Source: Dryococelus australis (taxonomy: Eukaryota; Arthropoda; Insecta; Phasmatodea; Phasmatidae). From it: a stretch of DNA of 64,000 nucleotides. The notes below the pieces were generated by a model. The model ran no database searches. It had not been told where the DNA came from and worked only from the letters and a program-made list of their open reading frames with translations. Shown piece by piece: positions 1 to 64,000 of the stretch (position 1 is its first letter; each line of letters opens with the position of its first letter). The stretch covers positions 124,791,838 through 124,855,837 of the forward strand of contig CM057000.1 of NCBI GenBank assembly GCA_029891345.1. Direction: 5' to 3'. The position numbers were made by a program, and so were the translations under genes.

Positions 1-164
1 AACATGTAACAATGTCAAGCAAACAAGCAAAATAGAAAATATTGAATTGCTGGAATCACATTTTATAATTATATTAGAGATAGAAATACTACTTACCATA
101 GCTTCCTTGAAATTTACCAAACACAACTAGCTCCAGAAAGCTGATTATATGCAAATTTGTGACA

Positions 165-300
165 CTGCTTCCCGAAGAACAAGTGAAATGAATGTAATGG
201 GGACACTCATTTACGTTGTTCAGTAATGAAGATTATTCCCATAATGAAGTAGGTAAATACATATGACCCTCGCTCACTTCACTCACACTCTGGGAAGCAC
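165..300. repeat. Short foldback (MITE-like) element
   Basis: The ends are inverted copies of one another. The left arm (167-191) starts GCTTCCC and runs into AAGTGAAATGA. The right arm (274-298), read on the other strand, starts GCTTCCC and runs into GAGTGAAGTGA. The loop is about 80 bp and has no coding sequence. A related arm recurs at 1149-1206. It may be a small non-autonomous DNA element; the family is not recognised. Confidence 0.45.
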
Positions 301-1148
301 AACAGTACAGATTTGGATCTGATCAGATTTTATAAAGCAAAAGATGTTTGGTGTAGTATGGGAAGGTCACTATGAAATGTTACTTACTAGCAAGATGTGG
401 TAAACAGTATTGTGAATTGAGGGTTTTCAAAGATATACGCTATTTCTTATTTCGGTGTTATAAACACTTCACGGTCATATTTACAAATTTCAAATGTAAA
501 CAAAGTAACATATTCAAAAGCACAAAGAAAGTGAATGTGGTTTCCAATAAAACTACTTATTTTATTTCATTATTATTAATATTATTATTTATTTTTACAC
601 TTGTCACTATTATATCTGGGTATGGAACACTTATATTGATATTTTATATGTGATAATGTCAATTCTTATGTTAACATAATTCAAATATTGCACACACTTG
701 TAACCTAAAAACCTAAAACTTTTTTACCTTTTGTAGTAATTATTACATTGTAATATCAGCATGCACATACACCAGACACTATTTACTTTAGTTCATTGCT
801 GTTATAACAAATAAATTGTATTGTCTACATGATATTATTCAATTATTGCAATTACTTATAAATCCCATATTGGGCAATGTGAACTTTATTTGCCTTTATT
901 TCCATGTTGCTTCCGTTTTCTCGCCATGTTGACAATTAAGTTTCAAAAAGGCAAATATGGCACTGATATGTTTAAAACAACAGTTCAGAGTGAAAAATGT
1001 AAAAAAATTACACAGAATACAATAATTTGAATTCTTGGAAACACCATTCACAAAATATACAAATATAAGTAACATTTACCATACAACCTCCCATAACTGT
1101 GCTAAATGGTACTTATAAAAGTGATGGAAAACAAATATCCACCATTCT
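301..1148. other. Gene-free AT-rich stretch
   Basis: AT-rich host intergenic DNA. The only longish open frame (372-653, plus) is dominated by Ile, Leu and Phe codons that follow from base composition and has no recognisable motif. No RNA gene or terminal repeat was seen. Confidence 0.5.
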
Positions 1149-1206
1149 GCTTCCCAAAGCATGAGCGAGTGCAGAGGACGACACTTATCTACCTACTTCA
1201 CTTATA
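1149..1206. repeat. Inverted copy of the foldback arm at 241-298
   Basis: Starts GCTTCCCAAAG and ends near CTACCTACTTCA. It aligns at roughly 70 percent, by eye, to the reverse complement of 241-298. It could be the far end of an element of about 1 kb, or a separate degenerate copy of the same family. Confidence 0.35.
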
Positions 1207-1473
1207 CTAGGTCCTTCTTCACATGAAGCAGGTAAAAGCGTAGGCTCTTAAACACTAGCTAATGCTTATGCTCCTGGATGAGAATAGAGTAGATTTGCAG
1301 CGAATTACTTTTAATGAACAAGTTTTGTCTGGTACAGTTTAGAGAGGCAGTATAGTACACATTTCTATTCATACAATACTCGTGAATGAGGGTTTCCAAA
1401 AATTTTTATTAGTGTAAATACTTATTTTAAACATTTTATTTTGCTTCATTATTTTAAACACTTGTAGACTTGT

Positions 1474-2470
1474 ATGACATTTACCCTTTTAACAATTAAA
1501 TTGTCAAAACTGTTACGTGTGGACCATCCATCTTCCTACACCAGTCCTGTGCATTTACTCTCAGCACAGCAGTGGATGGGTCATCACGACTTATCCTGTT
1601 CTCAGCTTTCTGGCCATCTCCTACCTTGGTGCAAGCCATGTGAAGGACATTCTTGGCCAAGGCACCCGACACTACATATAAAGATGCTGCTGGAGGATCA
1701 GTTAGTCTGTGATAGCCATCTACCAAAGTCCAGCAAAGAGTGAACCAACGACAAACAAAAGTTTGACAGACTGTGATGAATGAGTCCGTGTGCGGCGGCT
1801 ACAAGCAGGAAGTCGGGAGTGCTGCGGAGGGTGAGTTACCAAATGAGTAGAAAGTGGTGTGTACAGGAGCGCTTGAGGCACTCCAGAACATTCTGGTTAG
1901 GAACAACGGGTGATATGTGGATTGAAATAAGGTTGAACTGAATGGACGACTGATACAGACTTGATTATGACGCATGACATCTTATCCTCATTAATAAACA
2001 ACTACTACCAATCATTGCAACTAGCATACCACTAGCAGATGTCAACGGAGTTCAGTCACCAACCCCACCTACAAGATTGTTGTATCTACCGAGCCGAGAC
2101 AGACGTCCCAATAATGGAAATTATTTTCACCCGATGAGCCATCGTGACCATGTAAGAGGTCCGGGACCAGTACAGCAGTGTGCCGTGTGATGCCTAGATT
2201 CCAAATCTCTCCACTATGCTGCTCACACAGAGGATCTAGACGCTGGGCTTGCACCTGCTAACCCTCTCTCCAGACGCCCTATGCCAGTGAAGGAAGGGAT
2301 GGCCGACCAGTATATAAGGTGATGCGCCCCGGCCTGCCAGTTCTGCTTGAGGCACACACATCATAAAACTATGTTTCTCCACTCCCGTATTGCCTGCTCG
2401 CTTCGACACCAGCGTGACAAGGAAGACAATGTGTGCAGTGCGTGACCTACAACCAGCATAAAACAAACTT
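1474..2470. other. GC-richer stretch with two TATA/initiator pairs, possibly LTR-type fossil sequence
   Basis: This block is clearly richer in G and C than its flanks. It has a TATA-like CATATAAAG (1675-1683) followed about 22 bp later by the initiator-like TCAGTT (1698-1703). A second TATATAAG (2311-2318) lies upstream of CCAGTT (about 2337). An AATAAA-type signal lies near 1993. Such pairs occur in LTRs and in ordinary insect promoters. No matching second LTR and no coding sequence were found, so the assignment is open. Confidence 0.2.
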
Positions 2471-4060
2471 TTCCCTGAAAAATACGGGTCTTGCTACCTA
2501 AAATTATTCAAATAACTTACGTTATGACTTTGCATACCCAAAATTGTACACGCACGTGATGGTCTGAGACGAAAAGCCTGCCCCAGCAGGCCTACGTATG
2601 TGTGGCAGTGAGGTGTCTCCCAGCAATTGGACATAGCTTCCAGTTGTTGCGCGCACTCAAGGTAGATTGGCAGCCGAGTGTAGGGGATCGTTTGATACGC
2701 TCACATCAGACAATGCTGCATTTGCAGCGGTTGGGGGGGAAAGATGTTTTAAACACTTGGCATGGAACTGTGGTGCCGGAAGTGGCTCATCACCAATATT
2801 TTTTAATTGTATAGAAGCTTTCTGAGAGTTCCTTGGGCTCTGATTGGCCGGACTCTCATTGCTCCCTCCTTGGGAGGGAGAAATTTTCTATATTATGCCA
2901 GGAGATTGGTAATGTGGGCAAAGATCAGCATACAACACTTCAAATACTTTTGTGGCTATGTCTAATATACAATTTCTAGGATCTACCATAATTTTCTATT
3001 ATTGTGTTTTGCTGTGAAGGAACATAACGTATGCAATGAGCAAAGCAGACAACTGACAATTGTTTTCATGCTGAACACAATGACGTCATAAGTAAAGAGA
3101 AACTATGTACAGCGCACTATTATCACATTCGTTAGAATATTGTTGTCCAATGAACTATACCGTTACTCTTTGATCGAACATTGTTATGTATGGTGTTTGG
3201 AATCACCACCCAGGGCTTGCAAGGCTGTGCAGGGAGCATCCCAAGGCTTGCAAGTTTGTACTGTGTACACCACAGGGCTGATAACGATACAGAGGGTGCA
3301 TTCCAGGGCCCGTAAGGCAATGGTAACACTTTATACGAATTCCATGGGGGCACCTTATAATTTGTAGTATGTAGGTAACATGAAATTTGATAGCGAAGAG
3401 GGCTGAGAAGATAAGAGAAATTTTTGTGGTAAAATATGTAAAATTTATATAAAATAAATTTCAACCGAGTTGCTGAACCATGTTAAATGCAAGAACACCT
3501 TTGGAGCAAACCTTAATTCATAATACGAGAATCACAGGGTCAGACACATTAGACATACAGGACTATGATACTTGAATCAAGCCATGTCAGAATAACATTT
3601 AATTCTGGTGAATTGTGCAAGGCTTACCTTGTTGAAATTTATGAGAGGATTGTAATATGTTCTGTGTAAGTACAAAAAAATATGGGTACGGGGCCTCTAC
3701 AGTACAACGAGGTGTTACGAGGTTTTGTTTAAAGGTGTACACCATGATACATTTGTGCAACAATATATGGAAAAACACATGTGCATCAATTTTGACAACC
3801 TATTTTGAATTTTACCACAGAAGTTTACTTGACGGTTGTATGCTGGTGTGTGCGTGAATGACTATTAATGGAAAATTGTTACGGCAGTTCGGTGTTTCAT
3901 GTGAATTTGACTGTGTTTTACAAATGGAGAGTGCCAGTAACAGTTTTTCTTTGTGATTATTTCCCTGTGAAAACAGTTCTTTGTGACTATTTCCCTGTGA
4001 AGAGATAATGCCAATTATTGTGTGGAAATATGAGTGAAGTGACTTGGACTGCTCTTAACA
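2471..4060. other. Gene-free host stretch with small direct repeats
   Basis: No convincing gene. A palindrome built on GCTCCCTCC / GGGAGGGAG lies at about 2863-2882. Around 3948-4003 a unit of about 30 bp containing TTTCCCTGTGAA occurs twice in tandem. Short phrases with AGGGCTTGCAAG recur at 3210-3260. Confidence 0.4.
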
Positions 4061-4061
4061 T

Positions 4062-4279
4062 CAATGCATTGAGAGCCGAGGAAGGTAATTGAGGTATGGA
4101 GCAGCGCCATAATGAAAGGACGAGGGAAACGGGAGATCACTGAGAAAACCCGACGAACAACGGCATCGTCCGGCACAATTCCCACATTCGAAAACCCAGA
4201 GTGACCCAGCCGGGGATTGAACCCAGATAGTGTTGATGGGAGGCAAGTAGGGTAACCGCTCAGCCACCACGGCCCCTGG
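4062..4279 (-). repeat. tRNA-derived SINE
   Basis: Read on the minus strand, it begins with a tRNA-like head. An A-box, TGGCTGAGCGGTTA (complement of 4253-4266), is followed about 30 bp later by a B-box, GGTTCAATCC (complement of 4214-4223). This is the internal RNA polymerase III promoter expected of a tRNA-derived SINE. The downstream body of about 150 bp, ending near 4062, is not tRNA-like. The A-box resembles Leu/Ser-type tRNAs. No A-tail is obvious. Confidence 0.7.
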
Positions 4280-4685
4280 AAATGAGTGTTTGTGGAGTTT
4301 TGTTTCATTAAAATAGAAGATAAACATGTCCTGAGTTATCAACAATACATCACGAAGGAGGTATATTCACCGCTTACATGGGTGAGTACAGTTTTCTGTG
4401 TTCAGTGTATAGGCTGTTCACTGTAAAGTGAACACTTTTTCCTTTCAGCTATTTTTCATCCTCTAACCACCTTTTTAAATATTGTCATGTAAGTAGTAAA
4501 CTCAGTGTGTATATTCTACCGCATATGAAAGTTAATGTCTAAGGCTAAAAAAAAAATATATTTATTGAATATTATTTCAAATGTGAGGGCTTTTAAAAGT
4601 GCTGACTTTAACATGAATAGCCTATAGTGTATTGTACAGTGTAGTATTGCGTGTTAGTGTGGGAATTAAATGGCTTAAACAGCAT

Positions 4686-5961
4686 CTATTACATACATAC
4701 ATACACTCGCAATTAGGCTACCGCCCGGTGGCGAGCTCTCTCAACTCTCCTTCACCCAACCAACTCCTTTTCCACTCCCTTCCTGAATTTACCAACCCCT
4801 CTCACAGATGCCAATTACTCCCTCAACACATTCCACTCCCTCACAGACCTCACAAGCATGGACTGCCTACCCCGCTCCGTTCTCCTCCACACCCTCTGAA
4901 GCTTCTCACTGTTGTTTCCTCTTCCCCTAAACAACCCCCTTACTTAGCTTGCAGTGTAGCCCTCCCCATCCTCCCTCTTCATTCACCACCCTGTACATCC
5001 TGACTAACCGTTCAACTTTCCTCCTGTCCTTCAATGAGCTCTACCCCATTTCTTTCATCATCACTGAAGGCCTATAGTTCCCTTCTTCCTCATCATCCTG
5101 CCCTTGCCTTCTCCACCTACCCTTCACCCAGCTTGCTGCCTTTCTCTGCACCTTTTCCAGTTCTCGCACCTCCACCTCCACGTCCCATACTGCTGCAGCA
5201 TATTCTAACATTGGCCGTACCATTGTGCCATACGCCTTCTCTTTCACCACACAGCTGACTCCATTCAACACCCTTCCCAGCATACCCAGAGCCCTTCTTC
5301 CCTTTGTTACCACCCTCTCTACCTGTTTTTTAAACCTGAGGTCTCCCTGCAGTACAATCCCTAGATACTTATATTCTGCTGCTTCTTCTATCTCTTGTCC
5401 CTCCCATCTGTACATGTCCCTGCTTATCATCTTCTTCCTTGTGAACCTCACTAACTTAGTTTTTCTTACATTTATCATTTTATTTTTTCTGGTCCACAAC
5501 CACATCTTATCAATGTCAGCCTGCAAATTTCTGCCCCCCTCTCCCACCTCAGCATATACAACACAATCATCTACAAACAATCTGATTTTTCCTCTAATCC
5601 CCAAACCCATGTCATTTACCATTATGGTAAATAACAAAAGACCCAGCACGCTTCCCTGTGGTACCCCTGACGTAACCTCCTCTTCCTCCGATATTGCCTC
5701 CCCCACTTTCACCCTCTGCCTTCGTCCCCTGAGAAAGTCCCCTATCCATTCCACTACCCTCCTGTCTGGTATCAGCATCACCAATTTCCTCATCAATGTT
5801 CCATGGAGCACCTTATCGAATGCCTTCTCAAAATCTATGAAGCAGGCATCCACCTGCTTCCCCTCATCAACTACCTGCACCAGATCCTCTAATAACCCAG
5901 CCAACTGAGTCTCACATGAGTATATCCCCTCCTGAAACCATGCTGGGACTCCTCCAACCAT
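4686..5961 (-). mobile_element. 5'-truncated non-LTR retrotransposon (Jockey/CR1-type reverse transcriptase)
   Basis: A single open frame of 306 codons (5961 down to 5041) carries the reverse transcriptase palm. FIDFEKAFDKV (residues 41-51) holds the first catalytic Asp, SGVPQGSVLG (98-107) is the classic LINE motif, and FVDD (129-132) holds the second catalytic pair, with Val in place of the usual Ala. A thumb-type YKYLGI motif follows near residue 197. The endonuclease and the N-terminal part of the reverse transcriptase are absent, so the copy is 5' truncated, as is usual for LINEs. Downstream (5040-4700) lies a C-rich 3' region on the plus strand, ending in a (TACA)n run at about 4690-4704 that looks like a LINE tail repeat. 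The open frame suggests a fairly recent insertion. The clade call is by motif only. Confidence 0.85.
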
Positions 5962-6440
5962 TACGTACTACTGGTGGCAAGACATGTCAAATGTAGACGA
6001 CCTATTCAAATTATAGGCTACCTAACTTCAGAATAGGTCACAGTTTTTACTTTGCGTTACATTTCAGTGAACCTTCATAAATTATGTTCAAGTGTAACCC
6101 TCTCCCACTGAAAAACACTTTTCATGCGTAGCCAAATGTTACACACAAAGCCAGAGTCCCAGCCCCAGCAGAGGAGTAAATTCCCAAAATTGTAATTCAA
6201 GGCACGCTGGCAGTTTATTGTAGGTATCAAGCGCAAAGCACTCGAAAATGTGTGAAGCTTGAAATTTGATGTAAAAAGAATTACAAGGTGTGTATGTGGA
6301 GGCGCTATCACATGTCAGCAAACGGCACACCCATGTTGATTCAACAATCATCAAGCTCCATGAAATTAGGTTAGGTCTTCCTGAATTTAGTACAGTCAAG
6401 TCACCCATTTGAAATTAATTTTGAATAATTTTCATGCATT

Positions 6441-6490
6441 TTACTCAACAATTTCTTTGATTTTCATAGCCTTCCTCACTAACACGTTTG
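6441..6490. repeat. Fragment of the MITE family seen at 47.75-48.05 kb
   Basis: The stretch resembles the arms at 47,831-47,885 and 47,995-48,046: CAATTTCY, then a TTTTCATAG or CTTCAGAG phrase, then CTCACTA and CGT(A/T)TTTG. Only one arm is visible here, so this is a partial or diverged copy. Confidence 0.4.
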
Positions 6491-8002
6491 GTCTACATAC
6501 CACAACTATTATGATACTCCTATTAAACCCATGTTCAGTGTGATTAGTAACATCTATTCATATCATTTTCAGAAACTTGTTTTTAAGAAAAGCCACGATT
6601 CATAACAATTAGGCCTACTGTATTTCACACCTGTGAACACGAAGTAGGCCTTCCTTATTTTTTGTTAAATTGAACTTTAAAATAGATTTAATTTATAAAT
6701 TATAAATAATTTACAATTACAGTAACATAAATAAGGAGAAAATTTGTGTGTTGGTAATGCCTTGTAAAAATTGTTATAATGCAAAATATTATTAAACTGA
6801 TTTTCCATGTAATTTTCTACGCATAGTTTAACTTAGCCTAGTTTGTACGAGGAGGAGGAATATTATCCTAGAAGTATAACTCTAGCATGGCTTTAGAAAA
6901 GATGGAAGTAACTGTAAATGACTACATGGTCCCCCCCCCACCCCTAATCTAAAGGAGGATCTGTTTGCATAAAATTATTACAATTCTCAAATATCATTTT
7001 CTGATAGTTTACTTTCATAAACTTTCCTGAAAAATATCTTATAGGTTAATTTTCCCTCTGTACTACCTGTTCATGTAGCACCTTCCTGATAACCACAAGG
7101 TATTGTCTAGAATCGTGGCGAAACTGCACAGAACGTGTCACGTTGGTTAATAACAGTCGCGGTTAGTTTCAAAAACTGACCCATGTACAGAGAAAAAAAT
7201 TACAGCTTTCCTTATCCAAGAACTGGTTTTACTATGGGTACAACATATAACCAACAAGCACTGAAATATTTTAAAACAAACGCTTAAATCTATCAATTTA
7301 ATAGCACATGACGTAAAATTATTCATTATAAGTAACATACCGCCCAATAATATCCTCCCACATTATCTTGTCGAACTATATCTAATGTAATACGGCTCTA
7401 AAGCAAGTTCTAATTCTATAACAATATCGTACTAACAACAAGAAATGTTACCTTCGCTCCTTGAACACAGACAGAACATAAAATGTATTTGACAGCGACT
7501 GTTATTGATTAAAACTTTATGCAACTGGATCTAGCCCTGACAGGTAAATAGCCCGGAAAAACTGCACACGAACCAAAATAAAACCAGTCCGCCTTTAGAA
7601 AAACGCTCACTGTGCATTTAAATAATGAACTAAGCATATTACAGTACAAACTTACCGCTTAAATGACAGACAAAACCCAGCCAAACATCAAAACAAAAGT
7701 TCCGAAAGTGCACACATCTATACACGAAGGCAACAAAACACCCACACTGCTTCTTTCTCAGAGCAGACTGTGGAGCTCCAAGTAACCAGTAAATATTGAA
7801 TGCTAATCATTTATTCAATACGCAATTTTAAATTAACGTCTGTACTCATCATAAGCGATACTGAATTGTAAATGTATTCTATTTTACATTGGTTCCCACA
7901 TAAAATTTCTGAAAGGTGTATATTTCTTACCCCAGTGCAACTATCAAACATGTATGCGATGTGAATTCTCCACATAGCGTATTCCAATTACTGCTCTGAA
8001 CT

Positions 8003-8117
8003 GCACTCGGTGCGCACTTGCCGAGTGCCACGTGTTCTAAATACCGGAATTCGCTCTGAGAGCAGTCGGATTTTCGTATTCAAATAAGCGAGTTGCACTA
8101 AACGAGTGAGCACCGAG
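8003..8117. repeat. Small inverted-repeat element (about 115 bp)
   Basis: CTCGGTGCGCACTTG at 8006-8020 recurs inverted as CGAGTGAGCACCGAG at 8103-8117. Inside it a second hairpin, CACTCGG / CCGAGTG (8004-8010 and 8021-8027), can form. No coding capacity. MITE-like; family unknown. Confidence 0.4.
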
Positions 8118-9749
8118 AGAAATTTTTTCCGCTACGTGTGTGCCAGTGCGACAGTTGCAGAACAATATAGCGACGACCTGAGAATATGAACACAACACGA
8201 TAATTATCGCAATATTGGAAATTATACACTACCTAACATTTCAGCACCTGAATAATACGTAATAGTTCGTATGGAACAAATATACTCTTGGTATATTGAT
8301 GACATTTGTCATTACAGCAGCGACGAGGTTAATTTCACTCAGTGACTCGTGCACACATTTTTAGACAAGTTAGAAAAAGAGAAATTGGAGAAAATTATCT
8401 GTACCGAATTTCATAACTTTAAATTTAATTCCTTTTATCATCATCGCAGTTCAAGAAATTTTCTACAAAAGATGATATGCTGTCGCAAATGTTTTGTACT
8501 TTTTTCACAGTGTGTTGCAGTTGTCGGTGCATAAATAATAATGTCACAAAGAAATTTTCGCGTTTTTTGAACAGTGTTAGTTGTGTTTTTAAGGTACCTG
8601 TTTTTTGTTATGATACCCTTAATTTTTCTAGATGCTCCTTATTTGTTTTTATCATCTATGAGGTAAATTGAGTAATTTTTGTAGGATTTTGGGAATTTTG
8701 AATTAGTGGATTATTTTCCAGATCAGTTCTAGGTATGGTTCAGTTGTTTTCATTTTTAAGTTAGGTTTATCCTTCATTTGTTTTGACCAGATGCGAATCC
8801 TTCCTTTTTAGTGTTTTGGTAATGATTTTTATGATTTAATAATTTAGGTTTTATTTTGGATTTTGGTTATAACTTCTTTTTTTGGTGTTAGGTATAGGGT
8901 ATTTTTGCCCTTAACTTAGTAGTCATGGTTTGTTGGAATTTTTAAGTGGGACTACCCTCTTCATAAATTATTTCTTATTAATTTTCTAGACAGGGTCCTT
9001 AATTGATTTTTATTGGAAGCAGTTTATAATTCGTTTCATTCTTTAACTTTTTGCATAAAGTTCGGACTAGTAACTTTGACATGTTTAGGATTGAATTCAA
9101 TTATTTTTAAAAGAGATATGGAATATAAGATTGTTAGATCATGTTCTTTGTCATCTCGGGAGTCTTAGCCATGCAGTCGATAGCTACCGAGCAGCAACAA
9201 GAGTTATTTGTCATTTGTATCGAGCTGAAGTCAGCCTCAGCACTTTTGGTACCGACCGCAGTTGAGCGTGCTTGCCTTTGCTGCTGCGACAGTAAAGTAG
9301 CAGTCTTCATTAACCCGAATTGTTTCGTGTCCTCCCACGGTGGTTCTGAACTGTTTTCAAGCTGCACGTGTGTCGAAAAGTTCCTGGAGTGATTAGCCAA
9401 CGTCGACGTTTCAAGTCGAGAGCTGTGTGTTTGTGGGCCTTAGCAGGGAAAAGGGGAGAAGTAATGCTGTGGGCCGCAAACTAAGTCTATACAGCTAAGA
9501 GGACAATGGAGAGGCCTCATTCTGAGCTTTTTTGTTTGTCGATGGCCACATGTGTCCGAGAAGAGGCGTGATTGGTTGGAAAACCGAGTGACGTGTGCAG
9601 TGATGCGAGGCACTGTTGTGTGGTTTGAGGCCAGCTGTGGAGGGATGTCAGGTTTAAAGCGATGTAGTAGAGTGATATGTGTGATGTCCTCCACTCTAAA
9701 ACAGTTTGTCCGGCCGTACCCCATAATGTCACCGCAGCGAGACTGCGCA

Positions 9750-10115
9750 CAATACAGCTGTCAACTGCAATATTAAAGTTGGACAACTGTAACTCTATAG
9801 CTGACAACTATTAAACTAAAGTTGGAGACAGTAATATTAGTGCTACTGATTGAGAAAGCGCAGTCGGATGACTGTAGCCTTACAGTTGTCAACTGCAGAA
9901 ACACAGCTGGAATAACTGCTGTACCTATTATTGTTACCAACTGTCAAATCACAGTTGGGTGACTGTAGTCTTACAGTTGTTACTCGGTTGACAACTTCAG
10001 TAGGTCAGTTATGTAACTGCTGTTTTTCAGCCAACAGGCACAGTTTGACAGTTGCCTTGTGTGACCGCAAGTATCAAGTCAGGAGCTTCAGAATTGTAGT
10101 TTAACAACTGTCCTT
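9750..10115. repeat. Dense cluster of CAACTG/CAGTTG motifs with an internal 91-bp duplication
   Basis: More than a dozen copies of CAACTGT, ACAGTTG or the close palindrome CAGCTG occur on both strands in about 360 bp. Two larger units, CAGTCGGATGACTGTAG (9861) and CAGTTGGGTGACTGTAG (about 9952), both continue into CTTACAGTTGT, marking a tandem duplication of about 91 bp. The core fits Myb (YAACNG) and E-box (CANNTG) consensus sites, but a degenerate satellite is equally possible. Confidence 0.55.
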
Positions 10116-10414
10116 TCACATTAAATAGCCATAAAATTGTTTTTACCTGTGGCCACACTGTTAACAATTCCGATAATATAGTTGTTATCAGTAAAGACCG
10201 TAGTAAAGCAGTATCAAAAGGTTTTATTTTATCTGTGTGAATAGACATCTTCCTCCCCTCGTAAATTTGTGTTCAGTTGCCGTGAAGTCGATGATAAAGA
10301 AATGTGTATGATGGCAGAATGTTAGAACAGATTAAGAAATAGCTGTTTACCATGATGGTAAACAATAAAGAAGCTTCCTTGAAACATTTCTGACCCAGTA
10401 TGATAAATTTAAAG

Positions 10415-11758
10415 ACTAATACCCAGTTGCACCATCATAGTTCGAAATCGATCCTAGATTGGATGTAAGACTTTCACAGAAAACTGTTGCACCCTCTTCT
10501 AAAATCTTTGGTTGCACCATGCCAGTTGTTCCGTTACTCCATGCGTTTATTGCTGGGCTGGGGAACGGAACGACTTCCATGCTCAATTTTTGGAGTATAA
10601 TTTGAGTGTTTTGTTTACAAATGGCAAGGTATACATACGGCGATGGTAAACTCGTAATCCTGTAGTACGATTTGACGGGATGTGTTCACAATTGTCATTT
10701 ATGTAAACAAGGCATAAAAAAATCAATCGAAAATTAAATAATCAGCAGCCTCCGTGTACACACAGCTGATTACCATGTCACAGGTTGGCATTCCAACCTG
10801 TTTTATTTTCGCCTAGTTATGCTTTGCTTCTGTTGACTTTATTTCAATGTAAAAAAGGAAACAGTATTTTTCTGCGTGTGTGTTATTTAAAAGTTGTTTG
10901 GGAATGGGGGGAGTGGGGTTAACATCTTTCGTGACACATTGTTTTGATGTTTTGATGGAGCAGTGGAAAATTTTGTTGGTATGGAAATAACATTCAAATT
11001 ATTGTGACTTCCATTAATTTTAACTCCAATAAAAAAACAAAACGTGATTAATACATCGCTGTTCGTAATCGTACAGATGCAGAAATACACACATGCACAC
11101 ACACACTTTGGCTGAAGTAAACCTTACACTCTTTGAATCCACGATATGGGCAAAGAAACAAATATTTACACACTACAAGCGTTTTGAAAGTGCAACTTTT
11201 CTGGCCACGTGCATTTAAATAACTATAGTAATAGTTTCCTAATAAAACACGCAAACTTCTGTTTAGTTAAATTCGCAATCTCATAAAAAGTTTTTTCTTA
11301 TGGAAATCCTTACAAATTTACGTCACCAAAATCAAGTTTGTTCTTCATTAGCATTATATAATTTATGTGCAGAATCATTCAGTAAAATCAACACTGTGCA
11401 TGTTTTCGAAAATAAACAAACTTGTCCTTTGGTCGCCGCCGAAGCTAACCACCAAATTCTCACTTATCTGGCATTTTCCTGCCTCTGTGATGTTAGCGCA
11501 AGAAACATTTGTGCTTTTCCATTGTGCTGTTTATGCATTAGGTTGGGCGGAAGTAGAATGACGTACGAGGGGCACCCAAGTGACTCCGAGCAAGGTTCGG
11601 AACTACTTCGCTGCGCATATATATCATTCTGCAGGTAACAGAACAAGGCCCAAACTTCCAACCAAAGATGTTAGAAGAGGGTGCAGCAGTTTTCTGTGAA
11701 AATCTTACATGCGATCTAGGATCGATTTGGAACAACAATGGTGAAACAGGGCATTAGT
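10415..11758. mobile_element. DNA transposon with about 100-bp terminal inverted repeats, non-autonomous
   Basis: The left end (10415-10514) and the reverse complement of the right end (11659-11758) match over about 100 bp at roughly 80 percent by eye. Both contain ATCGATCCTAGAT, TTTCACAGAAAACTG and TGCACCCTCTTCTAA. The outer ends read ACTAAT...ATTAGT, so a target duplication of the TAA/TTA or TA type is possible but cannot be fixed. The 1.1-kb interior has no frame with a transposase motif, so the copy is non-autonomous or decayed. The superfamily is not certain. Confidence 0.8.
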
Positions 11759-14700
11759 AAGAAAACTAATAGAAATAAGTTAAGTTAAGAGGGAGTTTTA
11801 GATATTTTCCAATGTCTAGTTATGCGAATTTATCTTTATAATATTACAGGCAAGGTCAAAGTATTTCATGCAAAAATAATTAAAAAACTATAATCCATAA
11901 AATTTAGGAATATTGAAGGAAATGATATACTTTGTAATGTCTTTATAAAAACCTTTGTAAACAACACCGCTGTTTATTCTTTAACGAAAAGAAGTCATAG
12001 GTTCATATGAGATATAAACTCTGTCAATACGTAAACGTTTTACTTGTAGGAAGTTGTAACAGTCACATAAATCATTTTAATAATCGCTGTGTGTGGCAGC
12101 TTTCAATCTGGCAAAGACTACATTATTCAAGTTAGTTTTTTCGAATGTTAACTTTTGTAAAGTTATAAATTGACCTCGTTGTGGCATTCTGCCATGTTTC
12201 TAGAAAACATAACCGTTGACAAATTATTTATTTGGGAGGCAGTTAACGAACACTAAGCTGTGTAATTAAACACTACACCATCAACTATATAGTCGCGGCC
12301 TTCATAATGTTTGCTGTAAAGATATCTCTATTTACTGCTGCACTCTGCACGACACAACGGAACTGCAAGTTTTGTGCTCGCAATGTCTTCGAACAGCATT
12401 GCCAGCTCTGGTCACCAGCTCGCTTTCGAGTGTCCACTTCCATGTGCCTCGGACCATAGAGAAAATTAAGTAGTAGTATTAGCCTCTGGTCTCGAGCTAT
12501 AAATTTCTGGCATTAGCAAATACATTTAAATTTTCTTTCAATACGATACTAGCCTTTTTTGTACTCGGACAGTTATGCTGATATATTCTGACGGATTCTG
12601 AGCCGAAATATTTTATTTTAATTTATAATATGCATCTCAGCCAATTCACCTAACGTCATTGCCGTATTCACACGTAACTATGAAAATAAAAAACCAGCAA
12701 CACTTGGTTACTAAACAAAGCACAGCTCAAAGCCAACTTAGTTGAAAAAACTGAAAAACTGTAAGCTAATATTGGATTTAGATTACCTTCGTGCTCTACA
12801 AAATTGTACCTTATATGTGGTTTCTGTAACTTGTTTACGAATAAAATGACTAGGTATTGGCAAGAACATACAGCAGAAGCACTGTTTCGTAGAGAAAATA
12901 TTTTTTATTTGCTACTAAATATTATTTGTATTTGTTACCTTGTATAGAAATTCTCTGTTATTTAAATAAACTAATACTGTGAGCTCAGAAGCATTATGGT
13001 GGTGTATTGTGAAGCGATATTCCCGTTTTTTGAAATAGTAAATCAGCTTTTATAAAGTTGGTTTAAAGTGACAATGTTCTGGCAGAGTTTGCACAAAGAA
13101 TGCTTCCTTTTATATTTTATGTCTAATGGAATTCATTATTTGTACGGTATACCACAAATTCTGCAAATCAGAATTGCTTTCAAATTATGAGAAACAGAAA
13201 ATATAGTATTGTATATTTGACACTGCATGCACTGCATACACCTGTACCAGTGGCATAGCCAAAGAGGTGGGTCAGGGAAAACAGGGAAAATCCAGAGAAT
13301 TTCATATGACAGGGAAACGCTAGGGAAATGTCAGGGAATTTTCCTCTAGGTTAGGGAAAATGTAAACAATTGCTACTCTGTAAAATTTGTTAGTAGTGTG
13401 AATACAGGCTGATGTAATAATGAGCATATGTATTTTAAAGTTTCCTATTTTAGATTCCTGAACTAGCAATAATGCAACTTTGGCAAGTGTCACAGGGCCT
13501 ATACAATAAAGTATTTGCGTGTTTGCAATGGGCACGCCAGTGAAGTCAATAGCGTGTATCGCGAGAAATTTTGATGAGCTGAATATAATATTGGCACTGC
13601 TGGATTGGTCTGTTGCAGTATAATGTAATTCAACTTCACTTATAGAATTTTTTTTCTGTCAGTGGTAGAAAAATATGGTATTTGAAGGTTTCGGTTCTGA
13701 AAAAAGGTCAGTGATAATGGTAAGATTATGTCTAGAAAACAGGGAAAATAAGGGAATGCTAAAATATAGTTTCAGTGGACACCCTGGTCTTAATGCATAC
13801 GAGAACACCACTAATGCCAGTATAACCTCCCTCCCTTCCTTAAGTCAGTGTAACTCCAATCTTGAGAAATCTCTGGCTACATCACTGAATCTATTCTAGA
13901 AACTGCCTTCACACAGAATGAATCACGAAATGTATTTTAGGAATATTATAATTCAAGTACACATCAAAATTTTCAAGACTACTTTAAAACATGAAATAAT
14001 ATCCAAGTGGATTTTAAATCATTAATGTGAGGCTTGATCGGAGCCTGTATCTAGCTTCATACCACATTGTTGCTATTCAGATTTACAATTAATTCTTTGG
14101 ATGGATATATCATTTATGCAATGAGGTGAAATATTATAAATTAAATATTTACAGACACCCAACTGTAACAAAGCGTGAAAGGAAAATTAACACCACATAT
14201 TTCATTGTATGTATATAGCCTATAGTATATTGCTTCAGAAATGTTTGGTCCGCCCAATGTCTGTATCCACTAATTATCGGAGATGTCAGCTTTTCACAAA
14301 AAAAAAAAAAAATATCGTAATTTGCTGTATTTCCAAAATACTTAAACTTTGATTCTCTTTCATAACTGGATGATTTTAACTGGTGTTGGTTTTAAGCATC
14401 TGCCAGCGAATCATTAATGTTTACTACTAGAGTAACCTAAATTATGTTGGTTTGTTCTACTTCAAAATGTTTTCTTATCAAGACCAATGTCTAATAAACA
14501 AAGGAACACTGAAGTGTCGCACATATTGTGTTTAACTGTAGGTGGCGCGGAATACTTTTCTGAAAAATCAGGTGACGCTACTCATTAGATAATGAGAGCA
14601 TGCATAAGACATCCAAAAATAGATTCGCGTTTTCAGAACGTTTCTATATTGTTTGACACTCTGTATGTTTGTAGACAAGGTATTTTGACAAACTCTTGAC

Positions 14701-14974
14701 ATTATCAAGTAATCGTTGAGTATATTAATATAAATATTACATACATTAAAGTAAATATAGTTGCCGAATTCAAACTAGGCATCTCAAGATGCGATATCAC
14801 TTTGCGAGAATCATTATACTACTTTGTTGTAGTTAAAGAAGTGCAAGTAAATTAACGCTGGATTCATAGTCAACACAAATAAGAACTATCATATATAAAT
14901 CATGCGCATACTTTCCTCAACATGGGTGCAATTAATTTTTTAATCATTTCTTAAAAGCTGTGATGGTAGGTAGG
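11759..14974. other. Gene-free host stretch
   Basis: AT-rich intergenic DNA without a convincing gene. It contains the CAGGGAAA-rich repeat at 13.26-13.8 kb and a poly-A run at about 14,300. No splice-flanked exon was recognised. Confidence 0.45.
13265..13795. repeat. CAGGGAAA-rich dispersed-repeat remnant
   Basis: Between 13,271 and 13,362 the phrase (C/T)AGGGAAA occurs about six times. It recurs at 13,739-13,760, followed by GTGGACACCCTGG at about 13,778-13,790. Clustered CAGGGAAA phrases at one or both ends and a GGACACCCTG terminus suggest a diverged dispersed element, but no terminal inverted repeat could be matched. Confidence 0.35.
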
Positions 14975-15115
14975 ATTTGTCGCCTCGTTGAAAGCAATAT
15001 AATTAGAGGTGAAACCAGAAACATAAGCAACAGTAGTGAGACAATTACAAATACACACATGCCTTACTCGGGACTCGAACCTACAAAACTTCGTACCATA
15101 AAGTAGTGTGCAATC
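14975..15115 (-). repeat. Possible second SINE-like sequence with a pol III B-box
   Basis: The complement of 15,071-15,081 is GGTTCGAGTCC, a perfect tRNA B-box. A matching A-box about 35-50 bp upstream on the minus strand is not clear. It may be a decayed tRNA-derived SINE or a chance match. Confidence 0.3.
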
Positions 15116-15927
15116 AAACTTCGGTGCAATGGTCGGATTCGAGAATCACCTTCGAATTTAATCAGTCTAATGTTTCGAATGACAGGGTTCAGTAACCTAA
15201 AATATTTACAGGGCCATCATTTTTAAATACGTTACTGAACCACTTAAAATACTTAAGTTTACATGGCTTATCATTGTAACTACTTGTGTGCAGAGTGGTC
15301 AATGTCGGTTGATTAGTCTATGAGATATGACATAAAACCACCATGTTTTTCAAGTGATAATCTTTGCAAATGGAGGACAAGAATATTATGTTTTATCACA
15401 TTCGATTATTGTATACCACCAGTATACAAAGGAATACTAAAATCTAATGCATAAATTGATAGATATAGCACACTAACCTAAAATTAATTTATAGCCACCA
15501 TTCTGAACATGTCTGTCACACTGCAAAAATACTTATAGTTATATGTCCTACCCCAATACCAGTTCTTCGCCAAATTTTGGTACGAATGGGTTAATTGTTT
15601 CCTAAGATATGACAAAAACTTAAATTGTATTGAGGGGTTAACTTACAAAATGTCAGAGCTCTGTACAGACAAATTTAATTGTTGTAAGGGTAATTGTTCC
15701 GTATTGCGTATCGTAATGGGAAAACCATACAAATATTCAGTGTGTACTATAAAGGACCCATCCCAATTGTTAATTTTGCAGTATAGTGCCATATCGCATA
15801 TCCGGCCAAGTTCCTTTTAGTGAATCCAAATTCGGCAATAAATGTTCCGTATAGCATATTCAAGCAATTTTTTCCACTAATTTTCTCTCCCGAATCGCAA
15901 TATGGTGTGCATGGGAGGTAAAACACA
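15116..15927. other. Gene-free stretch leading to the Merlin transposase, with repeated CGTATNGC(A/G)TAT phrases
   Basis: No gene. From 15,690 to 15,905 a short phrase recurs in variants: CCGTATTGCGTATC (about 15,698), CCATATCGCATATCC (about 15,788), CCGTATAGCATATTC (about 15,847) and GAATCGCAATATGG (about 15,893). These may be subterminal repeats of the adjacent transposon. A terminal inverted repeat could not be defined. Confidence 0.4.
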
Positions 15928-16905
15928 ATGTTGAACGCCAGGCAAGTTATTCAGTCCTCGCCACACATAAACACGTTTCTCATCGAGCACGACATTCTCA
16001 AATCGACGATACGGTGCGAAAAATGCGGAGAAGGCGAAGCAAAATTGGTGGAATACAGGGGCTTGTTTTACTGGTGCCGACAGCGACTGGAGGACGGTAC
16101 CAAATGCAACTTTAAAGTACCGGCTAGACAGGGCAGTTTCGTGGGAGATTCAAACTTGTCTCCGGGCAAGATAGTCGAGTTATGTTTACTCTGGTGCCTG
16201 ATCAAATACCCTCGACAGCAGACTATAGTGAACTTTTTTTTGTGCTCGGGATAGACGGTCGTCGCCTGGTCGACTTTCTGCCGCCAAGGGTGCATAAACT
16301 GGGTGTTGATGTACAGGAAATTCATCGGTGGGCCGGACAAAGTGGTCGAGATCGACGAGTCGAAATTGGGCAAATGCAAGAACCACAAAGTTCGCAAAGT
16401 TCACTGCCAATGGGTTTTAGGGGCGGAGTGCAGTGGGACGATCCGACGAAATTCTTCCTGGTGCCGGTGGAAAAGAGGAATGCGGCGACCCTGACCAAAA
16501 TCATTCGCGAGTGGATCGCTCCAGGCACGGCGATAGTTTCAGACTGCTGGCGCGGTTACAGCAATTTGTGTGCTGAGAAAAGAGCGGAATTGTAAATATT
16601 CTAAACACGCTAAAGATGAAGAGGGGCGAGACGTTGAGGGTGCACACTCAAAACATCGGGCGAAGTTGGTGTTCTGTGCAACACAGCATTCCCCGCTTTG
16701 GCCGACAGAAAAAATTAGGGTCGGCTACCTGGCCGAGTACGTCTGGAAAAAGAATCATCTGTACGGAGAACGACTGCACAGTTTGCTGATTCACGCCACC
16801 GACATGCACAATCGTAATGGGCGCAGAGGAGATGGGGGTGAAGGCTATCCCGATTTTGACAGATATCTGTTTGTTACAGTTGTTTTTAATTTGCAGGCAC
16901 AAGCG
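15928..16905 (+). mobile_element. Merlin-type (IS1595/ISXO2-like) DNA transposon, decayed transposase
   Basis: The reading starts at an ATG at 15,928. It passes a zinc-finger-like N-terminus (RCEKCGEGE), then VEIDESKLGK with the first catalytic Asp (about 16,346-16,375), FLVPVEKRN (about 16,450), and IVSDCWRGY with the second Asp (about 16,531-16,557). The C-terminal YLAEYVWKKNH (about 16,730) is typical of ISXO2-like transposases. The segment where the third acid is expected reads QNIGRSW (about 16,648), so a Gly appears where Glu is usual. The reading moves between frames at about three places, so this copy should be inactive. It is clearly GC-richer than the virus-like block beside it. Length (about 300 residues) fits Merlin. 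Terminal repeats and target duplication were not found. Confidence 0.85.
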
Positions 16906-17405
16906 AGATTGAGTTGCTGTTGGAGTTGCAGTTTTAAAAAAGTTTATTGAGTTGCAGTTTTAAAAAAGTTTATTGAGTTGCTGTTTCAATTGCAGTATAA
17001 AATTAAAGTGTGATTGATTTGCTGTTTGATTAAAATTAAAATTAATGCTTAATCGAGTTGCTGTTTCATTTAATTTAAATAAATGTTTAATTGAGTTGTT
17101 GTTTGATTCAACTGTTTAATTGACTTGCTGTTTGATTTAAGTTTAAATTTATTTTTAATTAAGTTGCTGTTTGATTCAAGTTTAAATTAATGTTTAGTTG
17201 AGTGGCTGTTTGATTTAAGTTAATTAATGTTTAATTGAGTTGCTGTTTGATTCAAGTTTGAATTAATGTTTAATTGAGTTACTGTTTGATTTAATTTATA
17301 GGTGCGAGTGAAACAGCATAGATGTTTGTTTCAGTTAATAAAAAGTTTGATTGACATGCCATTTGTTTGGTTACAATAAAATGTTTAATTGAGTTGCTGT
17401 TTGTG
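16905..17405. repeat. Degenerate tandem array, unit about 35-45 bp
   Basis: About ten imperfect copies of a unit built on TTTAATTGAGTTGCTGTTTG followed by ATT(T/C)AAGTTTAAATTAATG. Unit length varies with small indels. The array lies between the Merlin transposase and the first virus-like sequence. Baculoviruses and relatives carry repeat regions that act as enhancers or origins, but the array could equally be transposon-derived. Confidence 0.75.
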
Positions 17406-17690
17406 AAAACATTCGTTCGCGAAATGGAAAAAAGCCTAAAATAGTCGAGTAGGTCGTGATGGGTCCGCCCGGCGATGACGGGTGTACTTTCATCTGTTGC
17501 ATCCGCAATACTTGGATCTGCCAGTTTCAATTATTGGGGTAAATTGATTTTTAAAAAAATACATTCATTCGCGATCCCGAAAAGGCATGGCGCAGTTGTG
17601 TCTGTCATGACTGGTTCGGCCGGCAGTGGATGCAACTGCATACGCTGTTGCTTTCGCAGACTTTGAACCTGCCAGTTTCGAGTGTTGAGG
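17406..17690 (+). repeat. Two diverged tandem copies of an approximately 150-bp unit
   Basis: ACATTCGTTCGCGA (17,409) and ACATTCATTCGCGA (17,560) open two copies. Each continues through a G/C-rich block and ends with TGCCAGTTTC (17,518 and 17,670) and a TTG(G/A)GGTAA phrase. Both copies can be read as short Gly/Cys-rich peptides with a CQF ending. This may be a duplicated small gene of the virus-like block or non-coding repeats. Confidence 0.5.
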
Positions 17691-17712
17691 TAATTTATAA
17701 AAAAAAAGTGAT

Positions 17713-17742
<30 letters not shown>
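17713..17742. repeat. (TA)n microsatellite
   Basis: About 15 dinucleotide units of TA, directly after the duplicated unit. Confidence 0.9.
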
Positions 17743-17744
<2 letters not shown>

Positions 17745-17934
17745 TAAAATTTTTTTTGTTATATTTATTTAAAAAAATTGAATTTTTTACTGTAGAATGC
17801 TTTACCATGCCCTATTTTGTGATTGCGTACATGTGAACCTATATATAATAAATCGTTAAAATTATGACAAAATGTTAATAATTAATAATTGGTTGTAGGT
17901 CGAAATTCCCCCCCCCTTTTTTTTTATCCAACAC

Positions 17935-18160
17935 GGCTGGATACACAATTCGAAACAAGTGGTCCTTTTCGGTCCTGCACATTTTGTCACCTGGAGACGC
18001 AAAGGGAAACATTTGGTAAAAACCAGCCTTTTTAAGGTGCGCTGGATACGCAGGGGGGAACTTTGTATTTTATTTGGGCTTTTTTCCGGTCATGGTTGGA
18101 TACGTAAGTGGAGGTTTTTTGTCTCAAATTTTTTTTATCATTGGATACATAATGCAGTGG
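17935..18160 (+). repeat. Degenerate repeats marked by TGGATAC
   Basis: TGGATACACA (about 17,938), TGGATACGCA (about 18,043), TGGATACGTA (about 18,096) and TGGATACATA (about 18,143), each followed by AA/GTGG and a T-rich tail, suggest decayed tandem copies of about 50 bp. They overlap the start of an open frame. Function unknown. Confidence 0.4.
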
Positions 18161-18426
18161 TTTTTGAGCGATTTAGATATGCAATATGGAACAATCACCT
18201 GTCTTTTGAATTTTTCACCCACAGATCCGTGGTGAATCTCTCGAGTTCCAGCCAAATGGAGGATGAAACAGAAATGGATGATGTCGAGGAAATGTGTGAG
18301 ACACTTTCGGCTACAGATAGTGAGTCATCAACCTCTTCAGTCCCTGGCCCATCAACGTCTTCAGCCCCAGGACCATCAACCACTTCTTTCCCTGGACGAA
18401 CAACTTCTTTGAATGAATCTATGTAA
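17959..18426 (+). CDS. Acidic, Ser/Pro-rich C-terminal protein of the virus-like block, unknown
   Basis: The frame is open for 155 codons. The first half overlaps the TGGATAC repeats and may not be genuine. From about residue 93 it becomes strongly acidic (MEDETEMDDVEEMCE), then carries three imperfect repeats of the type SSVPGPSTSS. Such acidic plus Ser/Pro tails are typical of disordered viral or nuclear proteins. The next frame downstream (18,481) is strongly basic, so the two may form an acidic/basic pair. No family recognised. Confidence 0.4.
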   Translation: MVLFGPAHFVTWRRKGKHLVKTSLFKVRWIRRGELCILFGLFSGHGWIRKWRFFVSNFFYHWIHNAVVFERFRYAIWNNHLSFEFFTHRSVVNLSSSSQMEDETEMDDVEEMCETLSATDSESSTSSVPGPSTSSAPGPSTTSFPGRTTSLNESM

Positions 18427-18480
18427 TTATGATTGACATTTATTATAATTATTTTTCTAATATGATTGTAATTATTATAT

Positions 18481-18849
18481 TTGAGAATATATATTTTTCT
18501 TGCCAACAGAACTGTACGAAGGTCGCAAAGGCACAGATCTACAGTCGTTTCCCACCAGTTGAGACCTCAAACAACTTATGACGTCCAGCAACAGAGAAGC
18601 GCAAAGTGCAAATCGGCACACGACATCACTCGTGCGAAGCAAAAACAAGCACCGAATAACCGTTCAAGACAAATACCAACAACAGATGTCTCGCATCATC
18701 GAAGAAAGAATCCCAAACCAACCAAGATGACCGATATTTCTCGTCGTGACTTACAGCGAGAAACAGCCCGAAAGACTCGTTACAATCTTATAAAAACAGA
18801 TCAAAGAAAGTATCAGGAATATGGTTCTGTGATTTTGTATTATAATTAA
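18481..18849 (+). CDS. Small basic protein, possible DNA-binding protein
   Basis: 122 codons, rich in Arg, Lys, Gln, Thr and Ser, with clusters such as RRSQRHRS, SHHRRKNPKP and SRRDLQRETARK. No membrane segment and few acidic residues. The composition fits a nucleic-acid-binding or DNA-packaging protein; baculoviruses and nudiviruses pack DNA with the small basic protein P6.9. The link to P6.9 is an inference from composition only, as this protein is longer and less Arg-pure. A poly-A-like AATAAAA signal follows at about 18,878. It may also be a nuclear protein of another kind. Confidence 0.4.
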   Translation: MRIYIFLANRTVRRSQRHRSTVVSHQLRPQTTYDVQQQRSAKCKSAHDITRAKQKQAPNNRSRQIPTTDVSHHRRKNPKPTKMTDISRRDLQRETARKTRYNLIKTDQRKYQEYGSVILYYN

Positions 18850-18908
18850 CCTGTATATGCTTTTTATTTACAAAAAAAATAAAACAACATTTTTTATTTA
18901 TTTAGTTT

Positions 18909-18911
<3 letters not shown>

Positions 18912-18962
<51 letters not shown>
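18912..18962. repeat. (TA)n microsatellite
   Basis: About 25 TA units in an uninterrupted run. Confidence 0.95.
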
Positions 18963-18966
<4 letters not shown>

Positions 18967-19059
18967 CACTCCCCTTTGGAAGCTACTTTCTCGGAGCCCT
19001 GTTAAATGTCTACTTGCATGCCGGTTTCGTATTATTTACATTTTTTGTTAACATTTGAC

Positions 19060-19914
19060 TATTTTCATTCAAAAAATATATGCATAGATACCCACATAAT
19101 TGCAGTTTCACCATTCAAATGCTCAATATTGAGGAAATCTTAAATTTTTTCCTTGTCGTTATTCAATGCCTTTTTTATATTGTCTAAAACACACAAAACT
19201 GTCGATTTATTTTTTCTAGATACAGCTCCGTGTAATACTGTATTGTTATTACGTCCCATTAATTAAAATATTTGCTTCATTTGCTAGCAGATAATGTACC
19301 ACTTCCACAATGCCGTCTTGGGCCATGAAATACAGAACAAATCCTTTTCTAAGAAAACCGGTTCACCCAAACTTTTTTTCAATTAGGTAATGCACAATGT
19401 TTTCACGATCTGCATTAGCCGCTTTCACCAATCACCAACAATTTCCAGTCTTTGTAAATCCTTTTCATTACCGCGTCTATTGTTTGCATCAAATACACAA
19501 GTACGGGCCAATTTTCAAAATAATAATTGGCATACCCCAATACATCTATACCCGCAGAAACTTTGGTTAAAACGCTCGCTGAATGTGAAATTTACCACCA
19601 AAATCCTTTTCTTCAAAATTCAATTTCATCTCCTTCATGCGTACAAGTTCATCTAGCCAACCACGATAGGCAGCTAAACTCACCATTGACAGTTCCTTTT
19701 CGTAAGACAAGTCTTGTTTATCTTCACTGGCTCTCATGGTGTCTTCATTGGCTTTCATGGTGCCTTCACTGGCTCTCAACGCGTCTTCACTTGCTCTGAT
19801 GGTGTCTTCATTGGCTCTGGTGGTATCTTCACTGGCTCTCGTGGTGTCTTTGCTGGCTCTCATGGTGTCTTCACTCTGTAGTTTGCAGAGAGCTAGTGTG
19901 ATCCCTTGCTTCAA
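19060..19914 (-). pseudogene. Ankyrin-type protein with N-terminal seven-residue repeats (broken)
   Basis: On the minus strand the protein starts at 19,914 with a short head. About seven copies of a seven-residue unit of the type T(M/T)RASED follow (DNA period 21 bp, about 19,700-19,880), then SLAAYRGWLDELV, which reads as an ankyrin first helix. Further along, ankyrin-like phrases such as ENIVHYLIEKK and AQDGIVEVVHYLL are visible. Ankyrin proteins are common virus tools for interfering with host NF-kappaB signalling, as with polydnavirus vankyrins, but the target here is unknown. The charged heptad-like repeat may form a coiled coil. The gene is broken, with several breaks. A host or bacterial origin for the ankyrin part is also possible. 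Confidence 0.6.
19700..19880 (-). repeat. 21-bp minisatellite coding a heptapeptide
   Basis: Eight to nine copies of a 21-bp unit (plus strand GGTGTCTTCA(T/C)TGGCTCTCAT with changes) keep the reading frame. In-phase variation suggests that the repeats expanded while the protein was still in use. Confidence 0.85.
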
Positions 19915-20469
19915 TCAACTCGTTTTTATACACGCACTGTGCGAGATTTGTTATTATTTTTTTATTGGCTGAGAAGGAATGTAAGTTTCTTTATATGGTA
20001 TTGTGAGTTTTACCGACCTTTATAAATCGAATAAAAAGATTTTTTTTTTTACTTTTACATACACAATTAATTTAAGATGCAAAAAAAATGTCGAGGATAT
20101 ATTAACACGAACTTGTCAATTAAGTGAGCTAAGTGTAAAAAAATTAAGTTAGATTTATGCGAAATGTTAAAATGTAACGCCGCTTGTTTTGTTCCTGCAA
20201 TCATTTTGCAAGTTTCATTGCAAACTTTTTTATACTTTTTAACTTTCAAAACATTTTCATGTAAACGACAGATGGACTCATGAGAGAGCAGCTTGACTCG
20301 CGCTCTCGAACTCAACCGTCGGGTAATCGGAGTTAGTTCTGTTTATCAAAGTTACCAAATTGCGCAGATACCACTGATGAAACATATTTCATTTTAACAT
20401 TCGCTTATTACTTTTTAAATTTCACAATAGTTTTGGCATTAGTGATGAAACTGATTGAAAACACTTTGA

Positions 20470-21075
20470 GTTTTCTGGGCGCCTCGGGAGATACAATCAC
20501 GATTCGTTTGTTATCGGACCCGTAAACTAATTCGATTCAATTTTTCAAAATTCCATTCAATGTAAAATTGTTTGTAAATTATCGGTTGGTCGAGTAAAGT
20601 TTTGTAATTTATTTCATTGACATCCAACGAACCCTTGACTTGGTCGTCTTCATTATTGTTTAGACGAACTGTGAATATAGTTTGCGAATGTTCATCTAAA
20701 AGGTCGGAAATCGTATTAAATGTTCCAAAATTTAACAATTTTAAATTCTTAAATATTATCCGAGTAATTACACCTCTGGGAATATTCATAGTGTATTTCT
20801 TTGCCGTTTTGAAACGAATCATACTCGCCTCTCTCGGCTTGACGATTAATGATTGTATAGATGCTATTTTTGCGTCGGTCAAACTAGATTCGTTGGTATT
20901 TGTAAAATCATCGGTTTCGGTAGTAAATTCATTTTTCAGAGACGCGGTCGTGGTGGAGATGTAGTTTTTTTATTTCCACCCCACCACTCTCCTCGTCCAA
21001 TTCTATTACAGAAGTGTCAACATTGTGGCGTTTTTTTCCAAATGTATATACCGAGCGGAATTGCAATAATTAACT
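20470..21075 (-). pseudogene. Unknown virus-block protein (broken)
   Basis: The clearest part is a 123-residue stretch starting with MTDAKIASIQSLIVKP and containing a charged, Asn-rich middle (VRLNNNEDDQV). No membrane segment, zinc site or catalytic motif is visible. Codon choice and A+T content match neighbouring virus genes. It is broken, with a few breaks. Function unknown. Confidence 0.4.
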
Positions 21076-21131
21076 AACTATGAGTAGACCCAATCCCACG
21101 TAGAGTTGTTTATTTCTTTTATTCATTGTTC

Positions 21132-21482
21132 TTATCTATATATTGGGAAACGATAGTAAAAAAAAAAAAACAAATTACATAGAGCGATTGTCGGTTGTAT
21201 AGCTCTCCATCGGGTGCCATGACGACCGAGCTCGGATCGCAAATGATTGTTGGCAAACCATAAAATACTTGCCGCACCGATGTTTAAACGGCGTTTTCGT
21301 CGTATTTTACCGATAGGTAAGTGATGAATACAAACATTATTTCTAAAATTTGAGAATAACTCAAGGTGCCATAGATTTGCGTATTTTTGGGGATAGTTTG
21401 TCTTTTGCGAGCCCTCCCATAATGTCTCTACATCAGCTAATACGTCTTCACGGTAATTTGAAAATAAATTAATTTTTTTCAC
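21132..21482 (-). CDS. Unknown virus-block protein, 116 codons
   Basis: The frame starts MKKINLFSNYREDVL and is Trp- and His-containing and fairly basic (KIRRKRRLNIG near residues 60-70), followed by FANNHLRSELGRHGTRW. This even mixture is more protein-like than the low-complexity shadow frames around it. The last residues run into a poly-A/T tract and may not be genuine. No family recognised. Confidence 0.4.
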   Translation of the reverse strand: MKKINLFSNYREDVLADVETLWEGSQKTNYPQKYANLWHLELFSNFRNNVCIHHLPIGKIRRKRRLNIGAASILWFANNHLRSELGRHGTRWRAIQPTIALCNLFFFFYYRFPIYR

Positions 21483-22014
21483 GTGATTGAATATTTTTTC
21501 GTACTTGTGTCGTACCGAACCAACTTTATTCCTAAACTCCTTAATCTTTGTGTAGTAATTTTGTCAACTGTTAAATATTTTCATTTTCTGCCTGTTGTTC
21601 GTTTCTCAAAAATATTTTATAATTTTCGCGAGTGACATGCGGGCCCGACTAATATTGTTGGATAGTATACTGCTTAAGATATAGAAATTTTTAACGATGG
21701 GTTAATTACGAAATTTAAAATTTAATTTCAGAACCGACTTTATCACGTTCAGCCATTAACTAATATATATATTTAAGCATTTTAATCTCAATACGGAATC
21801 GTAAAAATGTTTGTTATTTATGATGACTGTCAGATGTAAAAAAATACAAGTACATAGGCAGATTTAGTTTTATAAATTAAACCGATTCCATAAATTCAGA
21901 ATGCGCTATGTTTTTATATAATTTTCTCCACGCTTTTAACTTTAGCAACTCTCTAATCGCAAAGATAAAATCACAAGATATTGTTGTTTTTTTTCCCAGT
22001 GTAATATTAATTTC

Positions 22015-22205
22015 CTTAATTAGTGGCAGCTGCAGCTCCTGAATTAGCAGCACCTCCGAAAGATGTACTCACACCAAATTGTGTATTCACCGAGCCTTTG
22101 ATTTTACTTTTAAATTTTCATAAAATAAACCAAAAAATTGCAATTAATAAAATAGATCCTATAATGGTAAATGTGTATATTTGCTGTTTTTCATTCTTTG
22201 CCTTA
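22015..22205 (-). pseudogene. Tiny single-pass membrane protein, paralogue of the one at 40.8 kb (broken)
   Basis: Read on the minus strand, it has one hydrophobic segment (IGSILLIAIFW), a basic stop-transfer patch (KFKSKIKGS), then NTQFGVSTSFGG and an Ala-rich tail. The protein at 40,822-41,025 has the same plan, with IGTILILGVL, a KFKDKL patch and THFGTSGAS. Two such copies in one virus block suggest an envelope or occlusion-type virion membrane protein family. Broken. Confidence 0.55.
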
Positions 22206-22351
22206 TATACAAAAACAACATGTAAAAAAATGTTTCACATAGGGTGGGGAAAAGTAAGATAAAAATTGGATTAAGGCAGAAAATCACAACATATTAGGAA
22301 AAAATATATTTTTTATTCATTGGTGTATTTACATTTGTAACAAAAAAGTAT

Positions 22352-24105
22352 TTACACTTGAATAAATTTCAATTTATTCTTGTTTATTGTTCTGGACAAG
22401 ACTACATAAAATTCTTCTAGCGTACATCCTGTCAAATGTGCATAAATGTAACTATCAATTGTTAATCCTATACTACTCCGAACTGTATTTCCATTTGTCA
22501 TTTGAAGCAGGAAACCATATAACAAGATTTTACTTTTTTTAGTAGCTTCACATGCGTGTTGAAAGGCAAATTTATCTATCGTATAGAGATTCATCTTGAA
22601 GAAACATTTTGGTATCAGAAAAAGTTTTTTTTCCCCCTCGTCACAATTGAGTATTTCGTCTCCAACATGTCCCAAATAATATAAAACTTCACCGATGCAT
22701 ACTCCATGACCATGAATTAAACTGCGGTAGGGAACACCAACGATTAGCGGCAAGTAGGCGGGTTTGAGGTTTTCATTCTTTTCTGTTATCAATTATTTTA
22801 TTTTTTATCGTTTGAAAAGAAAATCGGAGTGAACCAGGGACGATTTTTGAAAATACTCTGTTTGTCGATCTCAGTCATGTCAAGCCGGCACCTTCATTTG
22901 TTTAGAAATTTTTTTATTTGAGCGAGAACAGCAATCGACACGATTTGTGTTGAGTACCAAACGTGAAGCCGTTCTCATTTTCAGCTCAGTTACAGTCGCC
23001 AACAACTGTACCGGATACTCAAAATCCAGAGTCAAACAACTCATGTTACGATTGTGTACGCCGTAATGACGTGTAAGTAGTTTCTTCCAATTCAGAGCGG
23101 TATTTAAAGTTGTCAGAAATTCCTGGTATGTCGAATCCATGTTCCAAAACTGTGTGGCAAGGAAAAAATTATCACATCATAGTACACGAATAAGCGAAAT
23201 GTCATTGGGTTTGTTTGTCACAAACAGCTTTAGCTGATACTGATCGCCACAAAATACAATCAATAGTTTACTAAAAGTGTGCTTCACCATTTGGAAAAAT
23301 CCAACTATAAATTTTGCTAGGCATGCGCTGATCATACTGTATTCGTCAATAAATAAAGCAATGGGTGCATCGAAGGAAACTGAATAGTCGTTGTTGCATT
23401 CCACAAAAAAAAACGAAGCTGTGTTGTATCCGAGATCGCAAAACTTGCTCAATTCTTGTACCAATGTAGATATTTTGTCAAGATCAATCAGTGGCAAGAA
23501 CTGCATGAATTTCAAATATTCGTAGTAACTAAATTTAGTCAACCGAATTAAATGACTTGATAACGTCAAACAATTTGCTAGTTTTATCTGTCGACAAATA
23601 TTTCGCAATAGGATGTATTGCGGGGTCGTGTAAAAACTCTGTATTTTTTTCTTCGAGAAAAATATGCAAAACTGTAGATTTCCCATTGCCGGCAGGACCA
23701 TTCAACATTGTGTATTTAAGTTTAGCCAACTCACCATCATTATAATCGAGTCATGTAAATAAAGTTGTTTTAACAAGTTCTTGTTCCATTGATAGAGTTA
23801 ATTTGTCGTTGTTTCCACAGCTTTCGGATCGGAATTCGATGAATATACAAGAGCAATTAACTTTTCCTGAGGATTTTCACGTGGAATTTGATGCGCCCAT
23901 AAACACATCTTATTATTATTCAACAAATCTCTAAAACATAAATTCCAGTCTCGTTTAGCTTCAGTCGTAATTTATACTTGACGATTTTTCCAAAGGTATT
24001 GGTCCGTGAAATGGTTTTTTTTTATATGTTGCTGAGGAAATTTTCGAGGAACTGCCAAAAAAATGAAGGGGCCATTGTGATATTTTAGAACTTTCACCAT
24101 GGATG
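22352..24105 (-). pseudogene. SF1 helicase, PIF1/RecD type (nudivirus helicase-2-like), broken
   Basis: The minus strand shows helicase motifs in the right order. Walker A GPAGNGKST lies at about 23,680-23,710. Walker B ALFIDEYSM and the motif III-like VFCGDQYQL lie at about 23,230-23,360. Near the C-terminus is a UvrD-like segment ending in EFYVVLSRTINKNKL (about 22,365-22,410). Nudiviruses encode such a PIF1-like helicase beside the replicative helicase. It would unwind DNA 5' to 3' during replication or recombination in the infected nucleus. An N-terminal region reaching to about 24.1 kb belongs to it by spacing and strand. The gene is broken, with several breaks. A host Helitron helicase is less likely, because no Rep domain is seen and virus genes surround it. 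Confidence 0.75.
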
Positions 24106-24930
24106 TTGCCGGAATAATAAACAAAGTTACTCACAAACTGAACCTTTTATAGTATATGATTTTTATCCATAAAAATAAAAAACAATATTTTTTTTAGTTC
24201 GTTATTGTGTAAATAAAAAGGTTATCTGTTGTAAAAAAAGGTAATGTATTTTTTTTGTATATAATACTCTTGATTAAAATATGGGAAGTTCGCAGAGTTT
24301 TCAAAACAATAATAATTTAGGTGGTGCCAATTTAAAAAAAAAGGGTCTTTCACAATTTCAGAAAGTCTAACACATGAATATTCGAAACATTTTTTTCTTA
24401 CTAACACGATAAAACTAACCGATTAAAAAAACTTTATTTACAGTTTACAAAATTTACCATCATTGAATAACTATACCTTTTTTCTAAACTTTGAGGGAAA
24501 ACTTCCGGATAATTTATATCAAGAAGAGGTGGGGAAAAAGGGATATGGGATTAAACATATTAAACAAAATTTTATAATTATATCACAATGTTTACGTAAT
24601 TGGAAACAAATTAAGCGACTTTTAAACGTTCGCACATTTGCCTATTGGCAAATAACCCACACCACATTATTTGTGCACTAAAAAAAAAATTGCGCTGAAC
24701 TATTTGATTTTTTTTATATAATGTAGATACTGTTTCTTTCGAGAATATTATCAACTTGGCGGAAATCGAATCAGAAAATAGACAAATATTTCTAAATCTA
24801 AATTTGTTTATTTCTAAATTTAAAGTTTCTAAACATCGTTTGAGATTTAGTCATTCCGATACAATAATTACATAGTTGTTGCCGAATCGAATTCGTTTAA
24901 AGATTTTGCAAAAATGATTAATATTTTGAC
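24106..24930. other. Spacer with a possible short gene
   Basis: AT-rich. A frame of 72 codons on the plus strand (24,463-24,681: MNNYTFFLNFEGKLP...) has mixed composition and could be a small gene, but has no motif. The rest looks non-coding. Confidence 0.3.
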
Positions 24931-26525
24931 AAAATACTCGAAACTGGATTCGTGATACTTGCGAAAATCTTACAACCTCGTGAGACTGTATATTTAACCA
25001 GGTTGATGCAGGATGTTGGCTCTAAATCGGGTAAATATATAAAACACGACTTTGAAGGATATACAGTTTTCGTGATGAACTACACGAACGTAAATAATTC
25101 CATTATTAAATTTAAAAACGCGGTCACTTTACAATTATTGATGTCCACCATCAGCCAAATCGATAGTGATTTTACCTACGGGTTGGATGCTCAAACTACA
25201 GCGGCGGCCAAGTTATTATCAAGGGTAAAATTTGAACACCAAATATCATAGAATTTTATAACAAAGCAATTGTGGCGAAAACATTTGAATACACAAATAA
25301 AGAGATTCGCTTACAACCCAATACTTAATTGGGAAAATTGTCAACTTCCGTTCACGATAAAGATAATGACTGGTTGGCGGCACAAATCATTAATAATTTA
25401 CAACACCTATCAAACAAGCACTTGTTATTTTTCAAATGCACGTCTTAGTTTTATAAATCCGATACTAATATGATCAACCTTTCCGTCAAGTATTTCAAGC
25501 TACAAAATAATTTCCTTTTCGTCGTGCCGAATAACTTAAAGAATAGTGTAGCTGTGACACCGAATAACGATTTGGTCAAAGTAGTGATCGATAGTTCTAC
25601 ATCACTAGCACTAGCGCGGGGATCAGATTCCCGTTCTCGATAATTTAAAAGAAGAACAGGTCATTGTTTATGTTCCATCTGGTAACAATTCGTACATTTA
25701 TCCCTCTCGTAGTTATACTATAGATTCTTCTTTGAAATTCGAAAATGACAATCGAATATCAAATACAAAAACTATCATTGTGAATGACGAAATTGAATAT
25801 AATGATTTGAATACTAAAGTATTTTGCGCTCATTCAATTCGCTTCAGAGCTTTTAATAGGAGAGGCGATGGAATTGATCAACAAGTACAACATAACCTTT
25901 CTGTTTCAAGATGAAAGCAATTCAGTATCTCTGATGGACAATCCAAGGATCAAAAAGTACATTTCAAATGCGCAATATCAGCACAAAATGTTTGTTCTTT
26001 CAAACACACGTTATTTTGTGATATGCCATTCAAAAAATTATGTATTTTACTAAGCGACGAAACCACGATCAAAGTTTCCAGTTTTCCTACCCGTCATCCT
26101 CGTTCTCCTCTTCTTCCTCCACTCCTTTCACTGATACATTAGTAATCGGTTTTTCCAAATTAATTTGAAACAAGGCAAAATCTTTGGATTTGGATATAAG
26201 TACAGCTAATATTATAATTTCGTTCGAACCAAACTACTACGAGCAAAAAGACAAGAGGGGGTGTTTGAATCCTCGGGGGAAGCTGTTTATTCACCAGTAG
26301 ATTTGAATTGGCAGATAGTAGGAAAGTTAATGTAATCGCTATCAATAAAATGCGAAATTCGTTAAACTCGAATGATGCGCTAATCAATTACTTTGCGACA
26401 CTTACACGTTCTCTAATTTTCATCTTTTTTCGTAATGTTTCCAAACAATTTGTCCGCGTTTTGGTGAAGAATTTAGCCACGTTTAAAAGCCAATGGACCA
26501 AATATACGCCCATTTTTGGCTAAAC
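24930..26525 (+). pseudogene. Unknown large virus-block protein, first part (broken)
   Basis: Protein-like plus-strand coding runs through most of this interval. Segments include LQPRETVYLTRLMQDVG, FLFVVPNNLKNSV and EEQVIVYVPSGNNSY. The residues suggest a beta-rich protein with short hydrophobic strands, as in virion structural proteins, but no family is recognised. It lies directly upstream of another plus-strand coding region (26.6-28.9 kb), and the two may be one gene or neighbours. It is broken, with many breaks. Confidence 0.45.
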
Positions 26526-26589
26526 GATAATTTTCAGGAAAACCAACCAAATACACAACTTACCGGTGCACAACATCCATTAGTTCCAT

Positions 26590-26810
26590 GTATAAATACA
26601 TTTGTATAGGAGATCTAAACATAGGAGATCCCTGCTCTATGGCAGAAATAAAAACGAAGCAATTGTCCAAACGATCAGGTCGAATAAGACACTACGATTT
26701 GTCATTAGTGAAAATCCTAAAAAATATATGAATGCCAACAACAATGATGATTTTATGGTCACAGCATCTTTATATAAACCTTCGGTGAACGAACAATTTC
26801 CACCAAATGC

Positions 26811-26876
<66 letters not shown>

Positions 26877-28879
26877 TAAAATGCGATTGATGGTCGACAT
26901 TATGTCGTAAACCTCTCATCCTTTATTGGTATTCCAGGGATTTCTGACATTTAAGAAGATAAAGATCTGGGAGAAATGACCATTGACAACACGCATGACA
27001 ATCACGAACACTATTTTCATCGAATAGTACTATTCAAAGAGATTTTATCTGATTTATTTTATTTGAGCAAGCCATACCTGATGGAAAATACACACTAGTG
27101 GTGAAGATTATCGATTCATTCACGGGAGATATCGGTATCGTTTTCAAAGAAGATCTAGTCAATTTATTTAACGAAAGTAACGGTTTCTAAGCCGTTGAAA
27201 ATATTCAAAGGAACCTTATCATCATTTCAAATTCTTCCCCCGAAGTTCTAAACTATTGTTGCAATTCGAGGATGGTGCAAACACAAAAATTTTACTCCAA
27301 AAAATCTCTAGCATGTCCGAAGAAGGCAAATTGGTTGCAGATACCGAAAACTTGAAATTTACTGCTGAATCGTATGTAGATAATTTACAGTTCAATTTTA
27401 ATACCTCAAATAGCCATAACAATAACCGTGGGGATGTGGCATATGTATACTGTGGTGATCAACAAAGTTCGAACCAGTTTAATTTACAGCTGAATACAGA
27501 TTTGGACAATGAGATTCTAACGATTATGATTTACTTTATACATGATATTTCGATAGCTTCCTTCAATACCATATTGCGATTTATGAAAAGTTATCCTACT
27601 GCTTTCTATAACAAGGTTGTAATTGCCAGCATTACCGATCGGAAGAAATATAAATTAAACGCATATTAGGACGAAATCCATCATTATGGTAAAATGTTGA
27701 ATTATTTATGTGTATCTAGTTCAAGTAAGTTAATTAAAGATATTGAGAGAGGTGATAGTTCAGATAGTATTTATATCAATGGTTTTCTTGGTATAAATGA
27801 TAAAATTATGGTGTATATGGATTCGACAAGGAACCCCATACTACCTACTGGTGAAAATGTTATTTCTATTTCGCATACAAAATTTTGCTGTACATATAGG
27901 CTCGCGTGTTTAAAAGGATATACTATTTTAACCACGCAGTATATGATCAAATATCCTTCGAATTTATATGCAACTAGTAATCTCGACACATTCAACCAAC
28001 AGTTGATTAGGTCTGCGAAAACGAGTCAGATGTGTGTTTGTTACAATTCCTTCAATCCCTTTCCCAATTTTAATATTGTAGATGATAGACCATCCATTGT
28101 GATTATACGTTGGGAATCTGAGGAATATGAACCATCTTTAGGAATTCTTGACGAACATTTCGGTCGACCAATGTCTCTTGTATCCCATCCTTGTCGGACA
28201 ACCATTGCAACCCTCGGCTAAAACGTTCATGAATCTATTCTTCAACAACAACCGTAAATTTATCGTTTCGTCGAAATTGGCCACTTTATTCGAGTATTCT
28301 ACATATCCCGAAAACATCGCTAGTACTGATAAACTCAAACTTTTTACCAAACACGTGATCGATCACGGATTAGAGTGGGATTCTGTTTTGGATCTATGGT
28401 GTATCGAGAGGGCTAAAGTGAATATGTTTTTTGACCAGGAATATCTAGATATGGAAATGGTCAAACAAAATTAATGGATCCATGACATAACGACCTCTTT
28501 GCCAAACACAGCAGTCGCTATGGAGGATGGCAAAAAAATAATACAATATGTGGTTCCTTTGGCACAGTTTCCCATACTTGACATTTTAACAATTCTAAGC
28601 TACCTTCCTTCATGCGATATCAACTTCAATGCGCTCGGATACGTGGCAAACATCGAAATTTTCAACTCATACTTGGTTTACAGTATGGTATTTGGACTCA
28701 GTCATGATTTGGGCAACACGGAAAATGTCGAGTTGGACAATCTGTATCCAAAAGACGTCCAAGCCATTGTCAATTCCAAACCACTCCATCAAAACATTAT
28801 TTTTTTGCATTTGAACTACATGGGGGTGGAGGGGATAAAAATACCAATCGTCAAAAGAAAAATCAACCAATGTTCCTAA
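26590..28879 (+). pseudogene. Unknown large virus-block protein, second part (broken)
   Basis: A plus-strand coding region of about 2.3 kb, with long protein-like stretches at 27.26-27.67, 27.69-28.22 and 28.2-28.88 kb. Features: a Ser/Asn-rich part (NFNTSNSHNNN), several Cys (SHTKFCCTYRLACLKG), and a C-terminal half with YVVPLAQFPILDILTILS that may be membrane-associated or a hydrophobic core. A (TA)n run lies near its start. No polymerase, protease or capsid motif was found, including YGDTDS and NADFDGD. Its size makes it a candidate for a major structural gene. It is broken, with several breaks. Confidence 0.5.
26814..26870. repeat. (TA)n microsatellite
   Basis: About 28 TA units inside the large plus-strand coding region; an expansion after integration is likely. 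Confidence 0.95.
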
Positions 28880-28985
28880 TACATCCTAACACTTTTGAAA
28901 TTCCGAAAAAAAATAATAAAAAAAAAAAAAACTCATTATATACATTTTTTTTTAATTACAATTTTGAAAATGAAATGAACTCATC
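28880..28985. terminator. Convergent 3' ends with A/T-rich poly(A)-type region
   Basis: The plus-strand gene ending at 28,879 and the minus-strand gene starting its 3' end near 28,990 converge here. A run of A and AATAAT/AATAAA-like phrases lies at 28,905-28,935. A shared polyadenylation zone is plausible. Confidence 0.4.
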
Positions 28986-28989
28986 CAAT

Positions 28990-31331
28990 TTTTCATGTTG
29001 GCACAAGTCAAATCTTATCGTATAAATCAAACTTGACATTACCAGTAACATCTTTTGTAGTGGTAGATTCCATGTTATTTTTCAACATTAAAAACAGTTG
29101 AACCAGTTGCTTGTTTACTGTCGGTAAACACTTGTAACGTTCTGTTGACGAATAGGCTCGCTGGAGAATATTGTAAATGGCAGCATTACACCCGTTCATT
29201 TGCATGTTGTTTATCGACAAAGTGTCGAATTTCATAAAACCGATGCTCTTACAATCAGATGCAATGATTTCAACACTGCCGTCGACGATATGCCGCAAAA
29301 TATATTTGTTGGGAATTTTTTTCTCGATTAACACTCTTATCTTTCAACTGCATCAGCGGCGATCGACCTATAACCGAGTAGATCGAAGACATGCAATCGA
29401 TATAATTATCTTTCATGGGCATAGGCACGGCTATTCCCTTTTGCGATGATGTATTGCTCAATTTTAAACCATCATAGAATCGATGCCGGGAATCTACAAC
29501 AACCTCGAAAATGAAACTATTATTATGCACGAAATTCATATTCGTCTTTACTCGTTCGATTTTCGTACACAGAGATAGAATGTCGTTGTCGTCAACCACA
29601 AACGATAATCTGTACATGTTTGTCGACACATTTACGTTAAAGTGTGGGTTACTGAAATATTCCAGTGACTTGGTCGAATGAACCTCACCACAATACACAT
29701 GCATTTGGATAAAGACTGCCTCGGATTTATTAAATGGTAGAAATAAGAGCACCGAGTCCTTACTCAAGTGAATGCGAAATCTGGTTTTGAAATCGGAGCT
29801 GAAAATCATTCGGAAACGACGACAGTGTATGGTCGGAATGTCTTTATTGGTGTTGATCGCATACCCATCTTCAGTGAGTTGCGGATGACTGATAAAGACC
29901 ATTTTAAACTTCAGGAACCTTGCATCGTAACCCTCCGCCTCTAATTGTTCGCCTTCGTCGTCCTGTGATTTCCGTTTCACAACATCCAGGTAAACACCCA
30001 CTTTTCTATACCAAGCTCGAAAAAACGAACAAGAGGTTTTGTGTTTAATTTTCTCTTCAATTAGTTTATCGCGGTGAACAGCTTGGCCATTTCCCCATAT
30101 TGGAATGTGGATCGTATTTGCTCTGTGATGTGCGGTCCAAAAAATTATCCACAATCAAAACACGATCCTAATCGCCGTCCACGGTCAATTCGAACGCGGA
30201 TTTGGTGCATATTCTTCCCGTCACCTTCCACAAATGTCTTGAACGGCATACCTCGGAAATAATTAAAGTTGAATATACCTTCAAACACAAACACGTCGAT
30301 GAAACCAAACCAGCGTCGAATCTTTGAGCATAGTTTATTTTTTTTAACCTAAGGATTCAACTTGTAATTCAAGGGAAATATCGAGTTTAACGTTCACAAG
30401 TGACCGGTAAAAGCACTGTTTTTCATATATGCGATATCGCGTCGCAACAATCTTCTTTGCTTGTTCTTCATTATTGTCGAATGCATACAAGACCAGCCGA
30501 ATCAACAACATTGATGGGGAGAAAATTAGTTTATTGGAGAAACTATCAATGGGCTAGATATGGCTGACAAATGGTTTAATACGTACCCGAAAAGTTGATG
30601 ATCGTAGACAATGTATTTATCATCCACTTCAAAAGAGTGTAAAGTACACAAATCAAGATCGTTTTCAAAATTTTCACCTTCAGTATTACGGTGAACAAAC
30701 TCATATGGTTCTTTACCCATGGGCAAAATCAGTTCGAAACAATGTCCTTTATTTTTTTTCATGCAATGACTGCGTGTTCGACTTACTCGAATGTGTGGTA
30801 ATTCGAGATTATTCGTCAATATATAGGGAACCCAACACAAACGACCGTTTTCGACGAAATAACGATGAATTTGGGAATTTATCGCCTAATAATCTTCCAC
30901 TTTTAATCTCCTCTTTTTAGAATCTTTCACCACACAGTATTCCATCACACATTCGCACAACAATGCTGGTGATGAAGCTGATGACAAGGGTGATGATGTG
31001 ATTTCGATGCCATCACAATGACCGCGATAATAATGGAGTAATCTCAAATCCGAATCAGATCCCAGCATCACGGGATATATATTCCAGATATGACGATCCT
31101 CCATGTTTATACAAGTCGTATAGTTCAAGTTGTGATAGTGGCACAAGTCCAAATAAACGTGATTGAAATGAGAACACTATGGAATACACATTTGCCAATC
31201 AGTTTGCATTTGAGAATTGTATTTTTGAGACAAGGCTGAAAAGTCACATTATGTTTATGAGCCAAGTATTCTACACAGTCGTTGAACTGATTCAAGTAAT
31301 GGGAAAAGAAGAATTCCCTGTGCATGGTCAT
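28990..31331 (-). pseudogene. lef-8: LEF-8-like RNA polymerase beta-type subunit (broken)
   Basis: The minus strand shows motifs in the order of multisubunit RNA polymerase beta chains. TEDGYAINTN (about 29,860-29,890) resembles the EDA/EDG nucleotide-entry motif. RHRFYDGLKLSNTSSQKGIA (about 29,430-29,490) matches the GDK...GQKG signature. SVIGRSPLMQLKD follows, where beta subunits have their conserved SR region. The longest open part is 294 codons (29,270-30,154). In baculoviruses and nudiviruses LEF-8 is the catalytic partner in the LEF-4/LEF-8/LEF-9/P47 polymerase that transcribes late genes in the nucleus. The total span of about 2.3 kb is slightly short of the family. The N-terminal boundary near 31.33 kb is uncertain. 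The gene is broken, with several breaks. The call rests on motifs alone. Confidence 0.6.
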
Positions 31332-31373
31332 AGAATAACCATTAAATATTTTTTAAAGGAGGTGTTGTATTTA

Positions 31374-31382
31374 GAGAGAGAG

Positions 31383-31434
<52 letters not shown>
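31374..31434. repeat. (GA)n microsatellite
   Basis: About 30 GA units with one GC interruption near the left end, in a short gene-free gap between divergent genes. Confidence 0.95.
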
Positions 31435-31439
<5 letters not shown>

Positions 31440-31540
31440 TATTTCACGTTTTTTTTTCAGGAGGAAAATTAAAGAAATATTTTATCTAGTAATGTTATTG
31501 TTATTTTTCCAACAGTAAAATAAAAAATCTTTTACTTACT

Positions 31541-31595
31541 TATATATATATATATACCGACTGTTGTTTGGTATATCATTCAGTGCAGACAACAA
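31541..31595 (+). promoter_or_regulatory. TATA plus initiator-type promoter
   Basis: A TATATATA run (31,541-31,556) is followed about 28 bp later by ATTCAGTGC (31,578-31,586), an arthropod-type initiator. The gene at 31.6 kb begins directly downstream. Confidence 0.45.
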
Positions 31596-31961
31596 TGAGT
31601 TTCAACAGTGGGTTCTGAGGCGGTGAATGCCTACAAATCCCAGTCTGCATACATTCGAACTTACCACAGGAACGAGAGCAAGTTTCTCAAACTTACTTTT
31701 AAATTTACGGCCGATGAAGGTTACGGCGATGCTCTCTTAATGATTCACATACTGATGAAGGGTATACCGAGAAATAACTGTGTTCATGACAAAGTAGATG
31801 GATATGTGGATGAAGATGTTAACGTCCATCGGTTCTACATCTTCGTATATGGTAGTGGAAACGAGATGGAAGAACTGCGTAGAAATTGCACCTTGGATCT
31901 CGAATCTATTGTGAAAAAAAATTGCAACACCATCAAACTCTTTGTTTTTGTTCCAACATAA
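31596..31961 (+). CDS. Unknown virus-block protein of about 117 residues
   Basis: A protein-like frame with YIRTYHRNESKFLKLTFKF near the start, a charged middle (DKVDGYVDEDVNVHRFYIF) and a C-terminus ending KLFVFVPT. It lacks membrane segments and known motifs. It sits next to a TATA/initiator pair and is followed by a short coding remnant in the same direction. The start codon is not clear. No family recognised. Confidence 0.5.
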
Positions 31962-31989
31962 ATTGTTGTTATCCTGTTTAAAAAAAAAA

Positions 31990-32104
31990 GGATGTCCAAT
32001 TTACACCAGAAGAAGATAAGGAAGACATTGAAATCCCTTATATATTCAAAGCTCGTTGCGGTGCTCGTTACGAATCAGTCCAGGAACTATTAACGGGACA
32101 ATAA
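31990..32104 (+). pseudogene. Short coding remnant downstream of the 31.6-kb gene
   Basis: The reading FTPEEDKEDIEIPYIFKARC is plainly protein-like and ends at a stop about 35 residues in. It lacks its own start and may be the end of the preceding gene's neighbour. Fossil. Confidence 0.4.
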
Positions 32105-32262
32105 TTTTAAAAAACCCACATGTACTGAATATTATAACATTCATCCCGTCATGATGTGCACTTGCTCTCGGATATTAGGAATTTCTTTGTGAACCTTATG
32201 TAAAAATAATATGATTATAATAAAAATAATTTTAAAAGTTTGTATTTTTTTACCTATTATAA

Positions 32263-32697
32263 TCAAAAATGAACTAGTGCTGAAATTAGAGTATTCAAGC
32301 AGGATTGGTAATCATCGTACAAAACCAACAACAGTTCATGTTTCTCTTTCGATTTTAAGTCTTGGCCAATGAGCACACCAATTTTAATTTGAAAATAAGA
32401 CAATGTCGATGCGACTATCAGATTGTGTAGTTTCGTGCGAAATAAAACTTGAATTTTTACAAATCCGATATTTAATATTTTATTCAAATATTGTTTCACA
32501 TCGCAATGAATTTTCAACAACTTTATGGGCGAGCTAATGGTATGTTCGAGTGCATTTTCCACATCATTTTCTATATCACCATGATGATAAAACCATAAAT
32601 TCGCATTAGCAAACACGAAACCCACTCTTGGATCCAATAGTTTTTTTATTAACACATAATATTCTTTTGTCACCACCACCTCCCCCACCTTCTTCAT
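32263..32697 (-). CDS. Unknown virus-block protein, 144 residues, looks whole
   Basis: It starts MKKVGEVVVTKEYYVLIKKL at 32,697 and runs open to 32,263. It has mixed alpha/beta composition, FANANLWFYHHG in the first third, an acidic patch (DIENDVENALE), and C-terminal LLLVLYDDYQSCLNTLIS. No membrane helix or catalytic motif. The opposite strand also opens from 32,628 (110 codons), but that frame begins with a hydrophobic, low-complexity stretch and is less convincing. Function unknown. Confidence 0.5.
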   Translation of the reverse strand: MKKVGEVVVTKEYYVLIKKLLDPRVGFVFANANLWFYHHGDIENDVENALEHTISSPIKLLKIHCDVKQYLNKILNIGFVKIQVLFRTKLHNLIVASTLSYFQIKIGVLIGQDLKSKEKHELLLVLYDDYQSCLNTLISALVHF

Positions 32698-33835
32698 CGT
32701 TGTTTTTTTTATTTGGCACTTTTGTCCTAATAAAAAACGATGGAGTAAACGAAGCTTCTAAATTGGGTTTTGAAGGGTTCTGCCCGAAACACTACGATAT
32801 ATGCGTCGGCGTTACAAACATTACCAGAGTTCCATTTTCTCGTGTTTCGTCACCTATTTTTACATTAACAAAACACCTTCGTAAAGGAAATATATTGGGG
32901 ATATATCCCTTTGTCATCACCGTTTGTTCGGCAAAAGGACATCGGATGATTATGACATAAGGATGGCATTTACTCAAGTAACACGATAGCGAGAAAAACC
33001 GTATGATAAACAAAGTGTTAATTTTTTTTTCTTTCATTTTTTTGCGAATAAACCAATGTATTTTCAATCGATGCTCTATTCGATCTATAAGTCGCGAACC
33101 AACCTCGGGTATCGATCGCTCTAAATGGTGGCATTAACGTCTCTCTTGGTTTATATTTCGGATATGTAAAGTACTACCAAAACGATTCACATTTGATCAA
33201 ATCGGAAAGAAACTCTTTGGCAGTGGATGATAGTTTGCGATCGTCATCTTTGTTGTTTTCAATTTCGACAAGAAACAATCTTTGCAAATCAGACTCTACT
33301 TTGGTAGAATTTTTTTTCTTTACAAACGAAAAAAATAACTATAATCTAAAAAAATAAAATAAAAAGCAATCATTTACCAAGTATGCAAACTGATTAAAAT
33401 AAAATTCTCGCTTCAACCTCCAGTTTGTTTCCGCATCGAGTTCTCGAATGCAAGGCATTATAAAATCCAAACCACTTCGAATATATATATATATATATAT
33501 GTATGTTCCAAATAGTCTATAGTTGTAATGGTATTCTAGTTTATTTTTTCTTCCAATATGTCTCAACGAATAATCAAGTGATTAAAGCTATTTACTTGGT
33601 TTACATAAGGGTAGTCTTGAGATGCTGACAACATGATTGTTTTATTGATTTTTGAATATGCAGTCGTGAATTGTGCGGAAATTTTTGCAGGCGTTTTTTT
33701 TTTTTTTCCTTTTTTTTTTTTTTTTTTTTCAATCTTTAAATACAATTGGATTCTGTAAATTTTTTTTGTTCTTTCATGAGGTGGTGAAACTTTAGAGAAT
33801 GTTTCGGTAGAATATAGTCCCAATTGTCGTATTTT
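32698..33835 (-). pseudogene. Unknown virus-block coding region (broken)
   Basis: Minus-strand coding is visible in parts, for instance SGLDFIMPCIRELDAET and KREFYFNQFAYLVND (33,380-33,480) and RLFLVEIENNKDDDRKLS (about 33,240-33,300). A plus-strand frame of 110 codons (32,628-32,960) competes for the left part. Poly-T runs and a (TA)n run lie within. No family assigned. Broken. Confidence 0.35.
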
Positions 33836-34229
33836 AAAGTAACCATAGGTATCGATGGTGCATATTTTTTGCTAGTTGGAAAATTCATATAGGAGCGAAT
33901 ACTCAATGTTCATGACTAGAGTGGTTGCCTTATGAAAAACGAAAATTCGTGTGGTACTTGACTTTGCCATGGGATACAATTTCATAAGGTTTGAATTGAG
34001 ATTTTTCAGTCAAAGCCGAAAAAATCACATCGTCCATTGATATCCTGGAAAAATCCTTCATCTAGCTCTACTACATCATTGTAGGTAACATTGCAATTGA
34101 GATATACATTGGGAGTGTATCGGAACTGAAATATTTAGAAAGAGCACTAAGGAACTAATGCACGATACTTGTTAACAAGATTCTCATTTAAAGATATCGG
34201 GTATGCGATATTTTTTAGCCAGGTCGTAA

Positions 34230-35830
34230 ATAAATACTCCTGTATTTTATGGATTGAGCATTTGTGATGTTAGATGATTGTTTCCATCGAGACGTGTCAA
34301 CATCGGGGATATGAAATATGGTTTGAAATCACATTTGTTGAGATGTTCTTCGTCAACTTGTTCAATGCGATTTTTTTGGTAATATTGCGATAAATTTTCC
34401 CAATATAGGTAATCAAGATCTTCAGAATTTAACGTGGAAATAATTTCACCCCATGTAGGCATTTTTTGGTTCTAAATGGTTGTATGCCACAAAATGCACA
34501 ACGAGATCGCTTAAAATTGGGAACAACGGTATTGACTAAATTATTGAATTTGTAGGGCACGAATATAGGTCTTACATCCACGATTCTAGGCGATTCATCG
34601 ATGGGTGGATAATTGGGGTCTTCTGTAGGAGCATGGTATAAAAATTCCAGGGACAGTAAGGATCTTGTAGTGACAAAAGGATAACTAGGAATTCTTAAAA
34701 ACTCTAATTCAATCAATATGATTATCTCTTCGACTCTGAAAGCATAACCAATTAAAGGTTTGTATGATAAATTTTTTTGAACGGTGAGTGTTTCGCCAAC
34801 CAATAAAGAAGATTGTGAATCTGAAACTTTAAAGATTCCATTCGGTATTCGACCATTATTATTGAGCAGGTAATCGTGCTCAAAAGTGACGGGGATGTAA
34901 CAGGAATCGTACGAGTAACATTCAACCATGCCTTTCGACCATGCCACGCTATCCAACCTTATCGCAGAAAATCCGTTCGCCAGACAAGACATCAATTTTG
35001 CAAGGATCTGGTATTCTTCATTGTCGAATATCTATGAATAAGGATTTGAATTTTGCATCTAGAAAATCAAGTCTGATTGGTACGAAATCGATGAAATCAT
35101 CATGTGTAGCCTCGAAAAATGTTGGTGTTGTGAATAAAGGTTTGCCATTAGCCAAGCATTTAAACTGATGTGGGTAATCACATTCGCAGGTATTTTCCTC
35201 AAACAAGTTCCATTGTGTCGGATCGTTGGCATTAGTAGCCTTTGAGTTGAATCTACGAGAAAATATTGTGCAATCTGTGTAAAAATCTGCAGAAATGAAA
35301 ATTTTTGGATATTGACAACCACAAATCAAGAAGTACCTATCGTTACCATCCGAGGTAAACATCCATTGTCTACCGTTATTGGCCATGCAAGTTCATTGAC
35401 CACTATCCTCCAAATACATGCATTACCCCTTACCCAGCTCTTTTTTGGGGGGAATTATTTTAATAAGACTGGTTTTGTGATCTATGAAAGTAACATCGGT
35501 ATCGAAATGATGGCACATGGATCTACAATCTTTACAGTTTAAGCAAGTGGTGAGTGATTTAGAATCGCGTTCGATCAAATTATCACTTGTACATTCATAA
35601 TTTTTATTTTCAAATTTCAATGTATCGAAAACCAGTAATCTGAAATTTGAACGATGTCATTTGAACTTAGCCAAGACTGAAGGTAAAGCACTTTCAAGTT
35701 GCAAGTATAAACAAATTATTACTAAAATAAAAACTACAATCACCAAAAAGTGTAATTCTTTACTTAAAATAAATTGAAGCAGTTGATCGAAAACATCACT
35801 GAAAAAATACATCTTATTCATGTAAACTTG
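34230..35830 (-). pseudogene. pif-1: PIF-1-like per os infectivity factor (broken)
   Basis: The order of features matches baculovirus/nudivirus PIF-1. There is an N-terminal membrane anchor (HFLVIVVFILVIICLYLQL, about 35,700-35,760). A Cys cluster follows (TCLNCKDCRSMC, about 35,510-35,545), then further Cys pairs (LICGCQYP, about 35,320; NTCECDYPHQFKC, about 35,160-35,200). The motif DPCKIDVLSG (about 34,990-35,020) corresponds to DPCSVDPISG in AcMNPV PIF-1. The C-terminal half is less conserved and ends with a Cys-bearing stretch. PIF-1 is part of the envelope complex that mediates binding and entry in larval midgut cells. Total length (about 530 codons) equals the family's. The gene is broken, with several breaks. 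Confidence 0.75.
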
Positions 35831-36121
35831 CAATCCCCCCACCCTGGCCTCTTTACAAACAACAAAAAATATCCCACTTTCAAAAAAATTATTGTGGTCT
35901 ACTCTAATTTGTCATTAATTTCCCTCACTCATACACTCAACAACCAATCATTTTGTAGCATTTCATTTCCTCCTCCCTTCCCCTCATTAGAGTTTGCCTA
36001 TATGGCAGAGAGATCTGGAAAAATGACTTCAGTCGATGGCAGGACCTGGACAGAGTAACATCGACCTTCCTTCTCTCCAGAATAGAAGAGAAATAAAGTA
36101 AGAACAAAAAGGTAAGTTAAT

Positions 36122-36216
36122 TAATATATATTATAGTATATATAATATATACTATATTATATATTAGATATTGGTTATGTTTATAATATATAGTATATAC
36201 TATATATTATATATTC
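36122..36216. repeat. AT-rich palindrome cluster
   Basis: Two long self-complementary AT runs, TATAGTATATATAATATA (about 36,132) and ATAGTATATACTATATAT (about 36,188), can each form cruciforms. Such tracts occur at replication origins of large DNA viruses but also arise by chance in AT-rich DNA. Confidence 0.45.
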
Positions 36217-36424
36217 AATGTTTGTCTTGTAACTGTGAAGTGGATAGTGATGTATGGTGTAATGTCATAAACTTTACATCGACTTGGAACCAATACTGCG
36301 TGATGTCATGCCTATCCTACTCATCTGAAGGTTTGGAATCAAGACCTCATCACTTATATATGGTTGTTTTTCTTTGTAAATATTTTTTTTTTATTTCTCC
36401 ATTATTAAATTTGGAATTTCTTAA

Positions 36425-36478
36425 TATTCTTGTATATAAAAGTGGGTTATTTCCTTTATTCGAGTCATAAGCTTTGTG
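36425..36478 (+). promoter_or_regulatory. Duplicated promoter-like block, copy A
   Basis: TATATAAAAG (36,433-36,442) is followed by ATTTCCTTTATTCGAGTCA. Copy B lies 370-380 bp downstream at 36,801-36,850, immediately before lef-4. Identity is about 80 percent over 65 bp by eye. Confidence 0.45.
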
Positions 36479-36800
36479 GCGTTTGTTACAACAACAATCT
36501 GAAAATATTCTCCGATCAGATTGAGCAACAATGAAATAGAAATATTGAGCACAATCGACAAACTCATTAGTGTTTTGATATTGAACTCTTTTTTTTATTT
36601 ATTTATATAAGCAATGACACTTCATCGTTATATTGTCAACTGAATACTATTTGTCTTTCCGATATTATTATATTTTTGCTGTTGGATATTAACTGGTTTG
36701 ATAGCAATACCCATTAGTCATGAAATGTTTTTTTCGCTATCGCTAGATCTAGCAACTTGATTCGCATTGTTGATATATTGGACGTAGTGTTTTTTTTAGT

Positions 36801-36850
36801 TCTTATATATAAAGAGGGACATTTCCTTTATTCGAGTCAAGAGATTTGCA
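36801..36850 (+). promoter_or_regulatory. Duplicated promoter-like block, copy B, upstream of lef-4
   Basis: TATATATAAAGAGGG (36,805-36,817) is followed by CATTTCCTTTATTCGAGTCA. The TATAAAGAG core also occurs before the nuclease gene (44,618), which suggests a shared promoter type in this virus. Confidence 0.45.
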
Positions 36851-38432
36851 GTGTTTGGTACGAAATTCGAGAGCGGCAACGACAATCGGGAAATATTCTC
36901 GAATGGATTTCCACATGCGCTCGAAAGGTTATTCACAAAACTGAGTTTTCAACCCAGCAGCCCTTCACCCTCGCAAAATTTAATAAGTTTGTGGAAAATA
37001 CCGAACCTACACTGATTAAAACTTTGTACAAATTTTTATTATCATCACCGAACCATGATGAAGAAACTTGCCTGCGAAATATTGTCAAATACCCCAATCG
37101 GCGGAAATCTAAATCCGAAGTTTAAATGAGTCTAGTATCATTACCTATCAACTCAAAATTTATTTTGGTTGGCGGGTCGAATTAAAGTTTTATAGGGGCG
37201 AGATCGTGTCTGTAGGTTGAAGCGAAGCAGTGGAAATTGATCTCGACGTTTTTGATTTAAAGCTCGTCACTTTGGAAGAAACATTGCGAAATGTTCGTTA
37301 TGAATATTCCAATAGCGAGATGGGGAACCAAATTACTTTTGATCGCGTGTTTGACGAAATATCTCTACTCAACATGTATCGAATCACTGTCGAAAACGAA
37401 ATGTATGATTCGATCGAAACATTCATACACCATCTTCCCGAAATGTTATTTGAAGAATTGATTTACAACTATTGTGGTGAATTCAAGAGAGTGCCCAATT
37501 TCATCAATGGAATCTGGCCTGATCACGTGGAGAAACGGCTCTTTATCGAAGGTGTTGCCGTAAGTGAACGACCAGAATATTATGCCAATAAATTAGACGG
37601 CGAGCGTAGAATCGCTTTTCTCAAACCCAATTTACTTTTTGTCCCTTTTTCATCTGCTGTTCAGGTGCATAATTTCAATTTGAGTGGTTATTGCGTCGCA
37701 TTCGCTGAGGAATTGAAAAACAACAAAATATTCGTCCTCATCGAGGTATTGGGTAAAATCAACTTTTCAAGGGTAGATATGAAACAGGTATTATAAAATC
37801 ATCAAAACCATATTCCTGCCATCTATGAAATTGATATTCTGGAATCAATTCGATTTGTAACATTCCTTGTGGAAAAACACATGCCGTTTTGTTCAATCAA
37901 CCGATTTGTACCGCTTGAATGAAGAAAAATTATATGCAAACACACTCCATCGTTCGGAATGCTCTCTCATGCCAATTTCACTTCCCACCAATGGCCTGTT
38001 GTATTTCCACAAGGACAAGATCGTCAAAGTAAAGACTGAAAAAACAACCGATGTGAAGTTTGATTGGCAAACTTTTTAGGAGTATTTAAAGGTTTAAAAA
38101 AAAATATCCCTTAACTAAAACTCAAACAAGGAGTGTCGTTGGCCGACATGACTGTGAAATATCTCGGTCGATATGTAGCATATAAATGCCTCGTGCCAAA
38201 GGTCTTGGAAACTGAAGCTGGACATATCTTTGAAAAGATGTTTCCTGATTATTCCATCGTAATTGACGAGAGTAAATTAAACGAAATTCTTCCAGAGATG
38301 AGTAAACTTGCACCATGTGAAGACATTGTGATGGATTCGTTTTTCATTTTGGAATTCGAGGTATATTATGATAGTGGCGAAATTGTATTTTGTAAATTTT
38401 GCGAAAAAAGCAAATTCCAATTCAGCAAGTGA
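36840..38432 (+). pseudogene. lef-4: LEF-4-like mRNA capping enzyme / RNA polymerase subunit (broken)
   Basis: Guanylyltransferase motifs stand in order. ANKLDGER (about 37,585-37,607) is motif I with the lysine that takes GMP. GYCVAFAEEL and FVLIEVL follow, as the AFQCEV region does in baculovirus LEF-4. TNGLLYF plus KIVKVKTEKTTDVKFDW (about 38,000-38,075) correspond to motifs IV and V. The C-terminal ILEFEVYYDSGEIVF (about 38,345-38,395) fits the OB-fold end. The N-terminal half would be the RNA 5'-triphosphatase domain; EIDLDVFDLKLVTLE lies where AcMNPV LEF-4 has a similar acidic stretch. The protein caps late viral mRNA and is part of the viral RNA polymerase. Length of about 500 codons fits. 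The gene is broken, with several breaks. Confidence 0.8.
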
Positions 38433-38582
38433 AATTGAAAAGATTTTATTGAATAAATAATACATGTATCATAACCGTATGTTATTTTTAAAATTTCACA
38501 AAAAGTTTGGTAAAGTCTGGGAATTATTTTAGCGGGTTTCATTATTTTTATTTTAAAATATATCGTAAAAGTGAGTGTCCAA

Positions 38583-39775
38583 ATGAATAAAATAGAAACA
38601 GACGTCCATTTTGTAAAGATAATACATTATCACAACCATTACTTGTCGACAAATGTTGATGATAGCAACGACCTCGTAATGAAAACGTTTGAAACTAATG
38701 ACACTCTTTTACCCTAATATGACTGGCTACAAGACACCGAGCAGTTTGGTAAAATGATTGAAGTTTTGGAGAAACTGATGATTAGTACAATGAATGAACG
38801 TTGAAAGTACTATAGATCAACGGATATCTGGAACTGCGTGAAATTTGCCATACAAACCATTCACAACAAGTTGCCAATGCCACCAACAGACTATTCTCGG
38901 CCATGGGGTACAACTGGTATCAATTTTCAATTATATTTCCACGGTTTCTCGTCTGTTCAAGTTTTACCTACGCATATTTATTTGACGAAATTGGTGAAAC
39001 TTTACGAAATCAACTGGTAAGCACAATTATAATTATTTCCCCCCCCCCCGGGCAACAAGTATAGGTTGGCCTAGATCAGGACCAAACACAGTTATGATGG
39101 TGGTGCCATTCCTTGGCACCCACGTTTTGATGGGTGATTTAAAAAATGAAATCGACACCGAAGCGATGATCACGTATTGTCGCAATTGAGATTCCAAGTG
39201 GTTACTTCGAACGAAAGTTTGTATCCCGACAGAGGGTACGTGTTTCACGAAACTCTCCGAGCCTACGTTATATATATTCTTCGGCTCGGGATTTTGTCGC
39301 CCTGCAAGAATTTTTCAATATAGATTCAAAGGTGGTGATTGATAAAGTGAAAGGGATGTTGGAGCATCCAACAATCCCATTACATTTCTGTCCCATGTTT
39401 ACGAGGATGTCGAGTTTGGTATCTCGAGATAGAGGTGATTATGGTTTCATCGGGATTGATTCGATAAAAGCAGTGATGGCCAAGACGGAAATATGTATGA
39501 TGCAATTCAACTGCCAATTCTCCAAATTCTGTTTTTATGAATCTGACCAAACCTATAATAAATGGGGTCAATTTTGTGTGATGGCTCGCATGTTTCTGTA
39601 TGCAAATTCCGATACGAAAGTTCGCCAAGAGTTTTGTACATATTATCCCGGAGTCATTGTCATAAACAATAAATTGGTGTATATGCTGACCACGACAGAA
39701 ACCACGACAACTTTCATGCCACAAAGTCCTTTTCGTGCATTGCCCATTTGGATTCCGTCATCGGTATGTATATAG
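38583..39775 (+). pseudogene. Unknown virus-block protein (broken)
   Basis: Protein-like plus-strand coding runs through most of the interval. Phrases include TIHNKLPMPPTDYSRPWGTT, DYGFIGIDSIKAVMA and FSKFCFYESDQTYNKWGQFC. The last third is open for 147 codons (39,332-39,775), with several Cys, and ends ALPIWIPSSVCI. It lies between lef-4 and further plus-strand genes and has a poly-C tract inside. It could be a diverged core gene such as p47, but no diagnostic motif supports that. It is broken, with several breaks. Confidence 0.45.
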
Positions 39776-39832
39776 CTTGGACTTTAAAAATATCCAACTA
39801 AAAGTGATTGAATTAATTTTATTGAACGAAAC

Positions 39833-40385
39833 AGGTTACACCGTCGCCTATAAAGTACAGTCTACTTAGCGAACTGATCGCGATCCCATAAAAGTTCCAG
39901 TAAATTTAAGTAAATGCATCACATCTTCCAATCGTTCTGTCGATGCAATACCAAAGTACCAATTTGATCAAAACTATTCGTTTGTGCATGTGGGTACTCC
40001 GGGATTGACCAAAGTAGTTCGAATGGAAGATAACGAAATTTTCGATTCGTTGCAGTGCACACCAAGTATTACCGGCGTGGTTGCCTTCAGCACGGTTCAC
40101 ACAAATTCTGACAACGTACAAAACATCTCACAGAATTTAATCGAAACCTATTATTACACTCTGTATTTCGAAAACGATAAATTATTTTTTGAGGATGTGA
40201 ATAAAAACAAAGCATAGATTGGTGTGAAATTCGACACTCCTCTATCCATTTTGGAATTTGATGGCCCGGTGATTAGGCGAAAATATGGTGTTGGTGCGAA
40301 AATCGTAAATGGAATTTATTACATTGGAAATACTTTACTTCTGCTTTGTACATGATGCTAAATGCGAAATTTGTAAATGTCAAGA
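39833..40385 (+). pseudogene. Unknown virus-block protein (broken)
   Basis: A protein-like reading includes FDQNYSFVHVGTPGLTKVV, TGVVAFSTVHTNSDNVQN and IGVKFDTPLSILEFDGPV. The pattern is beta-rich and repeats short hydrophobic strands. It may be the continuation of the gene at 38.6-39.8 kb or a separate structural gene. Broken. Confidence 0.4.
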
Positions 40386-40559
40386 TTAACCCACGGATAA
40401 AATAAGACAATGGATGCAACGATGCTTCAGTACAAAATTACTCATTTACTGAGACGAGTTGTACTCAGTATAAACAACCTTCAAAATTTCTACTCGATGC
40501 GTAAATTGGCCTTTATCGCAAGAACCTTTACCTGGCCACCGAAATAAACAATGAATATG

Positions 40560-40807
40560 TTGATGTACGATACTATGATAATAACATGGCTGAAATTTCA
40601 CTGAAAACAATTGAAGCGTCTACTTTATTGACCAGTATGAGTGTATTCTTAATCAAATCGTTTGGTTACGATTTCGAGTACAAAGAAAAGCCCTTTTGCG
40701 TCGATTATCTGAATGAAAGTTTTATTTTTTCACCCGCACAAATAAAGATAAATTATTTCATTTCAGACATGTTTCACTTACCAGTCGCTACGTGTGATTT
40801 ACTATAA
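40560..40807 (+). CDS. Small unknown virus-block protein, 73 residues
   Basis: It starts MAEISLKTIEASTLLTSMSV at 40,586 and ends PVATCDLL, with FIFSPAQIKINYFISDMF in the middle. A few residues of upstream coding may belong to it. It lies 15 bp before the membrane protein at 40,822 in the same direction. No motif recognised. Confidence 0.35.
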
Positions 40808-40821
40808 TAATCTCGCACATA

Positions 40822-41025
40822 ATGATATATAAGAAGATGAATAATAAAAACCAAATATATCTATGGACGGGTATTGGCACCATTTTAATTTTAGGGGTTC
40901 TGGTCTTTGTGATTTGGAAGTTTAAAGATAAACTCCAAACCTCCATGACTACGCATTTTGGTACCAGTGGCGCATCGTTAAAAATAACTACCCCTGCGGG
41001 AACTGCTAAGACAACACAGAGTTAA
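40822..41025 (+). CDS. Tiny single-pass membrane protein, 67 residues, looks whole
   Basis: It starts MIYKKMNNKNQIYL, then has a membrane helix (TGIGTILILGVLVFVIW), a basic KFKDKL patch and a Ser/Thr/Gly-rich tail (THFGTSGASLKITTPAGT). The topology suggests a short N-terminus, one helix and a disordered tail. A broken paralogue lies at 22.0-22.2 kb on the other strand. Small single-pass proteins of this plan are common in the envelope of occlusion-derived virus in baculovirus relatives. A specific family (such as ODV-E18) cannot be claimed. Confidence 0.6.
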   Translation: MIYKKMNNKNQIYLWTGIGTILILGVLVFVIWKFKDKLQTSMTTHFGTSGASLKITTPAGTAKTTQS

Positions 41026-41249
41026 ATCGGCGGAAACAAATTGTACTATAAGAAATCAGTACGGGACTCTTGTCGTTTCGGGTTGATGCTGACTACAATA
41101 TACATTATATTATGGTTTTTTATTTCGATATTTGTATTCGAATATATAAAAAAAAACTTAGTATATGATACGTATATTATCGACTACATGTAAATTGTGA
41201 AAACAAAAAATAAATAAATAAATAAAAAAACTAATGAAATAGAACAAAA

Positions 41250-41485
41250 ATGTGTAATCATCTTTCTGTGTATTGCTAGCTGTGACGATATTCGTATACA
41301 TATTTTTTGTGAACCAATTGCATACGATACACGAAGATGTGGATCATCTTAGGAGAGCAATACCATGCATATCTTTTTGCCTCGACCAAAATCACCTTCG
41401 CCAAAACATTAACCAACAAACATTTCTACCATGCAAAAGCACGCTCAAAACAGATGAATATATGTGTAATTTGGATTTTTTTTAA
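41250..41485 (+). CDS. Small Cys-containing, membrane-anchored protein (PIF-3-like plan, uncertain)
   Basis: It opens with a hydrophobic N-terminal anchor (VTIFVYIFFVN), then VDHLRRAIPCISFCLDQNH and C-terminal CKSTLKTDEYMCNLDFF. Five Cys in 70 residues after an N-terminal anchor resemble the start of PIF-2/PIF-3-type proteins, but the piece is too short and too generic to assign. It sits just upstream of pif-5. It may be a fragment. Confidence 0.3.
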
Positions 41486-41778
41486 AGGGGATTTATAAGA
41501 ACAACTTTTTTGTAAATAATAAATAATGTTTTCTTTAAATTATTTGTTAAACATGAAATGTAATACTAGTAAACAACTAATAATATGTACATCGGTAGTA
41601 ATACTAATCATTAACATCCTCTTGTTTATAGCAAGTATTAAAACTTGTGTGTAACCAATCACCGGGATGTTGATTATTTTTAATTGTATCTTGGCAGTCT
41701 ATATTACCGACGTCGCCATCAAACTTCCCAAACCTCTAACTTGCGAATTATAACAAAAATAAGTTTAGCCACATAACA

Positions 41779-42820
41779 ATGTTGAAGGATCTCGTTAAAT
41801 TCGCCGGTAATATCGACAAGGTGGGTGAATGTGCAATAATTCGACATTCACTAGTCCCAAATTTACCAAAAGATTCTCTTTTCAAAAACATTTTTAACAA
41901 TCGATCTTTGTATAGCTTGAAAACGACTGCAAATGGCAAAAAAAAAAAAAAAAAAAATACGAATTGGCAACACCACAATTGGCGAATTCATCAGCAAGAT
42001 CAAAAAAGGTCAGTTTGACACCGCTTTCGGTCAAATTGATTAGAGCATCGGTCTCAACGACAAAATGTGTAAAGTTTTATTGTACGAAATAAAAAACTTA
42101 CCAGGTTATGTGCTGCGTAAAATTCAGCTCGGATCCAAAAAAACTAAACTCGTTGAATCCAGCATTGAATAAAGCCACTAATTCTAACGATGTTGTAAAA
42201 CTAATCATGACCAATCCCAAGTTCACGAAAGTAAAAAAAAACTTTTTTTCTCTCAGAGAACCAAACTTGTCCGTTACAACCTTCTTTCTACTGTCGGTGT
42301 TTCGGGTCTGGCGCCCTACATCGATAGGCACAGGACGGCGATAAGCGGATGCATTCGCTACGAAAACGACAATGGAAAACTCAAAGTGTGTAAAGTCAAT
42401 CATCTCAGTTGTCGGAGGTTTTCCAACCATAGTTACTTGGATTTATGAGACGATAAAGTTTTATGCGACGAGGTAAAAAACACCCGGTGTTTGGGGGCGG
42501 ATGGTGACGTTGCGTGCGTTCATTGTAACAGTGTTCGAAACGATCCTCCAGTGACCGACATCAACGTGCAATATCGTTGTGTCGATGCCTCGTGGACGGA
42601 TGCGATCGCCGATATATTGGACAACGATGTGGAGAATGTTGTGGCTTCTGGCGGTGATGTATTCGACTATACAAAAGACATATCTCGGTATTTGTATTAC
42701 GGATTAATTTTTATCGGTGGGGTCATTATTTTGGGTTTTGCCGCCTACCTAATCAAATTCATTCTGTTGTGGTTAAAGGGTAAAAGAAATATAAGTAGAA
42801 ATGACGGGCGTGGACAATAG
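41779..42820 (+). pseudogene. pif-5: PIF-5 / ODV-E56-like envelope protein (broken)
   Basis: The N-terminus has VGECAIIRHSLVPNLPKDS and SLFKNIFNNRSLYSL, which match the start of baculovirus ODV-E56 (VGETALLKRHS... and SLFSNIFTRN). IGNTTIGEFISKIKKGQFD follows, as in the family. The C-terminal part has paired Cys (ACVHCNSV) and one strong membrane helix (LIFIGGVIILGFAAYLI, about 42,700-42,755). It ends in a short basic tail. PIF-5 is an envelope component of the oral entry complex. Length (about 345 codons) fits. The last 20 bp overlap the next gene. It is broken, with several breaks. Confidence 0.8.
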
Positions 42821-43049
42821 GATGCCCATACTCAAGCTGTTTGAGGTGTACGAAATCTTATCGCAGATACCTAATTTAACCGATAGGCATTTCAAATTAC
42901 TCATAAAAATTTTGGTAACTTATCTTATAATTGATCGCCCATTAAATTCCCTTACCACCGCCGCCGATTTATCATCACTGATGCTAAGCCTCTCGGCGCA
43001 GGGGAAGTATAGACCGAGGCCCTTGTCTTCCCAAGCGGTAATCATTTAA
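42801..43049 (+). CDS. Unknown virus-block protein, 82 residues, overlapping the end of pif-5
   Basis: It starts MTGVDNRMPILKLFEVYEIL inside the last 20 bp of pif-5, a compact arrangement typical of large insect viruses. The body is helical (TDRHFKLLIKILVTYLIIDRP) and ends at a stop next to a hairpin-rich, GC-rich segment. It may be shortened at its end. No motif recognised. Confidence 0.4.
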   Translation: MTGVDNRMPILKLFEVYEILSQIPNLTDRHFKLLIKILVTYLIIDRPLNSLTTAADLSSLMLSLSAQGKYRPRPLSSQAVII

Positions 43050-43230
43050 TTGGACCAGGGTTAGGGGCAGCAAACCCACCTTACCCTGGTCACCAATTAT
43101 ATAGACACTTTAACCTGGCAAGCTCGGCGCTCGCATGTCAGGTGTGTGGTTTTTGTGACCCAGTATATCCTCTGGGCCACGGTCGTTCCAATCTTTTCCC
43201 CCCTTACTTTTGCCTTCAAAAGTAAGGGGA
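43048..43230. other. GC-rich segment with three hairpins
   Basis: Three inverted repeats lie close together. AATTGGACCAGGG / CCCTGGTCACCAATT occupies 43,048-43,097, CCCAG / CTGGG lies around 43,160-43,178, and a perfect 12-bp stem CCCTTACTTTTG / CAAAAGTAAGGG occupies 43,201-43,228 with a four-base loop. The block is far richer in G and C than its neighbours. It could be a terminator zone, an origin, or a small foldback element inserted in the virus. Confidence 0.6.
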
Positions 43231-43239
43231 TGGGCGATG

Positions 43240-43713
43240 GAGTTCCGGTTCCCTTACCGACCTTTCATTACCCGACTATTTATCTGTCTATTTTGCAAAT
43301 CACTTTCCACACGATTTGAAAAAAAAAAAATTATTCACAATCGATGCGCAAAATCAATCTCGATCGGTTGTGATTTCCGTGAACAAAAAAATTAATAATT
43401 CCACACTAAACAAACAGTTGAATCTTATCTTGCAAGTGTATCTCTGGTACCGTAATTATGCGCTAAATTTTGTGCACGGCATTTATTCTTTCGAATTAAA
43501 CTCTGAGTTTGATTCTCTGTTCGGAGGAATCGATGATTTCAACGAGTGGTTTGCACGCATAATGCCAAATGGCAAACCGATACTTTCGCTCTTCACCAAG
43601 ATGGATCGTGGGATATTAAATCCCATTAATGTAAATTTATTGACCGATCTCGAATTTAACACGCCAGACTTTCAACACATTGTTGATATCTCATACTCAA
43701 TTCTTGTTGACTA
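43240..43713 (+). pseudogene. Unknown virus-block protein (broken)
   Basis: The clear part has SVVISVNKKINNSTLNKQL, LWYRNYALNFVHGIYSFEL and FDSLFGGIDDFNEWFARIM, mixed alpha/beta with aromatic residues, ending ISYSILVD. The beginning merges with the hairpin segment. No domain recognised. Fossil. Confidence 0.4.
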
Positions 43714-43719
43714 GTTTGC

Positions 43720-44090
43720 AAATTCCCGTGTTTTTGTCCGTGACTTCGTCCCTAAGTTGTTTCATCAACGTTTCCTCGAATTTAAAAAACTCGTGCAGTT
43801 TGTAGTCAAAGGAATCGTTACTAATCTCATCGAATCTCTGAAGGTAAACACTCATCAATTTCAATTTTTATTTTGTCCAGCAATCCACAATGTTGACATA
43901 ATTTACGTATGTATGAGATGTGTCGAATATCTGCTTGCTTCGAATATAGTTGTCTGTCGCAATGCACAACTCATCAAGTCGCGATTTGTCATCCCCGCAA
44001 GTTTTCGGAAGTTCAGCGCATTTCGATTTAATCCTATTCAAGTACTCTTCTTCGAAATTTATCGGAAATATTTGGCCCATTATTAAAATT
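43720..44090 (-). pseudogene. Unknown virus-block coding region, strand uncertain
   Basis: The minus strand begins MGQIFPINFEEEYLNRIKSK at 44,080, is charged and Cys-bearing (SKCAELPKTCGDDKSRLDEL) and reads naturally. The plus strand also has an open frame across the interval, but with a more hydrophobic composition. The minus reading would make it divergent from the gene at 44,111. No family recognised. Confidence 0.4.
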
Positions 44091-44110
44091 AGTTCATATT
44101 AATAAAGAGT

Positions 44111-44437
44111 ATGTCTGATCTACTCAAGTTTAGCAATCATAATCCGTATTCTATAGACCGCATTTATTACGAGTATCAAGATGTCGCACGTAGAAAAACC
44201 CTAGACTATATTATTCGAAAGAAGCAGAGTTACGATGAGACCCGATTGGACCAATTCCTCAACAATGACAAGAGGGAATTGTTACTCTATTTGAAAAATG
44301 TCGACCAGACGTCCTATAGATACAAAACAGTCTTGAAAAAAGTCAACGAGTTGTACACTTTTAATTTAAAATCGAAGTTACCCTCGTTTTACAAACATCT
44401 CGAAATTTACGAATGTGTTCAAAGATTAGTTTCCTAG
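44111..44437 (+). CDS. Unknown virus-block protein, 108 residues, looks whole
   Basis: It starts MSDLLKFSNHNPYSIDRIYY. It is highly charged and helical (YEYQDVARRKTLDYIIRKKQ, then NDKRELLLYLKNVDQ) and ends YECVQRLVS. No membrane helix and no zinc or catalytic motif. It could be a small DNA-binding or capsid-associated protein. It lies in a divergent pair with the minus-strand region at 43.7-44.1 kb. Confidence 0.5.
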   Translation: MSDLLKFSNHNPYSIDRIYYEYQDVARRKTLDYIIRKKQSYDETRLDQFLNNDKRELLLYLKNVDQTSYRYKTVLKKVNELYTFNLKSKLPSFYKHLEIYECVQRLVS

Positions 44438-44617
44438 GTGTTACGATTGAACAATGTTTGGTGTTCGTTGCGAATGGAGATTGTGGAAACTTTTAAACAT
44501 TTAAATATTTTTCCACATTCTTTTGTAAACAAGGAAAAGAATATTCTTTACATTTTGTTGCGCTGAATTTTTTTTTTTTAATAATAATTTTTTTAATTAC
44601 AAAAAAGCAAACGGGTG

Positions 44618-44681
44618 TATAAAGAGACGAGAGTGTCTATTAGTTTCGCATTAATTGTTTTCCTTTTGTAATAGAATAACA
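44618..44681 (+). promoter_or_regulatory. TATAAAGAG promoter of the nuclease gene
   Basis: TATAAAGA (44,618-44,625) lies 57 bp upstream of an ATG at 44,682. The same TATAAAGAG core heads the lef-4 promoter block. Confidence 0.45.
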
Positions 44682-45422
44682 ATGTTGGGGCATATAGAAC
44701 TGGGAGATTTGTACAATTTGTTATCTCTAGAGGAAAAACTCACAGTATTCGGTGCACAATGATCCAAACAAAACCTTTATCACTGCTTCGACATGTGTTT
44801 TAAACACCTTTTCAAAATTTCAGTCAAAGAAAATGGCCTCTTACATCGTGAATTCGCCCAAGTTTTCCATGGGTCCATACACTGATTTCCGAACCTATGA
44901 CGATCCGGTAGCCACAATCTAGGAAAAAAAAAAATCAGTCGTGAAACCATTGATTTGTGAGTTCAAATACATACAGATATCGAAAATTACTATAAATCGA
45001 ACGAGCAAAAACTACCCGATACGATAAACGATACGTTTACACAATTTTTAGATTTCGACCATGATGTTAGACAAGCCAATGGCTGGACACCTTATGCGTC
45101 GGAGCCCAGAGTGCGAGATGCTGATTTTGCTCTTTATGGAACCATCGACATGCTTTTCAAGTCCAAACAGGGGGATTTGGTGATGGTCGATTGGAAACGT
45201 TCGCCAAAGAATTTCGAAGAATCTCGCGGCGATTATGGACTGGGACCTCTATGTAACATATTAACATCACAACTAAACAAGTACTCGTTGCAGCAAAACA
45301 TTTATCATTATATATTCAACAAGGGAAAAGAATTATATTCGACCACATGCGAACGTAAACTCACCGAAACATATCTACTGCAATTGCACGCAAACTGTCG
45401 AATTACAAGTTACTGTCGGTAG
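44682..45422 (+). pseudogene. PD-(D/E)XK nuclease, RecB/Cas4-like (broken)
   Basis: Conserved nuclease features appear in order. IENYYKSNEQKLPDT (about 44,975-45,020) resembles the helix with the first acid in RecB-like nucleases. FALYGTIDMLFK (about 45,126-45,160) holds the D of the motif, and DLVMVDWKRSP (about 45,175-45,207) is the (D/E)XK strand with its Lys. LNKYSLQQNIYHYIF (about 45,275-45,320) is the Q-containing helix common to this group. Such nucleases process DNA ends during recombination and replication in large DNA viruses. It is distinct in motif pattern from baculovirus alkaline nuclease. The N-terminal half is poorly preserved. Broken, with a few breaks. Confidence 0.7.
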
Positions 45423-45494
45423 CTGATTTTGACGAAAATGTGATTAAGAAATGTTTAATTTACACAATCGATAATCAATAAAATTGTTTGGTTT

Positions 45495-46940
45495 TTACTT
45501 ATTGTCATCCTGAAATTTATTATATTCTTCTTCATCCATTGTTCCTGTATTAGCAATTGATTTGTTGAAATGATCCAAGTTTGACCTGATGAAAATTCGA
45601 TCGTTTGTCAGGATGCTGTTCCGGCACAGTTCGTAGATGTTTACGAGATGCAAAGTCAACACCATCGATTCGTTTGCATTTTCGAGTACTTTTAGCGCCG
45701 CTTCATACGAAATTTGTTGACTCATGTAATATTCCTTTGGTATCTGTACGAGTAGAGATTGATTGATGATCGCAAACGAGAATTGTTCGTCTTTAAAGTT
45801 TTCCAATCTCGCCATATCATGTATGGCCATGACGTTTCGAAAAGTGAGGTATTGTTGTGGAGAAATATTATAAATCACCCGACGTTGGTATTCTTCATCC
45901 CGGTCCTTAAGATGGCGATTCTTAAACAACCGCAAGAGACCAATTAATGCGCCGTGACGTTCTTCCTCCGAGGGCAAGTTGATAAAGTAAAAGTCATGGG
46001 TTCGGTCGAGGATCTTATTGATTTTTTTGTAATTGGTTGCAGCTCCAATTGAAACATTATTTTTCATTTGAACACCTCCTTCGAGACCGGTCTGTAGGGT
46101 AATTGCCACACTTCGTAAATTGGGTGGAATTGCCACGTTTTGCGAACCTATCTCGTCGATTTCGTCCAGAAATATCACGAATCGCTGGTTCTGGTTCTCG
46201 ATGGTCATATTGAACAAATTGGCTAATTTGCATTCGGTATCACTGATGATGGGAGCGGATAACTGCCCGATTTTGAGTTGGTATAGTTCGGCTTTCCATT
46301 CGGACGCGATTGCGTGGGCCAGTGTACTCTTACCCGTACCTGGAGGACCGAAAAACATTATAAATTTGAATCTTGGGTTACACACCTGCGTATAAATTAG
46401 AATTTCGAGTTCTGCTTTCAACTGGTCGTGGCCACGTACATCCTTGAATGAAAATTCTGGTTCGATATGCCATGGGTCCAGCTCGGATGTAATCTCCGAA
46501 TTTGATTCTCCTCCAAATAAATCGCTCGCATTCTTGGGATTCCGAAAGTAACCCATAAATAAATTTTCAAACTGAGCCTTTAAATATTCCAGGTTATTTT
46601 TCGATAGAAGCGCGCATCTGAAAGTTGCCAATGTTTGTACCAAGTACACCCACGATTTGTAAATAGTGTATTGATTTTCAGCCATTGTAGATTCCCACTC
46701 TGTTAAAATTTTTGAAAATTCTTTACCTAAACCAAAGAGCGTAGTCTCTAAATCATTTAAAAGTTTGTCACCTTTCTGCGAAGTGATTTGTGCTTTTTCT
46801 AGCGAAGATGACAAAAATTCCCCACGGTTCAGCATTTGAGATAATTTCTCCATGTTTGTGTATTCGCCAAATGCGATTTTCGGCGCACATATAAACTGAA
46901 TCAGACCGGCTCCTACGATGGCGCGACCATTTTCATTCAC
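45495..46940 (-). CDS. AAA+ ATPase, 481 codons, looks whole
   Basis: The longest intact frame in the window. The N-terminal 160 residues are helical, with a possible coiled coil (residues 46-90). The AAA+ core follows: FKDVRGHDQLKAELE (165-179), Walker A GPPGTGKST (198-206), Walker B VIFLDEIDE (255-263), sensor 1 GAATN (299-303), then an Arg (313) and LPSEEER (322-328), placed as in the second region of homology of classic AAA proteins. The C-terminal lid reaches about 415, with a tail ending in an acidic Asp/Glu/Asn stretch. The core resembles Vps4/katanin/FtsH-type AAA proteins, which remodel protein complexes. In a virus it might act in assembly or DNA work. It may be a captured cellular gene. 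Its partner is unknown. It lies tail-to-tail with the nuclease gene (about 70 bp apart). Confidence 0.85.
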   Translation of the reverse strand: MNENGRAIVGAGLIQFICAPKIAFGEYTNMEKLSQMLNRGEFLSSSLEKAQITSQKGDKLLNDLETTLFGLGKEFSKILTEWESTMAENQYTIYKSWVYLVQTLATFRCALLSKNNLEYLKAQFENLFMGYFRNPKNASDLFGGESNSEITSELDPWHIEPEFSFKDVRGHDQLKAELEILIYTQVCNPRFKFIMFFGPPGTGKSTLAHAIASEWKAELYQLKIGQLSAPIISDTECKLANLFNMTIENQNQRFVIFLDEIDEIGSQNVAIPPNLRSVAITLQTGLEGGVQMKNNVSIGAATNYKKINKILDRTHDFYFINLPSEEERHGALIGLLRLFKNRHLKDRDEEYQRRVIYNISPQQYLTFRNVMAIHDMARLENFKDEQFSFAIINQSLLVQIPKEYYMSQQISYEAALKVLENANESMVLTLHLVNIYELCRNSILTNDRIFIRSNLDHFNKSIANTGTMDEEEYNKFQDDNK

Positions 46941-46999
46941 TGTTTTTTTTTTTTAATCTGGGTTTTCCGCAGTACTCATAAGATTCTTTTTTTATCGTC

Positions 47000-47538
47000 A
47001 TGCAACACCAACAACAGCAACAGCAGAGAACCTTGTTTCCATTGTTGCAACTTCAACCACTCAGACCAGAGTGCACCGACTCTGACATTCTCGTAACGAA
47101 CCAGCAATCTTCTTCTCAGCTGCTAAACTCTTTTCCTTTCCCTCCACAACAACATCCACACATATGACTCAAATGTCCATTCCTCGCATCGGCATGCGAA
47201 TATAGCCAGATGATGGTCACGAAGAATTGGCGCAAAGACTTAAAAATTACATATCTCGATTCGTGGAAATTTTGATGGGAATCCATACGACCATAACACA
47301 AACAAAAAAGGCGGTCGGTGATTCTTCTTATGTGTTAAATACCTCGGTAGCTATGAAACGAGTGGCTATACATTTCGCCGAGCTCGGCCGACTAGAATCG
47401 GAAATGGCAAATTATGGAAATTCTAAAACTGATATGGTTGTATATTCTTGTATTGATAAACAGCTGATTTCTTGTTTGTCACTGCAATTCTCCTGGCTCG
47501 GGGGAAAAAAAATTGCAATTTTCTCTTTTAGATGGTGA
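47000..47538 (+). pseudogene. Gln-rich protein with helical C-terminal part (broken)
   Basis: It starts MQHQQQQQQRTLFPLLQLQP at 47,000, divergent from the AAA+ ATPase about 60 bp away. The N-terminus is Gln/Pro-rich and disordered. The later part is helical (LAQRLKNYISRFVEILMG, SVAMKRVAIHFAELGRLE), with the look of a coiled coil. No family recognised. The last residues, after about 47,470, probably lie outside the original gene. Broken. Confidence 0.5.
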
Positions 47539-47558
47539 TGCGAAGCATCACTCATCAG
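47531..47558. repeat. Hairpin at the right edge of the virus-like block
   Basis: GTGATGC (47,535-47,541), loop GAA, GCATCAC (47,545-47,551), with an imperfect extension GATG / CATC on the outside. It marks the point beyond which gene density drops and host repeats begin. It may be chance or a scar of integration. Confidence 0.35.
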
Positions 47559-47745
47559 CGAAGCTTTGAGTTTCCCTGTTAATGACTGTCATGTGTAGCC
47601 TATTTGCACTGAGAAATGTGCGTGTTTTGCATTTTAAGATATTTTTTAACTAGGTATTTGTAATATTCTCTCATGAAATATGTTTTATTGCAAAAAGGTT
47701 GAACTGAACATAGCCTAAATTGACAATGTTATTAATACAATTTAG

Positions 47746-48046
47746 AAATACGATTCTGGGGAGGGCTATGAACTGGAGGGAAATTGAGGGGTAAAAGTTT
47801 AAAAGTAAAATGTATTTACATATTTCGTATTTTTTTACTCCACAATTTCCCTGATCTTCAGAGCCCTCCTCACTATCGTATTTGTAGCTTGTATTGGTAA
47901 TATAGTCTATTATGTTAATGTTTGGTTCAGTTTTTTTGCATTTATTGTACTTTCATAAATAAATATTACACTATTAAAATATTTTTCACTCATTTTACCC
48001 CACAATTTCCCTTGTCTTCATAGTTCTCCCCACTATCGTATTTGGG
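47746..48046. repeat. MITE-like inverted repeat element
   Basis: The left arm (47,746-47,800: AATACGATTCTGGGGAGGGC...) matches the reverse complement of two arms at 47,827-47,885 and 47,991-48,046 (CCACAATTTCCC...CACTATCGTATTTG). The three arms suggest a nested or partly duplicated MITE. A related arm lies at 6,441. No coding sequence. Confidence 0.65.
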
Positions 48047-48690
48047 GTTTCTATTGGTCAACTGCTGATGGCCCTAGTAAATTCGTGTTCTGTGTAATTA
48101 GTAGAGAGGAATTATGCTACTGCAATTGTCAATTTACAAACTTACACGCCTAACATATCACTATACACTGTTGGATATTTATCTTTCACGTATTCATCCA
48201 TGGTATATACGAATACACTTAAACACTGTTACTTTTGGGAATGTGCACATCAGCCCTCGCATGTTAACATGCCAAATTCTCATTTCACAAAAGCAAGAAT
48301 AATATAAATTTAGAAAAAAATTCAAAACTGGTGGCTTCATATAGCACTTGCAAAGGCTATTCTGTGTAAAGAAATTTCAAACTGACATAAACTTTACATA
48401 AATCAAGTAACACAAGCTGTTTCTCTGCCATTACTCGAATTCAGCCATGGGGTAGGCACTTTATACCTTAGTGCTGAAACTGTGTTGTAACTCTGCAGGC
48501 AGGTGTAAAAGCGCTAGTCCTGACAAATGCCTGATGACGTATAATGGTTTTTGTTGATTTGTGGAAAACATGGCGAAAAATTGTGCTTAGGACCATATCT
48601 TGAATGCTATGATTGGATAAATGTGTTTAAACAATGCCATGGGTTGAATAGCGTATTTATAGTTGTTGGTAATATTTATTTGAATGAAAT
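48047..48690. other. Gene-free host stretch
   Basis: AT-rich, with no convincing gene. It leads into the THAP-like exon. Confidence 0.4.
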
Positions 48691-48691
48691 A

Positions 48692-48946
48692 ATGGGTCGA
48701 ATTGTAAAGTGCTGTGTCCCAGGCTGCAGCGATACAACATCGACACGACATCGCTTTCTAGTTTATGAAGAAGATGTATTTAATACTTGGCTCGCCAGAA
48801 TTCACAACTATAAGCTGGAAAGCAAGCATACTTTTAGACTTATACAAGACGTTCTATGTATGTGGTAGACACTTTTTTGCCTATATGCATGGTACCTGGC
48901 TCGATGAGAGTGAAACATTATTCTGTTCCAACAGTTGATTTGTGAG
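48692..48946 (+). pseudogene. THAP-type zinc-finger domain, decayed exon
   Basis: It starts at an ATG (48,692) as MGRIVKCCVPGCSDTTSTRH, giving the CxxxxC pair and the HRF motif of THAP domains. FNTWLARIHNY holds the conserved Trp. VCGRHFF (about 48,858-48,878) gives the C-x2-H pair, and VKHYSVPTVDL (about 48,910-48,942) corresponds to the closing AVPT motif. The reading changes frame twice between these parts, so it is decayed. A perfect GTAAGA splice donor follows at 48,947. THAP domains bind DNA and occur in P-element-type transposases and host regulators. Whether this is a lost host gene exon or a transposon remnant is open. Confidence 0.7.
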
Positions 48947-48950
48947 GTAA

Positions 48951-50735
48951 GATATATTCAATTTGTTATTATTTTACTTCAGAAGAGTCTTAGAGTTTAA
49001 ATAAACTGTTCATGTTTAGTGCAAATTGTAATATTGTGTTGTTTACCCAGTAGAACCCTTTGTAATGTGTGGTTATGTTCCTTGAAACAAGGCTCCATCA
49101 GTCTAGTTGATAGGTTATAAGCATCTGTGTAACAGTTACATATTCCTGTAAGAACGATGATAAATCTCAGTTTTGGGTATTCAGGATTACTTAGATGTAA
49201 AGACGTTTTCTTACTTCATGTAGGCCCACCACTTACCACATAGGCCCTACTGTTTTAGGCCTACATGAAATTTGTGAGATTAATAAATTCCAGCCAAGGA
49301 AATGAAAAGTGTAAACATACAGGTTCTTATTTTTAATTATGCCATTTAAACTGTATAGTTTCCAAGAAGGAATATTTTCAGCGCTAATTTTCATATTGCT
49401 AGGGCCTGTACTTAGTTGCCTTAACAATAAATTGTTTTTTTTTTTTTCCTGCCTAGGCCTATATCATAGTCTGGCCTAATAAAAAAATACTATGCATGTT
49501 GTATAGGCTAGGCATATAATATTGTTTTTAAACCTGACAAACTAATACAGAAGCCTAAGAAGCTCCATGTATTTAAGCATACCACAATAGTTTTGACCAA
49601 TGAATTTGTCCAAAAGTCTACATTTTAGTCCTATACAATTTTATAAGGCATATTAGTGTACACATGTATGACCATCATTATGAAGTAGGCCCACCTTACG
49701 CCGCCAAAATATTTATTTTACATACAGTTTATTTGTAAGTAAATTTTAATTAATATTTATAATTCTAAACATTTTTTATTAATGGTTTCTAGAGTCTATA
49801 TACATATGACTATACCTTATAATTCTCCAAGAAGGCAAATATTAATATAATTAAATATTGGTATTAAAGAAAATTGTGTACAATGAAATTGTCTGCCTAT
49901 AATGTAACATTCACAGATGCGGGAAAATTGTGCTTTGTTGTGCTTAACACAGCACGACTGCTTAATATCTGTTACTAGTTCCAAGCAGTACACATACTTT
50001 AATAAACCATCAATCGCACACACACTAGAACTTTTTTGACATTAAATTAGTAAAAATAATTAATATATAACTAATTACAAGCAAGTAAATTTTCTAAACT
50101 GCCAAATCAGCTCTTATTTATATTTGGCAGATTTTTAATCAAACAGATTCAGTTTAAGTAAAGTAGAATATCATGGGAATTAATGTTTTCATTAAAAACC
50201 TAATATTTCCTTAGCAGTCACTGGTCTCAGTAATAATTTAACAGAGTAGGCTATCAACATTTGAGGAAATATGGAATAGTTGCAGTTTTTTACAAAAAAA
50301 AAAATTCCCTCATTGAGGTAATCTGAGAAAGTGTTTGTCATATATTTATGCATGCAGTGTTGAGAAGCGCAGTGTTAATGTAGCGAAGGAAAGCAAACTA
50401 CAATAGGCAATGCAATAACCGAGCATCCCACTCAACCAGCTCACGTTCTGCAGCAGCATACAGGTCAGTCTACTTTGTTGGATGCTAACCCTACTACACA
50501 GTATACTACATCTGAACCTGGTTCGCTTTGGTGGGAGTCTAGTTTGTAGTTTAACATGTTCGGATATTAAGAGCATCTTGCCTTCCAGTAGACATTGTAT
50601 TGAAAATGTGCATAGATATGAGACTTGTAAGAATTCTGTGTGTAGTTTATCAATAAATATTTGAGAAACAATGTTGGTGTTTAAGTTGCATGGTGTTCCC
50701 AATTCAATATGTATGCTAATAACTTAGGTGGTTTA
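48951..50735. other. Gene-free host stretch, locally rich in AGGCCTA-type words
   Basis: No gene seen. Between 49,220 and 49,700, words such as TAGGCCTAC, TAGGCCTA and GTAGGCCCACC recur, including two copies of GTAGGCCCACC (49,221 and 49,684). No RNA gene or transposon end recognised. Confidence 0.4.
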
Positions 50736-51245
50736 TAGTTCCTGCAGATGTGGATGTTTCGTTCATGTATTCACTGGAAATTATTTCAATTTATTTCAAT
50801 TCAGGACAAGATAGACCTCAAACACGTGTACACTAAATTTCACTCTGCAATTTGATTGCAGTTTATTAGACACGCCCTGGACGACTCTGAGCCCAAAGCA
50901 GACGTGGTTCGCTACTGTAGATGAAAACCGTGGTGCAACGAGAGCTCATGCAATAAGAGACTCTTTGAAAGCATATTTTGTATCACGCGTTAATGCTCAC
51001 TAACTGCAACTGTTTAGTTGCATGTGAATTATAATGCGTAACATCTTTAGCACCCATTCAAATAAAACACTTTTTAACAGCACTGCTTGTCTCAGCTGGC
51101 TGCCAACAAAAAAACCCTAGACATTGGCTACCAGTAACAATTTCTGAGTTTATTTTAACACGGCATAGTTTCGAAACTTTTAATTATGTGCTAATTACTG
51201 CAGCTGTGGATGTTTCGTTCACGCATTCATTGGAAATTATTTATA
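50736..51245. repeat. Direct repeats flanking a possible transposase remnant
   Basis: GTGGATGTTTCGTTCATGTATTCACTGGAAATTA-type sequence starts at about 50,751 and recurs at about 51,206 (about 50 bp, about 85 percent by eye). Between them (about 50,870-51,000) short protein-like phrases are visible, including RGATRAHAIRDSLKAYF. This resembles the C-terminal IRD..A.YF ending of Harbinger-type (DDE_Tnp_4) transposases. No complete gene. The combination may be a solo remnant. Confidence 0.3.
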
Positions 51246-54200
51246 TGTAATTAATGCTTACATTACAAAGAATGGTTTCTATGTCCATATAGCACAACAG
51301 GGTGACGTCTACAGCGCCTAAGCCTCAGGCCATTCACCACGTCGTGCCAGCAGAGACATCAATATTGCAACACATCATCACAGTGGAGCACCTGATTAGA
51401 CGAACCAGTGCCATTGGGTGTTATGTGTCAAGCGCAATGGCGTGTAGAAGATGTAATTAGGGTTATATAAATTTTTAGGGAGTGTGTAGTATATGATAAT
51501 TTTTGTATGTGTACATCATCATCCTACAATACCAGAAGTGTTAGTGTTCCGTATCGTGCATTAGTGTGCACAAATATGTGAAGCTAGGTTACCATGCAAC
51601 CAGGTACGTACTTGTACAAATGTCAGTGTCCATACATCAGGCTGAGTGCCACGTGCTTGTGTTTACTTTTAGTGTTTACATTTTGAGGGTCAATGTTTAT
51701 GTAGATCCATATTTTATGTCAGTGTTTTATTTTCCCATGATACCCATGTCACGTAAGTACAAGACAAATAGTCTTTTTATATTTTATTATTATTGTTTTA
51801 GTGTTTTTGAGTGCAATCCTGTGTGTATGTAATTATTATGTTGTTGACAGCTTGTGCACTAGAGGCTCTATTTTGTGCATTTTCTTTAATGGCCACAGAC
51901 GAGGGTATTGCGACACATAGACATCGCTATAATATTTATAGAAACTATTAACATAACTTTTAATGAATTGCAAATCATTATTTTATATTTTAAAGTGTGT
52001 TCGACCAGTACTGGCAGTATTGAAATACTGGACTTTCCTACCATGTTCCAAAACGACGCATCCAAGTGGATTGGTGCACACAACCACAGGCAAATCGCCA
52101 CTTTAAAATAGTAAAAGCATATTTGAAGTGTTTTTATGCTGATTAATATGAACTCTCATGTTTTGCCACGAACACAAAACATATGGACGTAATAAACTTG
52201 ACTTGGGACAAGCGCTATAAAGATATTATTGGTTATTTGTATGTGTCAATATTGAGGTTAGGTTGCCATGGAAATGCGGTCTGAGCGAATGTGTGTGTTT
52301 ATTTTTATATTTTTAATATGTGCTTTTACATTTTATTGTTAAGAGTTTATCGATATGTACATCTCATCGGCATTGCAGAGCTCATTTCGTTTCATTCATG
52401 GATCACTTTTGCATTAAGCTATTCTAAATTACAGCCACTCGTACGTAGTTCTGTAGGCAGCCACCGAGTGCTGCAAACAGTGTATCAGTACCACTGAAGA
52501 GAGTGGCCTTTCTATAACCTCCTCTCTTTCCTATGACTTCAAAAGTATCATCGGAGAATGAAAATGATTACAAACAATTTAATGGCCATCAGTTTTCCAC
52601 CACAACCTTTAAACAATATTTAATATTTAAGGACCAATCAGAATTCACCCAGAACGTCCAACGTAACACAAATCGACAGCAAGTTACAGGTAGTTACACG
52701 GAGGACTAAAATCATTCGTAAGGCAATACTGTTGGGTAAAAGATCCGGGTACCCTACCTTCTGGATAGCTACCTGAAAGTTTGCCAAGAGAATTGGTAAG
52801 ACCGGCCATAACTCAGGTTGTTTCTAAATTCTCAAAAATTGCATACTTATTCATATTTATCGCCGGAAGTGACATCGCCATGTGTATACCAGCACTGTTA
52901 AATTTCCCAATATAGTAAACACAGTAAGTATACTTGGTACGTATTTGAAATTGTATACTTGCTGGGCATACTTGCATACTTCGACAGTCGCCATATTGTA
53001 TTTCAGGTGTGAAAATTAAATTGTATGTTTTGTGGTTATAAATCTCGCAAGTTTGAAAATTAATAAGTATTTACAAAATGTTGTTCTGTTGTGTGCGTAA
53101 ATAATTGTCAGTTTGGTAAATGTACTTCCAATAAGGAATAAAGTTCTGAGCATTTTGTAGACATCTGTAGTGTATTTCCCAGGTGTATGCTTACAAATAA
53201 TATTACATTTGCAATCTGCATTTTCAAAATATCAACTTGTATCACTTGTATAACTTGTTATCAACTTGTACATATCAAACACAATGTCTGTGTAATGCCC
53301 CTTTGCATACAATTAATAAATGCAACAAATCCCATAACAACTATCCTTATTTGTTTAGAATCTTCCGATGACTTGATAAAGCAATATTCCAAGGCTATTG
53401 GTGTGGTATGAATGCGTGTGATATCGAGACAATCTGAACAGATAATCTAACCTCAGAATACCGAGGTAAACGACTTAATATATTTCTGCAATTTTTTTTT
53501 TTTTTTTGTACAATTCGTTCTCAAAGTGTACAATGACCAAACACAGACATTATATTGGCATATTTGTTTGCATTAGTTTTCGTTCAAAACAACACAGCAC
53601 ACGCCTGTTGTCTTGCTGCTCTGCCAAGCAGCTAGTGTACGACAATATTACTGTCTCGCCATTCATTTCCGTCCTGCAAATAATACACATCAACTAATTC
53701 TCCTAATTCCTCATTCCTGGCTGAAGCCATGTTTCAGCACTTAAAACTAGTAAGATGTCATTGTACAAAACCATTACAGACATATATTAATTTTTATAAG
53801 GTTATGTGTGTCTACTTATAGTGTAGCCATAGAAGTTGTAATGTATATATAACACCATATTGCACCGAATTTTTCTGTTATCACATAGATTCTGATACTT
53901 CCACCAGACCAGTCTAACATGAATAGATGATAACTTTATCCGAATAATTCCAACAAGGACGCTATATAGTATACATCACTGCTAGTTCACAATTGTATAT
54001 ACTTAACAAGTATATAAGAAGAATTCAGAAACAGATTCAGTGAAGTCAAACAAAGGCCTAGGGAGAAAATATAAATAAAATAAATAATACTTACTGTAGA
54101 TATGAATAATATTCTGATATTTATTTATGCAGAGAAATACTCTTTTGTTGATGTCTGTGATATTATTACGTTGTTCGGAGTGGAATAAATGTCGACTCAT

Positions 54201-54270
54201 GCTAAAAAATATTATAAACCACAGCGTTCTAACTTAATCTTCTTATGAAGGAACAGGATGAATTACCAAA
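51246..54270. other. Gene-free host stretch
   Basis: No convincing exon, RNA or terminal repeats. Open frames are short and not supported by motifs. Confidence 0.4.
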
Positions 54271-54462
54271 TTAACTAACAACAGCAGTATTATCTGCCTT
54301 CCCTTCATGAACAGGATAACTCTTCCAACATATTATGTCATGAGGATCAATATCACTAATTTTCTTAGGTGCAGGTTCCTTTTGTGTATGAGACTTACTG
54401 AAGAAACACAATTCCAACAAGCCACTACCTGCCTTAGCATTTATTCCGGTAAAAAAAGACAA
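54271..54462 (-). CDS. Possible host terminal exon, unknown
   Basis: The minus strand has a frame ending at 54,271 that reads KSHTQKEPAPKKISDIDPHD and then ICWKSYPVHEGKADNTAVV, with balanced composition. A T-rich tract followed by AAGGCAG at about 54,435 could be a splice acceptor. No domain recognised. It may be the last exon of a host gene or a remnant of one. Confidence 0.3.
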   Translation of the reverse strand: MSFFTGINAKAGSGLLELCFFSKSHTQKEPAPKKISDIDPHDIICWKSYPVHEGKADNTAVVS

Positions 54463-54828
54463 AATATACCTCTCATCTACATCAACAACCTTAATGGTCT
54501 AGGACCTATTGTCCTTATTAACATCCTTACTGAAAAGACAAAATATTATGGTATACCTTCTTATGATAAAACTTAGACACACGAGTCTGACGAGACATCA
54601 TAATGATGTGTCTTCTCTAATGACACGGAGCGAAATGAACTACACGAACAGGTTACAACCTTTATATACATGCGGAACTGATAACACTGTTACCATAGAT
54701 AACAATAAAAATGACAGAAAGTGTAGCGCAAAGATAATAGCACAGAATGATATCTTATTGCTGTGTTCACTGAACTCTGTACCCGGTATGATAACATTAT
54801 CTGTAAATACACACTATACAAGCAACTG

Positions 54829-55163
54829 AATCTAAATGCATCAACCGTCGGTAACATTAGTTTGTTGACGCTACAAGCGATACTCTAAGTTTATAACCTT
54901 GAAACCTGAAAATGCAGTAGCTCCCAAACTAATGAACCGAATTCGGTCAAACAAAGTGTTATGTAATCAGAATCACTCCAGCAGCACAATAATGACAAAG
55001 ATATGCAAATTTCCAACAACAGAAGTTATGTCACAGTAGCTGGTAATAATAACCAAATGCAGTTTAGAACATCTTGTATATTGGATCAAATCAAATTTAG
55101 ACTTAGAGTATCGCTTGTAGCGTCAGCCAACTAGTGTTACCGTAGGTTGGTGCATTTAGGATT
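54829..55163. mobile_element. MITE with about 65-bp terminal inverted repeats
   Basis: The left arm (54,829-54,897) and the reverse complement of the right arm (55,096-55,163) share CTAAATGCA(T/C)CAACC and, further in, TTAGAGTATCGCTTGTAGCGTCA. Overall match is about 85 percent by eye. The element is about 335 bp with no coding capacity. Ends can be placed so that TA or AT is the target duplication; TA would fit a Tc1/mariner-type element. Confidence 0.75.
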
Positions 55164-55369
55164 TAACCTTCAGTTACTTGTTTAGTATGTATTTAGAGAC
55201 AATGTTATGCAAAAATTGATACATCAATAAGACACACTACGAACCGATAAACCCGGACTTTTCTGTCAACTACCATAACAGAGCAACCACCACCATGGTT
55301 AGACACAACAATAGAAGTGCAAGACAGCTTGGGGCTTCAAAATTTGACAGCACAGACATTATTGAACTA

Positions 55370-56580
55370 TCGCACCCCGAATTGGTGCCGAGATTTACTG
55401 TGCACCGGTTTAGGCGTGACCATGTTTAAATGTCAACATGGTCAATAGATATTTCACAGAGAATGCATGAGCAAAATGGAGAGAAGTACAATCTGCAGAT
55501 TCGAATTTTAATGTCAACAGTGCCACGCTGGTGGTAGCGTGCCAAATCCAAACATAACAGTCATGGTTTATTTAACAGGAAAAGCGATGGTGTGCAAGGA
55601 GGAAAGTTACAGGGTGGGAAGCCCGTTAAGCAAGAGGGATAGTGGAATAGGACTATGGGCCTGGACACGACAACTACAATGAACCTAGCTCAGCTGCCGC
55701 ACATCGCCAGTGAGCATGTGGCCAGCGCTCTACAAGCACCGCTCATGCAGTCCACACCTCTGCAAAGTATGACCACTCCTGTCACATTTACATCTCCAGC
55801 CCCCTATTATCTGCTATTTCTATTCCTTCAGACACTTGCCTTCCCGCCTATGTTACAACCAATTCCTACGCTGTATCTGTCTGTACTGCTTGCGCCCATG
55901 TATACACCAAGTGATGTGGATGTAAGTCCTATTAGCGAGCCGCAATGAGAAAGCAGAAGGCAACTGGAAGCTATCGCACTCCCAACCCCGCAAAAACTGA
56001 CAACACTGGCCATAACTATAACCTCTACCAAGTTCCAAACACTGCCCACCTTCACAGGCGCACTGACTGAAGACCCAAAAGCCTTTAATGTACAACACTG
56101 TTAACCTACTGCGGTGTTTGAGAGGAAGAGTGGTCGGACGGCGCCGGAGAGCAACTCTGCAGGGACGCTTACACTTGGTGGCGATTATTCAAACACTATG
56201 GAGTGCAATGGCCGGATTTACAACAAGCCTTTCAGAACAGATTCGGCGGTGTGGTGACAACATTGCGAACCAAAACACAGCTTACAATGGAAGAACAAAC
56301 AGAGCCCGAATTAGTGACAGCCTTCATCACCCAGAAATGCAAGTGGTGCACCAGTTTTATCCCAAACAGCATGAACGGGAAACACTGGAGATTGTGGCCG
56401 AGACTGTCTACCAGTACACCATGCAGCATAGATTCCATTGTTGAACGGGACCTTGAAGGATGTGATGTAAGATGCAGCCACAATGGAAAGGATGCCGAGA
56501 CAACTGCACCGCGAGACAGGTTCTACACGATGGCGAGACGAGCAGCCATGCAACCGCGAAAAAGCTGCGAGTGCTGACAC
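55370..56580 (+). mobile_element. Gag-like fragment of an LTR retrotransposon (broken fossil)
   Basis: It begins with TTGGTGCCGAGA (about 55,382), similar to an LTR-element primer-binding site. Downstream protein phrases are gag-like: LPTFTGALTEDPKAF (about 56,043-56,090), QWPDLQQAFQNRFGG (about 56,206-56,250) and ERETLEIVAETVY. The W..F...F spacing and the 'PTF.G...EDP..F' start are usual for Gypsy-like gag. No flanking LTR pair or pol was recognised. Broken, with several breaks; old. Confidence 0.5.
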
Positions 56581-57146
56581 GCATCACGACAGATTGTAAT
56601 TACAGCTCCTGCACCTCTCTTCAAGTTTTTCCTCTCTACTAACACGAGCATGTTTCACACACACACAGTCTCCTGTATCATTTCTGTTTAATGCATGAAT
56701 AATTTTGAATTCTATTCTGTCGACTGGGTTTTTACGGTGCTTGTGCTGGTTTTTCCCAGTTTCTTCTAGTGATAGCCTAGCTATAAGTACACTCAGGGAG
56801 GTAGTCATGGCCCCAATTGCATGCCATGGCTGCCCAATCCCTCTCAGCTGTGATGCATGTCTCCTTGCATTATTTCCTATCCTTTTAGGCGTAAGGGGTC
56901 TAGCCCTGAGATGCAATAGAATTGCGCCCTACCCAACGGGCTTTCACTTAACAGTTAGTTATAGGGTAGTTTTAAAAAAATTATGTTGTTTTCGCTGCTT
57001 GGCCTTCTGGATGTGTACCAATTCAAAGCCAATATGCCAGATTCCTCCAACCCCAGAAAAACAAGGCTGACTCTGCTGCGCCTTTTCAATGTGACAGCTG
57101 CTCGGAATTACACTTTGCCTTCTTTTTTCATAGTACACTGGCCAAC
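56581..57146. other. Sequence between gag fossil and LINE, unclassified
   Basis: Open frames on both strands; the minus strand has NPVDRIEFKIIHALNRND (about 56,690-56,745), which looks protein-like, but no family is recognised. From about 56,950 onward the sequence probably belongs to the Jockey-like ORF1. Confidence 0.3.
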
Positions 57147-57410
57147 ATGACCATGGTTCACGACCGCCAGTACCGAAAGCGGCTGTCCGATGTTCCACAG
57201 TGCAAAAATTGTAATGCCCTCGATCATTCCAAAACTTACTGTAATTTGCCTACCATCTGTTCCTACTGTGGAGACCCACACACCCTGGACAAATGCACGA
57301 AACTAAATGCCAACCTGCAGTGCTGCAACTACAAAGGCTTCCATCTCGCCACCTCCAAGGAATGTCGGAGGGCGAAAGAAATCACCACTCGCCAATAGAC
57401 AGCAGTCGAG
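57147..57410 (+). mobile_element. Jockey-like LINE, ORF1 zinc-knuckle region
   Basis: An 83-codon open stretch holds three Cys-rich knuckles: CKNCNALDHSKTYC, CSYCGDPHTLDKC and CCNYKGFHLATSKEC. The first two fit CX2CX4HX4C, and the third has lost a Cys. Such a triple is typical of Jockey-clade ORF1 proteins, which coat the element's RNA. Upstream parts of ORF1 are decayed. It belongs with the endonuclease and reverse transcriptase remnants downstream. Confidence 0.7.
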
Positions 57411-57859
57411 CGTAGAGCTGAACAGAGGGCGCAACACAGAATGGCTGCACCTGCAGCCTCTCCCCCTGTCGCAGGCATCTCGTCTTAGCCAGTGCTGTTG
57501 AATGCACCGGCATTCCCAGTATCCCATTCATACACAAGTGCAATCAGGGGTCTCAGACAAACATACACACTCCCTCAGCATGCCCCAGTTAAAACATAAA
57601 TTCCAAGAGTCCGCTCTCACCTTCTCACCTACTGTGGCCCTCGCCAAGCTGCATCAATGAGTAATATTTCGGGAAACCATGTGAGAAGTCCGTGAATTCC
57701 TGGATTTCCTTCAGGAAGCAAATTTCAGTGCATTGATGTCGCACTTCCGCACCTACATGGAGGCAGCTAAATGAACCGCAGACCCCACAGAAAAGACAAT
57801 GATGCTGCCGCAGGCCTTCGCCACATATTACACCGATCCCTAATGGGCCACAACACCCA

Positions 57860-60060
57860 GCAAAACCCTGGTTCCCTGTCGCTTCTTTGTTGGAACATAA
57901 TGGCATTTTTGACCAACTATACGAGCTAGAAAGGCTACAGGAAACATACGGAATAGCAGTCCCTTTAATACAGGAGACAATGCTAAAACCAACTAATAAA
58001 TATGTGATTAAAAATTACATAACTTACAGGAACGACCGAGTCACTAAAGGAAGCAGTAAAATGATATTATTTCACAATAAAATCCACCACCATTTAAATG
58101 CCAACCCAGACTGCCAAAACTTAGAATGCACCTCAATTAACATTCAAAGGAATTCTGGACATATAACATTAATTTCGGCATATCACGCCCCCTGCAAAGC
58201 ACTTTTAGAAGCAGATCTGGATAAAATAACCACGCAGCGCTATCCGTTTCTACTCGCAGGAGACTTAGATGCAAAAAATCCCGCATGGAGTAGTAGAAAA
58301 AGGAATATAAAAGGGGGTTCCTAATGCATCACTCGCAACAAAATAACTACTTAATTCATGCCCCGAACCAGCCGACATTTTCCCCATCTCAGCATAGGTA
58401 CCAGTCTGATGTACTAACTTTAGAGTACATAATTTAGCCAGTCCCATATTAGAACTAACCATGCAAATGAATTAGACACAGATAATTCCCCAGTCTTTTG
58501 CAAAATTAGCACTGAGTTGGTTCGACACACGGAAGTAATATTAAACAAATTACCACAAACTAAATGGGATAAATTCAAATCAGATCTAGACGAAATATTC
58601 ACGGAGCATCCAATAAATATTACAATGAAAAAGTATATAGAACTGTCATTAGAGATATTTCAGAATACAGTTAAAATACAATAAATAAGGCAGAAGCCAT
58701 AGCAGACTGTCTTGCAGGTCAGTTTACCCCAAATCTCGACCTCGGAGATCCTAATTTTACTCGGAATATTAACATTACCACAGCTGCTTTTCTTGCTAAG
58801 ATAGAAAAAGTCGGAATTAATAGCCCTACCTGAATTATTGATTAATTAAAAATGTGTCCACCCTATAAAAAACCAGGGCCATGATAAAATAACCTACCAA
58901 CTACTTAAAAATTTACCCTATCCAGCCTTATGCACAATAATCGACATATTTAGCAGTATATTAATGTTCAATCACTTCCCCGCGGGCTGGAAACGGTCCA
59001 AAGTCATTACAATAATAAACCTGGTAAAGACCCCTGCTTACCCGAAAACCTTCACCCGATATCACTGCTGAGCTAACTCAGTAAAATCTTCAAAAAATGC
59101 TCCTCATGAGTCTTAAAACACATGCTGAACATAAAAAGATAATCCCAAAAACTTAATTTGGTTTCAAAGCTGGCTATTCCACTACACATGCACTAACAAA
59201 TTTTGTCATCGCCACATGTAATGGTCTCAATAACAAACAATTCACTATCGTCATATTTATAGACATAGCCAAAGCTTCCGATAAGTTATGGATCCCAGCC
59301 CTACTTCAAAAACTAATCATCTTCAAATTCCCTGACTGTTATATTAATTTACTACACAGTTATTTCATAAACAGAGATTTTATGTTTCAAGTGAAAATTC
59401 CCAGTCTTCTACCTGCCCACTCACTGCAAGCGTGCTGCAGGGATCCACTCTATCGCCCTTCCTGTGCAATATCTATACAGCAGACATTCCTAGTAATTAT
59501 GCCACGGTTTAAATGTATGCCGATGACATTTTAATATACTACACCTAAGACAAGAAATTGCCATTCGCACATTTACTCACTCATTTAGAAATGGACGAGC
59601 TCGGTCAGTTGCTCGAGCGCTGGAAAATAAAAATTAATGCAGAAAAATCCCAGGCCCTGCTAAACGCTAGACGAATAAAAGAACAAAATATAAAACCTAT
59701 TAAAATACGATGGAGTAGAAATCCCTTACAGTTAAACAGCTAAAAACCTAGGACTAACGATAGACAATAAACTTCACTGGAGCGTACATATTAATGAAGT
59801 TAAAATTGCAGCTATACCAAAAATTAGACAACTATATCCTTTGCTTAAACATCCCTAAGTCCCCATGCCTTTTAAAGTCGATTTGCACAATGTGCTCAAA
59901 GTTCCCTACATTGGACATAAACGTATCTCTGAAAATAACAAATTTTATGATAAACTCGCCTTCCATAATAATCCAGTAATTAGAATCTGTAAATATTCCC
60001 GAGACATAAAATCGTAAAACAAACGCCCTAAAATGACAAGATTGCAGGACCTGTAACATA
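57860..60060 (+). mobile_element. Jockey-like LINE, decayed ORF2 (endonuclease and reverse transcriptase)
   Basis: From 57,887 a 145-codon stretch carries an APE-type endonuclease. It has VPLIQETMLKP (the catalytic Glu in QET), YRNDRV, ISAYHAP, and LLAGDLDAKNPAW (the D.N/D.K motif, with Asp in the usual Asn place). Further on, scattered reverse transcriptase motifs are readable: FNHFPAGWKRSKV (about 58,970), FGFKAGYSTTHALT (about 59,160), VIFIDIAKASDKLW (about 59,253) and YADDILIYY (about 59,518-59,545, the catalytic YADD). Many stops and frame changes interrupt the reverse transcriptase part, whereas the endonuclease is open. The 3' end is not clear; no tail was found. This copy is inactive. 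Confidence 0.75.
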
Positions 60061-61000
60061 GGAAATTAATCTAAAATCCTCGAGTCCGGCCAGAGATCCC
60101 CTGCTGGTCCGGAACAAAATTCCACCATTTTAACAAAGCTAGTTCGTGTCAGCTCCGAGCTGCCTACTCTGCCAGCAAACACCACCAGATTCAGATGTAA
60201 CTTATCAATTTCCTAGGCCAAATACTAGTCAACTAAGTTATTAAACCAACACGTCCCTATATTTACAAGTAATCACAAGTTTAATCTCTGTTTTTCCATG
60301 CAAACAGTAAGAATTAAAAGCCTTTTTCTTAACTAAAAATACGACTCTTGCAGGACCTGAACTGATTGGCTGATTACTTCGCTGGGGGTGGGGTCTTTAT
60401 TTCTCCATCCAGAGATGGAAGCACTGTCTCCTTTTCTTAAGAGTAGCTCTCATAAAGTTTGTAAATGTAAGACTTTAATGAAATACCACCTCCGATACAA
60501 TTTTCTACTACTACAAATATTTTATTTTTGGAAATCTCAGTTACAAACTGTGTTAAATTAACAATATTACAAGATGCTGCCACCGTACGTTTCCAGCCTA
60601 TCTTAGGAGACTGCTGCTTACAGCACCTCAAGGAATTGAGAATGAGTGATTACTTGGCTATTTAAATATAAATTATAAAACTAAAATAAGAGCAAATTTA
60701 CATCTGCATAATGATCTCACCTCAGTTCACTGAAGGCAAAAACCTTTACCCAGACCTATCGTGATTAAATTCGCGGGATAATTCAAGCTTAGCTTCTGCT
60801 TTCAACAAGGAAAGACTGGCCGGGAGTAAAACAAACTCTCGTCCAGTCTATAACTAAATCTGCATTTTTCAAAATTATCGCAATTAAAGGGACAAAAACA
60901 GGTAGCAGCTTCATTGTTACCTGCTCCCACGAACTTGCGCTGACTGCTGGTGGGTGGTAAATAGCAATGGGCACTAGGGTTTGCTGGGGAAACTCAGCAT
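60061..61000. other. LINE 3' region and gene-free host stretch
   Basis: The first part probably continues the decayed LINE. The rest has no gene, tail or RNA. Confidence 0.35.
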
Positions 61001-62110
61001 TCCCTGCAACAAACTAACTCACCTAATTTATTTTATGAAGAAGAGAGGGGGTTAGGGGGTTAGCTTCTCCTTTCTCCTGCATTACAAATGCAAACCATCT
61101 GGGTGGTAAAGGGCCCTCACAAGGGCTCTGACTAACCCCACTCTGAGCTTCGGCAGTGATTAGACTTGGCATTGTTGTTTTTATTACGAGTTGAGCTGTC
61201 ATGGGATGAACAACGTGCTCGTGGAGGCTCACTCTCTGGGATCTGCCTGCGACTTGGTGACTAGCGAAAGGGAGGTGCGTGCATCTACGAGTGCGATGGG
61301 ACTATTCTGTAACTTGTCGCGTCCCCAGGTGGGGGATTGGGGATCCCCAGGCTCTGGAGTGACTGCAAATATTCAAATACTAGCTCGCGAAACAATGGGC
61401 TGGTGCGAGAGCTCTGTTGTCATGGGCATCGGGAACCTAGGCAGCTCAGTATGAGATGGCGAAGCGCATCTGTTGGAGGTGGCTCAATGATCATGGTGGA
61501 GAGGGGGATCTCGAGTTGCTGAAAGATACGAAGTGTAGCGATCCTCACTACTGGAATATGCGGGCTACCGACTGCAGATGCACGATGACTGTATTGGAAT
61601 GCATTGGATCTGGGAAGCACCCCAATGTCAGCTTTCAATCCTGGGTCAGTGGATTCGCCACCATCACTGGTAGGTCCTGGATGTCTCACATTCTTTCAGA
61701 CAAGGCAGACAAATAGTCTGTCTGTCTTGAAGAATGTGGATGGGGAGGGGGTGGCTCCCTTGAATGCTGGTCCCCACCTTCACCAACAGAGTGGAGATTC
61801 TGATATTGGTCAGAAGAGCGAATGTGGAGTCTGTGCTATGGCTGAGCTGTCCAGTTTTCCAATGCTCACGACGAGAAGCAGGGATGGCTCTGCATCCAAT
61901 TGCTGCTGTCAATGCTGCAGAACTGGTTCGCCTTCATAACAGTATTGGCGGTAGTTAAACTTCAAGGGTGCTTGTGCCCTCACAATGACTGGCATCGGCG
62001 AGGGGGCTGTTCAGCCCCCCACAAAATACATCAGCTGCGATCTCTTCTCATTTAACCCCGGATAAAACCAACAGAAGTCTTTCTTCTCGAACTAACAAAT
62101 ACCCTACTTT
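61001..62110. repeat. GC-richer unclassified repeat-like segment
   Basis: A block of about 1.1 kb is markedly richer in G and C than its flanks and open in several frames on both strands. It contains no recognisable protein motif. Its abrupt edges suggest an inserted repeat, perhaps the 5' region of a LINE. Family unknown. Confidence 0.3.
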
Positions 62111-63530
62111 ATCCAGCCCTAATCCAGTTAAAAGGACTTATTTTATCCTCCGCGACTGTCGCACATATTTTCCATGACCCTCTCTGCTTTGCCTGGTTTG
62201 CTATGCTCTTTCATCTAATACCTTTTCTTTCGAGGTGTGCACATTACTATAATTGCAGTCATGGCACTACAACTCTGCTCAGCCGGGGTGCATGCGCCCA
62301 TTATAATAATTAAACCTGATCTAAGGTGTGTAGGGCTTACTCTGAGACATCATATGCTCCAACTGACTTAGCTACTAGCATGCATGCCAGAGGGCACACA
62401 GAACTGTGAATGTGCTCACACTGGTGTAGCAGGATTTGGGGGCTCGCCAGAATTTTTTTTGCTTTGATTATTTTCGTTCAAAAGTGATGCTCTTGATTGC
62501 GTGCTGAATTATTTTCTGCCTGCTCGTGTAAACAAATCACATTATTCATACAGTTTAATTTACAATCTCCTTTTACACTCGTCCACAACATTTTGCTAAG
62601 CCAGAAAAGCAATGTCGATATTTTTCACTACATTATCGCCACTTTATTCCTTTTAACCTTGTTTGATGTATTTGCTATACTTGTGTATAATTTTCAATTC
62701 TTTATTTACCAATTTGCTGATATTATTCATATAATATTGTGCATACTTTTTGTCGTGGTGACAAAAATGTGTATTTATTTCAATTTCGTATCTAACCACA
62801 ATGTTTCGTTTTAATTCGAGCATTTGTAGCTTGCCTTAAGCACGTACTTGACCAAGCCGGAAGGGGTAAAATATTAGCTACGCTTTAAGCACGTCGCCTT
62901 CACGAAGATCATTTTATTTGTAGACTATGGAGATGGGTGCGAAAAAAACACTGTCTTGAGAAATAAGATGGTCTTGAACAAGACTATCTTGAACTCAGCC
63001 TTGAGACATTACTATGAATACAATAGGGGACAAGTATTTAAAATAAATGAGGCCTCTGGGTGGCACGTATCGGCATGACAAATGATTTTATCTTAGCAGC
63101 GTTCGAATTTTTGAATAGGAGTTTCTGTTTGTTTGAAAGTTCAGCCATACATCAAAGAAGTTTAAAGTTGGGAGACCCGAACTTCATCCGTGATGAAATA
63201 TTATTGGGTATATTTATAAGCGCAATGTTAAAATTTATTCGTACGTACGTGGATTTTATGAATCATTCTTCATTCTTAAACAATTGTACTGAATTTCCTA
63301 TGGCTGAACAAATTAACCAAGGCCACAAAATTCGATTGTCGTTAAGTAAACAGTAATGTTTATTTGCTTTGTTTTGTATTGTAAGCAGAATGTTTCGTGA
63401 TGTTAGTTAATTAATTGTAGTGTATGCTTTTATCTACTTTGCATTAAAGAAAAATTTAACCATTTTAATATTGGCTAGGATTACACTTGAATTGCATTTC
63501 TGCACTGTGATTAAACGCCTAATAATTAAT
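62111..63530. other. Upstream region of the DRC1 exon, no clear gene
   Basis: AT-rich. An open frame of 98 codons (63,060-63,356, plus) has mixed composition (NFIRDEILLGIFISAMLKF-type) but no motif and no splice context. The 5' untranslated region and promoter of DRC1 should lie in the last few hundred bases. Confidence 0.4.
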
Positions 63531-63671
63531 ATGTCGGATTTACAGAACGATAGCAGTGAACTCAACTTGGATGGTGTAGTTGCTGAAACATCGGTTATGT
63601 CGTGTGACCCGGAAGAGCGTAAATTAGCACGTAGGCTAAGAGTTCAGAGGAGAACAGACGTTTTACGCCGG
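63531..63671 (+). CDS. drc1: Dynein regulatory complex subunit 1 (DRC1/CCDC164), first coding exon
   Basis: The ATG at 63,531 opens MSDLQNDSSELNLDGVVAET, then SVMSCDPEERKLARRLRVQR, and runs to 63,671, where GTGAGT (63,672-63,677) is a strong splice donor. Human DRC1 has the matching N-terminus: SVHSDNPQERIQARRLRIAA. DRC1 is a coiled-coil scaffold of the nexin-dynein regulatory complex that links microtubule doublets in motile cilia and sperm tails. Only the N-terminal 47 residues lie in the window; the remaining exons would be to the right. A shift of one in-frame upstream Met (63,420 frame) is possible, but the chosen Met gives the family-like start. The strand places the gene rightward out of the window. 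Confidence 0.7.
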
Positions 63672-64000
63672 TGAGTGAAATAGGAAATTTATAGCGTCTT
63701 CCAATTGCTATAATAGAATGCACCAAGTACGCCACAGTGCGCATTGAATGCAGTCCAGTAGAATAATTGGAAGTCCAGTACAATAGCCCCTGCCACAATT
63801 TTCGTGTCCTCTGACCGTATTCATCCTTCTTCTAATGTGGCGCCTTGCCTTGCCACAAAAATCGAATAACTCTCAAAAGCTCAATTATCTTCATAATACG
63901 GAATATCAAAAATTCGACAGTCCCTTAAACTCTCCAAATCGTCAAATGGCACACACACAAAGAGACGTCGCAACCCCCTATGCCAAGGTCCAAAAATACG
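63672..64000 (+). other. Start of DRC1 intron 1
   Basis: Begins with the GTGAGT donor and shows no further exon before the window ends. Confidence 0.5.

What the first reader, a model, noticed from the sequence alone, without database searches (positions are those of the whole stretch)
16906..47530. Endogenous nudivirus-like genome in arthropod DNA
A 30-kb island of densely packed genes on both strands carries lef-4, pif-1 and pif-5 signatures, which occur together only in Naldaviricetes. A lef-8-like gene, a PIF1-type helicase, a nuclease and an AAA+ ATPase accompany them. Host-type SINE, LINE, MITE and a DRC1 exon lie on the flanks. Many of the other genes are unrecognised, so the source virus may belong to an undescribed lineage. 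Most genes are broken, so this is a fossil.
Basis: partly seen in the sequence, partly recalled or inferred. Interest (0 to 1): 0.92.

Follow-up and report, generated by a model that had tools for sequence, protein, structure and literature searches.

The report
Giant virus-derived transposon in stick insect
The block is one decayed copy of an unknown relative of baculoviruses that spread through a stick-insect genome as a very large element with the same small transposon at both ends, which suggests a route by which a large DNA virus can become a mobile piece of host DNA.

Summary
The block is real and viral, but it is neither a lone fossil nor clearly nudivirus-like. The genome is that of Dryococelus australis (scaffold N50 matches to the base). 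It holds at least 79 pif-1, 150 p74/pif-0 and 88 AAA+ ATPase places of this family. pif-1 copies are star-like (median 13.6% apart) and decay nearly neutrally, so they come from one old burst. The viral part runs from window 18200 to 47418, where this copy is cut short; 5 of 5 other copies checked continue. To its left, 15689-18199 is a Merlin-type transposon "T" (DDE_Tnp_IS1595 domain, 24-bp GG-ended inverted repeats). All 39 other scored places keep the T-virus junction. At the far end of the full element a second T lies in the same orientation (36 of 39 other scored right ends). One 78-kb copy has an exact 8-bp target duplication outside both Ts; three others do not show one cleanly. Best reading: a naldavirus genome that moved as a composite transposon between two Merlin elements. 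The AAA+ gene places the virus, tentatively, nearer hytrosaviruses, filamentoviruses and AmFV/LGDV than nudiviruses. lef-4 and lef-8 rest on motifs only. The intact AAA+ gene shows no sign of selection.

The parts
15689..18199 (+). T, Merlin-type DNA transposon, left copy; left end of the whole element
   Evidence: 4 of 4 other copies (L067-L070) match the window down to 15689/15690 and show no match to each other beyond; T homology ends at 18199 in 3 of 3 right-hand copies
15689..15712 (+). T terminal inverted repeat, left, begins GG
   Evidence: 23 aligned bases at 87% plus the outer G
18176..18199 (-). T terminal inverted repeat, right
15922..16947 (+). broken transposase of T in several reading frames
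   Evidence: PF12762 DDE_Tnp_IS1595 7.9e-5 (below cut-off) on piece 16128-16592; 4.4e-12, 1.4e-10 and 2e-9, over the cut-off, on 3 of 5 T pieces of other copies
16908..17403 (.). tandem repeat array inside T, about 39-bp units
   Evidence: shared by other copies
18200..47418 (.). naldavirus-derived part of this copy, truncated at 47418
   Evidence: 39 of 39 other scored places cross the T-virus junction; 5 of 5 other copies continue past 47418
22355..23750 (-). pieces of a Pif1-type helicase
   Evidence: AAA_19 0.014, below cut-off; Walker A at 23676-23699; other motifs by eye
27199..28876 (+). pieces of an unidentified viral gene; lies beside p74 in other copies
   Evidence: tblastn and blastn matches in p74 loci; no Pfam match over cut-off
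29011..31176 (-). candidate lef-8-like gene in pieces
   Evidence: no LEF-8 Pfam match; RNA-polymerase-beta-like G-x-K..Q-K-G motif by eye, recalled; the only LEF-8 profile match in the genome (E 0.024) lies about 4.8 kb from a p74 locus
34432..35693 (-). pif-1 in pieces
   Evidence: PF05092 2.1e-4; open pif-1 pieces of two other copies (L009, L019) align at 72-76% aa over their main stretches
35939..36214 (.). AT-rich repeat unit that is repeated directly and inverted in other copies (hr-like)
37221..38429 (+). candidate lef-4-like gene in pieces
   Evidence: K-x-D-G motif at 37590-37610; no Pfam match
42449..42817 (+). candidate C-terminal piece of pif-5 (odv-e56)
   Evidence: PF04639 0.054, profile 236-292 of 293
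45498..46952 (-). AAA+ ATPase, 485 aa open, Cdc48/VCP-like core
   Evidence: PF00004 1e-19; hytrosavirus AAA+ proteins are the top 3 structural matches; only full-length stop-free one of 88 scored places
47418..47419 (.). breakpoint of this copy: viral sequence ends, other DNA begins

Best explanation
The block is one truncated, dead copy of a giant composite transposon. Its core is the genome of an unknown naldavirus (pif-0, pif-1, probably pif-5, AAA+ ATPase, helicase). A Merlin-type DNA transposon T sits at each end in the same orientation. Shown: the T-virus and virus-T junctions at dozens of places, both ends in the same copy for two copies (two more presumed), near-neutral decay, a star-like history, and one exact 8-bp target duplication outside both Ts. 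Inferred: Merlin transposase made from T acted on the outermost inverted repeats, moved the whole unit of some 78 to 94 kb as cargo, and spread it over many chromosomes in one burst; afterwards the copies were broken by substitutions, deletions and rearrangements.
For: pif-1: 79 matches among 83 scored of 170 candidates, best 5.1e-15, 0 of 14 control genomes. p74: 150 matches, all 150 scored of 380 candidates, best 1.3e-14. AAA+: 88 scored places of 825 candidates. Places lie on 16 contigs, C1-C12 and C14-C17. Of 80 pif-1 places (the window added), 16 have an AAA+ place 5.5-12.4 kb away, 15 on the same strand. The left T-virus junction is crossed by 39 of 39 other scored places and the right virus-T junction by 36 of 39. 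Left edge sharp at 15689 in 4 of 4 other copies, with unrelated flanks; right edge sharp at the equivalent of 18199 in 3 of 3. T has the diagnostic Merlin features. Two whole copies measure 93.6 and 78.3 kb; the second has GACTAAGA on both outer sides; two random host octamers agree exactly with chance 6e-5. The first 550 bases of left and right Ts are 82.6-89.6% alike in 36 pairs and show no left and right groups, as expected if both were near-identical at the burst.
Against: Exact target duplication in only 1 of 4 copies tested (two of the four are only presumed to be whole units); one shows 6 of 8 AT-rich bases, two show none that can be read. Of 40 scored T starts, 21 have no viral marker within 90 kb, so many may be solo Ts, or marker lists are incomplete; no solo T was examined. 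Three of 39 right ends stop 15 bases short of T. Scored places are the best candidates only, which favours long matches. The eight bases inside the two T-virus junctions differ, so T did not simply insert once into a circular genome, or the trace is lost. All this rests on one assembly from PacBio CLR reads, whose authors warn of many indel errors.
Confidence: 0.65

Rival explanations
1. A circular naldavirus genome that carried one T entered the genome by homologous recombination with resident T copies, giving T-virus-T in direct orientation at many old T sites. The target duplication outside would then be that of the old T.
For: Gives the same layout and the same outer duplication; T may also exist without virus (21 of 40 scored T starts without a viral marker within 90 kb); Ts are all about equally alike.
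Against: Needs a separate recombination event per copy; the inner junctions lack the target duplication that T should have left in the circle.
Confidence: 0.22
2. Many independent germline integrations of one virus strain during an epidemic, by the virus's own machinery, with T as a long terminal repeat of a linear viral genome.
For: Star-like history with 7.7-23.6% pairwise distance and no close pairs; variants shared by five or more copies lie mostly at CpG sites.
Against: T has its own inverted repeats and transposase domain, so a transposon end is the simpler reason for sharp ends.
Confidence: 0.08
3. One integration, then multiplication by large host duplications.
For: Near-neutral decay of the copies.
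Against: Flanks outside the sharp ends are unrelated in 4 of 4 left and 3 of 3 right cases.
Confidence: 0.02
4. The source virus is a true nudivirus.
For: pif genes occur in all sequenced naldaviruses, and a second helicase also in nudiviruses (PMC12548425; that this helicase2 is Pif1-type is recalled).
Against: The AAA+ ATPase is listed for hytrosaviruses, filamentoviruses, AmFV/AmFLV and LGDVs; top structural matches are hytrosaviruses. The PIF-4 profile found nothing, but it rang in no control either, so that says little.
Confidence: 0.1

Closest known systems
Teratorn (herpesvirus fused with a piggyBac-like transposon, medaka; PMC5601938, listing and start of abstract seen)
   Same: A large DNA virus genome that moves as a DNA transposon
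   Different: Other virus class, other transposon superfamily, other host phylum; here two whole Ts in direct orientation (how Teratorn's ends are built was not read)
Endogenous nimaviruses of crustaceans, one group with Ginger2-like transposase (PMC10871703, abstract and passages seen)
   Same: Multi-copy endogenous genomes of a family in the same class, estimated 22 to 477 copies per haploid genome, described as giant transposable elements
   Different: Nimaviridae in crustaceans, with a 46-bp inverted repeat and Ginger2-like enzyme or tyrosine recombinases; here an insect, Merlin, and direct flanking transposons
LGDV-related elements in ants, above all Harpegnathos saltator with 1,378 loci (PMC12548425, abstract, sections 8, 9, 12 and passages seen)
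   Same: Many-copy naldavirus elements in an insect; AAA+ ATPase and helicase2 in the virus
   Different: The sections read report duplications with relatively conserved flanks, not a transposon at both ends
Merlin / IS1595 DNA transposons (PMC8101967, passages seen)
   Same: DDE_Tnp_IS1595 domain, GG-ended inverted repeats of 24 bp or more, 8-bp duplication, some with internal tandem repeats
   Different: No viral cargo described in the passages seen

Membership tests
Naldaviricetes | pif genes (pif-0, pif-1) | tested here: met
   PF05092 and PF04583 over cut-off in the family; in the window pif-1 only, p74 core not found
Naldaviricetes | pif-2, pif-3, DNA polymerase B, p33 | not tested
   no genome search spent on them; not seen among 186 scanned window ORFs
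Lefavirales | lef-4, lef-8, lef-9 | tested here: inconclusive
   lef-8: one sub-threshold match 0.024; lef-4: motif only, genome search not answered; lef-9 not searched
Nudiviridae | gene set without the AAA+ ATPase of the hytrosavirus side | tested here: not met
   AAA+ gene present in this copy and 87 other scored places; which virus families carry it is taken from PMC12548425
Hytrosaviridae / Filamentoviridae / AmFV-LGDV group | AAA+ ATPase homologous to theirs | tested here: met
   top 3 BFVD matches are Musca and Glossina hytrovirus AAA+ proteins, E 8e-15 to 2.5e-13, followed by giant-virus AAA+ proteins at 2.9e-12; model mean pLDDT only 58, so the placement is suggestive
Hytrosaviridae / Filamentoviridae / AmFV-LGDV group | position in a core-gene tree | not tested
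   no reference sequences were obtained
Merlin transposon (unit T) | DDE_Tnp_IS1595 domain | tested here: met
   over cut-off in 3 of 5 T pieces of other copies, best 4.4e-12
Merlin transposon (unit T) | inverted repeats with terminal GG | tested here: met
   24 bp, 21 of 24 alike
Merlin transposon (unit T) | 8- or 9-bp target duplication | tested here: inconclusive
   exact 8 bp in 1 of 4 units, 6 of 8 in one, none readable in two
Composite transposon | cargo between two copies of one transposon, moved as a unit | tested here: inconclusive
   layout met; movement as a unit rests on the duplication above

The most novel reading that the evidence does not exclude
A whole naldavirus genome of an undescribed lineage between hytrosaviruses, filamentoviruses and AmFV/LGDV was captured between two Merlin transposons and spread through a stick-insect genome, perhaps to several hundred copies, as an insertion-sequence-style composite transposon, with excess on the X chromosome.
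Probability: 0.55. Interest if true: 0.93.

Novelty: new variant of a known kind. Interest (0 to 1): 0.86.

Why it matters
It would be an insect counterpart of Teratorn and of crustacean endogenous nimaviruses, reached by another kind of enzyme and by a composite layout known from bacteria. It makes an open question testable: whether large DNA viruses become genome residents by borrowing transposons. It also gives a datable record of an unknown virus lineage in stick insects, may explain part of the unclassified repeats of a 3.4-Gb genome, and offers a case for the study of X-linked accumulation.

Tried and rejected
Fixed right end at 47418: most other scored matches to the right edge stop exactly there and I first noted this as an element end; two searches showed that 5 of 5 other copies continue with shared sequence, so it is only the truncation of this copy. 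Withdrawn.

AAA+ as a domesticated host gene: it is the only stop-free full-length one of 88 scored places, but changes unique to it give N/S 4.24 against 2.5-3.5 expected without selection, and no third-position excess. Rejected; with about 4.5% of neutral changes making a stop, a survivor among many is expected. Of the five other copies in that test four gave N/S 2.45-2.85 and one (L066) 1.32, lower than expected although it carries stops; not explained.

Selection on pif-1: singletons by codon position 239, 236, 256; variants in five or more copies 31, 18, 45, of which 22, 14, 33 at CpG. Against full neutrality: pairwise differences by position were 0.139, 0.121, 0.159, and of the 13 copies printed of 31, 10 have N/S below the expected 2.94 (range 1.19-3.47; window copy 2.4, single-hit changes 9.6, 10.0, 17.3). 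CpG sites explain part of this; some change under selection before the burst is possible. I call the decay near-neutral, not neutral.

'All broken': stops lie inside the matched stretch in 62 of 79 pif-1 and 86 of 88 AAA+ places; many partial p74 stretches are stop-free (not counted).

Searches that found nothing: IMG/VR with four window pieces; Protein Data Bank with the pif-1 piece (none), the lef-4 candidate and the pif-5 piece (chance only); 5.8 billion proteins with a p74 piece and a pif-1 piece. Pox_RNA_Pol_19 (0.045) and Bunya_G2 (0.038) were taken as chance. Rfam: none. tRNAs: none.

Prior description: 'virus' does not occur at a word start in the D. australis genome paper and 'viral' occurs once, in a reference title; 'Phasmatodea' and 'stick insect' do not occur in PMC10259472. 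No paper on stick-insect naldaviruses or Merlin-flanked viruses was among those listed; some searches listed only the top 15 of 44, 15 of 29 and 6 of 44. The library holds open-licence papers only.


Full report
What is in the window. The window is G000:C8:124791838-124855837 of a 3.415-Gb genome. [quoted passage not shown] The middle of the window is gene-dense: 42 ORFs of 100 aa or more in 19300-47550 against a mean of 6.2 in random sequence of the same dinucleotide make-up; the LINE-bearing right flank is as dense, so this alone is not specific. Of 186 scanned ORFs (of 215) a sub-threshold pif-1 (2.1e-4), a weak pif-5 end (0.054), a weak helicase (0.014) and a strong AAA+ ATPase (1e-19) were recognised. 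The claims of lef-4 and lef-8 rest on motifs that I recall and the nuclease on nothing that a profile confirms.

It is a family. The pif-1 profile gives 79 matches in the genome among 83 scored of 170 candidates, best 5.1e-15, and rings in 0 of 14 control genomes. The p74 (pif-0) profile gives 150 matches, all that were scored of 380 candidates, best 1.3e-14; it rang in 1 of 14 controls, below cut-off. The AAA+ ORF finds 88 scored places of 825 first-look candidates. These are lower bounds. Open pieces of other copies pass the curated cut-offs clearly: p74 2.1e-15, pif-1 5e-13. All 30 pif-1 loci fetched match the window within 33.4-36.2 kb, in pieces 67-89% identical in DNA, with copy-specific deletions, inversions and junctions. 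Of 80 pif-1 places (the window added), 16 have an AAA+ place 5.5-12.4 kb away, 15 on the same strand. The core of p74 was not found in the window copy.

History. Over a 975-base frame of pif-1, 465 pairs of 31 copies differ by a median of 13.6% (7.7-23.6%), with no close pairs. Variants seen in one copy are spread evenly over codon positions (239, 236, 256), and variants in five or more copies are mostly at CpG sites (69 of 94). A mild lack of amino-acid changes remains in 10 of the 13 copies printed. So the copies stem from one source, or very similar ones, in one burst, and have decayed nearly without selection. Corrected distance per copy is about 0.075 at the median; with assumed rates of 1 to 3.5 per billion years per site (recalled, not measured) this is some 20 to 75 million years. 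The window's AAA+ gene is the only full-length stop-free one of 88 scored places, but its unique changes show N/S 4.24, no constraint. Places are more frequent on C17 (27 of 88 AAA+, 40 of 150 p74, 16 of 80 pif-1, against 9.6% of the bases). C17 has 326.6 Mb and by the published L50 of 5 must be the fourth-largest scaffold; the genome paper names Scaffold_4 as the X. That these are the same is inferred from size rank.

Ends. The right edge of the window copy, 47418, is its own truncation. The left edge is a true end: four other copies match down to 15689/15690 and show no match to each other beyond it. The first 2.5 kb, 15689-18199, is a DNA transposon T. It has 24-bp inverted repeats that begin with GG, a transposase with the DDE_Tnp_IS1595 domain (best 4.4e-12, in another copy) and internal tandem repeats. 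A paper on Merlin elements gives these as features of the group or of some members, with 8- or 9-bp target duplications (PMC8101967, passages seen). All 39 other scored places of the left region cross the T-virus junction. Of 40 scored T starts, 19 including the window have a viral marker within 90 kb; 12 fit left ends and 5 lie on the far right side in the same orientation. Three of the latter were fetched. In each, shared viral sequence runs up to T, T runs to the equivalent of 18199, and then unrelated DNA follows. The right virus-T junction itself recurs in 36 of 39 other scored places. So the full element is T-virus-T with Ts in direct orientation, 93.6 and 78.3 kb long in the two copies with both ends read.

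Movement. In the C1:206.6-Mb copy the bases outside both Ts read GACTAAGA, an exact 8-bp duplication; two random host octamers agree with chance 6e-5. In the C1:237.1-Mb copy 6 of 8 AT-rich bases agree (chance 0.6%), and in two further copies, on C3 and C17, whose two ends were paired by position and orientation only, none can be read. If each base had a 7% chance of change, about a third of true duplications would still be exact, so this is compatible with movement of the whole unit but not proof. Left and right Ts are about equally alike (first 550 bases, 82.6-89.6%, 36 pairs). The bases inside the two junctions do not match each other, which speaks against a single T inserted in a circular genome, the rival in which virus circles recombine into old Ts.

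What the virus was. pif-0 and pif-1 make it a member of Naldaviricetes by that feature. The AAA+ ATPase is reported from hytrosaviruses, filamentoviruses, AmFV/AmFLV and LGDVs, a group distant from nudiviruses and baculoviruses (PMC12548425, sections and passages seen). The model of our AAA+ protein, of low mean confidence (58), has hytrosavirus proteins as its three best BFVD matches. I therefore place it on that side, tentatively. AT-rich repeats beside pif-1, direct and inverted in other copies, recall baculovirus hr regions (the comparison is recalled).

Known kinds. Teratorn and its relatives are herpesviruses fused with piggyBac-like transposons (listing and abstract starts), and some crab nimaviruses use a Ginger2-like transposase (PMC10871703). 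This case is a new variant: another virus lineage, an insect host, a Merlin element, and a composite layout. Caveats are the single error-prone long-read assembly, scoring limited to the best candidates, the small number of duplications read, and no tree.

Noticed in passing
genome-wide, contig C17: Places of the family are two- to threefold more frequent on C17 than its share of bases; by size rank C17 is the X scaffold of the published assembly.
   Followed up: partly
window 35939-36214; L002, L003, L019: AT-rich units in direct and inverted arrays beside pif-1, like baculovirus hr regions; the window keeps one unit.
   Followed up: partly
window 19570-19914(-): A 21-bp tandem repeat that reads as a repeated seven-residue coding motif inside the viral part.
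   Followed up: no
window 48545-48865(+): A THAP-domain piece (1.4e-3, below cut-off) just right of the breakpoint, perhaps from a P-type element.
   Followed up: no
C7:72332837-72333040(+): The only LEF-8 profile match in the genome (E 0.024) lies about 4.8 kb from a p74 locus, hence probably in the same viral family.
   Followed up: partly
L071:1397-1918(-), L073:7127-7501(+): Near the right T lies a similar-looking ORF in both loci without a Pfam family over cut-off (best zf-Di19 0.047), with a cysteine pattern that looks like a zinc finger.
   Followed up: partly
L066: This AAA+ copy has N/S 1.32 in its unique changes, lower than the neutral expectation, although it carries stops.
   Followed up: no
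   Followed up: no
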